Origin: Rhododendron vialii
Taxonomy: Eukaryota; Streptophyta; Magnoliopsida; Ericales; Ericaceae
DNA: 64,000 nucleotides
Direction: 5' to 3'
Assembly: GCF_030253575.1 (NCBI RefSeq)
Contig: NC_080566.1
Location: 16,338,501-16,402,500 of the forward strand
Within the stretch, counting starts at the first letter, position 1, and each line of letters opens with the position of its first letter. The notes beneath the pieces were generated by a model. The model saw only the letters and a list, made by a program, of their open reading frames with translations, ran no database searches and was not told where the DNA came from. Shown here piece by piece: positions 1 through 64,000 of the stretch. The position numbers and the translations under genes are program-made.

Positions 1-1983
1 ATGCTCGCTTACTCGGTGATACTGATCTCTCGGATGGATCCTCTCAAGTATCTATTCGAGAAGCCAGCACTTACCGGTAAGCTAGCGCGTTGGTTGCTCT
101 TGTTAGCGGAGTTCGAAATCAAGTACATCACTCGCAAGTCAATAAAAGGGAGAGCGGTGGCAAAGTTTTTGGCAGATCGTCCGATTGATGGGCCAGAGCA
201 CACAGAATTTCAATTCCCGGATGAAGATGTGATGTCAACGGTCAATGAAACGTGGATGTTGTACTTCGATGGAGCTGCAAATCAGAAAGGATTCGGGATT
301 GGCATACTGCTGGTCTCGCCTGAGGGGTCGCATATTCCCCTCGCATTCAAGTTGAACTTTGAAGTTACGAACAACGAAGCTGAGTATGAAGCGTGTATTG
401 TAGGAATGGAAGCCGCGTTGGAAATCGGTGTCAAGGTGCTAGAAGTCGTCGGAGATTCCAACCTGGTTGTATCGCAAGCAAGCGGAGAATGAAAGGTCAG
501 AGACGAGAAAATGAAGCCGTATCATCAGCAGCTCGATGAACTTCTCCCGAATTTTCAAAAGGTAACCTTCACGCATGTACCGAGGATGAAGAACCGCTTC
601 GTAGACGCCCTGGCCACTTTGGCATCCATGTTGGAACTTCCAATTGGGGTGAAGCTGAGGCCTGTCCTGATTGAGCAGAGGGGAAAACACGTGTACGACT
701 ATGTCATGAACATCAACAAACCGGACGATGGGCTCCCTTGGTTCTACGATATTCGAAATTTCGTCGAAAAATGGGAGTTCCCTGCGGATTCAACTAAGAA
801 AGATCGGATCGCGCTGCAACGACTCGCATCTCAATATATCATCTGTGGAGGACAATTGTACCGGCGATCTCCTTGCGGAGTTCACAAGTTGTGCGTTCAC
901 GGTGACGACATGAAAGCAGTAATGGAAGAAGTTCAAGAAGGAGTTTGTGGACCTCATATGAATGGGATGATGCTGGCTAAGAAGGTGTTAAGGCTAGGCT
1001 ACTATTGGTCTACCATGGAGACAGATTGCATCGAGTACGTACGCCGGTGCCACAAGTGCCAGACTCATGCCAACCTTATCCATGTCCCGCCCTCGGAGTT
1101 ACACTCGATGGCAACGCCATGGCCATTCTCCGCCTGGGGCATTGATGTCATCGGAAAGATCACGCCTGCAGCTTCTAACGGTCATAGGTTCATCTTGGTG
1201 GCAGTCGATTACTTCACTAAATGGGTCGAAGCAGCTTCGTACAAAACTTTGACGACGGTTCAAGTGGATCACTTCATCAGGCAAAACATCGTTTATCGGT
1301 ATGGGGTCCCTCAAGCATTCGTATCTGATAACGGTGTTCATTTCAAGGGAAAAGTTCTGGAACTCTTTGAGGAATTCAAGATCCAAGTACATCATTCAAC
1401 CACTTATCGGCCACAAACGAACAGGGCAGTTGAAGCAGCAAACAAGACTATTAGGACGATTCTGGAAAGGACTACTCAGTCAGCAAGAAATTGGCACGAA
1501 CAGCTACCACTAGCTTTGTGGGGATATCGGACGTCTATCCGTACACCGATAGGGGCAACACCCTACTCTTTGGTGTACAGTATGGAAGCCGTTCTCCCCA
1601 TCGAGCTAGAAGTGCCATCTTTGAGGGTCATGGCGGAATGCGAAGTGGACGAAGCTGAATGGATCAGCGGGAGGTTCGAGGAACTCATGCTGTTTGATGA
1701 AAGAAGACTGCGCGCGCTATACCACATTCAGGGCTATCAGCGAAGAATCGCCCGGGCATTTAACAAAAAGGTGAAGTCAAGGGACCTATAAGAAGGGGAC
1801 ATGGTGGTCAAGGAAATCCGTGCGCCAATTTTCGACTTACGAGGGAAGTTCAGACCTAAATGGGCAGGGCCCTACATCATCAAGACCGTCCTCTCTGGAG
1901 GAGCAGCTTCAATCGTCGACCTCGATGGCAACGAATTCACGAATCTTGTCAATTTGGATCAACTCAAACGTTATTATCCCTGA
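1..1983 (+). pseudogene. pol: Tat-A pol fragment: RNase H end, archaeal-type RNase H, integrase
   Basis: The fragment starts at the end of the RT-linked RNase H (LISRMDPLKYLFEKPALTGK). A second RNase H of archaeal type follows (LYFDGAANQKGFGIGILL, then NNEAEYEACIVGMEAALE and VVGDSNLVVSQ), the mark of Tat elements. The integrase has an HHCC finger (HKLCVHGDD with CHKC near 1050), the catalytic residues in WGIDVIG, FVSDNGVHF and AVEAANK, and a C-terminal domain ending LDQLKRYYP. Two in-frame stops break it: TGA at 490-492, where relatives have Trp, and TAA at 1789-1791, where relatives read LVEGD or LAEGN. Both are point changes and the frame continues after each. The integrase catalytic residues are intact, but the fragment is not translatable as one protein. 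Confidence 0.95.
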
Positions 1984-2481
1984 GAGAGCTCGCTGGGCCG
2001 AAAACCGCAAGGGCGGGCAGTTCCAGGCAAAAGTTAGAGCAAGCCTGCTAGGTTGAAAACCCGAGAGGGCGGCCTAGGCAAAAGTTAAGGCAAATAATCA
2101 AAGAGAAGCTCGCTGGACCGAAAACCCGAAAGGGCGGTACTAGGCAAAATTTAGAGCGCAAAAGGAGAGTGTCAATACCCGAGTGAACCCGTAGCTTGAA
2201 CTACGTGCGGGCTTGATTCTCTTTTATGAGGGATACGTAGGCAATCTCATCTCGAGATTTGGTTCTAATTCCTAAATATTAAAATCCAATCCCAAATCAA
2301 GTCCAAATTGACAAATCCAAAACGCTTTTCAGAGCCGCATGTGATCAAATGAACTGAAAGGGGGAAACCCTTAATCAGTTGATTTTATTCAGATTACTTC
2401 TTTATTACAAGCTGAGCATGAAAATGAAAAAGCACAAAATCAAAGCACACTTTTTATTTCGAAGTCTGGCAAAGTAAGCAG
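1984..2481 (+). repeat. Tat-A tail between pol and the convergent gene, with three degenerate repeat units
   Basis: Just after the pol stop, three imperfect units of about 55-65 bases run to about 2160. They share GCTCGCTGG, GAAAACCC, GGGCGG and TAGGCAAAA. A block containing GGATACGTAGGCAATCTC follows near 2230. Both parts recur after pol in Tat-E1 (36740-36972) and Tat-E2 (51720-51992). The minus-strand DUF7745-like gene ends at 2482, so this is a tail-to-tail spacer; use as a terminator or polyadenylation zone is inference. Confidence 0.75.
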
Positions 2482-3687
2482 TCAACCCATCCTTGCTTTC
2501 ACATCCCTCCTTAGCCATTTGCGGTACCTTCCGGTCGAAGCAATAGAAAACAGTGGGTCACTTGGCTCGGTCCTACGAGTCCCCCACGACCGAGTGTAAC
2601 TCCAAAGGCCCGGAATATTGAAGGGAGGGAGACGAAGCACTTCAGAACCCGACTACGGCACCTCCTGGCTAAGTCCAAGCTAACGGAGAACACGGAAGGG
2701 GGAGTAGAAGGAGAAGCCTGTCAAGCCAGCCACAAACACATGCGTCGAGCCCATGTTGCCAACGGTCATAGCAGGAAGCCTCAGCCAATGGCACCGCCAA
2801 GCAATGTCATCTTCCTCCGCAGAAGCAAGGAAATCAGCCCAATCATCTTCACTCCCATACATCACTTGAAAAGGACAGTTCCATCCACTTGCACGATACC
2901 ACCAATCATTGGCTGGGGGTGTCAACAGACTTAATTTGTCGCAAAGCCACATCTGTCAAAAAGAGAGAAAACAAGTAAGGAGCCAGATAAAGCCTGAACC
3001 GACTATCGAGGTAAAATGAATGAGAGAAATAGAAAAAGGAGAGCTGAGTGAGGTCCCTAACCTGCAGCAACAGCAGACTACCACCAAAAACCCTTGTACG
3101 ACCAGCATGAACAACATCTAACCCAATCAAGGTTTTAGCAAGAACCAATGGCGCAACATCCTTGCGAGCCTCAATCTGAGCAGCAACCCCCACCAGTGAG
3201 GAATTGGGCTGACCAACGGACGAAACCAACAAGAAGGCCGCCGGGGGCAAATGCAACAAGCCATCATCCTACGACCTTGGTGCTCGAAATCCGTCAAGTC
3301 TCCAGATGGGCTGAACCTTTCGTACAACTGCACGATGTTAATGGCATTACCCCGAGTAAGAAACTCAGCGACGTTACCACTAACACCCAGCTTTGCCTTC
3401 AGAATATTCTTCATGCTTTCCCTAATCATAGGAACAACCGGCTCAGCAGAGTCATGGCTTCCGAGATAAGCATGAAACTCCTCGACGGTGGGGCACAGTT
3501 CTTGAGAACCAAAGCGAAAGATGTGCACCTCTGGATCCCAGAAGCGCGCCGCCGCATGCAGTAAGACGGGACGAATTGCAACCTTTCGGAGATGTCTTAG
3601 GGCGTAAAGCCGATGCCCTCGGAAGTTCAGCCAGTCGATGCCTTCAAGACTGTCCAACCAAGGGCGAAGTAGGGCTTGGTTTTGCAT
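2482..3687 (-). pseudogene. DUF7745-like antisense gene of Tat-A, two exons, broken
   Basis: Exon 1 runs 3687-3062 and begins MQNQALLRPWLDSLEGIDWL; conserved patches are RFWDPEVHIFRFG, LCPTVEEFHAYLG and QLYERFSPSGDL. It ends CAG|GTTAGG. Exon 2 begins at 2952 after an AG acceptor (MWLCDKLSLLTPP) and carries WRCHWLRLP and GFSFYSPFRVLR. A stop at 2680-2682 falls where the other copies have Gln, and a second stop follows shortly after. The frame then reads on to GRYRKWLRRDVKAR and ends at 2482-2484. Exon 1 is 626 bases, one short of a whole number of codons, which places a frameshift near 3250. The family is an uncharacterised plant family that I recall as DUF7745; the name needs a profile search. 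Function unknown. It has its own TATA box and converges on pol. Confidence 0.8.
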
Positions 3688-3760
3688 GGTGATGGAAAGA
3701 ATGGATTTTTGAAAGGAAATGATGAAATGAAGTGTGAATGGCTTACCAAAGGAGAGCCTG

Positions 3761-3770
3761 GTATTTATAG
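3761..3770 (-). promoter_or_regulatory. TATA box of the Tat-A DUF7745-like gene
   Basis: The minus strand reads CTATAAATAC, 74 bases upstream of the start codon at 3687. The E2 copy has TATAAATT at a similar distance (50207-50214, 72-79 bases before its ATG), which supports a real, conserved promoter. Confidence 0.65.
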
Positions 3771-4035
3771 AAGCTTAAAGTGGGCAACACCACTTCCCCA
3801 CCAGCCTTAAAACTCATCAAGTTTATCATTTTCAAAATCTTTTCAAAATTCAAACTTTGGAAACTTGGAAAATATTGTAAAAACCACAAGTCAAGCTTTG
3901 GGAAGCCCCTGTTCTGGGAAAGCAGCTAATACGAAGCCATTCAGGTACATTGAAAGCGTGCGAGCAGAAGAAAACAACAAAGGATAGCTAATAAGTGGCA
4001 TTGGAAAACAAGAAGGGACAGTCCATGACAGAAGT

Positions 4036-4094
4036 CCAGAGCGCTCGGGAGTGAAGTCCCAAGCGCTCGAGACCACTCTCGAGCGCTCGAGAGT
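4036..4094. promoter_or_regulatory. Family-A palindromic motif cluster, DUF7745-like gene promoter
   Basis: Three copies of a motif with core GAGCGCTC occur in 59 bases: CCAGAGCGCTCGGGAGTG, TCCCAAGCGCTCGAGACC and CTCTCGAGCGCTCGAGAGT. They lie about 350-410 bases upstream of the DUF7745-like start codon. The same motif recurs upstream of PMD-A and in the Tat-A LTR but not in Tat-E1 or Tat-E2. Confidence 0.7.
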
Positions 4095-4950
4095 ACTGCT
4101 GTTTTGCAGCAGATTCTAGTTTCCCCATTTTGGCTTCCATGCAACATTGAAACCCTGTATCATCAAGTTTAACAGTTCCCAGCAGTTGTCTAAGGGGTAC
4201 AGCAGTTCTGTCCATATGTTTTGTCGAGTATTCAAGTGTGTTACGTGAAAAATCACAAGTTTTCCAAAGTTTTCACTCCTTGAGCATATCAGAATCCGTG
4301 TCAAGGGCATTTGGTCGAATCGAGCAACACGCTTGAGCCATGACGAGCCTCAATGACTGTTTGACGCACTCCAAAAACGTGTTAGCACTCTTAATTCGAG
4401 TTTTCATCATTCAATCGTACCAAAATCATCATTTTAAATGCAAGTGTCGATTGTCAAAAACATTTCAGTAATTCTCCCGGCCCCCTCGAGTCACAACACT
4501 CATTCTCAACCGCGCAGCGCACTCGGTTACGATCAAAAGCCCTTAAATCTAAATTTCATGGTCGATCGCTCGAAAGTTTGTTGTTTGGTGTCGATGTCGA
4601 GTTTTATTCCTCACTTTAAGAGTATCGGTCGAAATTCGCGTACTCTTTACGTTCTTTCAAAGCTAGACGAACATATTTCATAAAATACAATTCTGTAACA
4701 GCAGTGCGAACGAATAAAAGAATAAAGTGCGAATTCTCATAAATGAACACGGTATTTACAATGAGCAGAGAAAGAAGTACAAAAACTGGGGCAAACACGC
4801 GCCCAAATCCTAACTACCGGGGCACGCAGGCCCGAACAAAGCTGAGGCACGCAGGCCCAAAATCTACAACTACGCTGGCATGAAGGCCTATGTACAAAGT
4901 AAAGCTAGCAAAGCAAAACACGAGGCTCAGACCCATCAGATTCTCTTCTG

Positions 4951-7900
4951 CTATGGTCCCGCGGACTCAGAACTCTTGGGCTCGTCATCACCGTCGTCGT
5001 CAGGAGAACCAGAAGCAGTACTCGAGTTTGACGTCCCCAGGACACGTGACTCGGAGGACTCCTCTGTCCCCTCCTCTATCCCCTCCTCTAACTCCTCCAG
5101 CTCCACGCGAGCTGGTTTCCACTGAAGCGCCTCCCGAGGCAAAACCTCGAACCGTCCCGCGCCCACAGCAAGCCGTGGCGCACGTCCTGCACCCCGACCT
5201 CGCGTACTGGCAGGAACGGGAGGGCTCGTGGCACCCTGCGGGCGCATCCTAGCTGAACGTCGTGGCGGCACCTGCATACCACAAACATTTTCTCATTCTG
5301 TGCATATTCGAATGTAACTTTGCTCAAATCAAAATATAGAATATATGTGCATGTTATACCTGAGTGGCAACAGGAGAAGTAGTCACAGGGACAGGTCTCG
5401 TTTGAAGGACTCTCCCCTTAGCGCAGTCCTCCAAGAGGTGACGCATCCCCACCATCAGCATCACGGCCTGCTCAGCCCACTCTCGCGGCACCTACAGAAT
5501 GATCCAAGATTCAGAATATACAAACAGGGAGTGGTCAATATACAAAGCAAACGGAAATATTGTTTATGCCTGAGCAGGAAATCGCATCGGTGGCTATGGG
5601 AGACGTGGCACGTCGATCACCTCCCATGCGCCCGATGAACTCGTCACGCCTATAGTCCACTTCAGTGTCGGCAACGCCGGTGGTGCTGAAGTCTCCGTGG
5701 TCTCTGGGACCCTTGTGCTCCCCTCTCCCCTACCTCCAGTACCTGCACCTCGCCCGCCAGTAGGGGCTCTAGCACCTCGTCCTCGACCCCATGCAGAGCG
5801 ACCACCGCGGCTCCGCGCTCCACTCTCGTCCCTCCAAGCTCCCATTCCAGTTACCCCGTCTCTCGAACTCCTCCTTCACCCCCAGGCTCCTCGCCAAGTA
5901 CCGATCTGCATAAGCTACGTAGTCCAAAGAGCGTCGAAGGTGCCTCTCCAGATCCGTGTCCGGCACGGTGAACAACTCAAGCTCAGCGCGAGTATAGGAC
6001 TCAGTCCTCTGCACGCGTGGGGGAAGCAGCCCAGGAACCACGAACGCTGGAAGACCAAGTGACTGTCGAGTCACTCGATCCCCCAGGTACCACTGCCAGC
6101 CCAGAGGGCACTCCAATAGGACCCTGCTCCGTGTCACCTCCCGACTCCTCGGAAGGAAGTCAGCCTCCATCCCCGCCCACCTGTCCCAGTGAACCTGCAA
6201 TTCAAATTTTGGATTCATTCATAAGTCTACTCGCCGAAAAAAAAATTGATAAAAGAAAAGCAAGAAGTGTCGATTGTACCACAACCCCTGTCAGGTTATC
6301 CAGCCAGCGCCGGAAAGTCATCACCTCCCCTCGTCGCTCCTTCGCTCTCTGGTATGCCTTACCCCAGGCTAAGCCGCGTGGAAGTAAGTTCGGGTCCGTA
6401 CAAGTATTCTCGGGTGGGAACATCCCGAGAACCTCGTAAGCCCAAAGCTGCAAGTTTCATAATTCAAAGTCGAATAATCTCAAATGCATAATTCAAGTCG
6501 AAAAGCAGTCGAAAGCAATTCAAAAGCAATAATTCAAGGTTATACCTCAAACACCCGCCAGTACCCTCCAACTGTGTCTCCGACCCCGCGAGAAGCAGCT
6601 CCAAGAAGACAGTAGAGCATGCACAGAGCAGCACCTCCCCAGTCGAAGCGTCCCGTCTGTCCCAAGTCAACCAAGCCCGCTAGATAGCACAGGTGCACCC
6701 GGCTACGCCTGTTCGAGAATAGAGAAGCCCCGAACAAGTATAGCAAGTACGCCCGGGCCATCTGGGCCTCCTCCTTGTCGGTCGCAGGCTCGTGGTCCCA
6801 GTACTCCACGAACTGCCCATAAGCTGCCATCCCCCCGCTGTGGTGTGGCACTCGCCCGAGGAACCACCTCAGAGCCGCGTCGTCCAGCACCAGACTCGAG
6901 TCATAAGGGATCGGGTCTCCTCCAACCCTGAGCCCTGTGATCGCCGCGAAGTCGAGTGGCGTCACCGTCATCTCCCCGAACCGGAAGTGGAAGGTATTGG
7001 TGGTGTCCCACCACCTCTCCGCCAGCGCTGTAAGCACAGCCCGGTCCACCCTCACCATTGTCAACAGCTGTACGAAGGGTCCGAACCCTGCTGCCTCCAC
7101 TAGTGCTCGCACCCTCTCAGGCAAGGCCCTAAAGTGCGCCAGTGAGCTGGCTGAGCCCCCGTGGCCGTACACGTCCGTCGTGCGCTGTTTCAACAAAGCA
7201 AGAAATAGCATTAAATCTCAAGCAGGAAATAAAATTTGAAGTAATTTGCGAAATTCAAGAAAAGATAAGTAATCGAAAACTCACCGTGACCCATCCGGAG
7301 GAGATGTGTGAAGCTCGGTCCCGGAGAAGCATCTCCTCAGGGTAGTCAGCATAGCCGGGGACGTAAGCCGTCATCCCCACAGGCTTGAAGAGGTGTGGTT
7401 GAGGAGCATACGTAGCCGGAGTGAACTCGGGCCGCTCCCTCGCCAGATAGGCTCGCCGCTCCTCCAAGTAGGCTTTCGCCTCGTCTACCGCAGTAACCCG
7501 TACCTCAACTGTCGCCTCGGCATGCACCCTGTCCGCTCCCAACTCCTCTGCCTCCGGTACAACCACCTCCGGAGTGCCCGAGCCGGCTCCGCTCAGCAAA
7601 GCCCCTAAAAGCAACGCCAAAGCCCGGTCCTCAGGCGTACTAGTATCCCTCAGCACCGCCGCAACCCCAGGATCGACACCGAACGCGTCCAAGACATCCC
7701 GAGGCTCCGCGTCCTTCAGGAAGTCCCCGTCCGCGAAGGGAACAGGGCGTGAGGACCCGATCCCGCTATCCCCACTCCTCGGCTCCAACACCGTCGCCGT
7801 CCTCAGCACCGGCGTCTCGCTGAACTGTCCAACAACTACCTCCTCACCACCATGGTCGGCTATCCCCCTGTCGCTTGCCCGCTCGGCAGCCGCAAACAAC

Positions 7901-8232
7901 TCCTCCACGGTAGGGGTGAGAGGCCTGCTCGAGCCTCCGCCTCCGCTGCCCGAGCCTCCGTCCCCGCTGCCAGAGCCCCCTACTGCCGCCACCTCGGCAT
8001 CCTCACAGGCAGCGACCGCCACTGAGCTCCCTCCGGCGACCCCCGGGTCACCAGCAGCTGCCACCACCGCGGCACCGGCCGTGGCGTCCCCGCCGCTGAG
8101 CTCCGCCCCTGCGCCACCGCCATTCCCCCCGGCTACCACCACCGTGGCACCAACCGTGACCCCCCGACCGTTGGGCTCCGTCCCATCGCCGCCGCCGACC
8201 ACCCCGTCTTCATCCCCCCGTCGCCATACCAA
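4951..8232 (-). pseudogene. PMD-A: plant mobile domain (MAIN/MAIL-like) antisense gene of Tat-A, six exons
   Basis: Exons on the minus strand: 1, about 8232-7286; 2, 7184-6546; 3, 6447-6280; 4, 6194-5570; 5, 5491-5360; 6, 5271-4951. All introns are phase 0. Exon 1 is Gly/Ala/Ser-rich, then helical and charged. Exon 2 carries the plant mobile domain signature LTALAERWWDTTNTFHF and MTVTPLDFAAITGLRVGG. Exon 3 begins LWAYEVLGMFPP; exon 4 has LLECPLGWQWYLGDRV and a Gly/Arg-rich end; exon 6 is basic then acidic. Exons 2, 3, 5 and 6 are open. Exon 4 is one base over frame and has a stop (RLP then TAG); intron 4 has a GC donor. The only ATG near the start is out of frame across a G run, so the true start is uncertain. 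Arabidopsis MAIN and MAIL1 act in gene expression and transposon silencing; a role for this copy is inference. Confidence 0.85.
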
Positions 8233-8330
8233 GATCGGGAGAGAGAGAAGATCGTGAGAGAGAGAGAGAGAGGATCGTGAGAGAGTGGATTGAGAGAGGA
8301 TTGAGAGAGTCGAGAGAGTGAGAGCAGTTA
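8227..8330. repeat. GA-rich simple repeat in the PMD-A leader
   Basis: About 100 bases of GAGA runs interrupted by GATCGTGAGA and GATTGAGAGA units lie directly before the PMD-A coding start. On the gene's own strand this is a CT-rich leader, common in plant 5' UTRs. Confidence 0.8.
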
Positions 8331-8353
8331 GTGAAAAGGGGTGCGGTCGATCT

Positions 8354-8472
8354 GGTTCTCGAGCGCTCGAGAACCAGGGTTTTACCCCCCTAAATCAAAA
8401 AGGAAGATGAAAGGGCGGTGGACCCCAGCGATGGTCCCGAGCGCTCAACACCACTCCCGAGCGCTCGGGAGT
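8354..8472. promoter_or_regulatory. Family-A palindromic motif cluster, PMD-A promoter
   Basis: Three motif copies lie 122-240 bases upstream of the PMD-A start. One is a perfect 22-base inverted repeat at 8354-8375 centred on GAGCGCTC. One is degenerate (GTCCCGAGCGCTCAACACC, near 8434). One is a perfect 20-base palindrome, ACTCCCGAGCGCTCGGGAGT, at 8453-8472. This places the motif at the second antisense promoter as well. Confidence 0.75.
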
Positions 8473-9077
8473 GGGCCCAGAGCACTTGACTCTTTTCGTC
8501 GCCGTGCCATACTTTTCGTAAGTTCATGCACTTCACCTTGATTAATGATCATTGTCCTTCAAGAATTTTTGCAAAATCAATCTCAGTCCTGTTTAAGTTC
8601 GAGTCGAGACAAAGCAATCGACGACGGATGTTGTTTCGCAATCTATTCTGGATCATCCTCATCCGCCCAAAAAGTTCTGCTTAGAGGTCGATAAAAAGTT
8701 TCCTAATCATCGATGTATTCACAAGAAGTTTTACCCAACGCGTAGTACTTCTTTCATCATTTTGTCCACCGAACAAAGTAATGGATGGGCCCCATTTCTT
8801 GTCTCTATCATTGTCAAAGCACTTGTCGATCTCTTTCCAATGCATGCATCACACGTGTTTGCATTTGCCCAAAGAACTACGCTGGTCTGATCCCTGCAGA
8901 CGGGGTACGTAGGTAGTCTGAAAAGACACGACCTCATGCATTGAGTGCTTATATGCTTTTTATTTGCATTTGATTCGCAAATTGAGGATTTGATTTGGCT
9001 CGAATTGGGTTGTCTCGATCTTTGGGGCGACACTCGCGTCCAAACATGACGCCGAGCGCCGTCCAAAGAGGGGCAAC
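8473..9077 (+). other. Tat-A sequence before the 3' LTR, with polypurine tract
   Basis: This stretch has no gene. Near 8900 it has GGTACGTAGGTAGTCTG, resembling the block after pol. Directly before the LTR, 9062-9077 reads TCCAAAGAGGGGCAAC, a purine-rich plus-strand priming tract placed as expected for a plus-oriented element. Confidence 0.7.
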
Positions 9078-9279
9078 TGTAGACACCCCAATTTGGACTT
9101 GTCAAATTTCCTTAATTTGTGGCCCTGAGGCTCCCCGATGATGAATATGGATCCGAACAAGCCATGTACCAATAGAGACGTTGCTCCTTAAAGGAAATGG
9201 CCAAAATCATTCCCAAGCACTTTGAAGCAGTCCCAAACGCTCCAAACTGTTTTCCAAAAATCACTAGCCTGGCTCACTT

Positions 9280-9340
9280 TCAAGTGCTTGAGAGTGAAGT
9301 CCCAAGCGCACGCTACCACTCCCGAGTGCTCGAGACCTCT
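9280..9340. promoter_or_regulatory. Family-A motif cluster upstream of the Tat-A LTR TATA box
   Basis: Three decayed copies of the GAGCGCTC-centred motif (for example TCAAGTGCTTGAGAGTG and ACTCCCGAGTGCTCGAGACC) lie about 190-250 bases before the candidate LTR TATA box at 9529. Spacing and pairing match the other clusters, but the copies are less palindromic. Confidence 0.6.
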
Positions 9341-9528
9341 CCCAGTGCCCAATAGGTGAAGAAGATTCCCACTATCCATGCAAGCCATCATTGCATTCCC
9401 CTTGAACCAGCTGAGATGAGTCAACACTCAATCTCAGTCAGAGAAGAGATTAGCTAAAGATTTCTTTCTTTAAAAAGGGATTTATTTCAAAATCATTTGA
9501 TTTTCAAAAACCATGGGTTATATCCTCT

Positions 9529-9539
9529 TTATATATACC
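9529..9539 (+). promoter_or_regulatory. Candidate TATA box of the Tat-A LTR
   Basis: TTATATATACC lies about 450 bases into the LTR on the element's sense strand. The Tat-E1 and Tat-E2 LTRs have CTATAAATAC at comparable places. Confidence 0.5.
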
Positions 9540-9878
9540 TTGTCTTTCAGCAAAGAAAGGGGGGACGAAAATTCTCTCTCTCTAAACTCCTCCTCTTTTC
9601 TCTCTCTTGTTCAAAGGAAAAAGGCTTAAAAACTCATACTTCTTCAAAGGTTTTCTTCACTCTACATCCACCTTTCACAACCATCCAAGGAGCAAAGTGT
9701 CAAGCAAAGGTAGAAATATTTCTATCCTTGGTTCAAATCAAGAGGCTGTTCTCCCTTTTGAGGGGGGTCTCTCAGCCTGTCCCAGTCCTTAATGCTGGGT
9801 GCATGGTTGGGAGACCTTAGTGAAAAAGCAAGAGCAAAGAGTCCACGAATAATGTTTTCCCAAAACCCCTACTAGAAA

Positions 9879-10700
9879 CACTCTCGAGCGCTCGGGAGTG
9901 CCCCTAAGCGCTCGGGAGTATTTCCAGTCCCATGCATGGCATTTTGGTAAGCAGTAGGCTGGGGGTGAGGTGCACTTTTAAATAAAATGGTTTTATTCTG
10001 GCATGCAGACATAGAAGATCATTTTTCCTAAAACAGAAATGTTTCTTACAAATCTCAAGTAAGAACAAAGTTATCCTAAGTCAAAAATAAGATCTTCTCT
10101 TGTTGAAAACTTAGATAAGGGTGTTTGCATGATGAAGTGGTGCCATTTTCTATTTGAGAGTAAGCTGGCATGCAGCTCACTCCCAAGCGCTCGAAGTCAT
10201 TCCCGAGCGCTCGGGAGTGCATACATGCCATTGCATTCCATTTTCCCAGTTTTCTGTATTTTCTGAGCTTTTGCATGCATAGATGTGTACATTTGCTCTT
10301 TTAAAAGTGTAGATCTGTTCGTGCAATGGCAAGGATGCATGACTTGAAAACTTGAGGTCCTATCTCAGTCTTTCAAGTCCTCTGCTGAGTCAGTGGTCAG
10401 TTTAATAGTATTTCATTTTGCAGTCTTTATATTATGTTTTGTCAGTACTAACAGAAAGTGCAGGTGAGGGTTCAGATACTCCCAAGCGCTCGAGAGTGCT
10501 CTCGAGCGCTCGAGAGTGAAGCCAGTGAACAGTGTTTCATTACCTGTTATCTTGCTGTCTTTCATCACATAATCACCCCTCCTATACACGTGCACCAGCA
10601 TACACTGTTATTTGGCATCCTATTTGTGACTAACAAACTCTGCAGGATTTGGTCAGTAACACTCCCAAGCACTCGAGAGTGCTCTCGAGCGCTCGAGAGT
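9879..10700. promoter_or_regulatory. Four paired family-A motif clusters in the transcribed part of the Tat-A LTR
   Basis: Paired motif copies occur at 9879-9920, 10178-10220, 10478-10518 and 10661-10700. A typical pair is ACTCCCAAGCGCTCGAGAGT followed at once by GCTCTCGAGCGCTCGAGAGT. Clusters are spaced about 180-300 bases apart. The pairing and near-perfect dyad symmetry suggest binding sites for a dimer (inference). Confidence 0.7.
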
Positions 10701-11083
10701 TGATCCAGTGGCAGTTTACACAGCTTTGCCATCATGCATGTGTCCATCATCATTTCATCACTCCTTGTACACAAGCACCAGCATACACCTTCTGTACCTG
10801 TGGATACTTGCTACATGCTTAATGAAACAAAATCCCTTTGAAAAATCCCACAAATGTTTAGTAGAGACCGACATCGCGTCGGGCAAGGGGGGTGCCGTAA
10901 AAACCTTCCCCCCTCGTAACATGGCTTCCGAACCCTCGAATGATCTCTGGTTTTTCAATTCAAATCAATCAATTTTCAGATCCAAAAACGGTTTCTCGGG
11001 TGGCGAACCATAAATCCGGGTGGCGACTCTTCAAAATTTCTCAAATCGGTACGGTGGAGCGGTATGTGTTTTTCGGGCCGCCA

Positions 11084-12750
11084 CGGGGGTCTCGGTTTCA
11101 GTAGCCCCGGCCGAGGAGGCCACGGCCCTGGCTGCCATGGTGGGTAGTGATAGTGGCGATGAAGGTGCGGTCGGTGGTGACTGAGTCTCGGAGAGTCCGG
11201 GTGCAATGGCACCGAGGGGTGAGGATGAGACATCGGGCCGATTGGAGGGTGCAATAGGTTTGGAGGAGAGGACCGCGGTGGTGGCAGCTCGGAAGGTGCA
11301 GCAGAGGAAACAGAGGCTTCTCCCATGAGACAGCCTCGGGCCGATTTGGGGAAGGACCCCATTGTCGAGGAAGAGCTAGTGGAGGAGCGAGAGACACCGG
11401 CCATGTTCGTAGGCAATGGCACGGGTGAAAGGGTCATCGTGTAGGGGACTTTTTAGAGACAGCGTCCCTCACGGACTTGGTGGAGACACTGCGAAGGGTA
11501 CCTGGGCTGGCAGAGGCTTTGCTTGAGTCCCGCAAGAGGGAGTTACTGGCCGAGCTTGAGACTGGAGCGGCTGAGGGGCCATGGGTCAAGAAGGAGGAGG
11601 TTTTAGTTCCACAGAGGACCGTGGTGGACGAGGGGACAACGGTCCTTAGGCAACAGCGGTCCTTGGGTGGGACGGGCCTTTTACCGAGGAGTCTTACATG
11701 CCACTTTGGCATGCGATGGTGCCTTCGCTGCTAGACGTCTATAGACCAGAGAGGACTGTTTACGATGAGGCTTTAGTCCTGAGGGATCCACAGCAGCACT
11801 TGTCCTTGCGATGAGATGAGGTATGCTTTGATACTCGCATTTCAATACAATGCACTATGCTTCTCAATTCCATACTTTTGAATATCATGCCTGTTCATCA
11901 GATCATACCTCTTATTATAACAGGAAATAAGGATCTCGTGCTACGGTGGTGCGAGCGATGTGCCCCAATTTTGGGAGAGACTTCCGGAGGCGGCGAGGGA
12001 GATGGTGAGGGAGGCAGGTTTCGGGGAGTATGTCAGTGTACTGACGAGGGCAAGCAATGATCGCCAGGTAGTGAGGGCACTCGCCGAGAGGTGGTGGGAC
12101 ACGACAAACTCGTTCCACTTCTCTTTCGGCAAGATGACAGTGACGCCCTTAGACTTCTAGGCGATTACTGGTTTGAGGGTCGGAGGTGACCACATCCCCT
12201 ACAATGCTATGGCGGGGAGGGACCCCGAGCTTTAGAGGCGTCTCTTAGGGTACAGGCTGAGGGCAGAGAAGGGGGATGCACTGTACACTCAGCTTTTAGA
12301 CTTTTGGACAGAGCCTTTAGTGGATAGGGTCCAGGAGGAGCAAATGGCAATGTGCTTCCTGTTGTACGTTCTTGGTGCATCCTTATTTCCCAACAGGCGC
12401 TACTGAGTACACCTTTCTTTCCTGCCAGCGCTGAGGAATATTGGGGAGATTGCCCGTTTTGACTGGGGTGGCGAGGCTTTGGGGGCGTACTACGCCTTCA
12501 TGGGGTCTCTTTCCCGAGGAGCGGGGAAGAGCCTCGGCAGCTATTGGAGAGTCTGGGAGGTATAGCCCAAAACCTTGCTTTTCCTTTTAGTTATTTAACC
12601 TTTCATCATTCTTTGTATATACTGCGCTAACTTTTAATGCTTTGGACTTTGCAGCTTTGGACGTACGAGGTACTGGACATGTACCCTCCCATGACGTCGT
12701 GTCCCAACGATGTGATACTTCCTCGAGTGCTCTGTTGGTCAAAGGAGTAT
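11084..12750 (+). pseudogene. PMD-B part 1: exons 1, 2 and first 96 bases of exon 3 (Tat-E2)
   Basis: Exon 1 (to 11820, donor GTATGC) is truncated on the left by Tat-A. It keeps GDFLETASLTDLVETLRRV, aligned with PMD-A GDFLKDAEPRDVLDAF, but has frameshifts and stops. Exon 2 (about 11924-12559, 636 bases) carries VRALAERWWDTTNSFHF and MTVTPLDF, then stops at positions coding in the other copies. Exon 3 starts at 12655 (LWTYEVLDMYPP) and is cut at 12750 by Athila-E3. The 96 bases here plus 72 after the insertion make 168, exactly the exon 3 length of PMD-A and PMD-C. A clear pseudogene of the Tat-E2 antisense cassette. Confidence 0.85.
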
Positions 12751-14008
12751 TGATCGTGTCGTTTCCGTATCAAAAATAATTAATAAAACAAAATAATTAC
12801 TACTACCTAAAAGATAGCGGTAAGTACTCCGAGTATCATCCTCAGGGATTACGAAGGTTAAATTGCGATTGCTTTAATTGATTTCTAACTTAATTCGAAA
12901 AGAGATTTGATTGTTGATTTCTAAAATATTTAAAGCTGAATAAAAGTAAGCAATAAAAAATGAGAGTTTATGAGAGAAAAGATCTAGGGTTTCGAATCCA
13001 CTCGACCCGTTGTAACAATCTCTATACGATGATAAAGGTCTATTATTCGAATCAATCCAGATATCGTTAGGGTTCGCGGGCCCTCACGGTATAGCCAAAA
13101 GATTTCTATGAATCACCGAATAGCATGGGGTATCGCCGCCTAGCACGAACCGTCTTACTAGTACGATTCGTCTCTATGGCACGGATTGTCTAATAGCACG
13201 GCGCGTCTTACGGAGTATAACCCATCTTACTCAGCTATCACAAAACAATAAAGAACTGTTATATGAACGTGTATGAAAATCTAGAAAATCATACACAAGA
13301 TTTGATAGAAAAAATTAATACCGCAAATAAATTCTTATATCATACAACCACGATTCGAATAATAAAACACTAAATCAAAATATAAACATTATTACTCAGA
13401 GATTGAGTTTCATCTATACCCTAGAAGAGAGTTTAGCCGGACATCGGAAGGGAAAGCATTGAGGTTCGGCTGACAGTAGGCATGATGCTCGAAGCGGCAG
13501 CCTTTCTTTCTTTTTCTCCATTGTCGATGCGTCCAAAAGTCCGAAACTCTGTTCTCTGATCGTGCGTGATGATGCTGCGTAGGTCTCTTTTTTTTCTCTG
13601 TAACGCCTCCTTTTGAATGCCTAATAAAAGTCACCTTTTTATCAAAGCTCCGATAGCCGACCTCTTCATTTTTTTAATTATAAAAAAAACCTAATAAGAT
13701 AGTATTATTATAACATCATGGGCCCATCCTTAGTCAAAGTGGTGCAAGTCCAATTCCTTGGCCAATGAACTTCGGTTAAGTTCAGTGCTAAAGTCCTGAC
13801 TTCATATTGTAATTCAGGCCTTCCACTTGATTGAGCCCGAACTCCCAACTTCGAACACCGTTAAATATTTCAACTTTGCGCTTTTTGTGTCAAACCCTTC
13901 AAATACCTACAACAAAAATAAAAGTATAAATCTCCAAGTAATATTATATAAATAGACTTAGCAAAGATAGATTAGGGAGCGCGTATGTGAACATTTACGC
14001 GCCTATCA
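12751..14008 (-). repeat. 3' LTR of Athila-E3
   Basis: 1258 bases, TG...CA ends, near-identical to 24794-26051. It contains a run of short blocks around 13130-13230 built on AGCACG..CGTCTTAC. Small differences from the right LTR include a few CpG changes and single-base indels in homopolymers. Confidence 0.95.
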
Positions 14009-16250
14009 CACCCCCTAACTTACACTTTGCTAGTCCCTAGCAAACCAAAACAAATGCAACTAAAGAAAACAAATTAAGACAGGTAGTTCTTTTAAACCTC
14101 CAGGTGGCCCCGGTAGGACGAGTGAAGTCTCGTGAGGGTTTTCAGTAGTGATTACCCACAAAACACAGGAATCCTTTCACATGGAATCCAAAATCTGTCA
14201 TACAACTTATTGGTTCATCAAGCAAAGAATATGCAACTACCAGAATGATATAAGAAGGCGCAAATAGTTCCAAACGCTATTAAGTCAAGAAATAAACCAT
14301 GGCACCTAGGCTTAGCGTGTGTGATATGGGCTTCAACCACAAGTATGTAATGACTAACCGCTCTCTCCGGACCGAGTCTCGACTTCAATTCTTACCAAGT
14401 CATGCACTCACAAAGAAAAACACTCGAAACAAGGCGCATAGTATGAACTCTCAAGTGTGCGGATAGAAGTAATGCAAATGAAAGCAAAGCACTCGCACAC
14501 TATGACACGAAAAGAACGCTTTATATGGTGGACACACGGTCTCATGAATGGAACACCAAGCATTGGAACTCTCTCTCTCATCCATCAATCCACTTTCCAT
14601 CATCCCTAGGATCAAATAGGACTTTAATTTCGATTGTAATGCAGGGTAAGGAAAAATAGTTCAAGGTTAGGGTAAAATATCACATGTCCGAGAATAGGCA
14701 AACAACTTAGGGCTAATTTAAAAAATGTGAGCCCAATTTTTTTACTTTTTCAACTCCACCTTATCTTTCCTTCTACCCTTTCAATATTTTTCAACAATAA
14801 AGCATGATTCCTCCTTTTCAAACATATTGGTGCCCCTTTCATTCTTTTTTTTTTTTTTTTTTCTTTTCCTTTTTTTTTGTGTTGTGTGTTTCTTCTCTTT
14901 TTTTTAAAGGGTTATCACCAATTCAAGCACAAAATTTCTCAATCTATCCAAAAATTATACCTTTTGCCTTTCTCCAAACACAATATGGAAGGTGGAGCTA
15001 ACCAAGAAAAGGCTAAGTATACAAGGCTCAAAGTGGCTCGCAAGGGATAAATGTGAACACAAAGGAACGAACTGGCTCAAGCAGCAAGAAAATGCCTATA
15101 ATCCTCTCCCAGGGGTATAACATCCACATGACTAACCAAAATCGAGAGATAGTATTATGCGTTCAAATTCCAACACTCAGCAATCAAGAATAATAAGACC
15201 TCAATAAGTTGACTTTTTCCATGACAAACTAAGAGTTTACTTGACACCACTCCAACAAAAAGATAAGGCACGAAAGCCCACTAGGGCATAAGTCTCCACT
15301 AATCTAGCCATCAAGAACAGTCAATTCACAACTCACTAGTGATCAAAGCCCAAGTATACGTGAAGTGCAAGAGTGCTAAACCAAAGTGCCATAATCAACT
15401 TCTTAAGACAAGCTAGCAAGTAGAACTACCATGCCAAAAACAGATATCATTACGGTAGACAACACACCTCAACTTAGTTTTCCAACAAATAATCACAACT
15501 GGTTCAGACCGCATGCAAAAGGGTCCCACTATTTTTTAATTTTTCAAAATTTTTAATTTTTTAAGATTTTAAGAACAAACTACAAAATAGTCCCTCTCCC
15601 CAACTTGAACCATTCGACGCCCTCATTGAAAGTAGAAAAATAAAAAGATAGGACAGAAAAGTAAAAGAGAGGAAAGGTATCACCTCGAAAAGGAGGAACA
15701 TAGCAGACTATTATAGCAAGAGGGAGACCCCCCAACTTAGATTGAACAACCTGCAAAATGTTAGCCTCCAAAACAACAAAATATATACAAGAAAAATAAC
15801 TAAAGAACATAAATAAAGGCAAGAAATACAAATAAAATAAAAATCCATCCACTTTCTTCATGCGAAAGACACGGGTACTACTTTTCTCCCTCGTCAAAGA
15901 CTGTGGTTCCTTACTTGTTGGAAGAGCAATATGCGTAGGATTCAACGATATCTTGAGAAGTGGTACCATCATCTAATAGGCTGTCACTCCCTCTGGGGCT
16001 GCCAGATTCCTTACCCACCACTCGGCTTATGAAGCAATCTCCGCCAAGCTTGACACTAAAGTCGGATGGTTTAGACAGATTTCTCGCTGCTAACTACGCG
16101 CCTGCCGCCAAACCCAACCTCCTAAGTACTACATACGTAGCTTTGACAAGGTGGCTATACCGGACCGTTGGAAACCGTTCGAGCATGGCAAACACTGTAG
16201 ATATCACAAACTCCATGGATTTTAAGTCTCCTAGACTTCCAATGAAAGCA
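14009..16250 (-). other. Athila-E3 region between pol and 3' LTR, no intact env-like gene
   Basis: The polypurine tract is at 14009-14022 (minus strand AGTTAGGGGGTG next to the LTR). The rest is AT-rich with a long T-rich run near 14845-14905. Athila elements often have an env-like ORF here; I see only short unconvincing frames. Near 16185-16245 is a block of about 60 bases resembling the leader of Tat-E2 near 59697-59760. Confidence 0.7.
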
Positions 16251-19200
16251 CTAATCTATATAAATTGGGTCCATCAAAGTAATGGACTCCACTGTGGTAC
16301 CATCTACCACGCCATCACCAATTCCTTCCACGTAAGGTTTAAGCAATTGGCCATTGATCTTGAAAACATTACCAACACGTGGATCCTTAATCTCTACAGC
16401 TCCGTGGGGGAAAACACGAATGACAACATATGGACCATCCCACCGTGACCTCAACTTACCCGGAAAAAATTTAAGTCTAGAATTAAAGAGCCACACTTTT
16501 TGACCAACTTCAAAGGACTTTCTAACAATGTGTTTATCATGAAATGCCTTAGTCCTATCCTTATATATACGTGCACTATCATATGCTTCATTGCGCAACT
16601 CTTCCAGTTCAGCAAGCTGGAGCTTACGATGTAACCCTGCAGTGGCCATATCGAAGTTAAACTTCTTAATGGCCCACATAGCTCTATGCTCCAACTCAAT
16701 GGGCAAATGACATGCCTTACCAAAAACTAACCGGTAAGGAGACATGCCAATAGGGGTCTTATAAGCTGCACGGTAGGCCCATAAAGCATCATCGAGCCTT
16801 AAAGACCAATCTTTTCGATCGGGCCTAACCGTCTTTTCAAGTATGCGTTTAATCTCCCTATTTGACACTTCAACCTGCCCACTAGTCTGAGGGTGATAAG
16901 GTGTTGCCACCTTATGAGTGATAGAATACTTTCGCACCAGGGTGGCGAAGTGTTTATTGAGAAAATGGGTGCCCTCATCACTAATAATCGCCCGCGGATA
17001 GCCAAAACGAGTAAAAATATTACTTTGAAGAAACTTAACCACAACTTTGTGGTCATTGGTCTTGGTGGCTACTGCTTCCACCCACTTGGACACGTAGTCC
17101 ACTGCCACAAGAATATACGCGTTCCCATGCGAACACGGAAACGGACCCATGAAGTCTATCCCCCAAACATCAAACATCTCCACAACAAGGATGGAGGACA
17201 ATGGCATCATAGCACGACGCGAAATATTGCCGGTTTTCTGGCACTTAAGGCATGCCTTGCAAAACACATATGCATCCTTAAATAGAGTGGGCCAATAAAA
17301 ACCACTTTGTAAGACCTTCGCCGCCGTCTTCTTCCCACTAAAATGCCCTCCGCACTCAAGTGAATGACAGAAGGTGAGAATGCTATAGTACTCAGTCTCA
17401 GGAACGCACCTCCTAATCACCTGGTCCGAACACAACTTAAAGAGTTCTGGATCCTCCCAAAAATAGTGCCTAACCTGCGCAAAGAAACGGTCCTTGTCAT
17501 GCTTGGACCAATGAGGGGGAAGCGCGCCTGTGGCTAGGTAGTTGACTATGTGTGCATACCATGGGGGTCGCACTTGTGACACCTCAAAGAGTTGCTCATC
17601 AGGGAATGAGTCCTTAAAGGGCAAGGTGTCACCAGAGGCATCCACTAGGATCCTCGATAAGTGGTCTGCTACAGAATTTTCAGATCCTTTCTTGTCTCGA
17701 ATCTCCACGTCAAACTCTTGGATGAGCAGAATCCACCTAATCAACCTAGGTTTGGTCTCTTTCTTAGAAAGTAAATGCCGCAAAGCTGCATGATCAGTGT
17801 GTACTATGACCTTCGAACCTAAGAGGTAGGACCGAAACTTGTCAAGGGAAAAGACCACAGCGAGTAATTCCTTCTCTGTAGTGGTATAGTTCAACTGCGC
17901 ACCGGAGAGGGTCTTACTCGCATAATAAATGGCATGAGGGACCTTGTCAACCCGCTGGCCCGAAACAGTACCGACTGCGAAGTCGGATGCATCACACATT
18001 ATTTCAAAGGGCAAAGACCAGTTGGGAGACTGCATGATAGGTGCTGTGGACAACGCCTCACGGAGCTTCTCAAAAGCTCTCATACAAGCCTCATCAAAAA
18101 CGAAAGGGGCATCCTTAGCCAAAAGATCACACAAAGGCTTGGCGATTTTAGAAAAATCCTTAATAAAACGCCTATAAAACCCAGCGTGTCCCAAGAAAGA
18201 GCGAATTTGCTTGACTGATGAGGGGGGAGGAAGTCGAGAAATTAAGTCAACTTTTGCCTTATCAACTTCAATCCCCCTCTTGGACACTACGTGGCCCAAA
18301 ACAATCCCCTCCTGAACCATAAAGTGGCTCTTTTCCCAACTTAGGACCAGATTAGTCTCCTCGCACCGTTTAAGCACCTTTGCAAGATTTTGGAGACATG
18401 AATCAAAGGAGGCCCGAAAGACCGAGAAGTCATCCATGAATACTTCTAGAAATTCCTCCACCATGTCATAGAAGATAGCCATCATACACCTTTGAAAGGT
18501 CGCAGGTGCATTGCACAAGCCAAAAGGCATGCGCCAATAAGCGAAGTACCATAGGGACAGGTGAAGGTAGTCTTCTCTTGATCCACTGGGTCAACGGCCA
18601 CTTGGTTATATCCGGAATAGCCATCCAGAAAACAATAATAGCTCTGACCCGCTAACCTCTCTAGGATTTGATCAATAAATGGAAGTGGAAAATGATCCTT
18701 CCTAGTCATGGAATTGAGCTTCCTATAATCAATACACACACGCCAACCAGTTGTCATGCGTGTGGGCACAAGCTCACCCTTGTCATTCTCAACGACAGTA
18801 ATGCCTGACTTCTTGGGCACTACTTGAGTGGGACTCACCCACTTGCTATCAGAGATGGGGTATATGATACCCGCATCCATCAATTTGACCACCTCCTTCA
18901 TAACGACCTCCTTCATGTTAGGGTTCAACCTCCTTTGCATCTCTCTTGATGGTTTTGCATTTTCCTCGCAATGAATGCGATGCATGCAAACGGAGGGATC
19001 AATACCCTTGAGGTCGGCCACTGACCACCCTATCGCACCCTTGTGCTTTTTAAGCACTTTAAGTAATTGACCGTCTTGCTCGGAAGAAAGGTTAGAGGCA
19101 ATGATCACGGGCAAGGTGTCATCGTGGCCAAGAAAAACATACTTCAGAGAAGCCGGGAGAGGCTTTAACTCAAGCTTCGGTGGGGCTTCTATGGAGGGAA

Positions 19201-19368
19201 AAGCTGGAGTGCTAGACAAAGCAGGCAAAGGCTCGAAAGGAGTTCGCCAGGTAGGTTTGGCCATACAAGGTGCGAGGTCTAATAAAGAATTGACCTCAGC
19301 AATGGATTGGTCAATATCGAACTCCTCATAGCCAAAATGGGCAAGACATGCCTCAAGAGGATCCTCAA
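16251..19368 (-). pseudogene. pol: Athila-E3 pol, second (downstream) duplicate: RT, RNase H, integrase to the pol end
   Basis: Read on the minus strand, this half begins inside the protease-RT linker ([17 protein letters not shown]) and continues through RT with VCIDYRKLNSMTRKDHF and the active-site box [10 protein letters not shown] one-base loss near 18543 (TFTCPYGT then frame change) breaks RT. RNase H ([13 protein letters not shown]) and an Athila integrase follow (CLKCQK finger, [27 protein letters not shown]), ending LMDPIYID at 16251. The segment from 16251 to 18530 is one open frame of 759 codons. The front end of the duplicate at 19368 joins the end of the first copy. Confidence 0.95.
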
Positions 19369-21990
19369 CCAATAGGGGTCTTATAAGCTGTACGGTAGGC
19401 CCATAAAGCATCATCGAGCCTTAAAGACCAATCTTTTCGATCGGGCCTAACCGTCTTTTCAAGTATGCGTTTAATCTCCCTATTTGACACTTCAACCTGC
19501 CCACTAGTCTGAGGGTGATAAGGTGTTGCCACCTTATGAGTGATAGAATACTTTCGCACCAGGGTGGCGAAGTGTTTATTGAGAAAATGGGTGCCCTCAT
19601 CACTAATAATCGCCCGCGGATAGCCAAAACGAGTAAAAATATTACTTTGAAGAAACTTAACCACAACTTTGTGGTCATTGGTCTTGGTGGCTACTGCTTC
19701 CACCCACTTGGACACGTAGTCCACTGCCACAAGAATATACGCGTTCCCATGCGAACACGGAAACGGACCCATGAAGTCTATCCCCCAAACATCAAACATC
19801 TCCACAACAAGGATGGAGGACAATGGCATCATAGCACGACGCGAAATATTGCCGGTTTTCTGGCACTTAAGGCATGCCTTGCAAAACACATATGCATCCT
19901 TAAATAGAGTGGGCCAATAAAAACCGCTTTGTAAGACCTTCGCCGCCGTCTTCTTCCCACTAAAATGCCCTCCGCACTCAAGTGAATGACAGAAGGTGAG
20001 AATGCTATAGTACTCAGTCTCAGGAATGCACCTCCTAATCACCTGGTCCGAACACAACTTAAAGAGTTCTGGATCCTCCCAAAAATAGTGCCTAACCTGC
20101 GCAAAGAAACGGTCCTTGTCATGCTTGGACCAATGAGGGGGAAGCGCGCCTGTGGCTAGGTAGTTGACTATGTGTGCATACCATGGGGGTCGCACTTGTG
20201 ACACCTCAAAGAGTTGCTCATCAGGGAATGAGTCCTTAAAGGGCAAGGTGTCACCAGAGGCATCCACTAGGATCCTCGATAAGTGGTCTGCTACAGAATT
20301 TTCAGATCCTTTCTTGTCTCGAATCTCCACATCAAACTCTTGGATGAGCAGAATCCACCTAATCAACCTAGGTTTGGTCTCTTTCTTAGAAAGTAAATGC
20401 CGCAAAGCTGCATGATCAGTGTGTACTATGACCTTCGAACCTAAGAGGTAGGACCGAAACTTGTCAAGGGAAAAGACCACAGCGAGTAATTCCTTCTCTG
20501 TAGTGGTATAGTTCAACTGCGCACCGGAGAGGGTCTTACTCGCATAATAAATGGCATGAGGGACCTTGTCAACCCGCTGGCCCAAAACAGTACCGACTGC
20601 GAAGTCGGATGCATCACACATTATTTCAAAGGGCAAAGACCAGTTGGGAGACTGCATGATAGGTGCTGTGGACAACGCCTCACGGAGCTTCTCAAAAGCT
20701 CTCATACAAGCCTCATCAAAAACGAAAGGGGCATCCTTAGCCAAAAGATCACACAAAGGCTTGGCGATTTTAGAAAAATCCTTAATAAAACGCCTATAAA
20801 ACCCAGCGTGTCCCAAGAAAGAGCGAATTTGCTTGACTGATGAGGGGGGAGGAAGTCGAGAAATTAAGTCAACTTTTGCCTTATCAACTTCAATCCCCCT
20901 CTTGGACACTACGTGGCCCAAAACAATCCCCTCCTGAACCATAAAGTGGCTCTTTTCCCAACTTAGGACCAGATTAGTCTCCTCGCACCGTTTAAGCACC
21001 TTTGCAAGATTTTGGAGACATGAATCAAAGGAGGCCCCAAAGACCGAGAAGTCATCCTTGAATACTTCTAGAAACTCCTCCACCATGTCATAGAAGATAG
21101 CCATCATACACCTTCGAAAGGTCGCAGGTGCATTGCACAAGCCAAAAGGCATGCGCCAATAAGCGAAGTACCATAGGGACAGGTGAAGGTAGTCTTCTCT
21201 TGATCCACTGGGTCAACGGCCACTTGGTTATATCCGGAATAGCCATCCAGAAAACAATAATAGCTCTGACCCGCTAACCTCTCTAGGATTTGATCAATAA
21301 ATGGAAGTGGAAAATGATCCTTCCTAGTCATGGAATTGAGCTTCCTATAATCAATACACACACGCCAACCAATTGTCATGCGTGTGGGCACAAGCTCACC
21401 CTTGTCATTCTCAACGACAGTAATGCCTGACTTCTTGGGCACTACTTGAGTGGGACTCACCCACTTGCTATCAGAGGTGGGGTATATGATACCCGCATCC
21501 ATCAATTTGACCACCTCCTTCATAACGACCTCCTTCATGTTAGGGTTCAACCTCCTTTGCATCTCTCTTGATGGTTTTGCATTTTCCTCGCAATGAATGC
21601 GATGCATGCAAACGGAGGGATCAATACCTTTGAGGTCGGCCACTGACCACCCTATCGCACCCTTGTGCTTTTTAAGCACTTTAAGTAATTGACCGTCTTG
21701 CTCGGAAGAAAGGTTAGAGGCAATGATCACGGGCAAGGTGTCATCGTGGCCAAGAAAAACATACTTCAGAGAAGCCGGGAGAGGCTTTAACTCAAGCTTC
21801 GGTGGGGCTTCTATGGAGGGAAAAGCTGGAGTGCTAGACAAAGCAGGCAAAGGCTCGAAAGGAGTTCGCCAGGTAGGTTTGGCCATACAAGGTGCGAGGT
21901 CTAATAAAGAATTGACCTCAGCAATGGATTGGTCAATATCGAACTCCTCATAGCCAAAATGGGCAAGACATGCCTCAAGAGGATCCTCAA
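16747..21990 (-). repeat. 2622-bp tandem duplication inside Athila-E3 pol
   Basis: Units 16747-19368 and 19369-21990 are direct repeats with constant offset 2622. The tetranucleotide CCAA occurs at 16747, 19369 and 21991, that is at both outer ends and at the junction, so the breakpoints show 4-bp microhomology. By eye about a dozen substitutions separate the units, fewer per base than between the two LTRs, suggesting that the duplication arose after insertion. Confidence 0.97.
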
Positions 21991-24436
21991 CCAAAATGTA
22001 CGGCAACGCCTCTTCTACTAACTCATGAACGACATCGACTGCAAAGCAGTCTTCCTCCTCGTGAGGCTGTCGAGCGGCCGAATTCATATTCAGACTCAGT
22101 TTCATATTGCCAAATGATACCTCCATCACTCCACTCCTCACAGAAATTTGTGCATTGGCCGTGGCTAGAAAGGAACGACCTAAGATGACAGGTGTTTGAG
22201 ATTTAAGGGATGTGGGATGGACTGGCTCTGTGTCAAGGACAATGAAATCAGCAGGAAAGTAGAAATTGTTCACCTTGACAAGGACATCCTCTAACATGCC
22301 CCGTGGGGCTTTCACAGAACGATCGGCCAACTGCAGAGTAACCGATGTGGGCTTCAACTCACCAAGCCCCAACTCCTCGTACACAGAGTACGGTAAAAGA
22401 TTGACACTTGCCCCTAAATCTAAGAGTGCCCTACTAATAAAGTGATTGCCTATGACACAAGAGATTGTGGGCACACCAGGATCAGCAAGCTTGGGGGCAG
22501 TGTTAGATTGAAGAACAGAGCTAACTTGGTGAGGAATAAGGATGGGCTCTAAAAACTTGGCTCGAGCCTTCCGCTTGTGAGTGCACAAGTCCTTGAGGAA
22601 CTTGGCATAAGAAGGGATCTGCTCAATGGCATCAAGCAATGGGATGTTCATCTTAACTTGCTTGAACACCTCCATGATATTATCAGTGGATACTCCCTTC
22701 TTGCGAAAGGGTGAAGGTGCATTCAGGCAAATCGGGAAAGGTGCCTTAGGAATATAAGACGGGGTCTCAGATGACCCCGGAACAACTGTAGACACTAGAT
22801 CGGCCTCCTTCTCCTTAGACCTCTTACCAACCCTAGACCTCTCAGCGACAGGTGGAGACATTTTCTCCTTCGCTTTGACCTCCTCCGGTCGGGTCTCTAC
22901 ATCTCTCCCATTTCTGAGGGTGACAACTAATTTCGCTTGTTCATGACCTTGCGAATTGTCAATATGGTGCATCCCTCGTGGGTTGACCACTGGCTGACTT
23001 GGTAATCTACCCTCATCCCGATGGTTAAGAGCATTAGCTAGCTGACCCACTTGGGTTTCCATCTTGGCAATGGATTGAGAGTGGGAGTAAAGCAATTGGG
23101 AGTCAGCTTTCATTTGTTGGCAATCGGCTCTCATTTCAGCCATGGCCTTCAACATTTGCTCCTCAAAAGCTGGTGTCCTTTGGGAGGATGCAGGAGGTTG
23201 TTGGTACTGGGGTGGTGCAGGTGGTGGACAATAGGCCTGTGTGTTGGAAGTATTACGAAATGAAGGCCTCATAGGTTGGGCAAATGGTTGCCCTTGGTCT
23301 GGCTGTCGCCATCCAAAGTTGGGATGCTTCTTCCAGCCGGGGTTGTAAGTATGAGAATAGGGGTCATTTGCTGGCCTACCAAACCCCTGGGCCGCGTTCA
23401 CGTGCTCTTGAAGAAATTTTGGGAATTGAGATGCCATGTGGCACTCATTTATTTGATAGCACGGACTGGAGCACAATTGACATACCTCCGCAACAGCAGC
23501 AGGAGGTGAAGAATGTGAAGGACCATGACCCAAAGATAAGAAAGTGTCAAACTTGCGGGTCAATGCATCTACCTTATAGGAAAGATCATCAGAGCGGCCC
23601 ACCTCATGAAGGCCACTCTGTTTTAATGCAGTAGAAGTTGTCCTATTTGTGCGGGATGATGAGGCTCGGTGTCGTGAATTCTCCGCTAACTGCCCAAACA
23701 AGTCCCACCCCTGATTCTCATTCTTAAGCATAAATGTGCCTCCACATGAGGCATCCACCATATATCGGTGTTGTTCACATAGTCCATCGTAGAAACATTG
23801 GACTAACTGCCATTTAGGAACTTGGTGGTGTGGACAACTCCTAATGACATCATTAAGTCTCTCCCATGCTTGGTGAAATTGTTCGCCTTCTTTTTGATAG
23901 AAACTAGTGAGTTCTTGGCGAATTTCTTTTGTTTTGCCTATGGAAAAGTACTTTTTCAAAAACTCATTTTTCATTTGATCCTAAGAGTTGATGCTATTCG
24001 GTGCCAAAGTATTAAGCCAATATTTGGCTTTATCTTTAAGTGAGAACAGGAATAACTTCAACCTAAGGGCATTATCAGTGAAGTGCTGAATTTTAACAGT
24101 GGAGCAAATCTCTTCGAAGTCCCCTAAATGCCGATATGGGTCCTCGTTATCAAGTCCATAGAATGATGGGAGTGTTTGTAACAAACTGGACTTGATTGCA
24201 AATTGTGTTGAGGCAGTGGTAGGCAATGTTATGCATGATGGTGAGGTGTACGCGGATGGGAGAAAGTACTCTCCGATCGCAGGTGGAACCTCAGCCTCTA
24301 TTCTTTCAGCCATTCTAACAAGTGAAGTGGGTGAAGGCCAAGGGTGACGAGAGGCTGCTCTATTAGCTCTAAAGGTCCGTTCGATCTCTGGGTCAAAATT
24401 ATCAAGTAATGGGTCCAATGATCGACAACCAAACAT
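19369..24436 (-). pseudogene. gag-pol: Athila-E3 gag-protease-pol, first copy, broken
   Basis: Gag starts best at the ATG at 24436 (MFGCRSLDPLLDNFDPEIER). A TAG at 23981-23983 interrupts gag where Trp is expected (NSINS, stop, DQMKNEF); the frame then stays open to 21104. Gag continues with a proline-rich end. The protease motif LDLGASVNLLPYSVYEELG lies near 22396-22430. RT begins WVSPTQVVPKKSG and shifts frame near 21165, the same lesion as in the duplicate, so it predates duplication. The active-site box here reads FKDD: codon 21057-21059 is Lys where the duplicate has Met. RNase H and integrase follow to RTAYKTPIG, where the frame runs into the second unit. Confidence 0.93.
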
Positions 24437-24793
24437 ATAACACAAAATGCCCCTAACTCAAATAAAAATAAAAACAAATAAATAAATAAAACAAACAAAA
24501 CACTAAAACCAAGAACAATAAGAAAACTCACAGCGCTTGGAAAAATCAATTGAATTTATTGTCAAGCTGCAATGTTGCAGCTTACTTCTTGTTCCTGTGC
24601 GCTACAATTTCTCGATTCCTGTGCTTGACACAATAAAATGCTAACAAAGAGAGAATGCAATTAAACAAATATGAGGAATAATAATAGATAAATAAATAAA
24701 TAAATAAATAAAATACCTAAACTAGGAATTAAAATAAAAATTAACTAAAACAACGCAACCGTGTTTGTAATCCCCGGCAACGGCACCAAAATT
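24437..24793 (-). other. Athila-E3 leader with primer binding site (24771-24788)
   Basis: On the minus strand TGGTGCCGTTGCCGGGGA lies five bases inside the 5' LTR. This is the usual Athila primer binding site, recalled as matching tRNA-Asp. The leader also holds an (AAAT)n tract near 24686-24712. Confidence 0.85.
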
Positions 24794-26051
24794 TGATCGT
24801 GTCGTTTTCGTATCAAAAATAATTAATAAAACAAAATAATTACTACTACCTAAAAGATAGCGGTAAGTACTCCGAGTATCATCCTCAGGGATTACGAAGG
24901 TTAAATTGCGATTGCTTTAATTGATTTCTAACTTAATTCGAAAAGAGATTTGATTGTTGATTTCTAAAATATTTAAAGCTAAATAAAAGTAAGCAATAAA
25001 AAGTGAGAGTTTATGAGAGAAAAGATCTAGGGTTTCGAATCCACTCGACCCGTTGTAACAATCTCTACACGATGATAAAGGTCTATTATTCGAATCAATC
25101 CAGATATCGTTAGGGTTCGCGGGCCCTCACGGTATAGCCAAAAGATTTCTATGAATCACCGAATAGCATGGGGTATCGCCGCCTAGCACGAACCGTCTTA
25201 CTAGTACGATCCGTCTCTATGGCACGGATTGTCTAATAGCACGGTGCGTCTTACGGAGTATAACCCATCTTACTCAGCTATCACAAAACAATAAAGAACT
25301 GTTGTATGAACGTGTATGAAAATCTAGAAAATCATACACAAGATTTGATAGAAAAAATTAATACCGCAAATAAATTCTTATATCATACAACCACGATTCG
25401 AATAATAAAACACTAAATCAAAATATAAACATTATTACTCAGAGATTGAGTTTCATCTATACCTAGAAGAGAGTTTAGCCGAACATCGGAAGGGAAAGCA
25501 TTGAGGTTCGGCTGACAGTAGGCATGATGCTCGAAGAGGCAGCCTTTCTTTCTTTTTCTCCACTGTCGATGTGTCCAAAAGTCCGAAACTCTGTTCTCTG
25601 ATCGTGCGTGATGATGCTGCGTAGGTCTCCTTTTTTTCTCTGTAATGCCTCCTTTTGAATGCCTAATAAAAGTCACCTTTTTATCAAAGCTCCAATAGCC
25701 GACCTCTTCATTTTTTTAATTATAAAAAAAAACCTAATAAGATAGTATTATTATAACATCATGGGCCCATCCTTAGTCAAAGTGGTGCAAGTCCAATTCC
25801 TTGGCCAATGAACTTCGGTTAAGTTCAGTGCTAAAGTCCTGACTTGATATTGTAATTCAGGCCTTCCACTTGATTGAGCCCGAACTCCCAACTTCGAACA
25901 CCATTAAATATTTTAACTTTGCGCTTTTTGTGTCAAACCCTTCAAATACCTACAACAAAAATAAAAGTATAAATCTCCAAGTAATATTATATAAATAGAC
26001 TTAGCAAAGATAGATTAGGGAGCGCGTATGTGAACATTTACGCGCCTATCA
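24794..26051 (-). repeat. 5' LTR of Athila-E3
   Basis: 1258 bases, partner of 12751-14008, TG...CA ends. The primer binding site next to its inner end fixes it as the 5' LTR of a minus-oriented element. Confidence 0.95.
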
Positions 26052-26874
26052 AGTATCGAGGAGTGAAGAAAGGGAAGGGCGACGTGAACGCTTACCGTCT
26101 CTATTTGGATGAGCTACGTCCTGGCTGGGTACCAATACTTCCTTGATGGTTTATTTCATGCTTTCTGTGCACTTCACCCTATCAGTATATTAATATCCGG
26201 TACTATTGACTGCAGGTCTACTGGCATATCTGGGATCGTTTCGATGTCCCTTACGTAGCTCGCAGCCGGGAGGTGATGAGAGGGAGAGTGCTTTTGGAGT
26301 CCCCTTACGGTTGGCAGTGGTACCTGGGCGACCGGGTATTACGTCAGTCACTAGGGCTGGACGCTTTCTTAGTCCCTGGACCACTCCCTTCTCTTGTGCT
26401 GACAATGAGTGAGTATACGTTGGAGGAAGTTGAGTGGTTCACACAGCCGGACCCTCGGCTAGAGCCGCTTTTTCAGTTTGGTGCTGATTACACGGAGTAC
26501 AGGTGTTAGCACTTGATGAAGAGCTTTGGGATCCGTACTGCTTGGGAGGCGACGCAGCAGGCACGGGATAGCAGAGGTGGTAGAAGAAGAAGAAGAGGAA
26601 GAAAAAGAGATGAGAGAAGAGGAGGTGGGGGTCGCGGTGATGGCGCGGGCCAGAGCGGGGCCAGGTTGCTTGCACTTTCCTAGACAGTGGACGTAGTGAC
26701 CGCTCAGGGAGTCCCTGGCCTAATGGAGGTTCCTCGTCCTACGGTTGAGCCTCTATAGTTCCTTACTCAGGTATAACATGTTTTCATTCGTGAATTTGCT
26801 ATCGTCGCCGCACATTCTAATTATCTCTTTCATTGCTTAGGTGACTCCGAAATATGCTAGGGAGATGGCGGCGG
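26052..26874 (+). pseudogene. PMD-B part 2: rest of exon 3, exon 4 and first 34 bases of exon 5
   Basis: After the AGTAT duplication, exon 3 resumes in frame and ends at 26128 (DELRPGW|GTACC). Exon 4 is 26216-26772: VYWHIWDRF, LLESPYGWQWYLGDRV, an Arg/Gly-rich end and donor GTATAAC. It has stops (near 26506) and its length of 557 bases is out of frame. Exon 5 starts at 26841 and is cut at 26874 by Tat-E1 after TPKYAREM. Exon 5 is 34 bases here plus 83 at 48591-48673, giving 117, a whole number of codons. Confidence 0.85.
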
Positions 26875-27423
26875 TGTGAGTACACGCCCCAAAATTTTCG
26901 ATTTCTGTCTTAAAAAAAAAAATCGGGTGCGCCCTTTTTGGGAAGCACGGCGAAACGCTTACAATTCAGAGTCGCCACTCGGGTTTTGCGGTGAAACACC
27001 CAAGGAACCGAACTTGAAACGCTTGCCACGTTTGATTTTGAAAAAGGCGTAGACTGGTCCGTCGACACCTTCGATATCTGAGGTTCGGGAGCTAGGTTAC
27101 GAGAAGGGAAGGGTTTTATGGCACACCTCTCACCCAATCCGAAAATTGGTCTGTACTCAGGCATTTTGTAAAAACATTTGCATTTTTCTCTCATTAATCA
27201 TTTTCAGCCAATTAGGGCGGAGGAACATTTAAAGGGGATTAAAACTGTAACAAGTTGCATTTATGTGACAAAAGATGGTGAATGATGCTTGTTGAAACAG
27301 ATAATAATAGATTGAGAACAAGCACCTGTGAGTGTTTCAAACAAATTGGAGCATGTTGTCCCAGAATGAGACACGCAAGAAGAAGCTGTATGCACTGGCC
27401 AGGCCACTGCATGCAGAGACGAC

Positions 27424-27990
27424 TTGCGTGCGCCATCGGTATACTGGCGTGTGCCGATAAATCTTAACTCACAGCTCCTGTTTCTCAGTCCTCTGGGCTC
27501 TGGAAGGACCAGTGCACACCCAGGACAAACCACGCAGTCAATATGGCAGAATAAATACAGTTACAGACAACAGAGATGACTTTTAGAGCAATGAAATGAA
27601 TAGAACGCCCCATAAACAGTGTAGGGAACATAAACAATGGCCAAGGCTTAACTGCCATGCAAAGGCCAGCCACTGGATTCATTGAAACTATCGTACACCA
27701 GTCCATAGACCCCATACGCCAGTTACACTACTTGGTCAGTGCTTGGCTTTGCATGATCTGGGCTCTGGAACATGACCAGAAGAATCCCAGAGGCCTTAAA
27801 ATAAAAACAACAGATAAGCAGCTGCATAACTCAAAAATATAGAAAGCAGTAAACTGGTTCTTAGCATGCATAAAGGTGATAAGATAGAAATAAAACAAGA
27901 ACGAGATGATCGGTGGTCCCCACGCGAGTGGTGCACATACAGCCATGACTGGCGTACAGCTGAATAATACTAGCGTGTGCCATCCTTCAT
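27424..27990. promoter_or_regulatory. Family-B motif copies in the transcribed part of the Tat-E1 3' LTR
   Basis: Copies and decayed copies of the motif with core GCGTACGC or GCGTGCGC occur at 27424-27470 (TTGCGTGCGCCATCGG, TACTGGCGTGTGCCG), 27689-27730 and 27915-27990 (GACTGGCGTACAGC, AGCGTGTGCC). Equivalent copies lie in the 5' LTR at 47149-47200, 47416-47450 and 47645-47705. Confidence 0.65.
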
Positions 27991-28320
27991 CTGACACGAT
28001 CTTTGGATCTTGCTAGCTTTAGGGCCTTGACTAGTATTGATTACTAGCCTTAACCCTGCTAGCACCGCTCAGGGATCAGAGCGGGAAGTTTCACAAAGGT
28101 GATATACCTTTGCTTTTGAGGTTGATGAGATGTTTTGAGCTTGAACTTGGAGTGCGAGAGATGGATGATGAGTGTATGAATGTGGATGGTGTAGAGAGGA
28201 GCTGCTAACTTTCTCTTGCAATGAAGGAAGAGAGAGGAAGCAGGGACACCAATAATAAGGGGAAGAGAGGCTTTTAAGCTCTTAAAAAAAACTAACCTCT
28301 TGCAAATGAATGCAAGGGGT

Positions 28321-28330
28321 GTATTTATAG
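28321..28330 (-). promoter_or_regulatory. TATA box of the Tat-E1 3' LTR
   Basis: The minus strand reads CTATAAATAC followed by ACCCCTTG. The same box is at 48045-48054 in the 5' LTR and at 62906-62915 in the Tat-E2 LTR. Confidence 0.7.
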
Positions 28331-28549
28331 CCAAAAGGTGACTGAGGAGGGGCTGAAACCAGATGGGTTAAGGGCTGGTTTGGTTAATGAGTGAGCCTCC
28401 CATGCATTAAATGCATGGGGCTAGGTGATGGGAGATGTAGGAGAGAGAGGGGAACACCTCTGCCGAGTATAATCATCAGGGGACTGTAGCCTACGTCAGG
28501 GTGGCCATAAAAGTCTTGAGCACATGGTTGAATAGTGATGTTTGACCGG

Positions 28550-28660
28550 GTTTGACTGGCGTATGCCGAGACTGTACCTGCGTGCAACGGTGAGAACTGA
28601 GTCAACGGTCGATGACTGACACGTGGCAGTCGACCGGCGCACGCCCGACAGGTACTAGCA
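28550..28660. promoter_or_regulatory. Family-B motif cluster upstream of the Tat-E1 LTR TATA box
   Basis: GACTGGCGTATGCCGAG, CCTGCGTGCAACGGTG and ACCGGCGCACGCCCG lie 220-330 bases before the TATA box in element orientation. The 5' LTR has the same cluster at 48278-48390. Confidence 0.65.
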
Positions 28661-28862
28661 TAAGCAAGTATGGTTTTGCTAAGGCCATTTGGTTCTAGCT
28701 TGAAGGGTCTGGGCAGGGCTCGACAAAAGGTTTGAATGAGGTTCAGGATGCTCAAAGCTCAAACACACCATTAGCCTCGGAGTGCTCTTGACCATAATCA
28801 TCATTGGGGAATCAAAATCAGTAAGTAAACCAGTCTGGACAATCCAAAATAGGGTGTCTACA

Positions 28863-28880
28863 GTAGCCCCCCTTTGACGG
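28863..28880 (-). other. Polypurine tract of Tat-E1
   Basis: The minus strand reads CCGTCAAAGGGGGGCTAC directly before the 3' LTR, the expected plus-strand primer. Confidence 0.85.
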
Positions 28881-29060
28881 CACTTGAGACACCATTGATT
28901 TGGGTGCAAGCAACGTCAAAGGTTTTCTAAACACCCTTCCAGGCTATCTAGAACAAGACATTCACAAATTTTAAAAAACTTACTTTGTTGAATTTGGATG
29001 AGCGGGTGCCGCTGTTGGGGATGACATAGACGGGTGGACCATCGCTTGACTGTATTGGAA

Positions 29061-29906
29061 GGGTAGTACAGGGCACCATAAAAGACGAACTCTCCTGGGG
29101 AATAACCCTCTGCAAGAGCATTGACTTTGTTGGGGAAAGAAGATAAACGGGCGGGCGGATCGCCATTGATTTGATTTGAAAATGGACGGATGGATCGTCG
29201 TTGATTTGAAAATGGACGGATAGATCGTCGTTGATTGGAAAATGGACGGATGGATCGTCGTTGATTTGAAAATGGATGGATAGATAGTCGTTGATTTGAA
29301 AATGGATGGATCGTTGATTTGAAAATAGACGGATGGATCGTCGTTGATTTGAAAATGGACGGATAGATCATCATTGATTTGAAAATGGACGGGTCTTTGC
29401 TTGAGGGGAGCCCACAGGCACCAATGCGAAACTGGGCCACTTGGACTTTCACGTTGAGAATGAATTTTGACTCCAAGAATGAAGGGTAGTACAGGGCACC
29501 ATAAAAGACGGACTCTCCTGGGGAATAACCCTCTGCAAGAGCATTGACTTTGTTGGGGAAAGAAGATAAACGGGTGGGCGGATCGCCATTGATTTGATTT
29601 GAAAATGGACAGATGGATCGTCGTTGATTTGAAAATGGACAGATAGATCGTCGTTGATTGGAAAATGGACGGATGGATCGTCGTTGATTTGAAAATGGAC
29701 GGATAGATAGCCGTTGATTTGAAAATGGACAGATCGTTGATTTGAAAATAGACGGATGGATCGTCGTTGATTTGAAAATGGACGGATAGATCATCATTGA
29801 TTTGAAAATGGACGGGTCTTTGCTTGAGGGGAGCCCACAGGCACCAATGCGAAACTGGGCCACTTGGACTTTCACGTTGAGAATGAATTTTGACTCCAAG
29901 AATGAT
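29061..29906. repeat. 423-bp tandem duplication holding 30-bp minisatellite arrays (Tat-E1)
   Basis: Units 29061-29483 and 29484-29906 are direct repeats (GGGTAGTACAGGGCACC at each start). Each holds about eight copies of a 30-base unit containing GATCGTCGTTGATTTGAAAA, at roughly 29162-29395 and 29583-29815. The period is a multiple of three, so a 327-codon frame stays open on the minus strand as a ten-residue repeat (PSIFKSTTIH). No family matches; I treat this as a by-product of the repeat, not a gene. It lies between the 3' LTR and the PMD-C promoter. Confidence 0.93.
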
Positions 29907-29932
29907 TTGGGCCTGAGGCCCAGATAATAGTG

Positions 29933-30021
29933 GCGTACGGGATCATCATACTGGCGTACGCCAGGAACCTCGGTCAGTCCAAGCCTAGATTCGGCCTAGC
30001 ACGGCTCCCATGTCGTATAAA
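29933..30021 (+). promoter_or_regulatory. PMD-C promoter: family-B motif pair and candidate TATA box
   Basis: GTGGCGTACGGG (29933) and the perfect palindrome CTGGCGTACGCCAG (29951-29964) lie 178-209 bases before the PMD-C ATG at 30142. TATAAAC at 30015-30021 is a candidate TATA box. Confidence 0.6.
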
Positions 30022-30141
30022 CTTCTGCACGAGTTCTGAAACCGCCATTCTTCGGTTTTTGAACTCCAAACACCCCAAAACTCTCCCAAATCCTTCAATC
30101 TCACTCTCATTCTACCAAACCACATTCACCCATACTCGCCC

Positions 30142-33100
30142 ATGGCGAAATCCGGCGGTGGTAGCGGCAATGGTGGTGCCGGAGATAAGGAAGGCCAACC
30201 AAGGGGTGAAATCGAGACTCCGAGGCCTCACATTGACGATCAATCAACCCCAGGAGTGTCGTCGATCACTAGTGCAGGGGTCTCAGGCAAAGGCGACAGC
30301 GATGGTGGCCATGCAACGGAGGTAAGTGGCGGTGATGACGGGCGTACGCCAGGAGAGGAGGGGCGTACGCCAGCTGTCGTTGGTACGGGGGGTCCACGGG
30401 TTCGACGATTGGATTCAAGGAATGGCGTAGAGGGTCTGGTGATCATTGGTTTAGGCTCGGCTGGAGCCGGTGACAGCGGCGGTGGTAGTGGTGGCGGTGA
30501 TGATCGACCGGAGACACCAACGAGAGACCCGGTAAGGGGTAAGGATCCAATGGTTGCGGAGGGGATATCTGAGGAGGTACCTGTAGAGGAGGTTGAGTTT
30601 AGGCCTGCAGTGGGGTCTTCGGGGCACGTTCCTATTACGTGCAGAGACTTTGCTGAGTTTGTGACAGAGGAGGAACTTGGCCTTTTGCTCTAGGAGAATC
30701 CAACGGTGGTGGCTGCAGTGATAGCAGCACGAGGGGATCAGCTCCGGCAGATTGAGAGAGCTCAGGAGGAGGAGCGCTTGAGAGTAGAGACCGAGAGAGC
30801 CAGGGCCGAGGAAGAGGCCTTTGCGCGTGAGACCGAGTCAATGCAAGGTGAAGTATGGTCGTTCGAGTGTGCAGTGACACTTGCTGAGTCCTTACGGCAG
30901 GCACCCCATGCTAGGTTTGTTGCGGACACGTACGTTTTGCCAGAGCCACACTTGTTCATACTGTCTGGGGTTGAAAGCCTCACGCCTCTGCGGGATAGTT
31001 ATGACGCAGAGCTCATACTGAAGGATCCAGAAAGGCACCTATCCGTGGCTTGGGCGCAGGTATATTTTTGGACTTGCTTTGATATTTGTAGCTTGAGTCG
31101 GCATAGCATAGCTTACAACGCATTTGAACTGTAACTCGACTTAGTAGGTAGAATTTGATAGTATACCTCGACCTTGGAACTTGATTCGACTGACAAGACT
31201 CTTGGCATAGCGGAAGTAAAGCACCAATATCTTCTACGAAAATTGCTAAGGCCAAGCTTGAATCAATTGTAGGCTGCCTCGACCAATGGCACAGCCCTTT
31301 GAACTTGAATTCGACTAGGTAGATTGCCATGACATGATGAACGCCAGGATGGCGTGTCCAATAGTTTGAATCAACCGGTTGATAAATAGAATGCCCTTGA
31401 AATCGACTGAGAAGTATACCCTAACGAAAATAATGCCTTGTAGTTCGGGACTTGACTAAGAAATGCCTTTGACTTGATTCGACCGATGGTAGAATTGGAT
31501 AAAATAACACAAACACCTTGTAGCTTCGACCGACTCCTATAATGTCTGCCTCAATCGTAGAATTACTTTTGAGTTTCTAAATTTGACTGACTATTGGATT
31601 GGAATTGCACTTGCTGATGAACCTCTTTTTGTTGCTTGTCTTTGTATGCAAAGAGGGCAGCCAGCACTCGGGGTCATGGTGGTCTAGCGAGTTTGCTTGA
31701 GCTGTACAGGGGGTTACCGGAGCGAGTCAGGGCTTTGGTGGATGCTGCAGGGTTCCGGTCGTTCATCCTCACTTTGACGGCAGTGAAGAGTGACCATGCC
31801 CTGCTTACTGCACTGGCTGAGAGGTGGTGGGATTCCTCAAATACCTTCCACTTTTCGATCAGGGAAATGACGGTGACTCCGTCAGACTTTGCAGCTCTCA
31901 CTGGTTTGAGATTAGGAGGAGAGCCTATCCCTTTTAACTTAGAGATCCATAGAGATACCGGGGCACTGGAGTGGTTTCTGGGGTAGGCATCGGCAGGTGA
32001 AGTAGAAACCATCCAGTACGACCAGTTTAAGAGGTATTTGCAGGGGAGGGTGCTAGACTCAGAGCAGGAGGTGGAGTAGATGGCGAGGGCCTATTTGTTG
32101 TACTTGTTTGGGGCCATGCTATACCCGAACAAGCGAGCTACTGTGCACTTGTCTTACTTGCCAGCTCTGCGTGACCTACGCATGGCTTCACGCTTCGACT
32201 TGGGAGGAGCAGCTCTGGGGATGTGCTACGGCTTTGTGTGGGAGTTCTCGCGAGGGAGGAAGGCGACTGTTGGCTATTAGAGGGTGTGGGAGGTAAGAAA
32301 TAAAACTCTGTAATTCGTTCCCTATTTCTTTGCTTGCACTTGTCCTTGATTTGCATATGAACTGTATTTTGATGCTTTGATTGTCTAAACACTTGCAGCT
32401 GTGGGCCTACGAAGTGTTGAAGATGTACCCACTGGAGAATAAGTGCCCAAATTTGAGGATGCTCCCATGCGCCATGATCTGTGGACCTTTAGACAGCAGA
32501 AAGAAGAAATCGAGGGGGAGCCTCTTAGCCTTCAGGTCATACCTTGACGAGCTGTCGGGTACTCAGGTAAGCAACACGTCAATCAACCATTTTGCCTTTA
32601 GAATTGCTTTAATGCTGTCGCTGATGCCCATCTGGCTCTGAACCTTCATGTTTGTTTCGCAGGTGGAGTGGGACCCATGGAGTAATGCAGAGCCTGAGCC
32701 TGAGTACTTAGTAAGGAGTAGGGTGGTGACAGCAAGCCGGGTGCTACTGGAGTTGGCCTTTGGGTGGCGGTGGTACTTAGGTGACCGGGTGACACGATAG
32801 TCACTTGGCTTTCTTGAGTACCAGGTTCCTGGGCCACTTCCGCCCCACGCTTCACATACAGACAGGTACACTCTGACTGAGCTGCGACGCTTCACTATTC
32901 TGGTTGGCCTTACTGCTTTCTTGAGGCCTGAGCGTGACTATGCCGTTTACCGGAGGCAACGCTTGGCGAGGCCACTTGGGGTGCTGGAGCACATTGCCGT
33001 GCAGGGTGAAGCACTGGAAGCTGGTGAGGAGAGGCGGAGATAGGGGAGCAGGGTAGCTCGCTTGAGGGAGAGAAGTGACTATGCCACAGCGACTGGGCTA

Positions 33101-33970
33101 CCTTGACTTTCTTGGACCCTAGCAGTGCGGGACTCGCAGAGGGAGGCTGCCATAGTTCAGTTTGAGCCCGCCAGGACAGCGCCAGCGGCTATCACATGGC
33201 CGATATGATTTGCTTTCTGTTATGCTTGTTATCCTCATACTATGCTTGAGTGCTTTTGAAACTAACTTGATGTGGATCCCAAAATGAAACACAGGCGCCA
33301 ATGGAATGGGTGCGAGAGGCTGTTCACCTGATGCTGGCCATGGAGAAGGAATTCCACAAGATAGCAGGCGGCGCTTCTCTGCAGTTGCGTTACCCACTGG
33401 TGGACCCGGCTCCTGTTGTACAACCCCAGGTATTTCCCAAATTCAGCTCTTATCATTGCGTTCGATACTTAGATAGGCCATATGCTTGATAGAACTGCTC
33501 TTTGACATTTCCTGCGTTCAGCATTTCAATATATACAATATGCACAATGTACGCTTAAATGTTTAATGACTATGACCATGCAGGGACAGGCTAGGGCGGC
33601 TCCTAGGAGAAAGAGCGTGCGGCCTCCCCCTCAGAAGAAGACAGCTGGATCCTCTTCCGCTCCGGCCACTACAGTGAGGCAAGTGAGCTCTACACGGCCA
33701 GGGACTAGAGGAGTTGAGATTGCTTTCGGGAGCGACGAGCCACAGTTCCGCAGAGAGCTGAGGAAGAGGCCCACAGATAAGAGGCCAGCCGAGGGGCCAT
33801 CACAGAAGAAGAGAAGAGAAAAGGAGGAAGAGGAAGAGGAGGAGGTGCAGTCGCCCTTCAGCAGCAGTTCCGACAACACCGCCGACGATCCTGGGTTCAA
33901 GATAGACCCGAGGGAGAGAGATGATGAAGAGGAGGACGACGATGACGACGAGGACCTCTTTGACGACTGA
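30142..33970 (+). pseudogene. PMD-C: plant mobile domain antisense gene of Tat-E1, six exons
   Basis: Exons: 1, 30142-31059 (ATG, MAKSGGGSGNGGAGDKEG); 2, 31654-32292; 3, 32399-32566; 4, 32663 to about 33200; 5, 33295-33429; 6, 33584-33970. Exons 2 (639 bases) and 3 (168 bases) have exactly the PMD-A lengths. Exon 2 carries LTALAERWWDSSNTFHF and MTVTPSDFAALTGLRLGG; exon 4 has LLELAFGWRWYLGDRV; exon 6 is basic (RKSVRPPPQKK) then strongly acidic (Glu and Asp runs), ending at 33970. Stops occur at 30691 (for Gln), about 31984, 32078 and 32278 (for Trp) and in exon 4, and the exon 4 donor is unclear. Exon 1 encodes GRTPGEEGRTPA from two family-B motif copies. Likely nuclear by composition; role unknown. 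Confidence 0.87.
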
Positions 33971-35227
33971 GGGCTACCACTGAGCTTCAGTTACTTTGCT
34001 ATCGTTTGACTTTGGTATTTGATACTTCATTTTGGAGATGGGGGCTTGCGTGCCTTTTGACTTTTGGGCGGATGTGCCTAGTACATATTAATCCTGCTTA
34101 GGTCGTTGTGCTGCTTCAGTACATTCCCGCCTTTTGCTTTTATAGATATCGACTGGTTGGTATATAATAATTGCATCTTCCGTTTATTGATCTCCTTTTG
34201 ATGGGCATTTGGCAGGAGAAAGAATAAACCACCCATTAATACCAAACATGCATTGATAAATGATCTGAATCGACAAATAAACGCTCGCATATGTGCACGA
34301 ATGACCTAACTCAAAAGAAAAAGGATAGGAGAGCCCCAGGATACGGCACGTACCTTAAGACACGCGGGAAATAATGAAATTTTGGGCATTAATGGGCCAA
34401 AACTCAAAATTCTCTTGAACGAGGGCAACTAACACTTTGATAAAACCCCATAGGTGTAAAATGACTTGTATGAATTGACAAAACCGGCAAAGACGCTATG
34501 AGGCGGGGGATATACCAAAAAATGCTAAAAATGTCACAAAAACGGACATAAGACACAAATGGTGACTCGATTTAGTCCCGGACCGAAACCGACACCTCCG
34601 TACAGTCACAACAGGCTCACATGACGCGTACGGGTATGACAAAACTTGGCAAAAGTCCATGGAATGGATTTTGACCTTCCAACACCTTGATTTGAACTTG
34701 AAATGAGCCACCGAACGCTTGAAATCTTCATTAAGCGCGACGTTTGGTATCTGGCGCTTTGACATAGTCCCAACCATCATTCATGACTTGTGTGAACCAT
34801 CAAACTTGCAAAACAGCCATCGGGATCGAAAATGCACACTCGATGACAGTAGCTGCTGCAGAACCTATTTCTGGTATTTTGACTGGCGTGCGCCACGATT
34901 GGAATGGCGTACACCAAGATCGAGGGACACGTATACGCCAGTAAATAACTGGCGTGCGCCGGTCAGGTCTAATGCAGATCCACTTGTCTGACCAACTGTC
35001 CTTTTTCTGAGAGTTCTTTGTCTTCATTTTCACATGTTTTAAACACGGTTTCTGGGCTTTCAGGAGGTAGAGTTCTTGCTTGTAAGGATGTTTGGACCTT
35101 TAGTGGTTGGCTTTGAATGTGATACAGGAAACAAGATGATTCATTGGCCAATAAAGAGGAGATGCACATATTGCTCCATCCACACTCCATACCCATTTCA
35201 ATATTCTGCATCTCATTGCATTTCCAA
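33971..35227 (+). other. Tat-E1 spacer between the antisense genes, with motif cluster 34881-34963
   Basis: No credible gene. At 34881-34963 four family-B motif copies occur: GACTGGCGTGCGCCACG, AATGGCGTACACCAAG, GTATACGCCAG and ACTGGCGTGCGCCGGT. They lie about 265-347 bases before the DUF7745-like ATG. A TATA-like CAATAAAG near 35150 is at the spacing seen in the other copies but is weak. Confidence 0.65.
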
Positions 35228-36460
35228 ATGGAAAACCCACTCCCAACCTTGCTCAGGCCTTGGCTAGCACAATTTTTGAGCATTGACTGGCTAACCTTCC
35301 AATACCTCGGCCTGGCCTCGTTCCGGTATCTTCGGCACGTGCCACTCCGGCCAGCAATTTTGAGGGCTGCTCTCCGGTTTTGGGACCCTGACGTTCACGC
35401 ATTCCGCTTTGGCGACGACGAGATATGTCCGACCGTTGAGGAATTTCAATCGTATCTCCGGACGTCCCCGACAATCGTCGTCCCTCCTTATCAGGTTAGC
35501 ATGCCAAGGCTATTGGCATCCTCGCTCAACATTCCTAGGGGCTTGGCCAACACTTTGCTCGAAGGTGGCCAGATCAATATCATGTGCTTGATTGAGCGAT
35601 ACAGTCCAGACGGTGATTTGGACGACACCGCGGTGTAGGCTCGGTGCTGGTTCACCTTGGTAATCTGCTTGCTAGCCGCTTACCTGCTCATTCCTGCCGA
35701 TGGGCGGGTGTGCCCCTCATTAGTGAGCGTCGCTGCTCAAATGGGGGCGCGAAGCCGTGCTGCCCCTTGTCTTAGCAGAAACGCTCCTCGGTTTGGACTT
35801 GGTGTATACGGGTCAGACCAACACCTTTAGCGGGAGTCCGCTTCTGCTTCAGGTAAGCTCACTCAGCGCACCTTTTTCTGGTTTTTCTCACCTTCTCATT
35901 TTACCTCGACGCTCGGCTTAGGTTGCTCCCTAGTTCTTCCTAGTTTTTCCGCTCAGGCTATATCTTGCTTTTTACTTGTCTTTTCACTCATGCAGTTATT
36001 GTTATCAGACAAGCTTGGGTTGTTGCACCCACCGGTAGAAGGTTGGAACCTTTTTCCAAAGAGGGTTCATCAAAGGGAGATGCGGTACCCTGACATGGAT
36101 ATAGAAGGTTGGTATGAATTCATGCAGGAAATGCAGCCTGACGAGATCGTCTGGAGGTGCTCCTGGCTGGACCTCCCGGATATGGCTATTTATTCCAATG
36201 GATTTGATAGGATGGTGATTGCAGGACTGTCAAGTTTCACTTTCTATATCCCTGGCCGCATCCTTCGCCAACTGGGCGTCTTTCAGGAGAATCACCGCAT
36301 CAATACTGGGGACTTCCGCGCTTCTAATTTCAATGCCCAAACGCTCAACGGCTATTAGAGGCGCTAGGGCCTCAAAGTCCATCAGGCAGAAATGCCGAAT
36401 TTTACCACTGGGCTACAGACAGAGGTTGAGAGCAGATGTAAACGCAAGGGAAAATATTGA
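35228..36460 (+). pseudogene. DUF7745-like antisense gene of Tat-E1, two exons
   Basis: Exon 1 (35228-35852) starts MENPLPTLLRPWLAQFLSID and has RFWDPDVHAFRFG, CPTVEEFQSYL and LIERYSPDGDL. A TAG near 35636 interrupts it, and its 625-base length gives a frameshift near 35750 (relatives read AAQIEARKD). It ends CAG|GTAAGC. Exon 2 (35996-36460) starts LLLSDKLGLLHPP and has WRCSWLDLPDMA and FTFYIPGRILRQLGVFQ; two further stops follow LNGY before the common end. Same layout as the Tat-A and Tat-E2 copies, tail to tail with pol. Confidence 0.8.
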
Positions 36461-36972
36461 CTGACTCCAGACCACTTTGCTATGCTTAGAATAAGCTATG
36501 AGCCATTAGGCTTCTCAAGCATTTTTGTTTTGTTTTTCATGCTTTAACTGTTTTAAGGCTTTTATGCTCAGCTTATGTATCAGAAGTCGTAATTTGTAAC
36601 AAAATCGAAAGACGATGGGTTCCCCCCTTTTCTGATTTCCTTCAGTGCAGCCTTGACTTGTGTTTGACCTCATCAACTTGTGATGTGGACCCAAAAATAT
36701 CAACCCTGGATCAAATTTTTGATAGAATATGACCGAATCTCAAGGTGAGATTGCCTACGTATCCCTTTTCAAGGAATCAGGTCAGAACGTAGTTCAGGCA
36801 AAGGTTCACTCGTGTATTTTACCTCTCCTTTTACGCTCTAACTTTTGCTTAGAACTGCCCTTTTCAGGTTTTCGGTCTAGCGAGCTTTCGACTTTTGGCC
36901 TATTTCTTTTTGCCTAAACTGCCTCCTTAGGTTTTCGCCCACCCTTGTGGTTTTCGATCCAACGAGCAGCTC
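36461..36972 (-). other. Tat-E1 tail between the DUF7745-like gene and pol
   Basis: Minus strand: degenerate units with GAAAAC and (G)AGGGC/AAGGGC, and the block GGGATACGTAGGCAATCTC (reverse of 36749-36767), as after pol in Tat-A. It lies between convergent gene ends. Confidence 0.7.
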
Positions 36973-38955
36973 TCAGGGATAGTAACACTTGAGTTGATCC
37001 AGGTTGACCAAGGTGTTGAATTCATTGCCGTCGAGGTCGATGAGCTTAGCAGCACCCCCGGATAGGATGGTTTTGATGATGTAAGGCCCGGATCGCTTCG
37101 GCCTGAACTTCCCGCGAGGATCAAACACTGGGGCGCGGATTTCCTTTGTAGCCATGTCTCCTTCAACTAAGCCCCTGGATTTCACCTTTTTATTGAATGC
37201 ACGAGCAATTCGACGCTGATACCCTTGAACGTGATACAAAGCTCGGAGCCTCCTCTCAGCAAATAGCATTAGTTCGACAAACCGGCCACTTAACCATTCA
37301 GATTAATCAAGACCACTTTCAGCCATGATTCTCAGCGATGGGACCTCAAGCTCGATAGGAAGCACTGCCTCCATTCCGTAGACCAAGGAAAAGGGAGTTG
37401 CACCAGTTGACGTGCGGATCGACGTTCGGTATCCCCACAGGGCGAGAGGCAGCTGCTCGTGCCAGTCCCTTGTAGACTCGATAGTTTTCTTGATGATCAT
37501 TTCGACATTCTTGTTTGCGGCCTCAACCGCCCCATTTGTTTGTGGACGATAGGACGTTGAATGGTGGATCTCGATGCCGAACTCCTCAAAGAGCTCCAGA
37601 ACCCTTCCTTTGAAATGACTTCCGTTATCCGATACAAATGCCTGAGGAACACCGTACCGATAGATGATGTTCTTTCGAATGAACTGAGCAACTTGAACCG
37701 TTGTCAGGGTTTTGTAGGATTCAGCCTCGACCCACTTGGTGAAGTAGTCTATCGCCACCAGTATGAACTTATGGCCATTCGAAGCAAACGGTTTGATCAT
37801 TCCGATAACATCGATGCCCCAAACAGAGAAAGGCCATGGTGAGGTCATGCCATACAATTTAGACGGAGGAACATGTTGCAGATTTGCATGGATTTGACAT
37901 TTGTAACAGCGCCGCACGTAGTCGATGCACTGTGATTCCATCGTAGACCAGTAATATCCTTGCCTGAGGATTTTCCTGGCGAGCATGACACCGCTCATGT
38001 GAGGTCCGCAGACTCCTTCATGAACCTCTTCAATTATCCTTGTTGCTTCAGCACCGTTGACGCAGAGCTTATGCATCCCACAGTGAGACCTTCGATACAG
38101 TTTCCCTCCACAGATGATGTACTTAGAAGTTAACCTTTGCAGAGCAATCCGATCTTTCTTCATGGCCTCAACAGGAAACTCCCTGCGCTCCACAAAGTTC
38201 CAAATGTCATGGTACCAGGGCAGGCTATCATTGACATCATCCATGGCGTTGACGTACTCGTAGGCGGGCAAATCCCTCTGCTCAATCACAATCGGCCGTA
38301 GCCTAACACCTACTGGAAGTTCGATCATTGAAGCTAAGGTCGCCAAAGCATCGGCGAACTGATTCTTCAAGCGTGGGACATGGGTGAAAGTCACCTTATT
38401 GAAGCGAGGAATCAATTCTTCCAAATCTTGGTGATAAGGCTTCAACTTTTCCTCACGAACCTTCCAATCTCCATTGGCTTGGGAGACCACCAGGTTTGAA
38501 TCTCCGATTACTTCGAGCCTCTCGACCCCTAAAGCAATAGCAGCTTCCATTCTGACAATGCAGGCCTCGTACTCAGCTTGATTATTGGTAACATCGAAAT
38601 TCAACTTGAAAGCAAGCGGAATGTGAGCGCCGGCGGGCGTGATCATTAGCACTCCAATCCCGAACCCTTTTTGGTTAGCAGCTCCATCGAAATAGAGCGT
38701 CCATACTTCCTCGACTACTGTCAGCACCTCCTCGTTAGGGAAAGTGAAGTCCATATCCTCCGGGCCGTCGATTGGGTGATTAGCCAAGAATTCGGCCACA
38801 GCAAGGCCCTTTACAGACTTTCTCGTGACGTGTTGGAGTTCGAACTCAGCCAGCAGAAGCAACCAACGTACTAGCTTATGGGTGAGCGCGGGCTTCTTGA
38901 ACAAATACTTGATAGGATCCATCCGAGAAATCAGTCTCACCGAATAGGCTAGCAT
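36973..38955 (-). pseudogene. pol: Tat-E1 pol end: archaeal-type RNase H and integrase
   Basis: From LISRMDPIKYLF the frame runs 550 codons to 37303 through the second RNase H (LYFDGAANQKGFGIGVLM, NNQAEYEACIVRMEAAIA, VIGDSNLVVSQANGDW) and the integrase (HCGMHKLCVNG, CYKCQ finger; VWGIDVIG; VSDNGSHF; GAVEAANK). A TAA follows ESGLD; the C-terminal part resumes and ends LDQLKCYYP at 36973. All three catalytic residues are present. This is the best-kept integrase of the three Tat elements. Confidence 0.93.
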
Positions 38956-40464
38956 GTAGTGTCTAAGCTTTTTAGTAGCCCAAACCAGCGCCCAACATGT
39001 CTTTTCCAGAGGGGTATAGCACTCTTCAGACCCACCATTTCTTGCTCAGATAGTATATAGCTTTCTCGACCCCATTGCTCCCTTCTTACGCCCGTAGACA
39101 TCCCATGGCCATTGGAGTGACCGACAGGTAAAGAATGAACGGTTGACTTGGTATAGGCGGCATCAACACTGGCAGGTTCTACAAATACCTCTGAATAGAT
39201 TCGAAGGCGGCGTGGCATTTATCTGTCCATTCGAACGGGACCCCCTTTTTGAGCAAACGGAACAGCGGTTAGCAAGTTAAGGTTAGCTTGGCGATGAATC
39301 TGCTGATAAACTAGACCTTCCCCAGAAAGCTTCGCACACCCTTCTCGGACCTCGGTGGCTCCATCTCGAGAATCGCCTTGATTTTGGAAGGATCTACTTC
39401 GATTCCCCTCGCAGTGATCAGAAATCCCAACATTTTGCCTGTCGTGACCCCAAATGTGCACTTTTACGGGTTCAAATGTATGTTGTATTTGCGAAGCCTT
39501 TCAAGAAACTGCCTGAGTGAAGGAAGATAGTCGTTTTCCTCCTTCGCCTTCACAATCTTGTCGTCAACGTAGATATCAACAGTCTTATGGATAAAGTCAT
39601 GAAATAAAGTCGTCTGGGCCCTTTGAAAAGTACAACCGGCGTTCTTCAGCCCAAATGGCATTTTCACATAGCAATAAGTGCCCCATTTTGTGACAAATGT
39701 CATTTTCTCTTGGTCCTCGGGTGCCACAGAGATCTGGTTGTATCCTGAGAATCCGTCGACGAAAGAGAGCAAGGCATGCCCCGCCGTGTTGTCCACAAGC
39801 ACGTCAATATGTGGGAAGGGAAAACTATCTTTAGGGCTTGCCTTGTTCAAATCCCTGAAGTCAACGCAGACTCGGATTCTTCCATCCTTTTTAGGAACGG
39901 GCACGATGTTGGTGACCCACTTGGGGTACTCTGCGACCCTCAAGAACCCTGCGTCAATCTGCTTGGTGACCTCCTCTTTGATTTTCTGAACCCAATCCGG
40001 CCTCATCTACGAAGTTTCTGCTTGACAGGTACAGCCACGGGCTCTAACGGGATTCGATGTTGTACTATTTCGGGATCGATGCCGGGCATACCCTTGTGAG
40101 ACCATACGAACACCTCAGGGAATTCTTTGAGTAGCTCGATTGTTCCCTCGTGATTTTTCGGGGACAGATTTGCGCCAATTTGTATCATGCGGGGGTCGTC
40201 CTTGTCTTTCAAGTTTATAAAAATTACTTCTTCTTTTAGAGGCTGAGCACGCCTTTTGTCTTCCCTTTCGATGAGGGAACGCAACTCAGCCGGGATGTTC
40301 CCATCGAAGTTTGTTCCTTCATCGTTAGGGTCGACACAGTTTATATAGAAGCTAACAAAGTAATCAGAAGCAGGATCATGCATTTCATAAAGCCTAACAG
40401 GGTTGCCAAGTACAAACGACTCAAACTCAAAGTAAAAGCTACGACGTGGAGGGCCGAGACGCAC
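38956..40464 (-). pseudogene. pol: Tat-E1 reverse transcriptase and RT-linked RNase H, frameshifted
   Basis: The RT entry region (HKGMPGIDPEIVQHRIPL) continues across a frameshift near 40005 into RVCVDFRDLNKASPKDSF, MPFGLKNAGCTFQRA and the intact box DIYVDDKIVKA, then a TAA after NIHLNP near 39464. The following RNase H part (to 38956) has several frameshifts, with recognisable pieces such as KKGGPVRMDR-like and YYLSKKWW frames. Not functional. Confidence 0.88.
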
Positions 40465-40500
40465 AAACTCTGACTCTGAGCTAGACCTAGACTTGACAGA

Positions 40501-41790
40501 TTATGTGTCAGATTCAGATACATCATCAATGCATGTCAGGTCTGGAGTGAAAATGCAGTTATTAATACTTCCCTTCGCCTCCACGATGAGAGAGGTAGGA
40601 TCCTTAAGAATATTCGATGAGTTGGGCCCAAGCATCAGCACTTCAGCTTCTTCGCTCTCGCTAACCAAACCTACTTGGGAGAACAGCATCTCCAGATTTC
40701 CCTGATCGAAAGCCCTCAGCCAGTCAGCCTTTTCCCTGATCTGAGCCAGCTGTTTCTTGAATTCCCCCTTAGCGAGCTCCTCTTTGGCTATCTCTTCTTC
40801 ATCATCAGACCAGGTGTCTGCAGCAAAGATTTCAAAACCTGGTAGCCAAGTGCAAGTCTCCGGATCCCAAAGCGGCTCTATCTGTCCCGAGTAAGCAGAG
40901 CCTCCTCCTTCCCGAACAAAATAGCTGTCAGGATTACCAAAAAAGGTTCGAGGTTTTCCCGTATCTTTCCTCTTTTTGACGCCCTTGGCCGGTGGAGTGT
41001 AACCCAAACCAAATGGGCCTTCGGTGAAGGGAAAGATAGGGAACTCAACGATCCCTTGTTGGTTGATCCCGAGTCCTAGGCCAGGCATGAATGACATTTT
41101 CCTCATCATCTCGAGAACAGTTGAACTTATGAAAAAATCATCATCCATGGCAATGGCGAGGCCTGAGCCCGATGTGTCAAAAAAGAAGCCTCCAAAGTCC
41201 GAGTCTTCTTCCCCGTGCATGATCTCCAAAACCGGCGTTCCATCATCCGTGAGCAGGCGGATCCCAGAATCCCCGCAAATTGTAAAAGTTTCGGTAGGGA
41301 GTCCCAGCATAACCTTTTGATGTAGAGTTGAAGGTGCCGCCATGATATCGGCCTTGTGACGCCACGACCTACCCAGCAGCAGATTGAAGGTAGCAGGGAC
41401 ATCGACTACGTGGAATTCTACGTCCATTTCAAAACCCTTAGCATTGAGTTTCAGAATCAGAGTCCCTTCCACCACACGACGAGTGCTGTCATACGCTTTG
41501 ACGGCCAGATTGGAAGGCGTTAGGTCATTCTTTGTAAGCCCTAAGCGGTAGGCAACCCTCATTGGGCAAACATTAATGGCAGAACCATTGTCGATTAGCA
41601 CAGTCGGCACCCAATGTCCCCAGCACTTGACAGTGATGTGCAGCGGACGGTTATGAGCGGTTCCTTCGACGGGCAGGTTTTTCTCGGTAAACGTGACGGA
41701 GTGTTTAGAGAGAAGCGGTAGTACAAGAGCGATCATGGCTTCAGGGGTAATGTCGGTTGGTACTGTGAGCCGGGCCCATGCTGAGGACAA
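40501..41790 (-). pseudogene. pol: Tat-E1 protease region with G-patch-like motif
   Basis: 429 open codons. An aspartic protease of Tat type shows VLIDNGSAINVCP (Asp-Asn-Gly in place of Asp-Thr/Ser-Gly) and FNLLLGRSW. Further on, MPGLGLGINQQG followed by FGLGYTP fits a G-patch-like pattern; Tat-E2 has the same arrangement. The frame ends in TAA at 40498-40500, then resumes in the same frame as the RT entry region, so the stop is probably a point change. The real upstream start is unknown; the first codon of this open frame is not a convincing ATG. Confidence 0.8.
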
Positions 41791-41940
41791 CTTTCCGCGA
41801 TGCTCCTTTGATGACTATATCAAACCCTAGATAGACACAGCGGTAGGGATCCGTTCGAGCTGTTTCAGAATAGCGTCTTCTTCGGGAACCCCACTTGGAA
41901 CAACCGGATCATTCCTCTGAGCGGCGGGAGCGGTGGTCTT

Positions 41941-43580
41941 CTAAGCTAGTGGGTTGGACGAGCTTCCAGCCTGCAGATTAGATGGCTGGAACACTCGGCC
42001 ACTCCTTATGACGTTAGTGACATCCCACCAGGAAGACGAGTCAACAAAATTCCATAGATCAGCTGGCGCATCCTCTAACTTGCGCTTTCCTTTGTCCATT
42101 GATGCAACTGTTGCGGTCGAGTCTGGTCCCAGAGCTGAGTCCCATTGCAAATCCTCCATCACTAATCCCTCCCAAAAAGCGGGATCTTGTGCAACATCTT
42201 CCTCAAAGGGTGCCACTGGATTGGTGACAAATGGAACGTCCCAAAATCCTCCATCGACAAGGGCAGTGTTGACAGTCCACACTTCGCTTCCCATGTTTAA
42301 ATCGACAATATTGTCCACATCCCAAATATTGGCAGGCGACGAAGTTTTGATGGTCTCATTTGCATCCTAAAGGTCAGTGGGAGGCATAGTTATGGATACC
42401 GTTCCGTACCGGCCGGTACTAGCTGGTACGTACCGTTTTGACGAAGAACCGGTACCATAACCCCTCAATTTCGTTTTGGGCTCAATACCGGCCGGTACCG
42501 ACCGGTACCGGACTTTTCGGAAAATACCGGTCGGTATTGGGATATCGGCCTTTCCGGCTGAAATTTTGCAAAGTTTTTTTTTTTTTTTTTACTTTTTCTG
42601 GTCCCAAAAAAACCAAAAAAAAAAAACGTTTCAGGCCCAAAAAAAATAAAAAAAAAATATTTTTCAAAGTTTTAGCAAAACACGGGCTTAACCATAGTAC
42701 GTGCGCGAGGCTTAGATCCCGGATTTGCACCCCCCCCCCCCTGCGCACGAATAACCCGTGATGCGCACTCGGTTAATTGGTTTCCGAATCAGTTTTTCCA
42801 AATTGCCTTCGGCCACGGCACATTTTTCCGAGCGCGCGAGACCTCTTATTGGGTTCTCATTCACAAGTTCACTAGTGTGCAAAGTCATTTAAAGTGGAAA
42901 AGAGTTTTGTAACTAAGCAATGTGGGACTAGAGAATCTCTAGTAGAGATATTTCATGATGAATTGTATGATATGGGGGATTTTTTTGAATTATAATTACA
43001 TATAATTATTATATATATTGTAGTTGCGGTAAATCCGAAACGGTACCCGGTACCTGAATGGTACCGGTACGTACCGTACCAGTAGGAAAACCGGTACCCT
43101 GTCTGAAACGGTATTCAGAACTATGGTGGGAGGCGCATCCAAGACCATGATCGAGCAGTCATCCCCGGGAGCAGAAATGATAGGGCGAGATTGCTCCACG
43201 GAAATAATGTCGAGAGTGGGGTCAAACTCATGGATACGGCGGTCGACCGTGCCTGGAATTGAATTTACCAGAGGTAGCATGGCGCCAAGTGGGCGACGGA
43301 CATCAGGCACGACTTCCCCTTCATGATAGTAACCCCAGTACTCTTCACTGATATCACTCTGGTCCAAATCAGCCTTGAGACCTTGACCTATTTGCCATCC
43401 ATCAGGTTGTGGATCCCATACATATTCTTCATCTTCTAACTCGACTTCGTCTAGTTCAGGCTGGTAGAAGAGTGCGAATAAAGAGAGACCATCAAGAGGA
43501 TCAGCCTGTGCCGCATTCCATTCTCCTTCCCACTGGTTTAGCCATATCTGATTGCCCTGAGGGTGTGCGGGAAATCCCAT
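41941..43580 (-). pseudogene. Tat-E1 acidic ORF between gag and protease, split by a MITE
   Basis: The part 43580-43134 starts MGFPAHPQGNQIWLNQWEG and has ADPLDGLSLF; the part downstream of the MITE (42376-41941) has MGSEVWTVNTALVD and ends SSNPLA. Tat-E2 shows ADPLDGLSLY and VGNEEWTVN in the same order, so this is a conserved but unrecognised acidic, Trp-rich segment. The ATG lies two bases after the gag stop, and the Trp-rich composition continues from gag into it, so gag and this ORF may once have been one frame. Function unknown. Confidence 0.75.
42377..43133. mobile_element. hAT-like MITE in Tat-E1 (element 42385-43125)
   Basis: Inverted ends: CATAGTTATGGATACCGTT on the left, and on the right, reversed, CATAGTTCTGAATACCGTT. 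Direct duplication GTGGGAGG at 42377-42384 and 43126-43133 (8 bp, hAT-like). The 741-bp element is noncoding, with CCGGTACCGG-type palindromes near both ends and a T-rich and A-rich centre. It interrupts the acidic ORF, whose two parts flank it. Confidence 0.92.
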
Positions 43581-43583
43581 GGT

Positions 43584-45111
43584 TTATTGCTCGATCCAAT
43601 CGGTACAAAGCTCCTCCCATTCCCTAGCCTTGTCCTCCATGGCCCATCCGGCTGCCATCATGCTCACGCTTGGGTCAGAAGGAAAGGGTATGACTGGTCT
43701 AGGGTTGTTGGCTAAGGTAATACGGTCGGCGGGGTTGAAAATGGTAGAGCTGAGAGTTATCTGGTTTACTTGAGGGTTGGAGTCGTGTTTAGGCAAGGAG
43801 TTGGTAATGACATTGGGCTTAGTAGGTGGGGTTGGAAGGGTACCATTGTCCACCAAATCTTGTATCGCATGACAAAGGCGATAACAAGAGTCAGTGTAAT
43901 GGCCGGGCATCTGGTGGTATGCACAGAAAGTGTTGGGGTTATGGCTGGGGGGTGGATTTTGAGGAAATGGAGTCGGGGTTAGATGCTTGAAATGACCGGT
44001 TTTGACTAACTTCTCCAATACCAAGGAAAGTGGTGCCTCGAAATTGGCAAAGTTACGGGGTTGGTTGCGATTTCGGGGTCTTTGAGGGGTTTGCACTTGG
44101 TTGACATCAGCGATGTGATTGGAGCTTTGGGCAGAGGCGTTGTTACTGGCAGAAGTTACGTTGGCGTAATTGTTACCACCAAACAGAGCAGTGCTATTTC
44201 CGGTGTACGCACGGGGTTTTCGACTTTGAGGTTGAGGTAGAGGGGGAGGTGTCACTTATGGGTAGAACACCCATTTGGAGAGCTTCTTCGATGGCTAGGC
44301 CGGAATCATAAAAGGTTTCGAAGTTCGGCCCCTGAACCAATACAAGGTTTTTGGCAAAGTCCGCCTGCAGGTTGCGGGAAATGATGTGGATTTGGTCCTT
44401 TTCGCTCGGGCGATCGGTCATGAGAGCTGCATTGGCCCTCCATCTCTGGATAAAGTCCGCAAAAGACTCCTTTGCACTCATCTTAGTTGATTCCAATTCC
44501 CGGGTGGTCATCTTGAGCTGGGCATTATAACTATACTGAGCGTTGAAGGCAGTGCCAATATCTTCCCACGTTCTTCTTTTGGCAATGTCGCGTGATAAGA
44601 ACCATTGGAAAGCGGGATCGGCGGGAGTCTGCGGGAACAGTTGAGCCATCGCATCTTCCTCGACACCGTGTAGTTTCATTGCACCATGATAAGCCAGCAA
44701 GTGAGTTTTCAGATCTCCGGTCCCGTTGAACTTTGCGAAGTCGGGCATCTTAAATCGTTCGGGCAACCTTGCATTCGGGAATGGGCAAAGGCGATCCATG
44801 TCCAGCCCTCCTACTCCTTTCCTTTCGGATTTAGAGATTGTTTCTTCCAGTTTTGCCATCTTGGCGATCAACTCAGCCATTTCTGGGCTTGGAGCAGGAT
44901 TTTCGACCAGAAGGACCTCTTCGGCAATGATTTCCCGCTCTCGCCTTTCACCGCCTTCCCCTCTTGCTACAAGAGGAAGTCGCTCTTCGATTATGGTGTG
45001 AAGATTGGCCATGGAGGCATCGGCCTGGTTGGCCCTTTGCTGCATGATGGCTAGGTTGTGCTGGAGATCTGCCAACACAGTAGCGAGATTCGGGGGTGGA
45101 ACATCTGCCAT
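43584..45111 (-). pseudogene. gag: Tat-E1 gag, frameshifted
   Basis: The start is set at MADVPPPNLATVLADL (45111), because Tat-E2 gag has MADQGDG at the same place; the frame is open further up but without ATG. The capsid-like part has FKMPDFAKFNGTGDL, KRRTWEDIGTAFNAQY and ESFADFIQRWRANAA. A frameshift near 44220 separates it from the nucleocapsid-like part, which has CAYHQMPGHYTDSCYRL, a Tat-type zinc knuckle. It ends at 43584. Confidence 0.88.
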
Positions 45112-46519
45112 GGCTAGAGCTTCTGTCTTAACAAGTTTCGGCGATGCAGGCGGAGACAGAGTAGACGGAGGGGACTCGTGTGGAGTAGTCGGTGGCGAAT
45201 CCTCCCTTGACAAAGTGCAGACCAGAGCTTCTGTTGTGACCGATGAGAGACGAACCCCAAATCAAATCTTCAAATGGACCCGGCGGACGGTCCCAAGTAG
45301 GTTTGGCTCTTGATTTCGGACCCTTGCTCTGGTATTGGCATGGCTAGACGGCAAAGTATAAGAACTCAATGATAGCCTGCAACAATTTATTTCAAAAGAA
45401 TTGACAAGATGGGAAATGCACATGTCAACGTCGTCGGTGTCCTCCTAGACTCTATAACTAAAGAGAGTCCATCTCATGACATTCTGACGTTGCCGAGAAT
45501 CCTCGGATAATCTTTCCGATAATGTGTCCTTATTTGAATCGACTAGTGCTGAAAAATATCAAGATTGACGAAGCCTTCGACTATTCTGCTTTCGAAGTTT
45601 CAACTTTTGGAATTGGAACAACTTGGCATAGATGACGTGATACTTTTATCCGACGTGGCGTAACCAGCACTGTGCCGGAGCCCAAGTGGTGTAAGTAATT
45701 AGCACTTTTACCCTGGATGGTGTAAATATCACGGCATTGTCTCCGTTGTCCCTGGTTTTCTGTTTGAAACTTTGACTGGGCTTTTTAGACAAGGACCTAG
45801 AAGATATCGATTTCCCAAAGTCTCGCTGATCCAAGGACTTAGAAGAACTGGTAACATGTAACATCGGGATGCATGACTCGTCATCGGGCCAAGGCAAAGT
45901 CGAACGAACATGAGGCAGACTCTACAAGAGACATCCTAAAAGCCGCCCTAGCATGCTCCTACGCGAGACGGTATGAATGTATGTACAGGCATGCGATAGG
46001 GAAAGTAGTAACACATAGATAGTATACGGGGGTTAGATGCAAATAATCCTATCCTGTGGGTTCCTGTCCTAGGTTGAAAGGTTCTAGTGCTTTATATGCG
46101 TGTAGAGGCTGATTTTGGTTTTAGGGGGTTCCTCTGACTAGAGCCACGATATACCTCCCATTGCAAGGCGTAGAGCAAAGCAATGGTCGAACGGTAGTAC
46201 GACTCATCATCATCCAAGGTTATTGGGCGTTCGAGGACCCCGGGCTCCAATAAATTGTGCCGGTTACCCAAAACACCTCAACGGGGCTAACCAACATCGA
46301 CGCGAACGGAAGAATGCCAAAGGATGATCGAAGGAGAGAGAAACGAAATGTTCGAACAAAAGCCTTTTGAAGTTTGGCTCACTTTTATTGATTAATACTT
46401 GGAGAAAAACTACACAAGTGAACAATAGTAAAAGCCCCAGTTCGGATTGGTCGGATACTGCGATCCTGTTACGTTACCATTCCGTTCTTCAGCAGCGCGA
46501 AGCGTACTGTTTTGACAGA
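45112..46519 (-). other. Tat-E1 leader
   Basis: No gene. It shares blocks with the Tat-E2 leader: GGTTCCTGTCCTAGGTTG (46060-46077) and the surrounding 80 bases match E2 near 59888-59960, and CGACTCATCATCATCC (46199) matches CTCATCATCGTCG (60032). The right end is the breakpoint of an inversion. Confidence 0.7.
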
Positions 46520-47040
46520 CTCAATCTATTATTATCTGTTTCAACAAGCATCATTCACCATCTTTTGTCACATAAATGTAACTTGTTACAGTTTTAATCC
46601 CCTTTAACTGTTCCCCTGCCCTAATTGGTTGAAAATGATTAATGAGAAAAAAAATGCAAATGTTTTTACAAAATGCCTGAGTAGAGACCGATTTTCGAAT
46701 CGGGCGAGAAGGGTGCCATAAAACCCTTCCCCTCTCGTAACCTGGCTCCCGAACCTCAGATATCGAAGGTGTCGACAGACCAGTCTACGCCTTTTTCAAA
46801 ATCAAACAACGTGGCAAGCGTTTCAAGTTCGGTTCCTTGGGTGTTTCACTGCAAAACCCGAATGGCGACTCTGAATTGTAAGCGTTTCGCCGCGCTTCCC
46901 AAAAAGGGCGCACCCAAATTTTTTTTTTATGACGAAAATCGAAAATTTTGGGGTGTGTGCCCACAGTGGCGACTCCGCTGGGGACTCATTGCATTAATTA
47001 ATATTTGGCAATAAATACATAAATGAACAATTTTTCAAAG
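46520..47040 (+). other. Inverted 521-bp block: end of the Tat-E1 5' LTR plus primer binding site
   Basis: 46520-46965 is the reverse complement of 26875-27316 of the 3' LTR, although the rest of this LTR (47041-48585) has the normal orientation. Directly after the inverted LTR end lies GTGGCGACTCCGCTGGGGA (primer binding site 46967-46984) on the plus strand, pointing opposite to gag-pol. Turning the block over restores LTR end, primer binding site and leader in the expected order. Microhomology at the breaks is minimal. Confidence 0.9.
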
Positions 47041-48585
47041 AACAAGCACCTGTGAGTGTTTCAAACAAACTAGAGCACGCTGTCCCAGAATGAGACACAT
47101 AAGAAGAAGCTGTATGCACTGGCCAGGCCACTGCATGCAGAGACGACTTGCGTGCGCCACCGGTATACTGGCGTGCGCCGGTAAATCTAAACTCGCAGCT
47201 CCTGTTTCTCAACCCTCTGGGCTCTGGAAGAACCAGTGCACACCCAGGACAAACCACGAAGTTAATATGGCATAATAAATACAGTTACAGACAACAGAGA
47301 TGACTTTTAGAGCAATGAAATGAATAGAACGCCCTATAAACAGTGTGGGGAACATAAACAATGGCCAAGGCTTAACTGCCATGCAAGGGCCAGCCACTGG
47401 ATCCATTGAAACTATCGTACGCCAGTCCATAGACCCCATATGCCAGTTACACTACTTGGTCAGTGCTTGGCTTTGCATGATCTGGGCTTTGGAATATTAC
47501 CAGAAGGATCCCAGAGGCCTTAAAATAGAAACAATAGATAAGCAGCTACACAACTCTAAAATATAGAAAGTAGTAAATTGGTTCTTAGCATGCATAAAGG
47601 TGATAAGATAAAAATAAAACAAGAACGGGATGATCGGTGGTCCCCACGCCAGTGGTGCACATACAGCCATGACTGGTGTACAGATGAATAATACTGGCGT
47701 GCGCCATCCTTCATCTGACACGATCTTTGGATCTTGCTAGCTTTAGGGCCATGACTAGTATTGATTACTAGCCTTAACCTTGCTAGCACCCCTCAGGGAT
47801 CAGAGCAGGAAGTTTCACAAAGGTGATATACCTTTGCTTTTGAGGTTGATGAGATGTTTTGAGCTTGAACTTGGAGTGCGAGAGATGGATGATGAGTGTA
47901 TGAATGTGGATGGTGTAGAGAGGAGCTGCTTACTTTCTCTTGCAATGAAGGAAGAGAGAGGAAGCAGGGACACCAATAATAAGGGGAAGAGAGGCTTTAA
48001 AGCTCTTAAAAAAAACTAACCCCTTGTAAATGAATGCAAGGGGTGTATTTATAGCCAAAAGGTGACTGAGGAGGGACTGAAACCAGATGGGTTAAGGGTT
48101 GGTTTGGTTAGTGAGTGAGCTTCCCATGTATTAAATGCATGGGGCTAGGTGATGGGAGATGTAGGAGAGAGAGGGGAACGCCTCTGCAAAGTATAATCAT
48201 CAGGGGACTGTAGCCTACGTCAGGGTGGCCACAAAAGTCTCGAGCACGTGGTTGAATAGTGATGTTTGACCGGGTTTGACTGGCATACACCGAAACTGTA
48301 CCTGCGTGCGCCGGTGAGAACTGAGTCAACGTTCAATGACTGACACGTGGCAGTCAACCGGCGCACGCCCGAAAGGTACTGGCATAAGCAAGTATGGTTT
48401 TGCTGAGGCCATTTGGTTCTGGCTTGAAGGGTCTGGACAGGGCTCGACAAAGGTTTGAATGAGGTTCAGGACGCTCAAAGCTCAAATACACCATTAGCCT
48501 CAGAGTGCTTTTGACCATAATCATCATTGGGGAATCAAAATCAATAAGTAAACCGGTCTGGACAATCCAAAACAGGGTGTCTACA
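46520..48585 (-). repeat. 5' LTR of Tat-E1, inner part inverted
   Basis: 47041-48585 (1545 bp) pairs with 27317-28862 (1546 bp) of the 3' LTR; the remaining LTR sequence is the inverted 46520-46965. It has the TATA box CTATAAATAC (48045-48054, minus) and family-B motif clusters matching those in the 3' LTR. It ends at 48585, followed by the duplication GGCGG. Confidence 0.92.
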
Positions 48586-49053
48586 GGCGGCTATGATGGG
48601 CCTGGAGCAGCTTCTGCGCCAATATGCCATGGGTCATCCCCCGTCAGTACTGACTCGTGTTGGAGGAACGATGGTAAACCCTTGAATCTTAGCCACTTAT
48701 CTAATTATCTTTGTCCATGATTGTGACGCAAACACTATATGAATGTTACACTATTGCAGGATGGAGGAGGGGCTTCATGAGGGATACGTCGGAAGTTTGT
48801 TCGCATGCCTGTGCAACAAGCTTCTTTTGCTGGCTCTCGGGAGGAAAGGCCATCGAAGAGACAACGACACTCTGGTGGTACCGAGGAGGAGCCTATCGGC
48901 ATTTCCGACGAAACCGAGGAGCCTACGGACGTTGACCTGGAGGATACCTCTGGGAGTACCGTTCCCAGGGTCACTCGCACCCAGGAGGTCGTTAGATCTA
49001 AGGCGGAGGAGGAGGTTTTTGAGGAGGACGAGGATGGCGAGGATGAGGATTGA
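48586..49053 (+). pseudogene. PMD-B part 3: rest of exon 5, exon 6
   Basis: After the GGCGG duplication, exon 5 resumes (MMGLEQLLRQYAMGHPP) to 48673 (donor GTAAAC). Exon 6 is 48760-49053 (294 bases, 98 codons). It opens with a TGA where the frame expects Arg (CGA to TGA), then RRKFVRMPVQQ and REERPSKRQRH, then an acidic tail ending EDEDGEDED. The basic-then-acidic pattern matches exon 6 of PMD-A and PMD-C, although the sequences differ. Confidence 0.83.
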
Positions 49054-50285
49054 GTTTCCTCTTTTGCTTTTTGCCTTTTGACAAAGCCTGCGTGCTTCCC
49101 TTTGTAGGGTGTCTGTTTACCCTTAGTAGATAGGATTTTGAGCATCAGGCTTGTAAGCCTTGTATAGCTATGTACTTCGACTCACAGTTACCCAGGGGTT
49201 TATATATCTATGCGTGGAAATCGTTCTTTCAATGTCTTTATCATTCAATTTCTTTCATTGCTGCTGCTCAACGAGAATTGAATAACTAAGACGCTCACCA
49301 AAATGTGCAACTAGCCATAGATCATGAAACTGAGTCCAATGCATGGTTTACAATGGGAAATATATTGACAAAGGAATAGAAATCAAAGGAATAATCAAAC
49401 GATCTTTAAAATTGACGCTACATAAATGCCCTTGTTGCAGGCTCAACATGACTACATACAACAGTGGCAATTCTCAAAGCTTGATATGCGACTTGAAAGT
49501 TTGACCTTATGCTTGGGACACACTCGAAAACTAAAAAAAAGTTGATTTTAAAGGGTGACAACTTCAAATTTTGACCCGGGACTCGAGCTAGAACTTGGAC
49601 TAAGTTACTTTCGACTAATATGACCTGTGTGACTCAAGAAAGCGACTTGAAATGGCTTAAAATGCAATTCAATGCCTTGACACGACTCAAGAATGAGATT
49701 ATGTCGACTTTTTGTACCACGACCTTGAATTTTGGGAGTTGACTCGAAACTAAACATCCTTGAAGTCCCAAACACTTGTTGGAGTGAGTTCTAGTGGTTG
49801 ATGGTACCCCGAGATGCCTCAAATCCATTCCATACCCTTGCTGTCGAAAACTGCAAAATGCAAACGTAGTATGCCATGCGTGTCTTCAAAACGCCGTGCG
49901 TTATGTCTCAAGGTTTCACGAGGTACCAATGCTACACCGTGCTGATTTCTTGGATTTTATATGGCGCGCGTTGCTCCATTATGCCGTGCGTGGTTATTTT
50001 CCTGACAGTCTTCGTTTTGCTATTTCCCAAAGCAGATTGCACGATAATTGAAGCTTGACCTGTGCAATGACATTTTTGAGCCAATGCATGTTTGCATTGT
50101 GCTTCCATGCTATGACCAAGCCTTTTCCTATGCAAGACTCATGGAAAATTTGCGCTTTTGAAACCCAAGGCTCTTTGAAAGTTGAAGTTGCTCCCTTCAC
50201 TCTTCCTATAAATTCAGGCTCCTCAACTCCAAATTCTCTTCATCCTATTCAACTCTCATTCTTCTAAAGCTTTGTCTTTCTCCCA
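49054..50285 (+). other. Tat-E2 spacer between the antisense genes, with motif cluster and TATA box
   Basis: No credible gene. At 49869-49992 five family-C motif copies occur: GTATGCCATGCGTG, ACGCCGTGCGTTA, ACACCGTGCTG, ATGGCGCGCGTTG and TATGCCGTGCGTGG. They lie 294-417 bases before the DUF7745-like ATG. A TATA box, TATAAATT, is at 50207-50214, 79 bases before the ATG. Confidence 0.7.
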
Positions 50286-51516
50286 ATGGCCCTTTCGCTC
50301 ACCGGTTCGCTCCGCCCATGGTTGGTTTCAATGGAGGGTGTCGATAGGCTCAACTTCCGGGCTCATGGCCTCTATTCCATGAGGTACCTTCGCAACATCC
50401 GTCTTCGTCCCTAGCTCTTGAGGGTAGCCGCAAGTTTTTGGGATCCCAAGGTCCACGTGTTCCGTTTTGGCGAGCAATAGCTTTGTCCTACCGTGGAGGA
50501 GTTTCGTGTCTACCTTGGCCGCTTCGGCTCGGGAGAAGCCATCATCTCTCTTGTACGTAAGAGCATCCATAAGGTCTTGGTCGCGATCCTTGGATTGAGT
50601 AATGGTGCTGCCCGCTACTTAGTTAGCGATGGTCTTCTCAACATGATGCAGCTCATTGAGATATTTTCTCCTCCCGGTGATCTTGCAGACATAACCTATC
50701 AGACTCAGCACATGACCGCCCTTTACATGTGCATACTCGTAGCTTATCTCCTAATGCCCTCTGTTGGCCATGCTAGCTCGGCATTGGTCAGCATTGCCGT
50801 TCAAATTGAAGCTCGAAAGGACGTGATTCCCATAGTTTTGGCTGAGACTTTGATGGGTTTGGACAAGATTCGCTCCAGAGATACTGAGATCTTTGGGGGT
50901 AGTCCTCTCCTCCTATAGGTTGGCTTCTCATTCAGCTCTCCTTTTTTTGGGTTTTTCTCACGTTCTCATTTTACCTCAATGCTCTGTTCAGCTTCCTATG
51001 GTTTCTTACTTATTTTTCTCTCTTTTGTAGATTTGGCTTTGTGATAAGGTGAATGTGCTGACCATCCCTCTTGGTAATTAGGCGTACAAGGCTAGGTTGC
51101 TGTCCCTGCGATGTTTTGAGTTTCCGGACATACGAGTTTTCGAGTGGGTCAACTTCTTCAGGCATCTGCGAGCTGAGACTATTTCTTGGAGGTGTCCGTG
51201 GCTAGAACTTCCCCCTGTAACAGTGCACTTTATGGGCCCCCACTGGGTCATCCTTGCTGGTTTGGAGGCTTTCACTTTCTATATTCCCTATCGGATTCAG
51301 CGTCAGCTTGGCCTTAGACAAGAAGCCCCTGTAGAGGTTGTGGTGGGTGTCGTTCTGCCCCTCTTTCGCTACCCCATTCTCTGCAACTATCAGTGACTTT
51401 GGAGGACTTACGAGGTAACCGATGCGCATCCTTACCCATCTATGATGGTTCGCGGGAGCTACCGGAAGTGGCTCAAGAGGGATATTGCTGCGAGGGCCGG
51501 GGCTCAAGGAAACTGA
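50286..51516 (+). pseudogene. DUF7745-like antisense gene of Tat-E2, two exons
   Basis: Exon 1 (50286-50918, 633 bases, frame kept) starts MALSLTGSLRPWLVSMEGVD and has LNFRAHGLYSMRYLRNIRLR, FWDPKVHVFRFG, LCPTVEEFRVYLG and IFSPPGDL. Stops are TAG at 50412-50414 and 50478-50480, and TAG as the last codon before the donor where the other copies have CAG. Exon 2 (51031-51516) starts IWLCDKVNVL, has WRCPWLELPPV and FTFYIPYRIQRQLGLRQ, a TGA after CNYQ for an expected Trp or Gly, then SYRKWLKRDIAARAG to the end. Despite nonsense changes the frame length is preserved, making this the most readable copy for family assignment. Confidence 0.83.
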
Positions 51517-51992
51517 CTCAACCCGACTACCCTGACCATAGAATAAATTGTGGACCTGCTTTCATCATGTCGCACTTTTTGCTTTCAAAAGTCGTGCTCA
51601 GCCTTATGTACTAGAAGCAGTTATTACAATAAAATGAGTTGTGAAGGGTTTCCCCTTCCTTAATTCAGTGCTTTGAATTCTTTCAACCTGGATTTTCATT
51701 TTGATTGATTGTGACTGGGCCTCAGAGTAAGGCTGCCTACGTATCCTTAAAGCAAAGGAATCAAGTCATAACGTAGTTCAAGATACGGTTCACTCTAGTT
51801 TTGACACTCTCCTTTTGCGCTCTAAATTTTGCCTAGTATCGCCCTTTCGAGTTTTCAGTCTAGCGAGCTCATTCATTGCATGCCTTAATTTTTGCCTAGG
51901 ATGCCCTTGCGGGTTTTCAACCTAGCAGGATTTTGCTCTAACTTTAACCTGGGTCTGCCTGCGCTTACGGTTTTCAGCCCAGGGAGCTTCTC
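51517..51992 (-). other. Tat-E2 tail between the DUF7745-like gene and pol
   Basis: Minus strand: units with GAGCTCGCTAGACTGAAAAC and CTAGGTTGAAAACCC at about 51830-51990, and GGATACGTAGGCAG near 51727-51740. Same elements as after pol in Tat-A and Tat-E1. Confidence 0.72.
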
Positions 51993-53700
51993 TCAGGGAT
52001 AGTAGCACTTGAGTTGATCCAGGTTGACCAAAGTTGAAAATTCGTTTCCATCCAAGTCAATGAGCTGCGTAGCTCCTCCGAATAGAATGGTCTTGATGAT
52101 GTATGGTCCGGCCCACTTTGGTCAAAACTTTCCGCGTGGATCGTAAACTAGCGCCCGAATTTCTTTTAAGACCATGTTGCCCTCTGCTAAGTCCCTAGGC
52201 CTCACTTTCTTATTGAACGCATGAACAATCCTTCTCTAATACCCTTGAATATGATAGAGAGCCCTCAACCGGCATTCGTCAAATAAAATGAGCTCTTCGA
52301 ATCGATTGCTTAACCATTCTGCCTCTTGGACTTCACACTCGATCATAGTCCGAAGAGATGGAACTTTTAACTCAATGGGAAGTACAGCCTCCATACCGTA
52401 GACCAAAGAGTAAGGTGTTGCTCCTGTTGGTGTACGTACGGACATGTGATACCCCCCATAAAGCTAGCAGCAACTGCTCATGCCAATCTCTCGTGGATTG
52501 AATGGTCTTTTTCCAAAATGGCTTTGATTGTTTTGTTAGCTGCTTCCATGGCTCCATTGGTCTGTGCCCGGTAGGTTGTTGACTTGTGTGCTTGGATCTG
52601 GAACTCGTCCAAGACTTCCCTGGCTCGTCCCTTGAAATGAACCCCATTGTTGGACACAAACGCCTGAGGGACTCCATACCGGTAGATGACATTTTGCTTG
52701 ATGAAGTAGCAACTTATACCGAGGTTAAAGTGGCATAAGAAGCAGCTTCTACCCATTTTGTGAAGTAATCAATGGCCACCAAAATGAATTTGTGACCGTT
52801 AGATGCCGCCGGCACAATCCTTCCGATGACGTCGATTCCCCATACCGAGAAAGGCTATGGTGAGGTCATTTGATGCAGTTCGGACGGTGGGACATGCGTT
52901 AGATTGGCATGGATCTGGCATTTGTGGCATCACCGCACGTATTCTACACATTCTGTCTCCATGGTGGATTAGAAATATCCCTGCCTGAGGATCTTCTTGG
53001 CGAGCATCATGCCGTTCATGTGAGGACCACACACACCTTCATGGATTTCTTCCATTACCCTTTTTGTCTTTGCACCATGGGTGCATAACTTGTGTATGCC
53101 GCAGTGCGACCTCCGGTATAGATTTCCTCCACAAATGATGTACTGAGCTGCCATTCTCTGGAGAGCGACTTTGTCTTTCTTGCTTGCTTCAATGGGGTAT
53201 TCTCCTTTCTCTACAAATCTCCAAATGTCATAGTACCATGGGTGACCATCATCCGGCTCATCAATGGCCATGACATGTTGGTATACTGACGTATCCCTTT
53301 GTTCGATCACTATCAGCCTTAGCTTCACACCAACAGGAATTTCGATCATGGATGCCAGTGTTGCCAAGGCATCCGCAAATTGATTCTTGAGCTTCGGTAC
53401 ATGAGTAAAGGTTACGTTGTTTGAAGTAAGGGATGAGATCCTCAAGATCTTGATGGTATGGCTTTAGCTTTCCTCTTTGACTTTCCAATCACCATTGGCC
53501 TGTGACACTACCAGGTTGGAATCTCCTACCACCTCCAATTTCTCTATGCCAATTTCGATTGCTGCTTCCATACCTACAATGCAAGCCTCGTATTCTGCTT
53601 GTTTGTTGGTGACCTTAAAGTTTAGCTTGAATGCAAGCAGAATGTGAGATCTGTCGGGTGCTATTAGCAACACGCCAATTCCAAACCCTTTCTGATTAGC
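51993..53700 (-). pseudogene. pol: Tat-E2 pol end: archaeal-type RNase H and integrase, heavily broken
   Basis: The second RNase H has LYFDGAANQKGFGIGVLL and KQAEYEACIVGMEAAIE, then a frameshift near 53464. The integrase finger part (HCGIHKLCTHG) and VWGIDVIG are present. The second catalytic motif reads FVSNNGVHF, so catalytic Asp is Asn; the third, AMEAANK, keeps Glu. Several frameshifts and stops follow (near 52690, 52480 and 52440). The C-terminal part ends LDQLKCYYP at 51993. Non-functional. Confidence 0.9.
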
Positions 53701-53744
53701 AGCCCCGTCGAAATATAACTTTCAAACATCTTCAGCTAGTGTCA

Positions 53745-55733
53745 TTATGTCTTCGTCAGGAAACTTAACTCAGCATCTTCACCTCCTTCAACTGGGCAGT
53801 CGACTAGGAATTCAGCAACTGCTCTTCCTTTTAGGGACTTCCTAGTGATGTATTTTAACTCAAATACTGCTAACATCAGTAGCCATCGTGCCATCCTTCC
53901 TGTAAGGGCCGGTTTCTCGAACAGATACTTGAGGGGGTCCATTCGAGAAATTAGCCTTACTGGATAGGTTAGCATATAGTGCCTCAAATTCTTAGAAGCC
54001 CAGACGAGTGCCCAGCACGTCTTTTCCAACAGAGTATAACGCTCTTCGCATCCGACCATCTTCTTGCTCAGGTAATAGACAGCCTTTTCAACCCCATCGT
54101 CTCTTTCCTGTGCCAACATACACCCCATAGAAGATGAAGTGACTGATAGGTATAGGATCAAAGGTTTTCTCGACACAGGAGGCATTAATACCAATGGATT
54201 TTGTAGATAAGTCCGAATCGCCCCAAAAGCTTTCTGGCACTTGTCATCCCATATGAATGGCACACCTTTCTTGAGCAGGCGGAAGATTGGTTCGCAGGTC
54301 GAAGTTAGTTTGGCAATGAACCGACTAATAAACTGCACCTTGCCGAGGAAGCTTCTCACATCCTTTTCGGACCGTGGCAGCTCCATTTCTAGAATAGCCT
54401 TGATTTTGGATGGATCGACCTTGATTCCTAGGGTGGTAATCATGAATCCGAGCATTTTTCCGGCTGTGACTCCAAATGTGCATTTGGTCGGGTTAAGGTG
54501 CATCCGGTATTTTCTGATCCTCGCAAAGAATTTTCTAAGTGCAGGTAAATGTCCTTCTCGCTCCGTGGCCTTAACGATCATGTCATCAACGTAAACCTCT
54601 ACTTCCTTATGGATCATGTAGTGCAACAAGGTCATAACGGCCCTCTGATAAGTAGATCTTGCATTCTTTAGCCCGAAAGGCATTACTCGATAGCAAAAAG
54701 TTCCTCATTCAGTGACAAATGTGGTCTTCTCCCAATCCTCGAGGGCCATTAGGATGTGGTTGTATCCTAAAAAGCCATCCAAGAAAGAAAGCAAAGCACG
54801 CCCAGCGGTATTGTCAACCAGTACATCAATGTGCAGTAGTGGAAAGTCATATTTCGGACTTGCTTTGCTAAGATCCCTGAAGTCAACGCAAACCCTAATT
54901 CTACCATCCTTTTTAGGGACAGGAACAATGTTTGCAATCCATTGAGGGTATTCGGTTACCATTAGAAATCTTGCGTTGATCTGTTTAGTGACTTCTTCCA
55001 TTATCTTAAGCGTCCAATCAGGTCTCTTGCGTCTCAGTTTTTGTTTTACGGGTTTTGCATCAGGATAAAGGGGGATCCGGTGTTCCACAATTTCAGGATC
55101 GATTCCAGGCATATCAGCATGCGACCATGCGAAAACATCTTCGAATTCTTTCAACAAACTTATGAGAGCTTGACGCTCTTCTGCGGATAGCGCATAACCA
55201 ATTTGAATCATCCGGGGATTCCCTTCATCTCTCAAATTTATTAAAACAACTTCTTCTTTTATAGGCTGAGCATGCCTTTCATCTTCCCTTTCAACTAGGG
55301 ATCGGATTTCTTTAGGGATATCCACATCGAAATCGATCTCTTCATCATCAGGGATGACACAATTTATTTCGAAATTAGGGAGGTAAGTGGAATCAGGTTC
55401 ATTTATTTCACCATTAGCAAAAGCCTTGGGGGCACCATACACACGGGTTGACTCAAATTCAAAGTACAGACCATGGGGAGCTAAGCCAAGAGGCACCAAC
55501 TTAGACTCAACAGACTCGGAAGACTTAGAAGACTCAGATTCAAACTCGGACTTAGAATCAGACCCTTGGCACGTTGCACTTGGTATGAAAGTCCACTTTT
55601 TGTAATTACCCGTGGCATCCATGATGAGCGAAGTTGGATCTTCGGGGACCTCCTGTCCCAGCATCAATACTTCAGCTTCCATGACTGTACCCATTGGTTC
55701 GTCCTCCTTGAACAGGACCGCTAGACTTCCCAT
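53745..55733 (-). pseudogene. pol: Tat-E2 reverse transcriptase and RNase H
   Basis: The upstream frame (55733-54705) has ADMPGIDPEIVEHRIPL and RVCVDFRDLSKASPKYDF, ending in a TGA after TTFVTE where Trp is expected (WGTFCY). The frame resumes with MPFGLKNARSTYQRA, the intact box EVYVDDMIVKA, FGVTAGKMLGF, RNase H (YLSKKMVGCEERYT, KTCWALVWASKNLRHYML) and the start of the link to the second RNase H, ending at 53745. One nonsense change separates two otherwise good frames. Confidence 0.9.
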
Positions 55734-55862
55734 GTTAAAGACCTCAATCGAATCAGTTGGTTTCTCCTATTCTTTGGCAACCTCGAATTCTTCTTCACTT
55801 TCTGGCCAAACATCGTTGGCGAATATCTCGAACCCTGGTAGTAGAGTATTAGTTTTCTTATC

Positions 55863-56807
55863 TCAAAACGGTTCTGGCTGACCTTGGTAGACCTGCTTTG
55901 CTTTCTCTTTAACAAAGTAGCCTTCAAGTCTATCCCCCTTTTTCACTTTACTGCCGCCTGAGATCAAATAGCCAAGGCCAGTAGTGCGCATCAGAGTTCC
56001 ACAGGCTTCAAACTTTGCAGGTCCTTGCAGGTTCTTTCCTAACCCTAGACCTGGCATGTAGGACATCTTTTTCATTATCTTTACGGCGATATTGCTAATG
56101 ACAAAATCTTCATCAATCCTGACCGAAAAGACAGCATTGGAAGTATCCAACAAAAAGCCTCCTAGAGCAATGTCTTCTTCCCCATACTGGATTTCCAAAA
56201 GTGGGGCATTGTCTTCAGTAGGTGCGCGGATCCCAGAGTCTCCATGAATAGTGAGCATTCCTATCTCAAGTCCCAAATGGATCTTCTGGTGAAGGGTGGA
56301 GGGTACAGCCATAATGTTCAGTTGATGTAACCAGGGCCTTCCCAACAACAAGTTGAAGGAAGCAGGGATGCTCACCACATTGAATTCCACCTCAGTTTGA
56401 TAAGATTCGAAAGTCATAGAGAGCATGAGGGTTCCAACCACATTGCAACGAGTGTCGTCATATGCTTGGACTTTGACTTCCGATGGAGAGAAGTCCTTAG
56501 TTTTGTACCCTAAGTAGTAAGCAACACAGAGCGGGCAATCGTTGATGGCTGACCCATTGTCGATTAGGATCACTAGAACCCATTTACCATGACATTTCAA
56601 AGTGACATGGAGTGGCCTATTGTGGTCTGTTCCTTCGGTAGGCAGATCTCGATCGATGAAGGTTATGGCATGCTTGATGGGTATGGTCTTGATGAGTGCC
56701 ACGAGTTCATCTGGGGTTATACGGGAGGGAACTTTCAGATGGGAGAAGGCTTGGATGAGCCCTTCTCGATGGCGAGTGGAATGAACAAGTACATCCCAAA
56801 CAGACAT
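55863..56807 (-). pseudogene. pol: Tat-E2 protease region with G-patch-like motif
   Basis: 315 open codons with the protease motif VILIDNGSAINDCP, NLLLGRPW and HGDSGIRAP. MSYMPGLGLGKNLQG and TTGLGYL form the G-patch-like motif. A stop (TAG or TGA class) after QPEPF ends it at 55863; the frame then continues into the acidic linker before RT. Confidence 0.85.
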
Positions 56808-57132
56808 TTTAGCTTGAGTCTGTTCGAGCTGTTACTTGACCATCCCTTTAGAGTTTTTCTTGGGACGGGAAGGCTCTTTGGTTGGCGGAGCAAAAGGTTG
56901 GAAAGTGTTTTTGGTCGGGGTAGTGAAAGGGTTTGAGGGCTCTTTGGCTGGTGAAGCTACGGGGTTAGAGGATTCTCCGATTTGGAGGTTGATAGATACG
57001 GCAACTCCTGGTCAGGTGGTCAATCTAGCGATACTTTGATTCTTCACTCCATAAGTCGATCGGAGCCTTGCGCTTGGTTCCAATGGTGGTATCCTGGAGG
57101 TTGGATGCTAGATCAGCGATAACCAGATCTTC

Positions 57133-57816
57133 TTAAAGGTCTTCTGGTTTCCATTGCTCAACTTTCATTACTACCTTGTTCACAGTCCATTCCTCATTTC
57201 CCACTTTTATGTTGATAACTTCGGAGTTGGCCCATGGACTCGCTTTGGCTCCTGGTTTGTCTTCCCACAAGTTCATCATGGCGATATCAACGTCCTCTAG
57301 GAAGGTGACTAATGGTTCTGATTCTGCTTTTTCCACAATGTAATCCATGGGGTTAAACTCGCTACTGGCAACCTCTTCCTCTGGCTCTGGGAGCCCTAGA
57401 TTCGGATGCCATGGGGTATGGCCGACGTAGTCATCAAAATTATTGAGATGGTAGAAGTCTGGAACAAATTCTGGCCAACCACTGGCTGTTATCTCGGATT
57501 GGTATTCTTCAGCAAACATTGTAGGTAGAGAAAACATATCCAGCAGGTCATCCGTGGCTAAAAGCTGATATTTATTGGTGGGGGTTGGGTCCCATTCCAA
57601 CTCGGGGACTTCTTGAGGGATCTGATAGTTCTCGTTCTGGCCTTCGAACATCATGTATAGAGAAAGTCCATCGAGAGGGTCAGCATGAACATTCTGCCAA
57701 TCAGCTTCCCATCCAGGCTCGAATGGTGGTTCAGCATCCCTCTGAAAGTTGGCTGCTTTGAATTCTTCCCAATCTGAAACGAGGTCTCCCCACGTATTTT
57801 CCCATTCCCACAGAAA
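57133..57816 (-). pseudogene. Tat-E2 acidic ORF between gag and protease
   Basis: The frame 57654-57133 is open (MMFEGQNENYQIPQEVPEL ... VEQWKPEDL). Upstream, in the same frame, are ADPLDGLSLY and a Trp/Glu-rich start. Shared with Tat-E1: ADPLDGLSL and (N/S)EEWTVN or SEVWTVN. Unrecognised family, conserved in position. The frame stops after PEDL; the following 300 bases to the protease are degenerate. Confidence 0.72.
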
Positions 57817-59219
57817 TCAAAGAGCAATTTTCTCGAAAATTTTCACAATTGGCTTAGGTTCAGTATTAGAGGTAATGAAAAGGGTTGGATCAAAATCTTG
57901 GGTGGTTTGATCTGGGGTTAAGGTGATTTGGTTGTTATGAAAGGGGGTGTTATGTTGTGGTAAAGGTTTTGAAATGGTATTTGGTTCATCTAGAGGTGGA
58001 GTGTCAATAACCTTATTGTCAATGAAGTTTTGGATCTCATAACGAAGGCGAATGCAATTGTCGGTGGTATGGCCAGGCATCTGATGGAATTCATAGTAGA
58101 CACTTTGGTTTAGGTTTGGTGGAATGGTTTGTGGTGGTTGAAAAGGTTTCAACACCCGGATCTCTATGAGCTTCTTAATTAATGCAAATCTTGGGGTGCT
58201 GAATTGGGTGAAGGTTCGATTTTGGGATTTTGGTTTTTCGAAAATTTGGTTCACTTCTACGAGCTTGGCGGATGAAGTTCCGGCCTAATTCACATTCCCG
58301 GAAAGAACGTTATTGTTACCAGAATATGCTCTTTTGTACTTTGACCCCATTTCCTTTTTCTCTAGGGTGCCATCTTGCAAAGCTTCCTCTACAGCCAATC
58401 TAGAGTCATAGAAAGTTTCGAAATTTGGGGCGGCCTAGGAAAGAACCGTGTATAGGCGAAAGAGCTTGACAAGTTCTTTGTAATGATTCGTATTTTCTCC
58501 TTAAGATCTGGCTTGTTTTGCATTTGGGCGGCCCTGGCCCTCCAACGTTTTACAAAATCAGCGAAGCTTTCTTTCTCACCCATCTTAGTGCTTTCTAGCT
58601 CTCTCGTGGTCATTTTTAGATCAACATTGAAATCATATTGAGCTACAAAGGCTGTCCCAATATCTTCCCAAGTCCTTTTTTTGGATGGTTCAAGAGTAAG
58701 GAACCATTGCAAAGCTGGACTAGACAGAGACTCATGGAATAATTGTGCCATGACTTCCTTTTCAATTCCTCGCATGGTGAGAGAGCCAACATATCCCTGA
58801 AGGTGTGCCTTTGGATCACCACTGCCGTCAAACTTCGCAAAGTCCACGCCTTTGAACTTTTTTGGCAACTTGGTGTTCGGGAATAAACACAGATTGTTCA
58901 TGTCGACTTCTCCTTTCCCAAGTTGCCTGGTTTCTTGGACAAACTCCTCTAACTTGCCGATCTTGGTAATAAGAGCAGCCAGCTTAGGATCCGTAGCTGA
59001 TGCTTCTTCTTTGGGCTGCTCATACTATGGAGGGGGTTTGGTTTGAAACTTATCACTAATTTCTTGCATGGCCTCCATCACCATGATCATGTCATTATTC
59101 ATAGATGCAGCGGAGGTCTTGAGTTGTGCATCAACATTGGCGATAGACTGTTTGAGTTGGGTATCCAAAGCAGCCATGTTTTGCCTAAGCTCCTCTACTC
59201 CATCTCCTTGGTCGGCCAT
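57817..59219 (-). pseudogene. gag: Tat-E2 gag, broken
   Basis: Start at MADQGDGVEELRQNMAAL (59219). A stop follows QTKPPP near 59025. The capsid-like part (58901-58389) has KFKGVDFAKFDGSGD, KKRTWEDIGTAFVAQY and KESFADFVKRWRARAAQM. Frameshifts follow. The knuckle frame (58254-57817) has EFHQMPGHTTDNCIRL, with Tyr in place of the first Cys. Confidence 0.85.
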
Positions 59220-60284
59220 TGGTAAGGAATTTTCAAGTGGTATCTCTATTGAGGGTTCTTGTGGTGTTTCTGTTGACAGTTGTCCTTCCTGTACTACTTG
59301 AACCTCAAACAACTGAGTGCCTTTCAGGGTGTCTACGCGAACCAGTCTTCGGAGTGGACGAAACCAATTGGGTACAGCTTCTTCTTGCGAACGACCAATG
59401 TTTCAGAACTGGCAACAAAGCAGAAAGAGAAAACTTTCAACTCATCACGAATACTCGCCCTACCCTTCCTCGTGCCTCATAGAAATTAGGCCTAAGACCT
59501 ACCGCGATCCGGACCTCGCCTAAGGTGTTTCTACAGAAGATTTCCAACAATCCGGCTAGGTGTTGTAAGGCAGGTTAAATTCCGAATGCTTCAGAATCAG
59601 AGCCAATCTCCTTAACTTGACTATCCGAGGCAGAGCAATATGACCGCTAGAATCCAGATACGCACACACTTAAGGCCAATCCTGGATCAAGGGAGTCGTT
59701 CGGGCACGGCAAACACTAGAGGTATCTCAAACTCCATAGATTTAGAGTCTCCTAAACTGACCGAGTATTAAGGGAGTCCTATCCTTTAACCTGCACGATG
59801 CAATGATGCATTAAATTGCATTAATGATATGCATGTACAGAAAAGAGAAGTACATAAACATGATATATCACATAAGTCCTAACCACGGGTTCCTGTCTTA
59901 GTTGGATGGTTCTACAGTTATGTACAAGTGCAAAGGCTGGTTTGGGTCTCAACAGGGTTCCCCGGACAAGAGTCAAGTAGTACTTCTCATTGTCAAGTGT
60001 ATTGCAAGACAGTGGTCGAACAGTACGATGGCTCATCATCGTCGAGGGTTGCAAGGCATCCCGGGATAGCTTGTCACCGGTAAATCGGGCAATATTGCCA
60101 AAACACACTGGCGGGGCTTGTGTGGTGCAGAGTGTACAGGATAAAAGAGTTTTATTTTCCAAAAGATATTAAAATTTCCCCTTTGAAAATGTCTTTCAAG
60201 CTTGGCTCTTGAAAATTATTCAATTCTTTGAAAAAAAAAATTCCAAAGTTTCGAATAATAGAATCTCCCCAACAGAGTCGCCAC
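59220..60284 (-). other. Tat-E2 leader with primer binding site (60266-60283)
   Basis: On the minus strand TGGCGACTCTGTTGGGGA begins one base after the LTR end, the same site as in Tat-E1 with two differences. The leader has no gene; it shares blocks with Tat-E1 and, at about 59697-59760, a 60-base block with Athila-E3. Confidence 0.82.
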
Positions 60285-60690
60285 TGTGGCTACCAGACCG
60301 GCGGGTGCTCGAAGAGTCGCCACCAAGATTTTTGAGATGGATGATCCAAGAAACCGAGAACTCGTTTGGAAAAAGACTTTTGGTCTAGCGAAAACGTCAA
60401 GACTTTGGGTCCGGGAGCCACGTTACGAATGGAGAAGAGTTTGTTAAGAAAAAGTACCCCTTTCACCTGGTAAATCGGTCTCTACTAAGCATTTTCAAAA
60501 GGAGCAATTTTAAATATCTTTTAGAAAATCAAATTCTTTAATAAAGCAAGTAAGAGGGGAAGGGACACGGGGAATATATCACATTGGCGTGTACATGGTG
60601 CTTACTGTACATGAATGATAAGAATGATGCCAGGAAGAAAAGAAGAAGGAAAAAGAAAAAGAAAAAGGAACTACTCAACAAACTGCTTGG

Positions 60691-61148
60691 ACTACGGCCA
60701 CCCATCATACGGCATACCACAATGCCGCGCATGGCATCACACTACGCCGTGCGGGGTACTCGTTTTATTACTAGACTGTCATCAGCATCCAGAACATCGC
60801 CCGGCATAATTTAAACCTCGTGCGCCATTTTTCAAAAACATCAGAAGATGTACAAACACTGGATTGTCTCGGAACAGTACCATTTCTTCAAGCCTTGAAC
60901 ATAAAACAACTTTTGACATATTTAATCGCTTGAGATGATTAAGAAAACCTTGTTTATAAGATAAAACATGGCTTGTAGACATGGTCTTGTTCTGATAGCG
61001 CTAATGACAGACATATCAACAACGAAAACAAGCTTAACGAAGGATGGTCATGATCCAGACAGTTTGAACAAGAAAGTAGCTGCTAACAAAAGGCCACTTC
61101 GAACATACAATGTCGTGCAACGGATCAAAGCGCCACACGGCATGGTAT
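60691..61148. promoter_or_regulatory. Family-C motif copies in the transcribed part of the Tat-E2 LTR
   Basis: Copies include ACTACGGCCACCC, CATACGGCATACC, AATGCCGCGCATGGCAT and ACTACGCCGTGCGGGGTA at 60691-60760, decayed copies near 60790-60830, and GTCGTGCAACGG with GCGCCACACGGCATGG at 61098-61148. Confidence 0.65.
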
Positions 61149-61423
61149 CTTCAGCATAGTGGCTGTTTTATTTTCTGGAAATGATTTTTAAGTCAAAACT
61201 TAACCAAAAGGGGTTAAGCCTAACGGCAGGAAAGCCCCCTCAGGGCCAGGACAGAGCCTGACCCAACAAAACTTGGTTTTTACCTTTGATCTTGAGCTTG
61301 AATGGGGATGGATGATGAGAAATGATAGCGGATGAATGATGTGGGTGGACGAGATCGGATGAGAAAAGATAGGTGTGGGTGTGAGTGGTAGTTGGGTATT
61401 TTGGTGGATGAGATCTCAAAGTT

Positions 61424-62725
61424 AGGGGTTGTTTGATATCCCATATTCAGCACTTAAAACTGAAATAATTAAGTAATAAGTGATTAAGTAGGTTTGATAA
61501 CCACATTTTATGTTACTTAACCGATTAAGTGCCACTTAAAATGTAGTGTAAAAAGTTGATAAAAATTAAGTAGTTTTGAACTACTTAATTTTGACTGAAT
61601 TCTTATATGTTTGCACTCAACCACCACCACCACCACCAATCCTCCACCACCATCGTCACTCAACCACCACCACCACAAACGCCACCACTTCCACCACCAA
61701 AACCGCCACCACTCCCATCACCACTCCACCACCACCATCACTACTCCACTACCACGTTATCACCACCACAACCATCACTATTCCACTACAACGCTACCAC
61801 CACCACAGCCATTACCACCACAACCACCATCACTCCACAACCACCACCACTACTCCACTACAACCACCATGACCATTACCACCAACACTACTCCATTCCA
61901 CTCCACCCCCACCACCATCACTTCACCACCACGCTACCACCACCACAACCATTACCACTCACCACTAGTCCACACCACCATCACCGCCATCACTCTGCCG
62001 CCACCACCATTACCACATCACCCCTACCACCACAACGCCACCATTGCACCACCACCACCACAACCGCCACCACTCTCTCCTCCATTCCACCACCACCACA
62101 ATCACTACCACGCTAACCACCATCACAACCATCACTATTCCACTACCACCACTACCACGCTACCACCACCATAACCACCATCACTCCACCAACACCGCCG
62201 CCGTCGCCGCCACCACCACCACTCTACTACCACCACCATAACGCTACCATTACCACAACCATTACCACCACCACTACTCCACTCCACTCCACGCCACGCA
62301 CCCCCACCACCATCACTTCACCACCGCCACCACAATGCTACCACCACCACAACTATTACCACCCACCACTACTCCACTCCACCACCACCATTGCCACCGC
62401 CGCCACCACCACCATTACCACAACACCCGTACCACTACTACCACGCCACCGCCACCGCCACCACTATAACGTCACCATTGCACCACCATCATTCCACCGT
62501 CACTATCACACCACCATCCCACCATCACCCTCACCACTACCATTCCATCACCACCACCACCACTACAATCACCAAAACTAAAGAAAATTAGAACTAAAAT
62601 TAATTCATTAATTTTAATGCAGTGCTTAATATGTTTATCAAACAGTTCTTCATCTTAAAAAATTCAGCATTCAACTTTCAGTACTTAACTTTTCAGCTTT
62701 CAGTTTCAGTTTTATCAAAGACTAA
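61424..62725. mobile_element. Candidate MITE carrying a CCA-rich array (array 61614-62575)
   Basis: Flanks of the array are AT-rich and resemble each other in inverse: left GGGGTTGTTTGATA with AGCACTTAAAACTGAAA, right (reversed) CTTTGATAAAACTGAAA with AAGCACTGCATT. The inverted ends are inexact and I cannot fix a target duplication. Between them lies nearly 1 kb of CCA/CAC trinucleotides broken by CTACTCCA, CATTACC and ACGCTACC interruptions. Long His- or Pro/Thr-rich frames here are artefacts of the repeat. Confidence 0.55.
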
Positions 62726-62905
62726 CTTTGATGGTGAGGAGAAAAATGTAGTAAAGTACTTAAAGAATGTCTTTTGGGAATAACATTCTCAAGGCTCGGG
62801 AGTAGTGAGTGGATGTAAAGGCAAGAAGAGAGAAAAAGGTTATGAAGCAAGGCCTGAGCCCTTTCTTTAGAGAGCTTGGGACTATTTTCTCTTGAGTGGA
62901 GGGGT

Positions 62906-62915
62906 GTATTTATAG
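62906..62915 (-). promoter_or_regulatory. TATA box of the Tat-E2 LTR
   Basis: The minus strand reads CTATAAATAC followed by ACCCC, identical to the Tat-E1 LTR box. Confidence 0.7.
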
Positions 62916-63061
62916 GCAAAAGCCAAGGATTTTGAATTCAAATAGGGGAGGTGTTTTTCCAGGCGAGTTAGAAGTGCCTTTTTTAGCTAAGTCATTTTGT
63001 AGCTGTGGCTTAAGTGAGCATGGTTGACAGCTTTCTGAGCCAGCCAGAACTTTACTTGAAA

Positions 63062-63150
63062 TGTTGTGCGGTTAACCTCATTACCTCGTACGTCGTAATA
63101 ATTTTTTACTACGCTGTGCGGTGTAAAAGTGTTATGCGCGGTATTCTAAG
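63062..63150. promoter_or_regulatory. Family-C motif cluster upstream of the Tat-E2 LTR TATA box
   Basis: ATGTTGTGCGGTTA, CTCGTACGTCGTA, CTACGCTGTGCGGTGTA and TTATGCGCGGTATT lie about 150-240 bases before the TATA box in element orientation. Confidence 0.62.
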
Positions 63151-63310
63151 TCCAGTCTAAGGTTTTTGGGTTTTTGGTTCGGGCTTTTGGTTTTATTTGA
63201 GCCTTTTGGGTTGAGGGAGTCATTCATCCAAGCTATCAAAGGTATTGTTTCCTTTATTTTATCATCAGGACATTCAAAGAATCTCCGAGGCCCAGATTGG
63301 AGTGTCTACA

Positions 63311-63579
63311 CACTCGTAAATAGATAAGGAATAGGAGGTGAGCCCATCCCCTGAAAGTCAGAAACCTAATTGCAAGTGCGTATAAGGAACTCAACCGAAA
63401 AAGCAAAGATACAAGACAGTTTTAAATCATTGTCCGAACATGTGCCACATGCTTATCCTATCTTCAAAGAGTAGTGTAACATCGCATCCTATATAACAAG
63501 AATTAGGTAACTGAATAAGATATAAACTTGACCATAATAATGGCCAGGAGTAGTTAAAAGTTCTTTTTCAACACGGAAG
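63311..63579. other. Flank of Tat-E2, unassigned
   Basis: The first five bases, CACTC, are the candidate target duplication. The rest, AT-rich, shows no gene, repeat unit or element end that I recognise. Confidence 0.4.
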
Positions 63580-64000
63580 GGTAATAGAGTAATTCCACTT
63601 TACTACGTCCACTAGACAATTGCTGACTAGAGAGGTAGTTGAAAGTTTACTTATTGAGATTTTGTAAAAAAAGTTCATTCCATGGCATACTCTCTTTGTT
63701 TTTTTCATACAAATAATTACGGTTTGTCTGTTAAGAAAATATATAGTTCCACATTGCTCATCAAATTTAATCTTGAAAAAGCCTATGGTCAATAGACTTG
63801 AATAGGGCTTCATTAGAAAAGTGCTCTTTTTCTTTAATTTTTCCACACTTTGGATTGATATCATCATGTCAGTCATATCCACCTCCTCCACGTCAATCCT
63901 CCTTATTTATCGGCAGTATCACTAAGACTTTTTACCCGTCTAGGGATATTCGCCAAGGTGATCCTCTTTCATCGTACATTTTCATTTTGTGGAGTACTTG
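63580..64000 (+). pseudogene. Degenerate L1-type LINE reverse transcriptase fragment
   Basis: In shifting plus-strand frames: LLIKFNLEKAYG (near 63755), then RLE, stop, GFIRKVLFFFNF and WIDIIMSVIS, then ITKTFYPSRDIRQGDPLSS (63917-63973) followed by YIFILWS. These match the order of L1 RT motifs (LEKAYD, W, FYPSRGIRQGDPLSPYLF). Frameshifts and a stop mark it as old. It is cut by the window end. Confidence 0.78.

Follow-up and report, generated by a model that had tools for sequence, protein, structure and literature searches.

How can three different Tat retrotransposons, nested in one chromosome stretch, come to carry the same two genes on the strand opposite to pol, and what might these genes do there? 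The window, i.e. the whole stretch of 64,000 nucleotides of Rhododendron vialii DNA that was analyzed, contains the related Tat elements A, E1, and E2. Element A is represented by its 3' part (1..11083, plus strand), with the end of RH, aRH, and integrase (1-2263), the antisense cassette, and the 3' LTR (9078-11083); its 5' LTR, 97.0% identical to the 3' LTR, lies in the flank left of the window (L009:1350-3358). The insertion point of A, whose TSD is not clean, falls into the exon 1 region of the PMD gene of E2. Two further insertions interrupt the same gene, namely another LTR retrotransposon in exon 3 (12751..26051, minus strand, TSD AGTAT, LTRs 98.5% identical), which served as internal control, and E1 in exon 5 (26875..48585, minus strand, TSD GGCGG), with both LTRs of about 1.99 kb (94.8% identity across 1547 aligned bases). 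Element E1 also holds a 30-bp array at 29058-29905. What is left of E2 are the segments 11084..12750 (plus strand; part of PMD exon 1, exon 2, and the start of exon 3), 26052..26874 (plus strand; exon 4 and part of exon 5), and 48586..63310 (minus strand), the latter comprising the end of PMD exon 5, the DUF7745 gene, gag-pol, the 5' LTR (63310-60285), and the PBS (60283-60266). The 3' LTR of E2 resides in the left flank (L010:4769-7630), and the TSD CACTC is found at both E2 ends.

The hallmark of the Tat lineage of Ty3/gypsy is an additional aRH domain, which in Ogre and Retand lies between RH and INT. This domain order was found by Pfam in E1, where one ORF contains a weak RT_RNaseH end (0.23), RVT_3 (1.3e-21), H2C2, and rve in this sequence, and, in pieces, in A (RVT_3 at 9.8e-9, then H2C2 and rve). 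The RVT_3 match of E2 itself is weak (0.2); its pol pieces, 63-86% identical to those of A or E1, suggest that E2 is a Tat element as well. The presence of PMD and the large size point toward a possible membership in Ogre.

In A, E1, and E2, a DUF7745-type gene and a PMD gene are located between pol and the 3' LTR, both antisense to pol and in identical order. The two-gene cassette proposed in a sequence-only reading of the three elements was thus borne out with regard to gene pair, order, strand, and Pfam matches; E2, however, is not contiguous, and the six PMD exons have the status of a model. In A, the DUF7745-type gene (2680..3687, minus strand) has two exons (3687-3062 and 2952-about 2680) and a TATA-like box ≈ 80 bp upstream of the start. 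The PMD gene model of A (4951..8225, minus strand), whose start is uncertain, consists of exons at about 8225-7285, 7184-6546, 6447-6280, 6194-about 5850, 5491-5360, and 5271-about 4951; the borders of exons 1-4 match those of P0001, a predicted protein of R. vialii, and exons 5-6 are backed by splice signals and by P0003. In E1, the PMD gene (30142..33970, plus strand, exon 1 from 30142) ends in an exon 6 that is acidic and contains a basic stretch resembling a nuclear signal, and the DUF7745-type gene (35228..36355, plus strand) again has two exons. The E2 DUF7745-type gene (50286..51393, plus strand) is preceded by a TATA-like box at ≈ 80 bp. According to the models, all of these genes are broken, and none of the six copies in the window is intact.

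The profile scores vary by element. For PMD (PF10536, cut-off 34.9 bits), exons 2-4 of A (5.1e-38, 131.6 bits) and the exon-2 piece of E1 (5.1e-13, 49.3 bits) score above, and the exon-2 piece of E2 (1.4e-8, 34.7 bits) just under the cut-off. For DUF7745 (PF24924, cut-off 26 bits), exon 1 of A passes (3.6e-6, 26.7 bits); E1 (3.8e-5, 23.3 bits) and E2, read with X at stops (2.4e-5, 24.0 bits), remain below, and one E2 piece had no match to this profile. All 24 aligned relatives match DUF7745 at E up to 1, and, with the same threshold, 22 of these 24 proteins also match PMD (best 1.3e-7), among them P0187 with a match above the PMD cut-off over positions 9-345 of 347. Direct comparison of the two profiles, covering 263 columns, gave E 7.8e-5 and a probability of 61.5% (0.32-0.86 for the four controls; an earlier comparison with shallow alignments, E 0.088). 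Judged by these profiles, DUF7745 is a diverged PMD relative, a relationship new here. Also new is that PMD, by profile matches, resembles DUF1985, the family of the VANC anti-silencing proteins: 16 of 22 PMD proteins have a DUF1985 match with E ≤ 1; A scores 15.3 bits. None of these matches exceeds the DUF1985 cut-off that would mark a VANC protein, the best one seen being that of P0094 (6.3e-6, 26.6 versus 35.1 bits). Among solved structures, the PMD profile had no match with E ≤ 1, no relative turned up in one scan of viral contigs, and the structures of one PMD and one DUF7745 relative were predicted with low confidence (pLDDT 47.9 and 37.4 on average).

Between families, the protein pieces are only ≈ 40-61% identical, with pN/pS of 0.38-0.55 (upper bootstrap limits 0.45-0.68) and dS of 1.9-2.3 or saturated. 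Because protein identity is low, synonymous sites are near saturation, and pN/pS stays at these values, the conclusion that the arrangement is old and was formerly under selection is supported. Among Rhododendron and metagenome proteins, relatives of both genes of each family were found that are closer than the other families of the window: best identities for A, E1, and E2 amount to 95, 83, and 90% (52 residues) for the PMD exon-2 pieces, and to 92, 81, and 73% for the DUF7745 exon-1 pieces, the exception being DUF7745 exon 2 of E1, with a best match of only 58%. These data strengthen the view, taken from the letters of the window, that the cassette is old and kept, and separate nested insertion of the two genes was not seen: they occupy equivalent places in the elements, and the TSDs of E1 and E2 are clean. 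In R. molle, among the matches listed, 5 of 12 DUF7745 loci have a PMD locus no more than 10 genes away (1.83 expected, P 0.012); for the same matches, the values are 5/12, with the same five loci, within 20 genes (P 0.083), 3/12 within 5 (P 0.06), and 1/12 within 1 (P 0.30), and, with two neighbours merged, 4/11 within 10 (P 0.042) and 2/11 within 5 (P 0.23). The locus tags came from the best 120 of 189 PMD matches and, for DUF7745, from all 38 plus the best 120 of 231, and this gene-order linkage is only suggestive. At 20 exon-like places, obtained from 136 PMD matches, neither DUF7745 nor Tat integrase was found within 10 kb (0/20); with PMD 26-35% identical to the Tat type, these places form a contrast set and are no gauge of cassette frequency in Tat elements.

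The noncoding DNA of the elements has a second common feature. A blind count of all 4096 palindromic 12-mers (≤ 2 mismatches, four Markov resamples) gave as top word by z CCGAGCGCTCGG for A (14 sites versus 0 expected) and TGGCGTACGCCA for E1 (13 versus 0.25). Both are CpG-rich, differ between the elements, and occur mostly within LTRs and in front of the two cassette genes. With ≤ 4 mismatches allowed in the partner, 12 of the 14 A sites have a partner at exactly 20 bp; in E1, a partner at exactly 21 bp exists for 8 of 9 sites and for 2 of 4 sites in the 5' LTR. In A, three palindromic sites (4037..4090) precede the DUF7745 gene, with one pair at 20 bp (4059/4079) and one at 22; a 20-bp pair (8437/8457) and one single site precede the PMD gene (8359..8468), and five pairs at exactly 20 bp are located in the 3' LTR (9302..10696: 9302/9322, 9884/9904, 10183/10203, 10482/10502, and 10665/10685), with the 5' LTR in the left flank likewise carrying A pairs. 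In E1, pairs at exactly 21 bp occur upstream of PMD (29931/29952) and in PMD exon 1 (30340/30361; overall 29931..30372), upstream of DUF7745 (34884..34961: 34884/34905 and 34929/34950), in the 3' LTR (27424..28667: 27424/27445, 27689/27710, 27950/27971, and 28635/28656, some with ≤ 4 mismatches in one site), and in the 5' LTR (47148/47169, 48281/48302, and 48359/48380). Upstream of the presumed start codons, pairs are located at a distance of ≈ 180-420 bp, for PMD in A and E1 and for DUF7745 in A, E1, and E2. Within pairs the linkers vary, most strongly in E1, and the spacing is constant.

A motif-free self-comparison of noncoding DNA peaked at 20 bp in A and at 21 bp in E1, values equalled in 0 of 60 Markov resamples; gag-pol of E1 showed neither peak, and in gag-pol of E2, four places are similar to themselves at a shift of 21 bp, a count that 3 of 60 resamples also attained. 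E1 gag-pol contains a single site of the A type, with 2 mismatches. No pairs of the A or E1 motif were detected in E2, nor in the control LTR element, which is also devoid of PMD or DUF7745 similarity. A first scan, confined to near-perfect palindromes, gave only three pairs in A and E1, and one other place besides. Further palindromic words enriched in E1 (up to 16 places) are taken to be the 30-bp array. Genome-wide, close pairs of the A core number 432 versus 5 in the backward control, and are partly copies of one another; among the 50 of 432 listed, the spacing is 19-23 bp in 38 and 40-43 bp in 12, with none at 13-18 or 24-39 bp. A and E1 possess family-specific paired palindromes, new here, and family-specific motifs dense in noncoding TE DNA, as known for VANC, are present in both.

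For E2 the case is weaker. A candidate family motif occurs at five sites upstream of DUF7745 (49870..49991; 20-bp pairs 49870/49890 and 49960/49980), and was picked by eye from those very five sites. Held-out stretches of E2 contained six matches where 0.75 were expected, some of them LTR duplicates of sites already known, and showed no 20-bp peak; the blind palindrome count returned nothing outstanding, and scans for even palindromes missed the motif. A scan with CpG tolerance gave three pairs at 20 bp versus at most one in two resamples and one in the inserted LTR element. Of the motif sites, which the sequence-only reading had named without analysis and which proved more informative than anything else in the elements, those of A and E1 are paired palindromes, and E2 can be listed as a weak third case.

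What could the cassette do? With a probability of about one half, it is a private control module of the Tat elements, whose proteins would bind their own paired palindromes and sustain transcription of LTRs and cassette. PMD and DUF7745, two presumably nuclear proteins of one superfamily, would be expressed from their own antisense promoters; one or both, as a dimer, would bind the palindrome pairs of the family, two helical turns apart, and binding at the LTRs and upstream of both genes would maintain the transcription of LTRs and cassette, most likely through protection from silencing marks of the kind that VANC proteins give to VANDAL transposons. Protein and site would drift jointly, such that each family serves itself. 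Antisense transcription, site binding, dimer formation, nuclear location, and direction of the effect are what we infer here. More tentatively, at somewhat less than even odds, this may hold for Tat LTR retrotransposons as such: two paralogous PMD-superfamily proteins, of the superfamily of VANC, would read family-specific two-turn palindrome pairs in LTRs and cassette promoters and keep both active, with a site architecture of their own that diverges between co-resident families. Against the private control module stand the six copies broken by the models, the weakness of E2, the VANC21 sites, which are arrayed in one orientation and not as paired palindromes, and the host proteins MAIN and MAIL1, which are needed for TE silencing and also for expression of some genes.

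An unlikely alternative, though the one that survives best, is that something else reads the palindromes, be it a host transcription factor or RNA dimerization or packaging, with the cassette doing another job such as nuclear import. The link between proteins and sites is drawn from sequence only, and a review proposes that antisense ORFs in general have nuclear as well as regulatory roles (PMC7264820). A single host factor, however, leaves unexplained the different palindromes of A and E1 in one genome; the antisense genes, too, have sites upstream, and the exact two-turn spacing suits binding to double-stranded DNA. Rather unlikely as well is a self-limiting repressor, i.e. cassette proteins that damp LTR and cassette transcription from the paired sites. 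Their position in the LTRs and in front of the cassette genes themselves would fit negative feedback, and Arabidopsis MAIN/MAIL1 participate in TE silencing (PMC7156037); yet VANC, the nearest functional analogue by domain, de-silences, and a repressor would presumably gain less from divergence between families. Quite improbable is an origin of the pairs as functionless leftovers of short tandem duplications. The A linkers are partly similar, such growth is seen in the 30-bp array of E1 (29058-29905), and copied elements account for many genome-wide pairs, but the E1 linkers are dissimilar at constant spacing, two elements with different palindromes arrived at 20-21 bp, the sites avoid gag-pol and are noncoding apart from a single E1 pair within PMD exon 1, and the 50 genome pairs listed (of 432) leave 13-18 and 24-39 bp empty. 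Captured passenger genes of no benefit, as the 6/6 broken copies might suggest, are hardly credible in view of pN/pS 0.38-0.55 near synonymous saturation and of constant order and strand across three families.

Should the cassette be such a control module, Mutator-like elements would not be alone in escaping silencing in a sequence-specific manner, as giant, genome-bulking plant retrotransposons would do so too; MAIN, MAIL1, and other PMD proteins of the host might then derive from transposon DNA readers. The antisense genes of Tat retrotransposons and PMD biochemistry would meet in these family-specific paired sites, which offer a named protein, a short DNA target, and a fixed geometry. A literature search for the word DUF7745 found no paper. 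A 2023 preprint reportedly deals with PMD protein-DNA motif modules, which may bear on the motif idea. The cassette had been called undescribed; this claim has to be narrowed, as PMD genes in Ogre/Tat elements are published (Neumann 2019, PMC6317226) and counter-silencing by TE-borne PMD proteins was already proposed, and it holds, within the accessible parts of the related literature, for the DUF7745 partner and the paired palindromes.

The comparison with known systems draws on the accessible portions of the papers cited. PMD-carrying Ogre elements are likewise Tat elements that have an extra ORF for PMD and an aRH placed between RH and INT, but their account is limited, in the portion available, to PMD frequency (Neumann 2019, PMC6317226), whereas the present elements add the DUF7745 partner and paired sites. 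The antisense ORFs of Retand with Transposase_28 (Vicient 2025, PMC11963269) are similar in the long region between pol and 3' LTR, the antisense coding, and the presumed regulatory role; their domain, however, is PF04195, and the main text mentions neither PMD, mobile domain, nor DUF7745. MAIN/MAIL1 with PP7L and the DOWN motif (PMC7156037, PMC9899485) likewise combine a PMD domain with a promoter motif tied to PMD action, but they are host genes that silence TEs, and the MORC1 promoter motif CATGCAGTTT, as printed, is not palindromic. VANC proteins have a DUF1985 domain, and one of them, VANC21, binds noncoding DNA at a motif specific to its family (PMC5735166). Unlike the VANDAL elements, Mutator-like DNA transposons of Arabidopsis with a 9-base motif in one orientation, the present cassette resides in LTR retrotransposons, with two superfamily genes antisense to pol and CpG-rich palindrome pairs at 20-21 bp, known here from sequence alone. 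Like VANC/VANDAL (PMC5735166, PMC10398659), it joins a TE-borne protein, with PMD resembling the DUF1985 of VANC, to short family-specific motifs that are dense in noncoding TE DNA and differ between related families.

Four LTR elements (E2, A, an inserted element and E1) were resolved in the window (C10:16338501-16402500, in a 532.6-Mb assembly of 13 contigs) by self-comparison, LTR borders and the left flank. The Tat element E2 lies on the minus strand, with its 5' LTR at 63310-60285, its PBS at 60283-60266, its 3' LTR in the flanking sequence (L010:4769-7630) and the TSD CACTC on both sides; its LTR pair aligns in three pieces (90.3, 87.0 and 92.9% identity). On these borders E2 is the outermost element and, judged by LTR identity, the oldest. 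Some 1.3 kb of its 5' LTR (61426-62718), a long TGG-rich array among it, is unmatched in the 3' LTR, which instead contains about 1.1 kb peculiar to itself. Tat element A, on the plus strand, extends from a 5' LTR in the flank (L009:1350-3358) to a 3' LTR at 9078-11083 (97.0% identity, TSD not clean), the inserted element occupies 12751-26051 (TSD AGTAT, LTRs 98.5% identical), and the third Tat element, E1, occupies 26875-48585 on the minus strand (TSD GGCGG, LTRs 94.8% identical). The plant mobile domain (PMD) gene of E2 was hit by three different LTR elements, namely in the exon 1 region by A (at 11083), in exon 3 by the inserted element and in exon 5 by E1. In A and E1, aRH (RVT_3) precedes the integrase, which is the Tat order, and the pol pieces of E2 share 63-86% protein identity with pol of A and E1. 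Compared with its 3' LTR, E1 shows an inversion of 519 bp over the 5' LTR end and the PBS (46520-47038), which puts the PBS on the wrong strand, and the pol region of the inserted element is tandemly duplicated (16747-21994; 2.6 kb, 99.5% identical). Near the protease, E2 pol contains a G-patch domain (55866-56831) that scores 24.1 bits and so passes the cut-off of 22; the E1 match (40504-41814), at 19.8 bits, falls below it.

The sequence-only reading had claimed a common antisense two-gene cassette with clearly diverged copies, and both statements hold: in A, E1 and E2 alike, pol is followed by a two-exon DUF7745-type gene, the PMD gene and the 3' LTR, both genes being antisense to pol, and the protein pieces are only about 40-61% identical between families, each having closer relatives among predicted proteins. 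The best of these reach 95% (A), 83% (E1) and 90% (E2; 52 residues, 88% over 66) for PMD exon 2, 92, 81 and 73%, respectively, for DUF7745 exon 1, and 58% (E1) and 76% (E2) for DUF7745 exon 2. The A PMD gene was modelled with six exons, the borders of exons 1-4 being identical to those of the predicted R. vialii protein P0001 (95% identity to the PMD protein of the window over 81% of length), while the exon 5-6 part is found in another predicted protein, P0003. By these gene models, all six cassette gene copies contain stops or frame breaks. A TATA-like box precedes the DUF7745 gene in A and in E2, and the PMD gene in E1, which makes separate antisense promoters for the cassette genes likely; none was seen in the DNA upstream of the E1 DUF7745 gene. 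Exon 6 of the E1 PMD gene is acidic, with a basic cluster that, we infer, resembles a nuclear signal. Genome-wide, at least 136 PMD matches were obtained. Identity to Tat PMD was just 26-35% in the 20 that were fetched, and in one class dozens of copies carry similar stops (profile 2-241).

Selection was assessed by codon comparison over alignable pieces. For the PMD gene, pN and pS were 0.305 and 0.689 between A and E1 (345 codons), 0.309 and 0.819 between A and E2 (261 codons), and 0.318 and 0.714 between E1 and E2 (179 codons); the corresponding values for the DUF7745 gene were 0.354 and 0.808 (273 codons), 0.370 and 0.849 (138 codons), and 0.415 and 0.752 (140 codons). The reading that the arrangement is old and kept was thereby supported between families, with pN/pS of 0.38-0.55 and bootstrap upper limits of 0.45-0.68, at a dS of 1.9-2.3 or saturated; because post-insertion decay is counted in these ratios, the true value under selection is probably lower. 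The integrase region gave 0.19 (A-E1) and 0.22 (A-E2). Judged by such ratios, the cassette is under real constraint, yet changing about twice as fast as pol.

The two cassette proteins also resemble each other. With an E value of up to 1 counted as a match, 22 of 24 DUF7745 proteins matched the PMD profile, the best at 1.3e-7, and protein P0187 fits both profiles nearly full length (PMD 2.1e-12, over the cut-off). When the two profiles (82 PMD and 84 DUF7745 proteins) were compared, E was 7.8e-5 and the probability 61.5% for an alignment of 263 columns; the controls, three column shuffles and one reversal, gave E of 0.32-0.86, and an earlier comparison with 22 and 24 proteins had given 0.088. 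By the same E limit, 16 of 22 PMD proteins matched DUF1985, the best at 1.2e-4, as did protein P0094 (6.3e-6), all below the DUF1985 cut-off. As VANC, the anti-silencing proteins of VANDAL transposons, contain a DUF1985 domain (PMC5735166), these profile matches indicate that PMD and DUF7745 are two diverged members of one superfamily, in which VANC is probably included.

All palindromic 12-mers were counted blind, two mismatches at most being allowed. Ranked by z-score, CCGAGCGCTCGG came first in A (14 sites, 0 expected) and TGGCGTACGCCA in E1 (13 sites, 0.25 expected), the best words elsewhere being far weaker (7 against 0.75 in E2, 5 against 0 in the inserted element). AT-rich palindromic words of E1, with up to 16 occurrences, probably stem from a 30-bp repeat array, present as two 423-bp copies between the E1 3' LTR and PMD gene (29058-29905). 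The palindromes are found in LTRs and upstream of both cassette genes, and in E1 also within PMD exon 1; at up to 2 mismatches, gag-pol is free of sites belonging to its own family, and a single A-type site lies inside E1 gag-pol. In A, 12 of 14 sites have a partner at exactly 20 bp (partner with up to 4 mismatches), and in E1 a partner stands at exactly 21 bp for 8 of 9 sites outside the 5' LTR and 2 of 4 within it. Over spacings 13 to 59, pairs numbered 7 at 20 bp in A (at most 1 at every other spacing) and 11 at 21 bp in E1, LTR copies included (at most 2 elsewhere). A motif-free self-similarity test (14-base windows, at least 10 identities) gave peaks at 20 bp in A (12; resample maximum 4), 21 bp in E1 (6; 4) and 20 bp in E2 (5; 4), matched by none of 60 resamples. 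The A 5' LTR, a copy of the 3' LTR, has the same 20-bp peak (7, resamples at most 3). Values at 20 and 21 bp were 0 and 1 in E1 gag-pol, 1 and 4 in E2 gag-pol (the latter level met in 3 of 60 resamples), and 5 and 5 in the inserted element, whose mean is 2.66 per spacing. E2 gag-pol (51601-59024) has a peak of its own at 33 bp (8; resample maximum 7).

For E2, the candidate ACGCACGGCGTA, picked by eye, forms two 20-bp pairs upstream of DUF7745, while its LTR sites stand singly. Ten of the 23 matches lie inside the E2 parts of the window (3.25 expected). Held-out E2 sequence contains 6 where 0.75 would be expected, and two of these fall upstream of PMD, within the final 1.35 kb that precedes A; a 20-bp peak was absent from the held-out sequence. 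E2 as a further paired-motif family is probable but unproven. Its 3' LTR also carries repeated TTTGTGACGAAA-like words (L010:5809-6820), with self-similarity in 4 places at 21 bp and in 8 each at 39 and 40 bp.

Genome-wide, GAGCGCTC N{5,35} GAGCGCTC occurs 432 times against 5 for the backward-read control. Among the first 50 places listed, on contigs 1 and 2, start-to-start spacings were 20 (23), 22 (9), 23 (3), 19 (2) and 21 (1), with longer ones at 40 (1), 42 (7) and 43 (4), and none at 13-18 or 24-39. Many of these places are TE copies and hence non-independent, but their linkers are widely different.

That the A and E1 palindromes differ within one genome argues for a factor that the element itself encodes. 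A dimer of this protein would recognise the palindrome, and two dimers would sit on the same DNA face, two turns apart, acting both at the LTRs and at the promoters of the genes that encode them; such an arrangement would have the anatomy of a self-acting regulator.

Among the titles listed from a literature collection that leaves out most subscription papers and all preprints, none was recognised as dealing with retrotransposon-borne DUF7745 or with palindrome pairs of Tat elements. PMD is present in 57% of Ogre elements (Neumann 2019, PMC6317226) and is the most frequent atypical domain in the Gypsy consensus sequences of PMC9289625, and Retand elements carry antisense Transposase_28 ORFs (Vicient 2025, PMC11963269); also cited are PMC7264820, PMC7156037, PMC9899485, PMC10398659, PMC12859917, PMC12844716 and PMC13317346. 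As to the direction of effect, the main alternative is repression by the cassette proteins. Anti-silencing is our first choice, since VANC, probably of the same superfamily, strips silencing from its own family.
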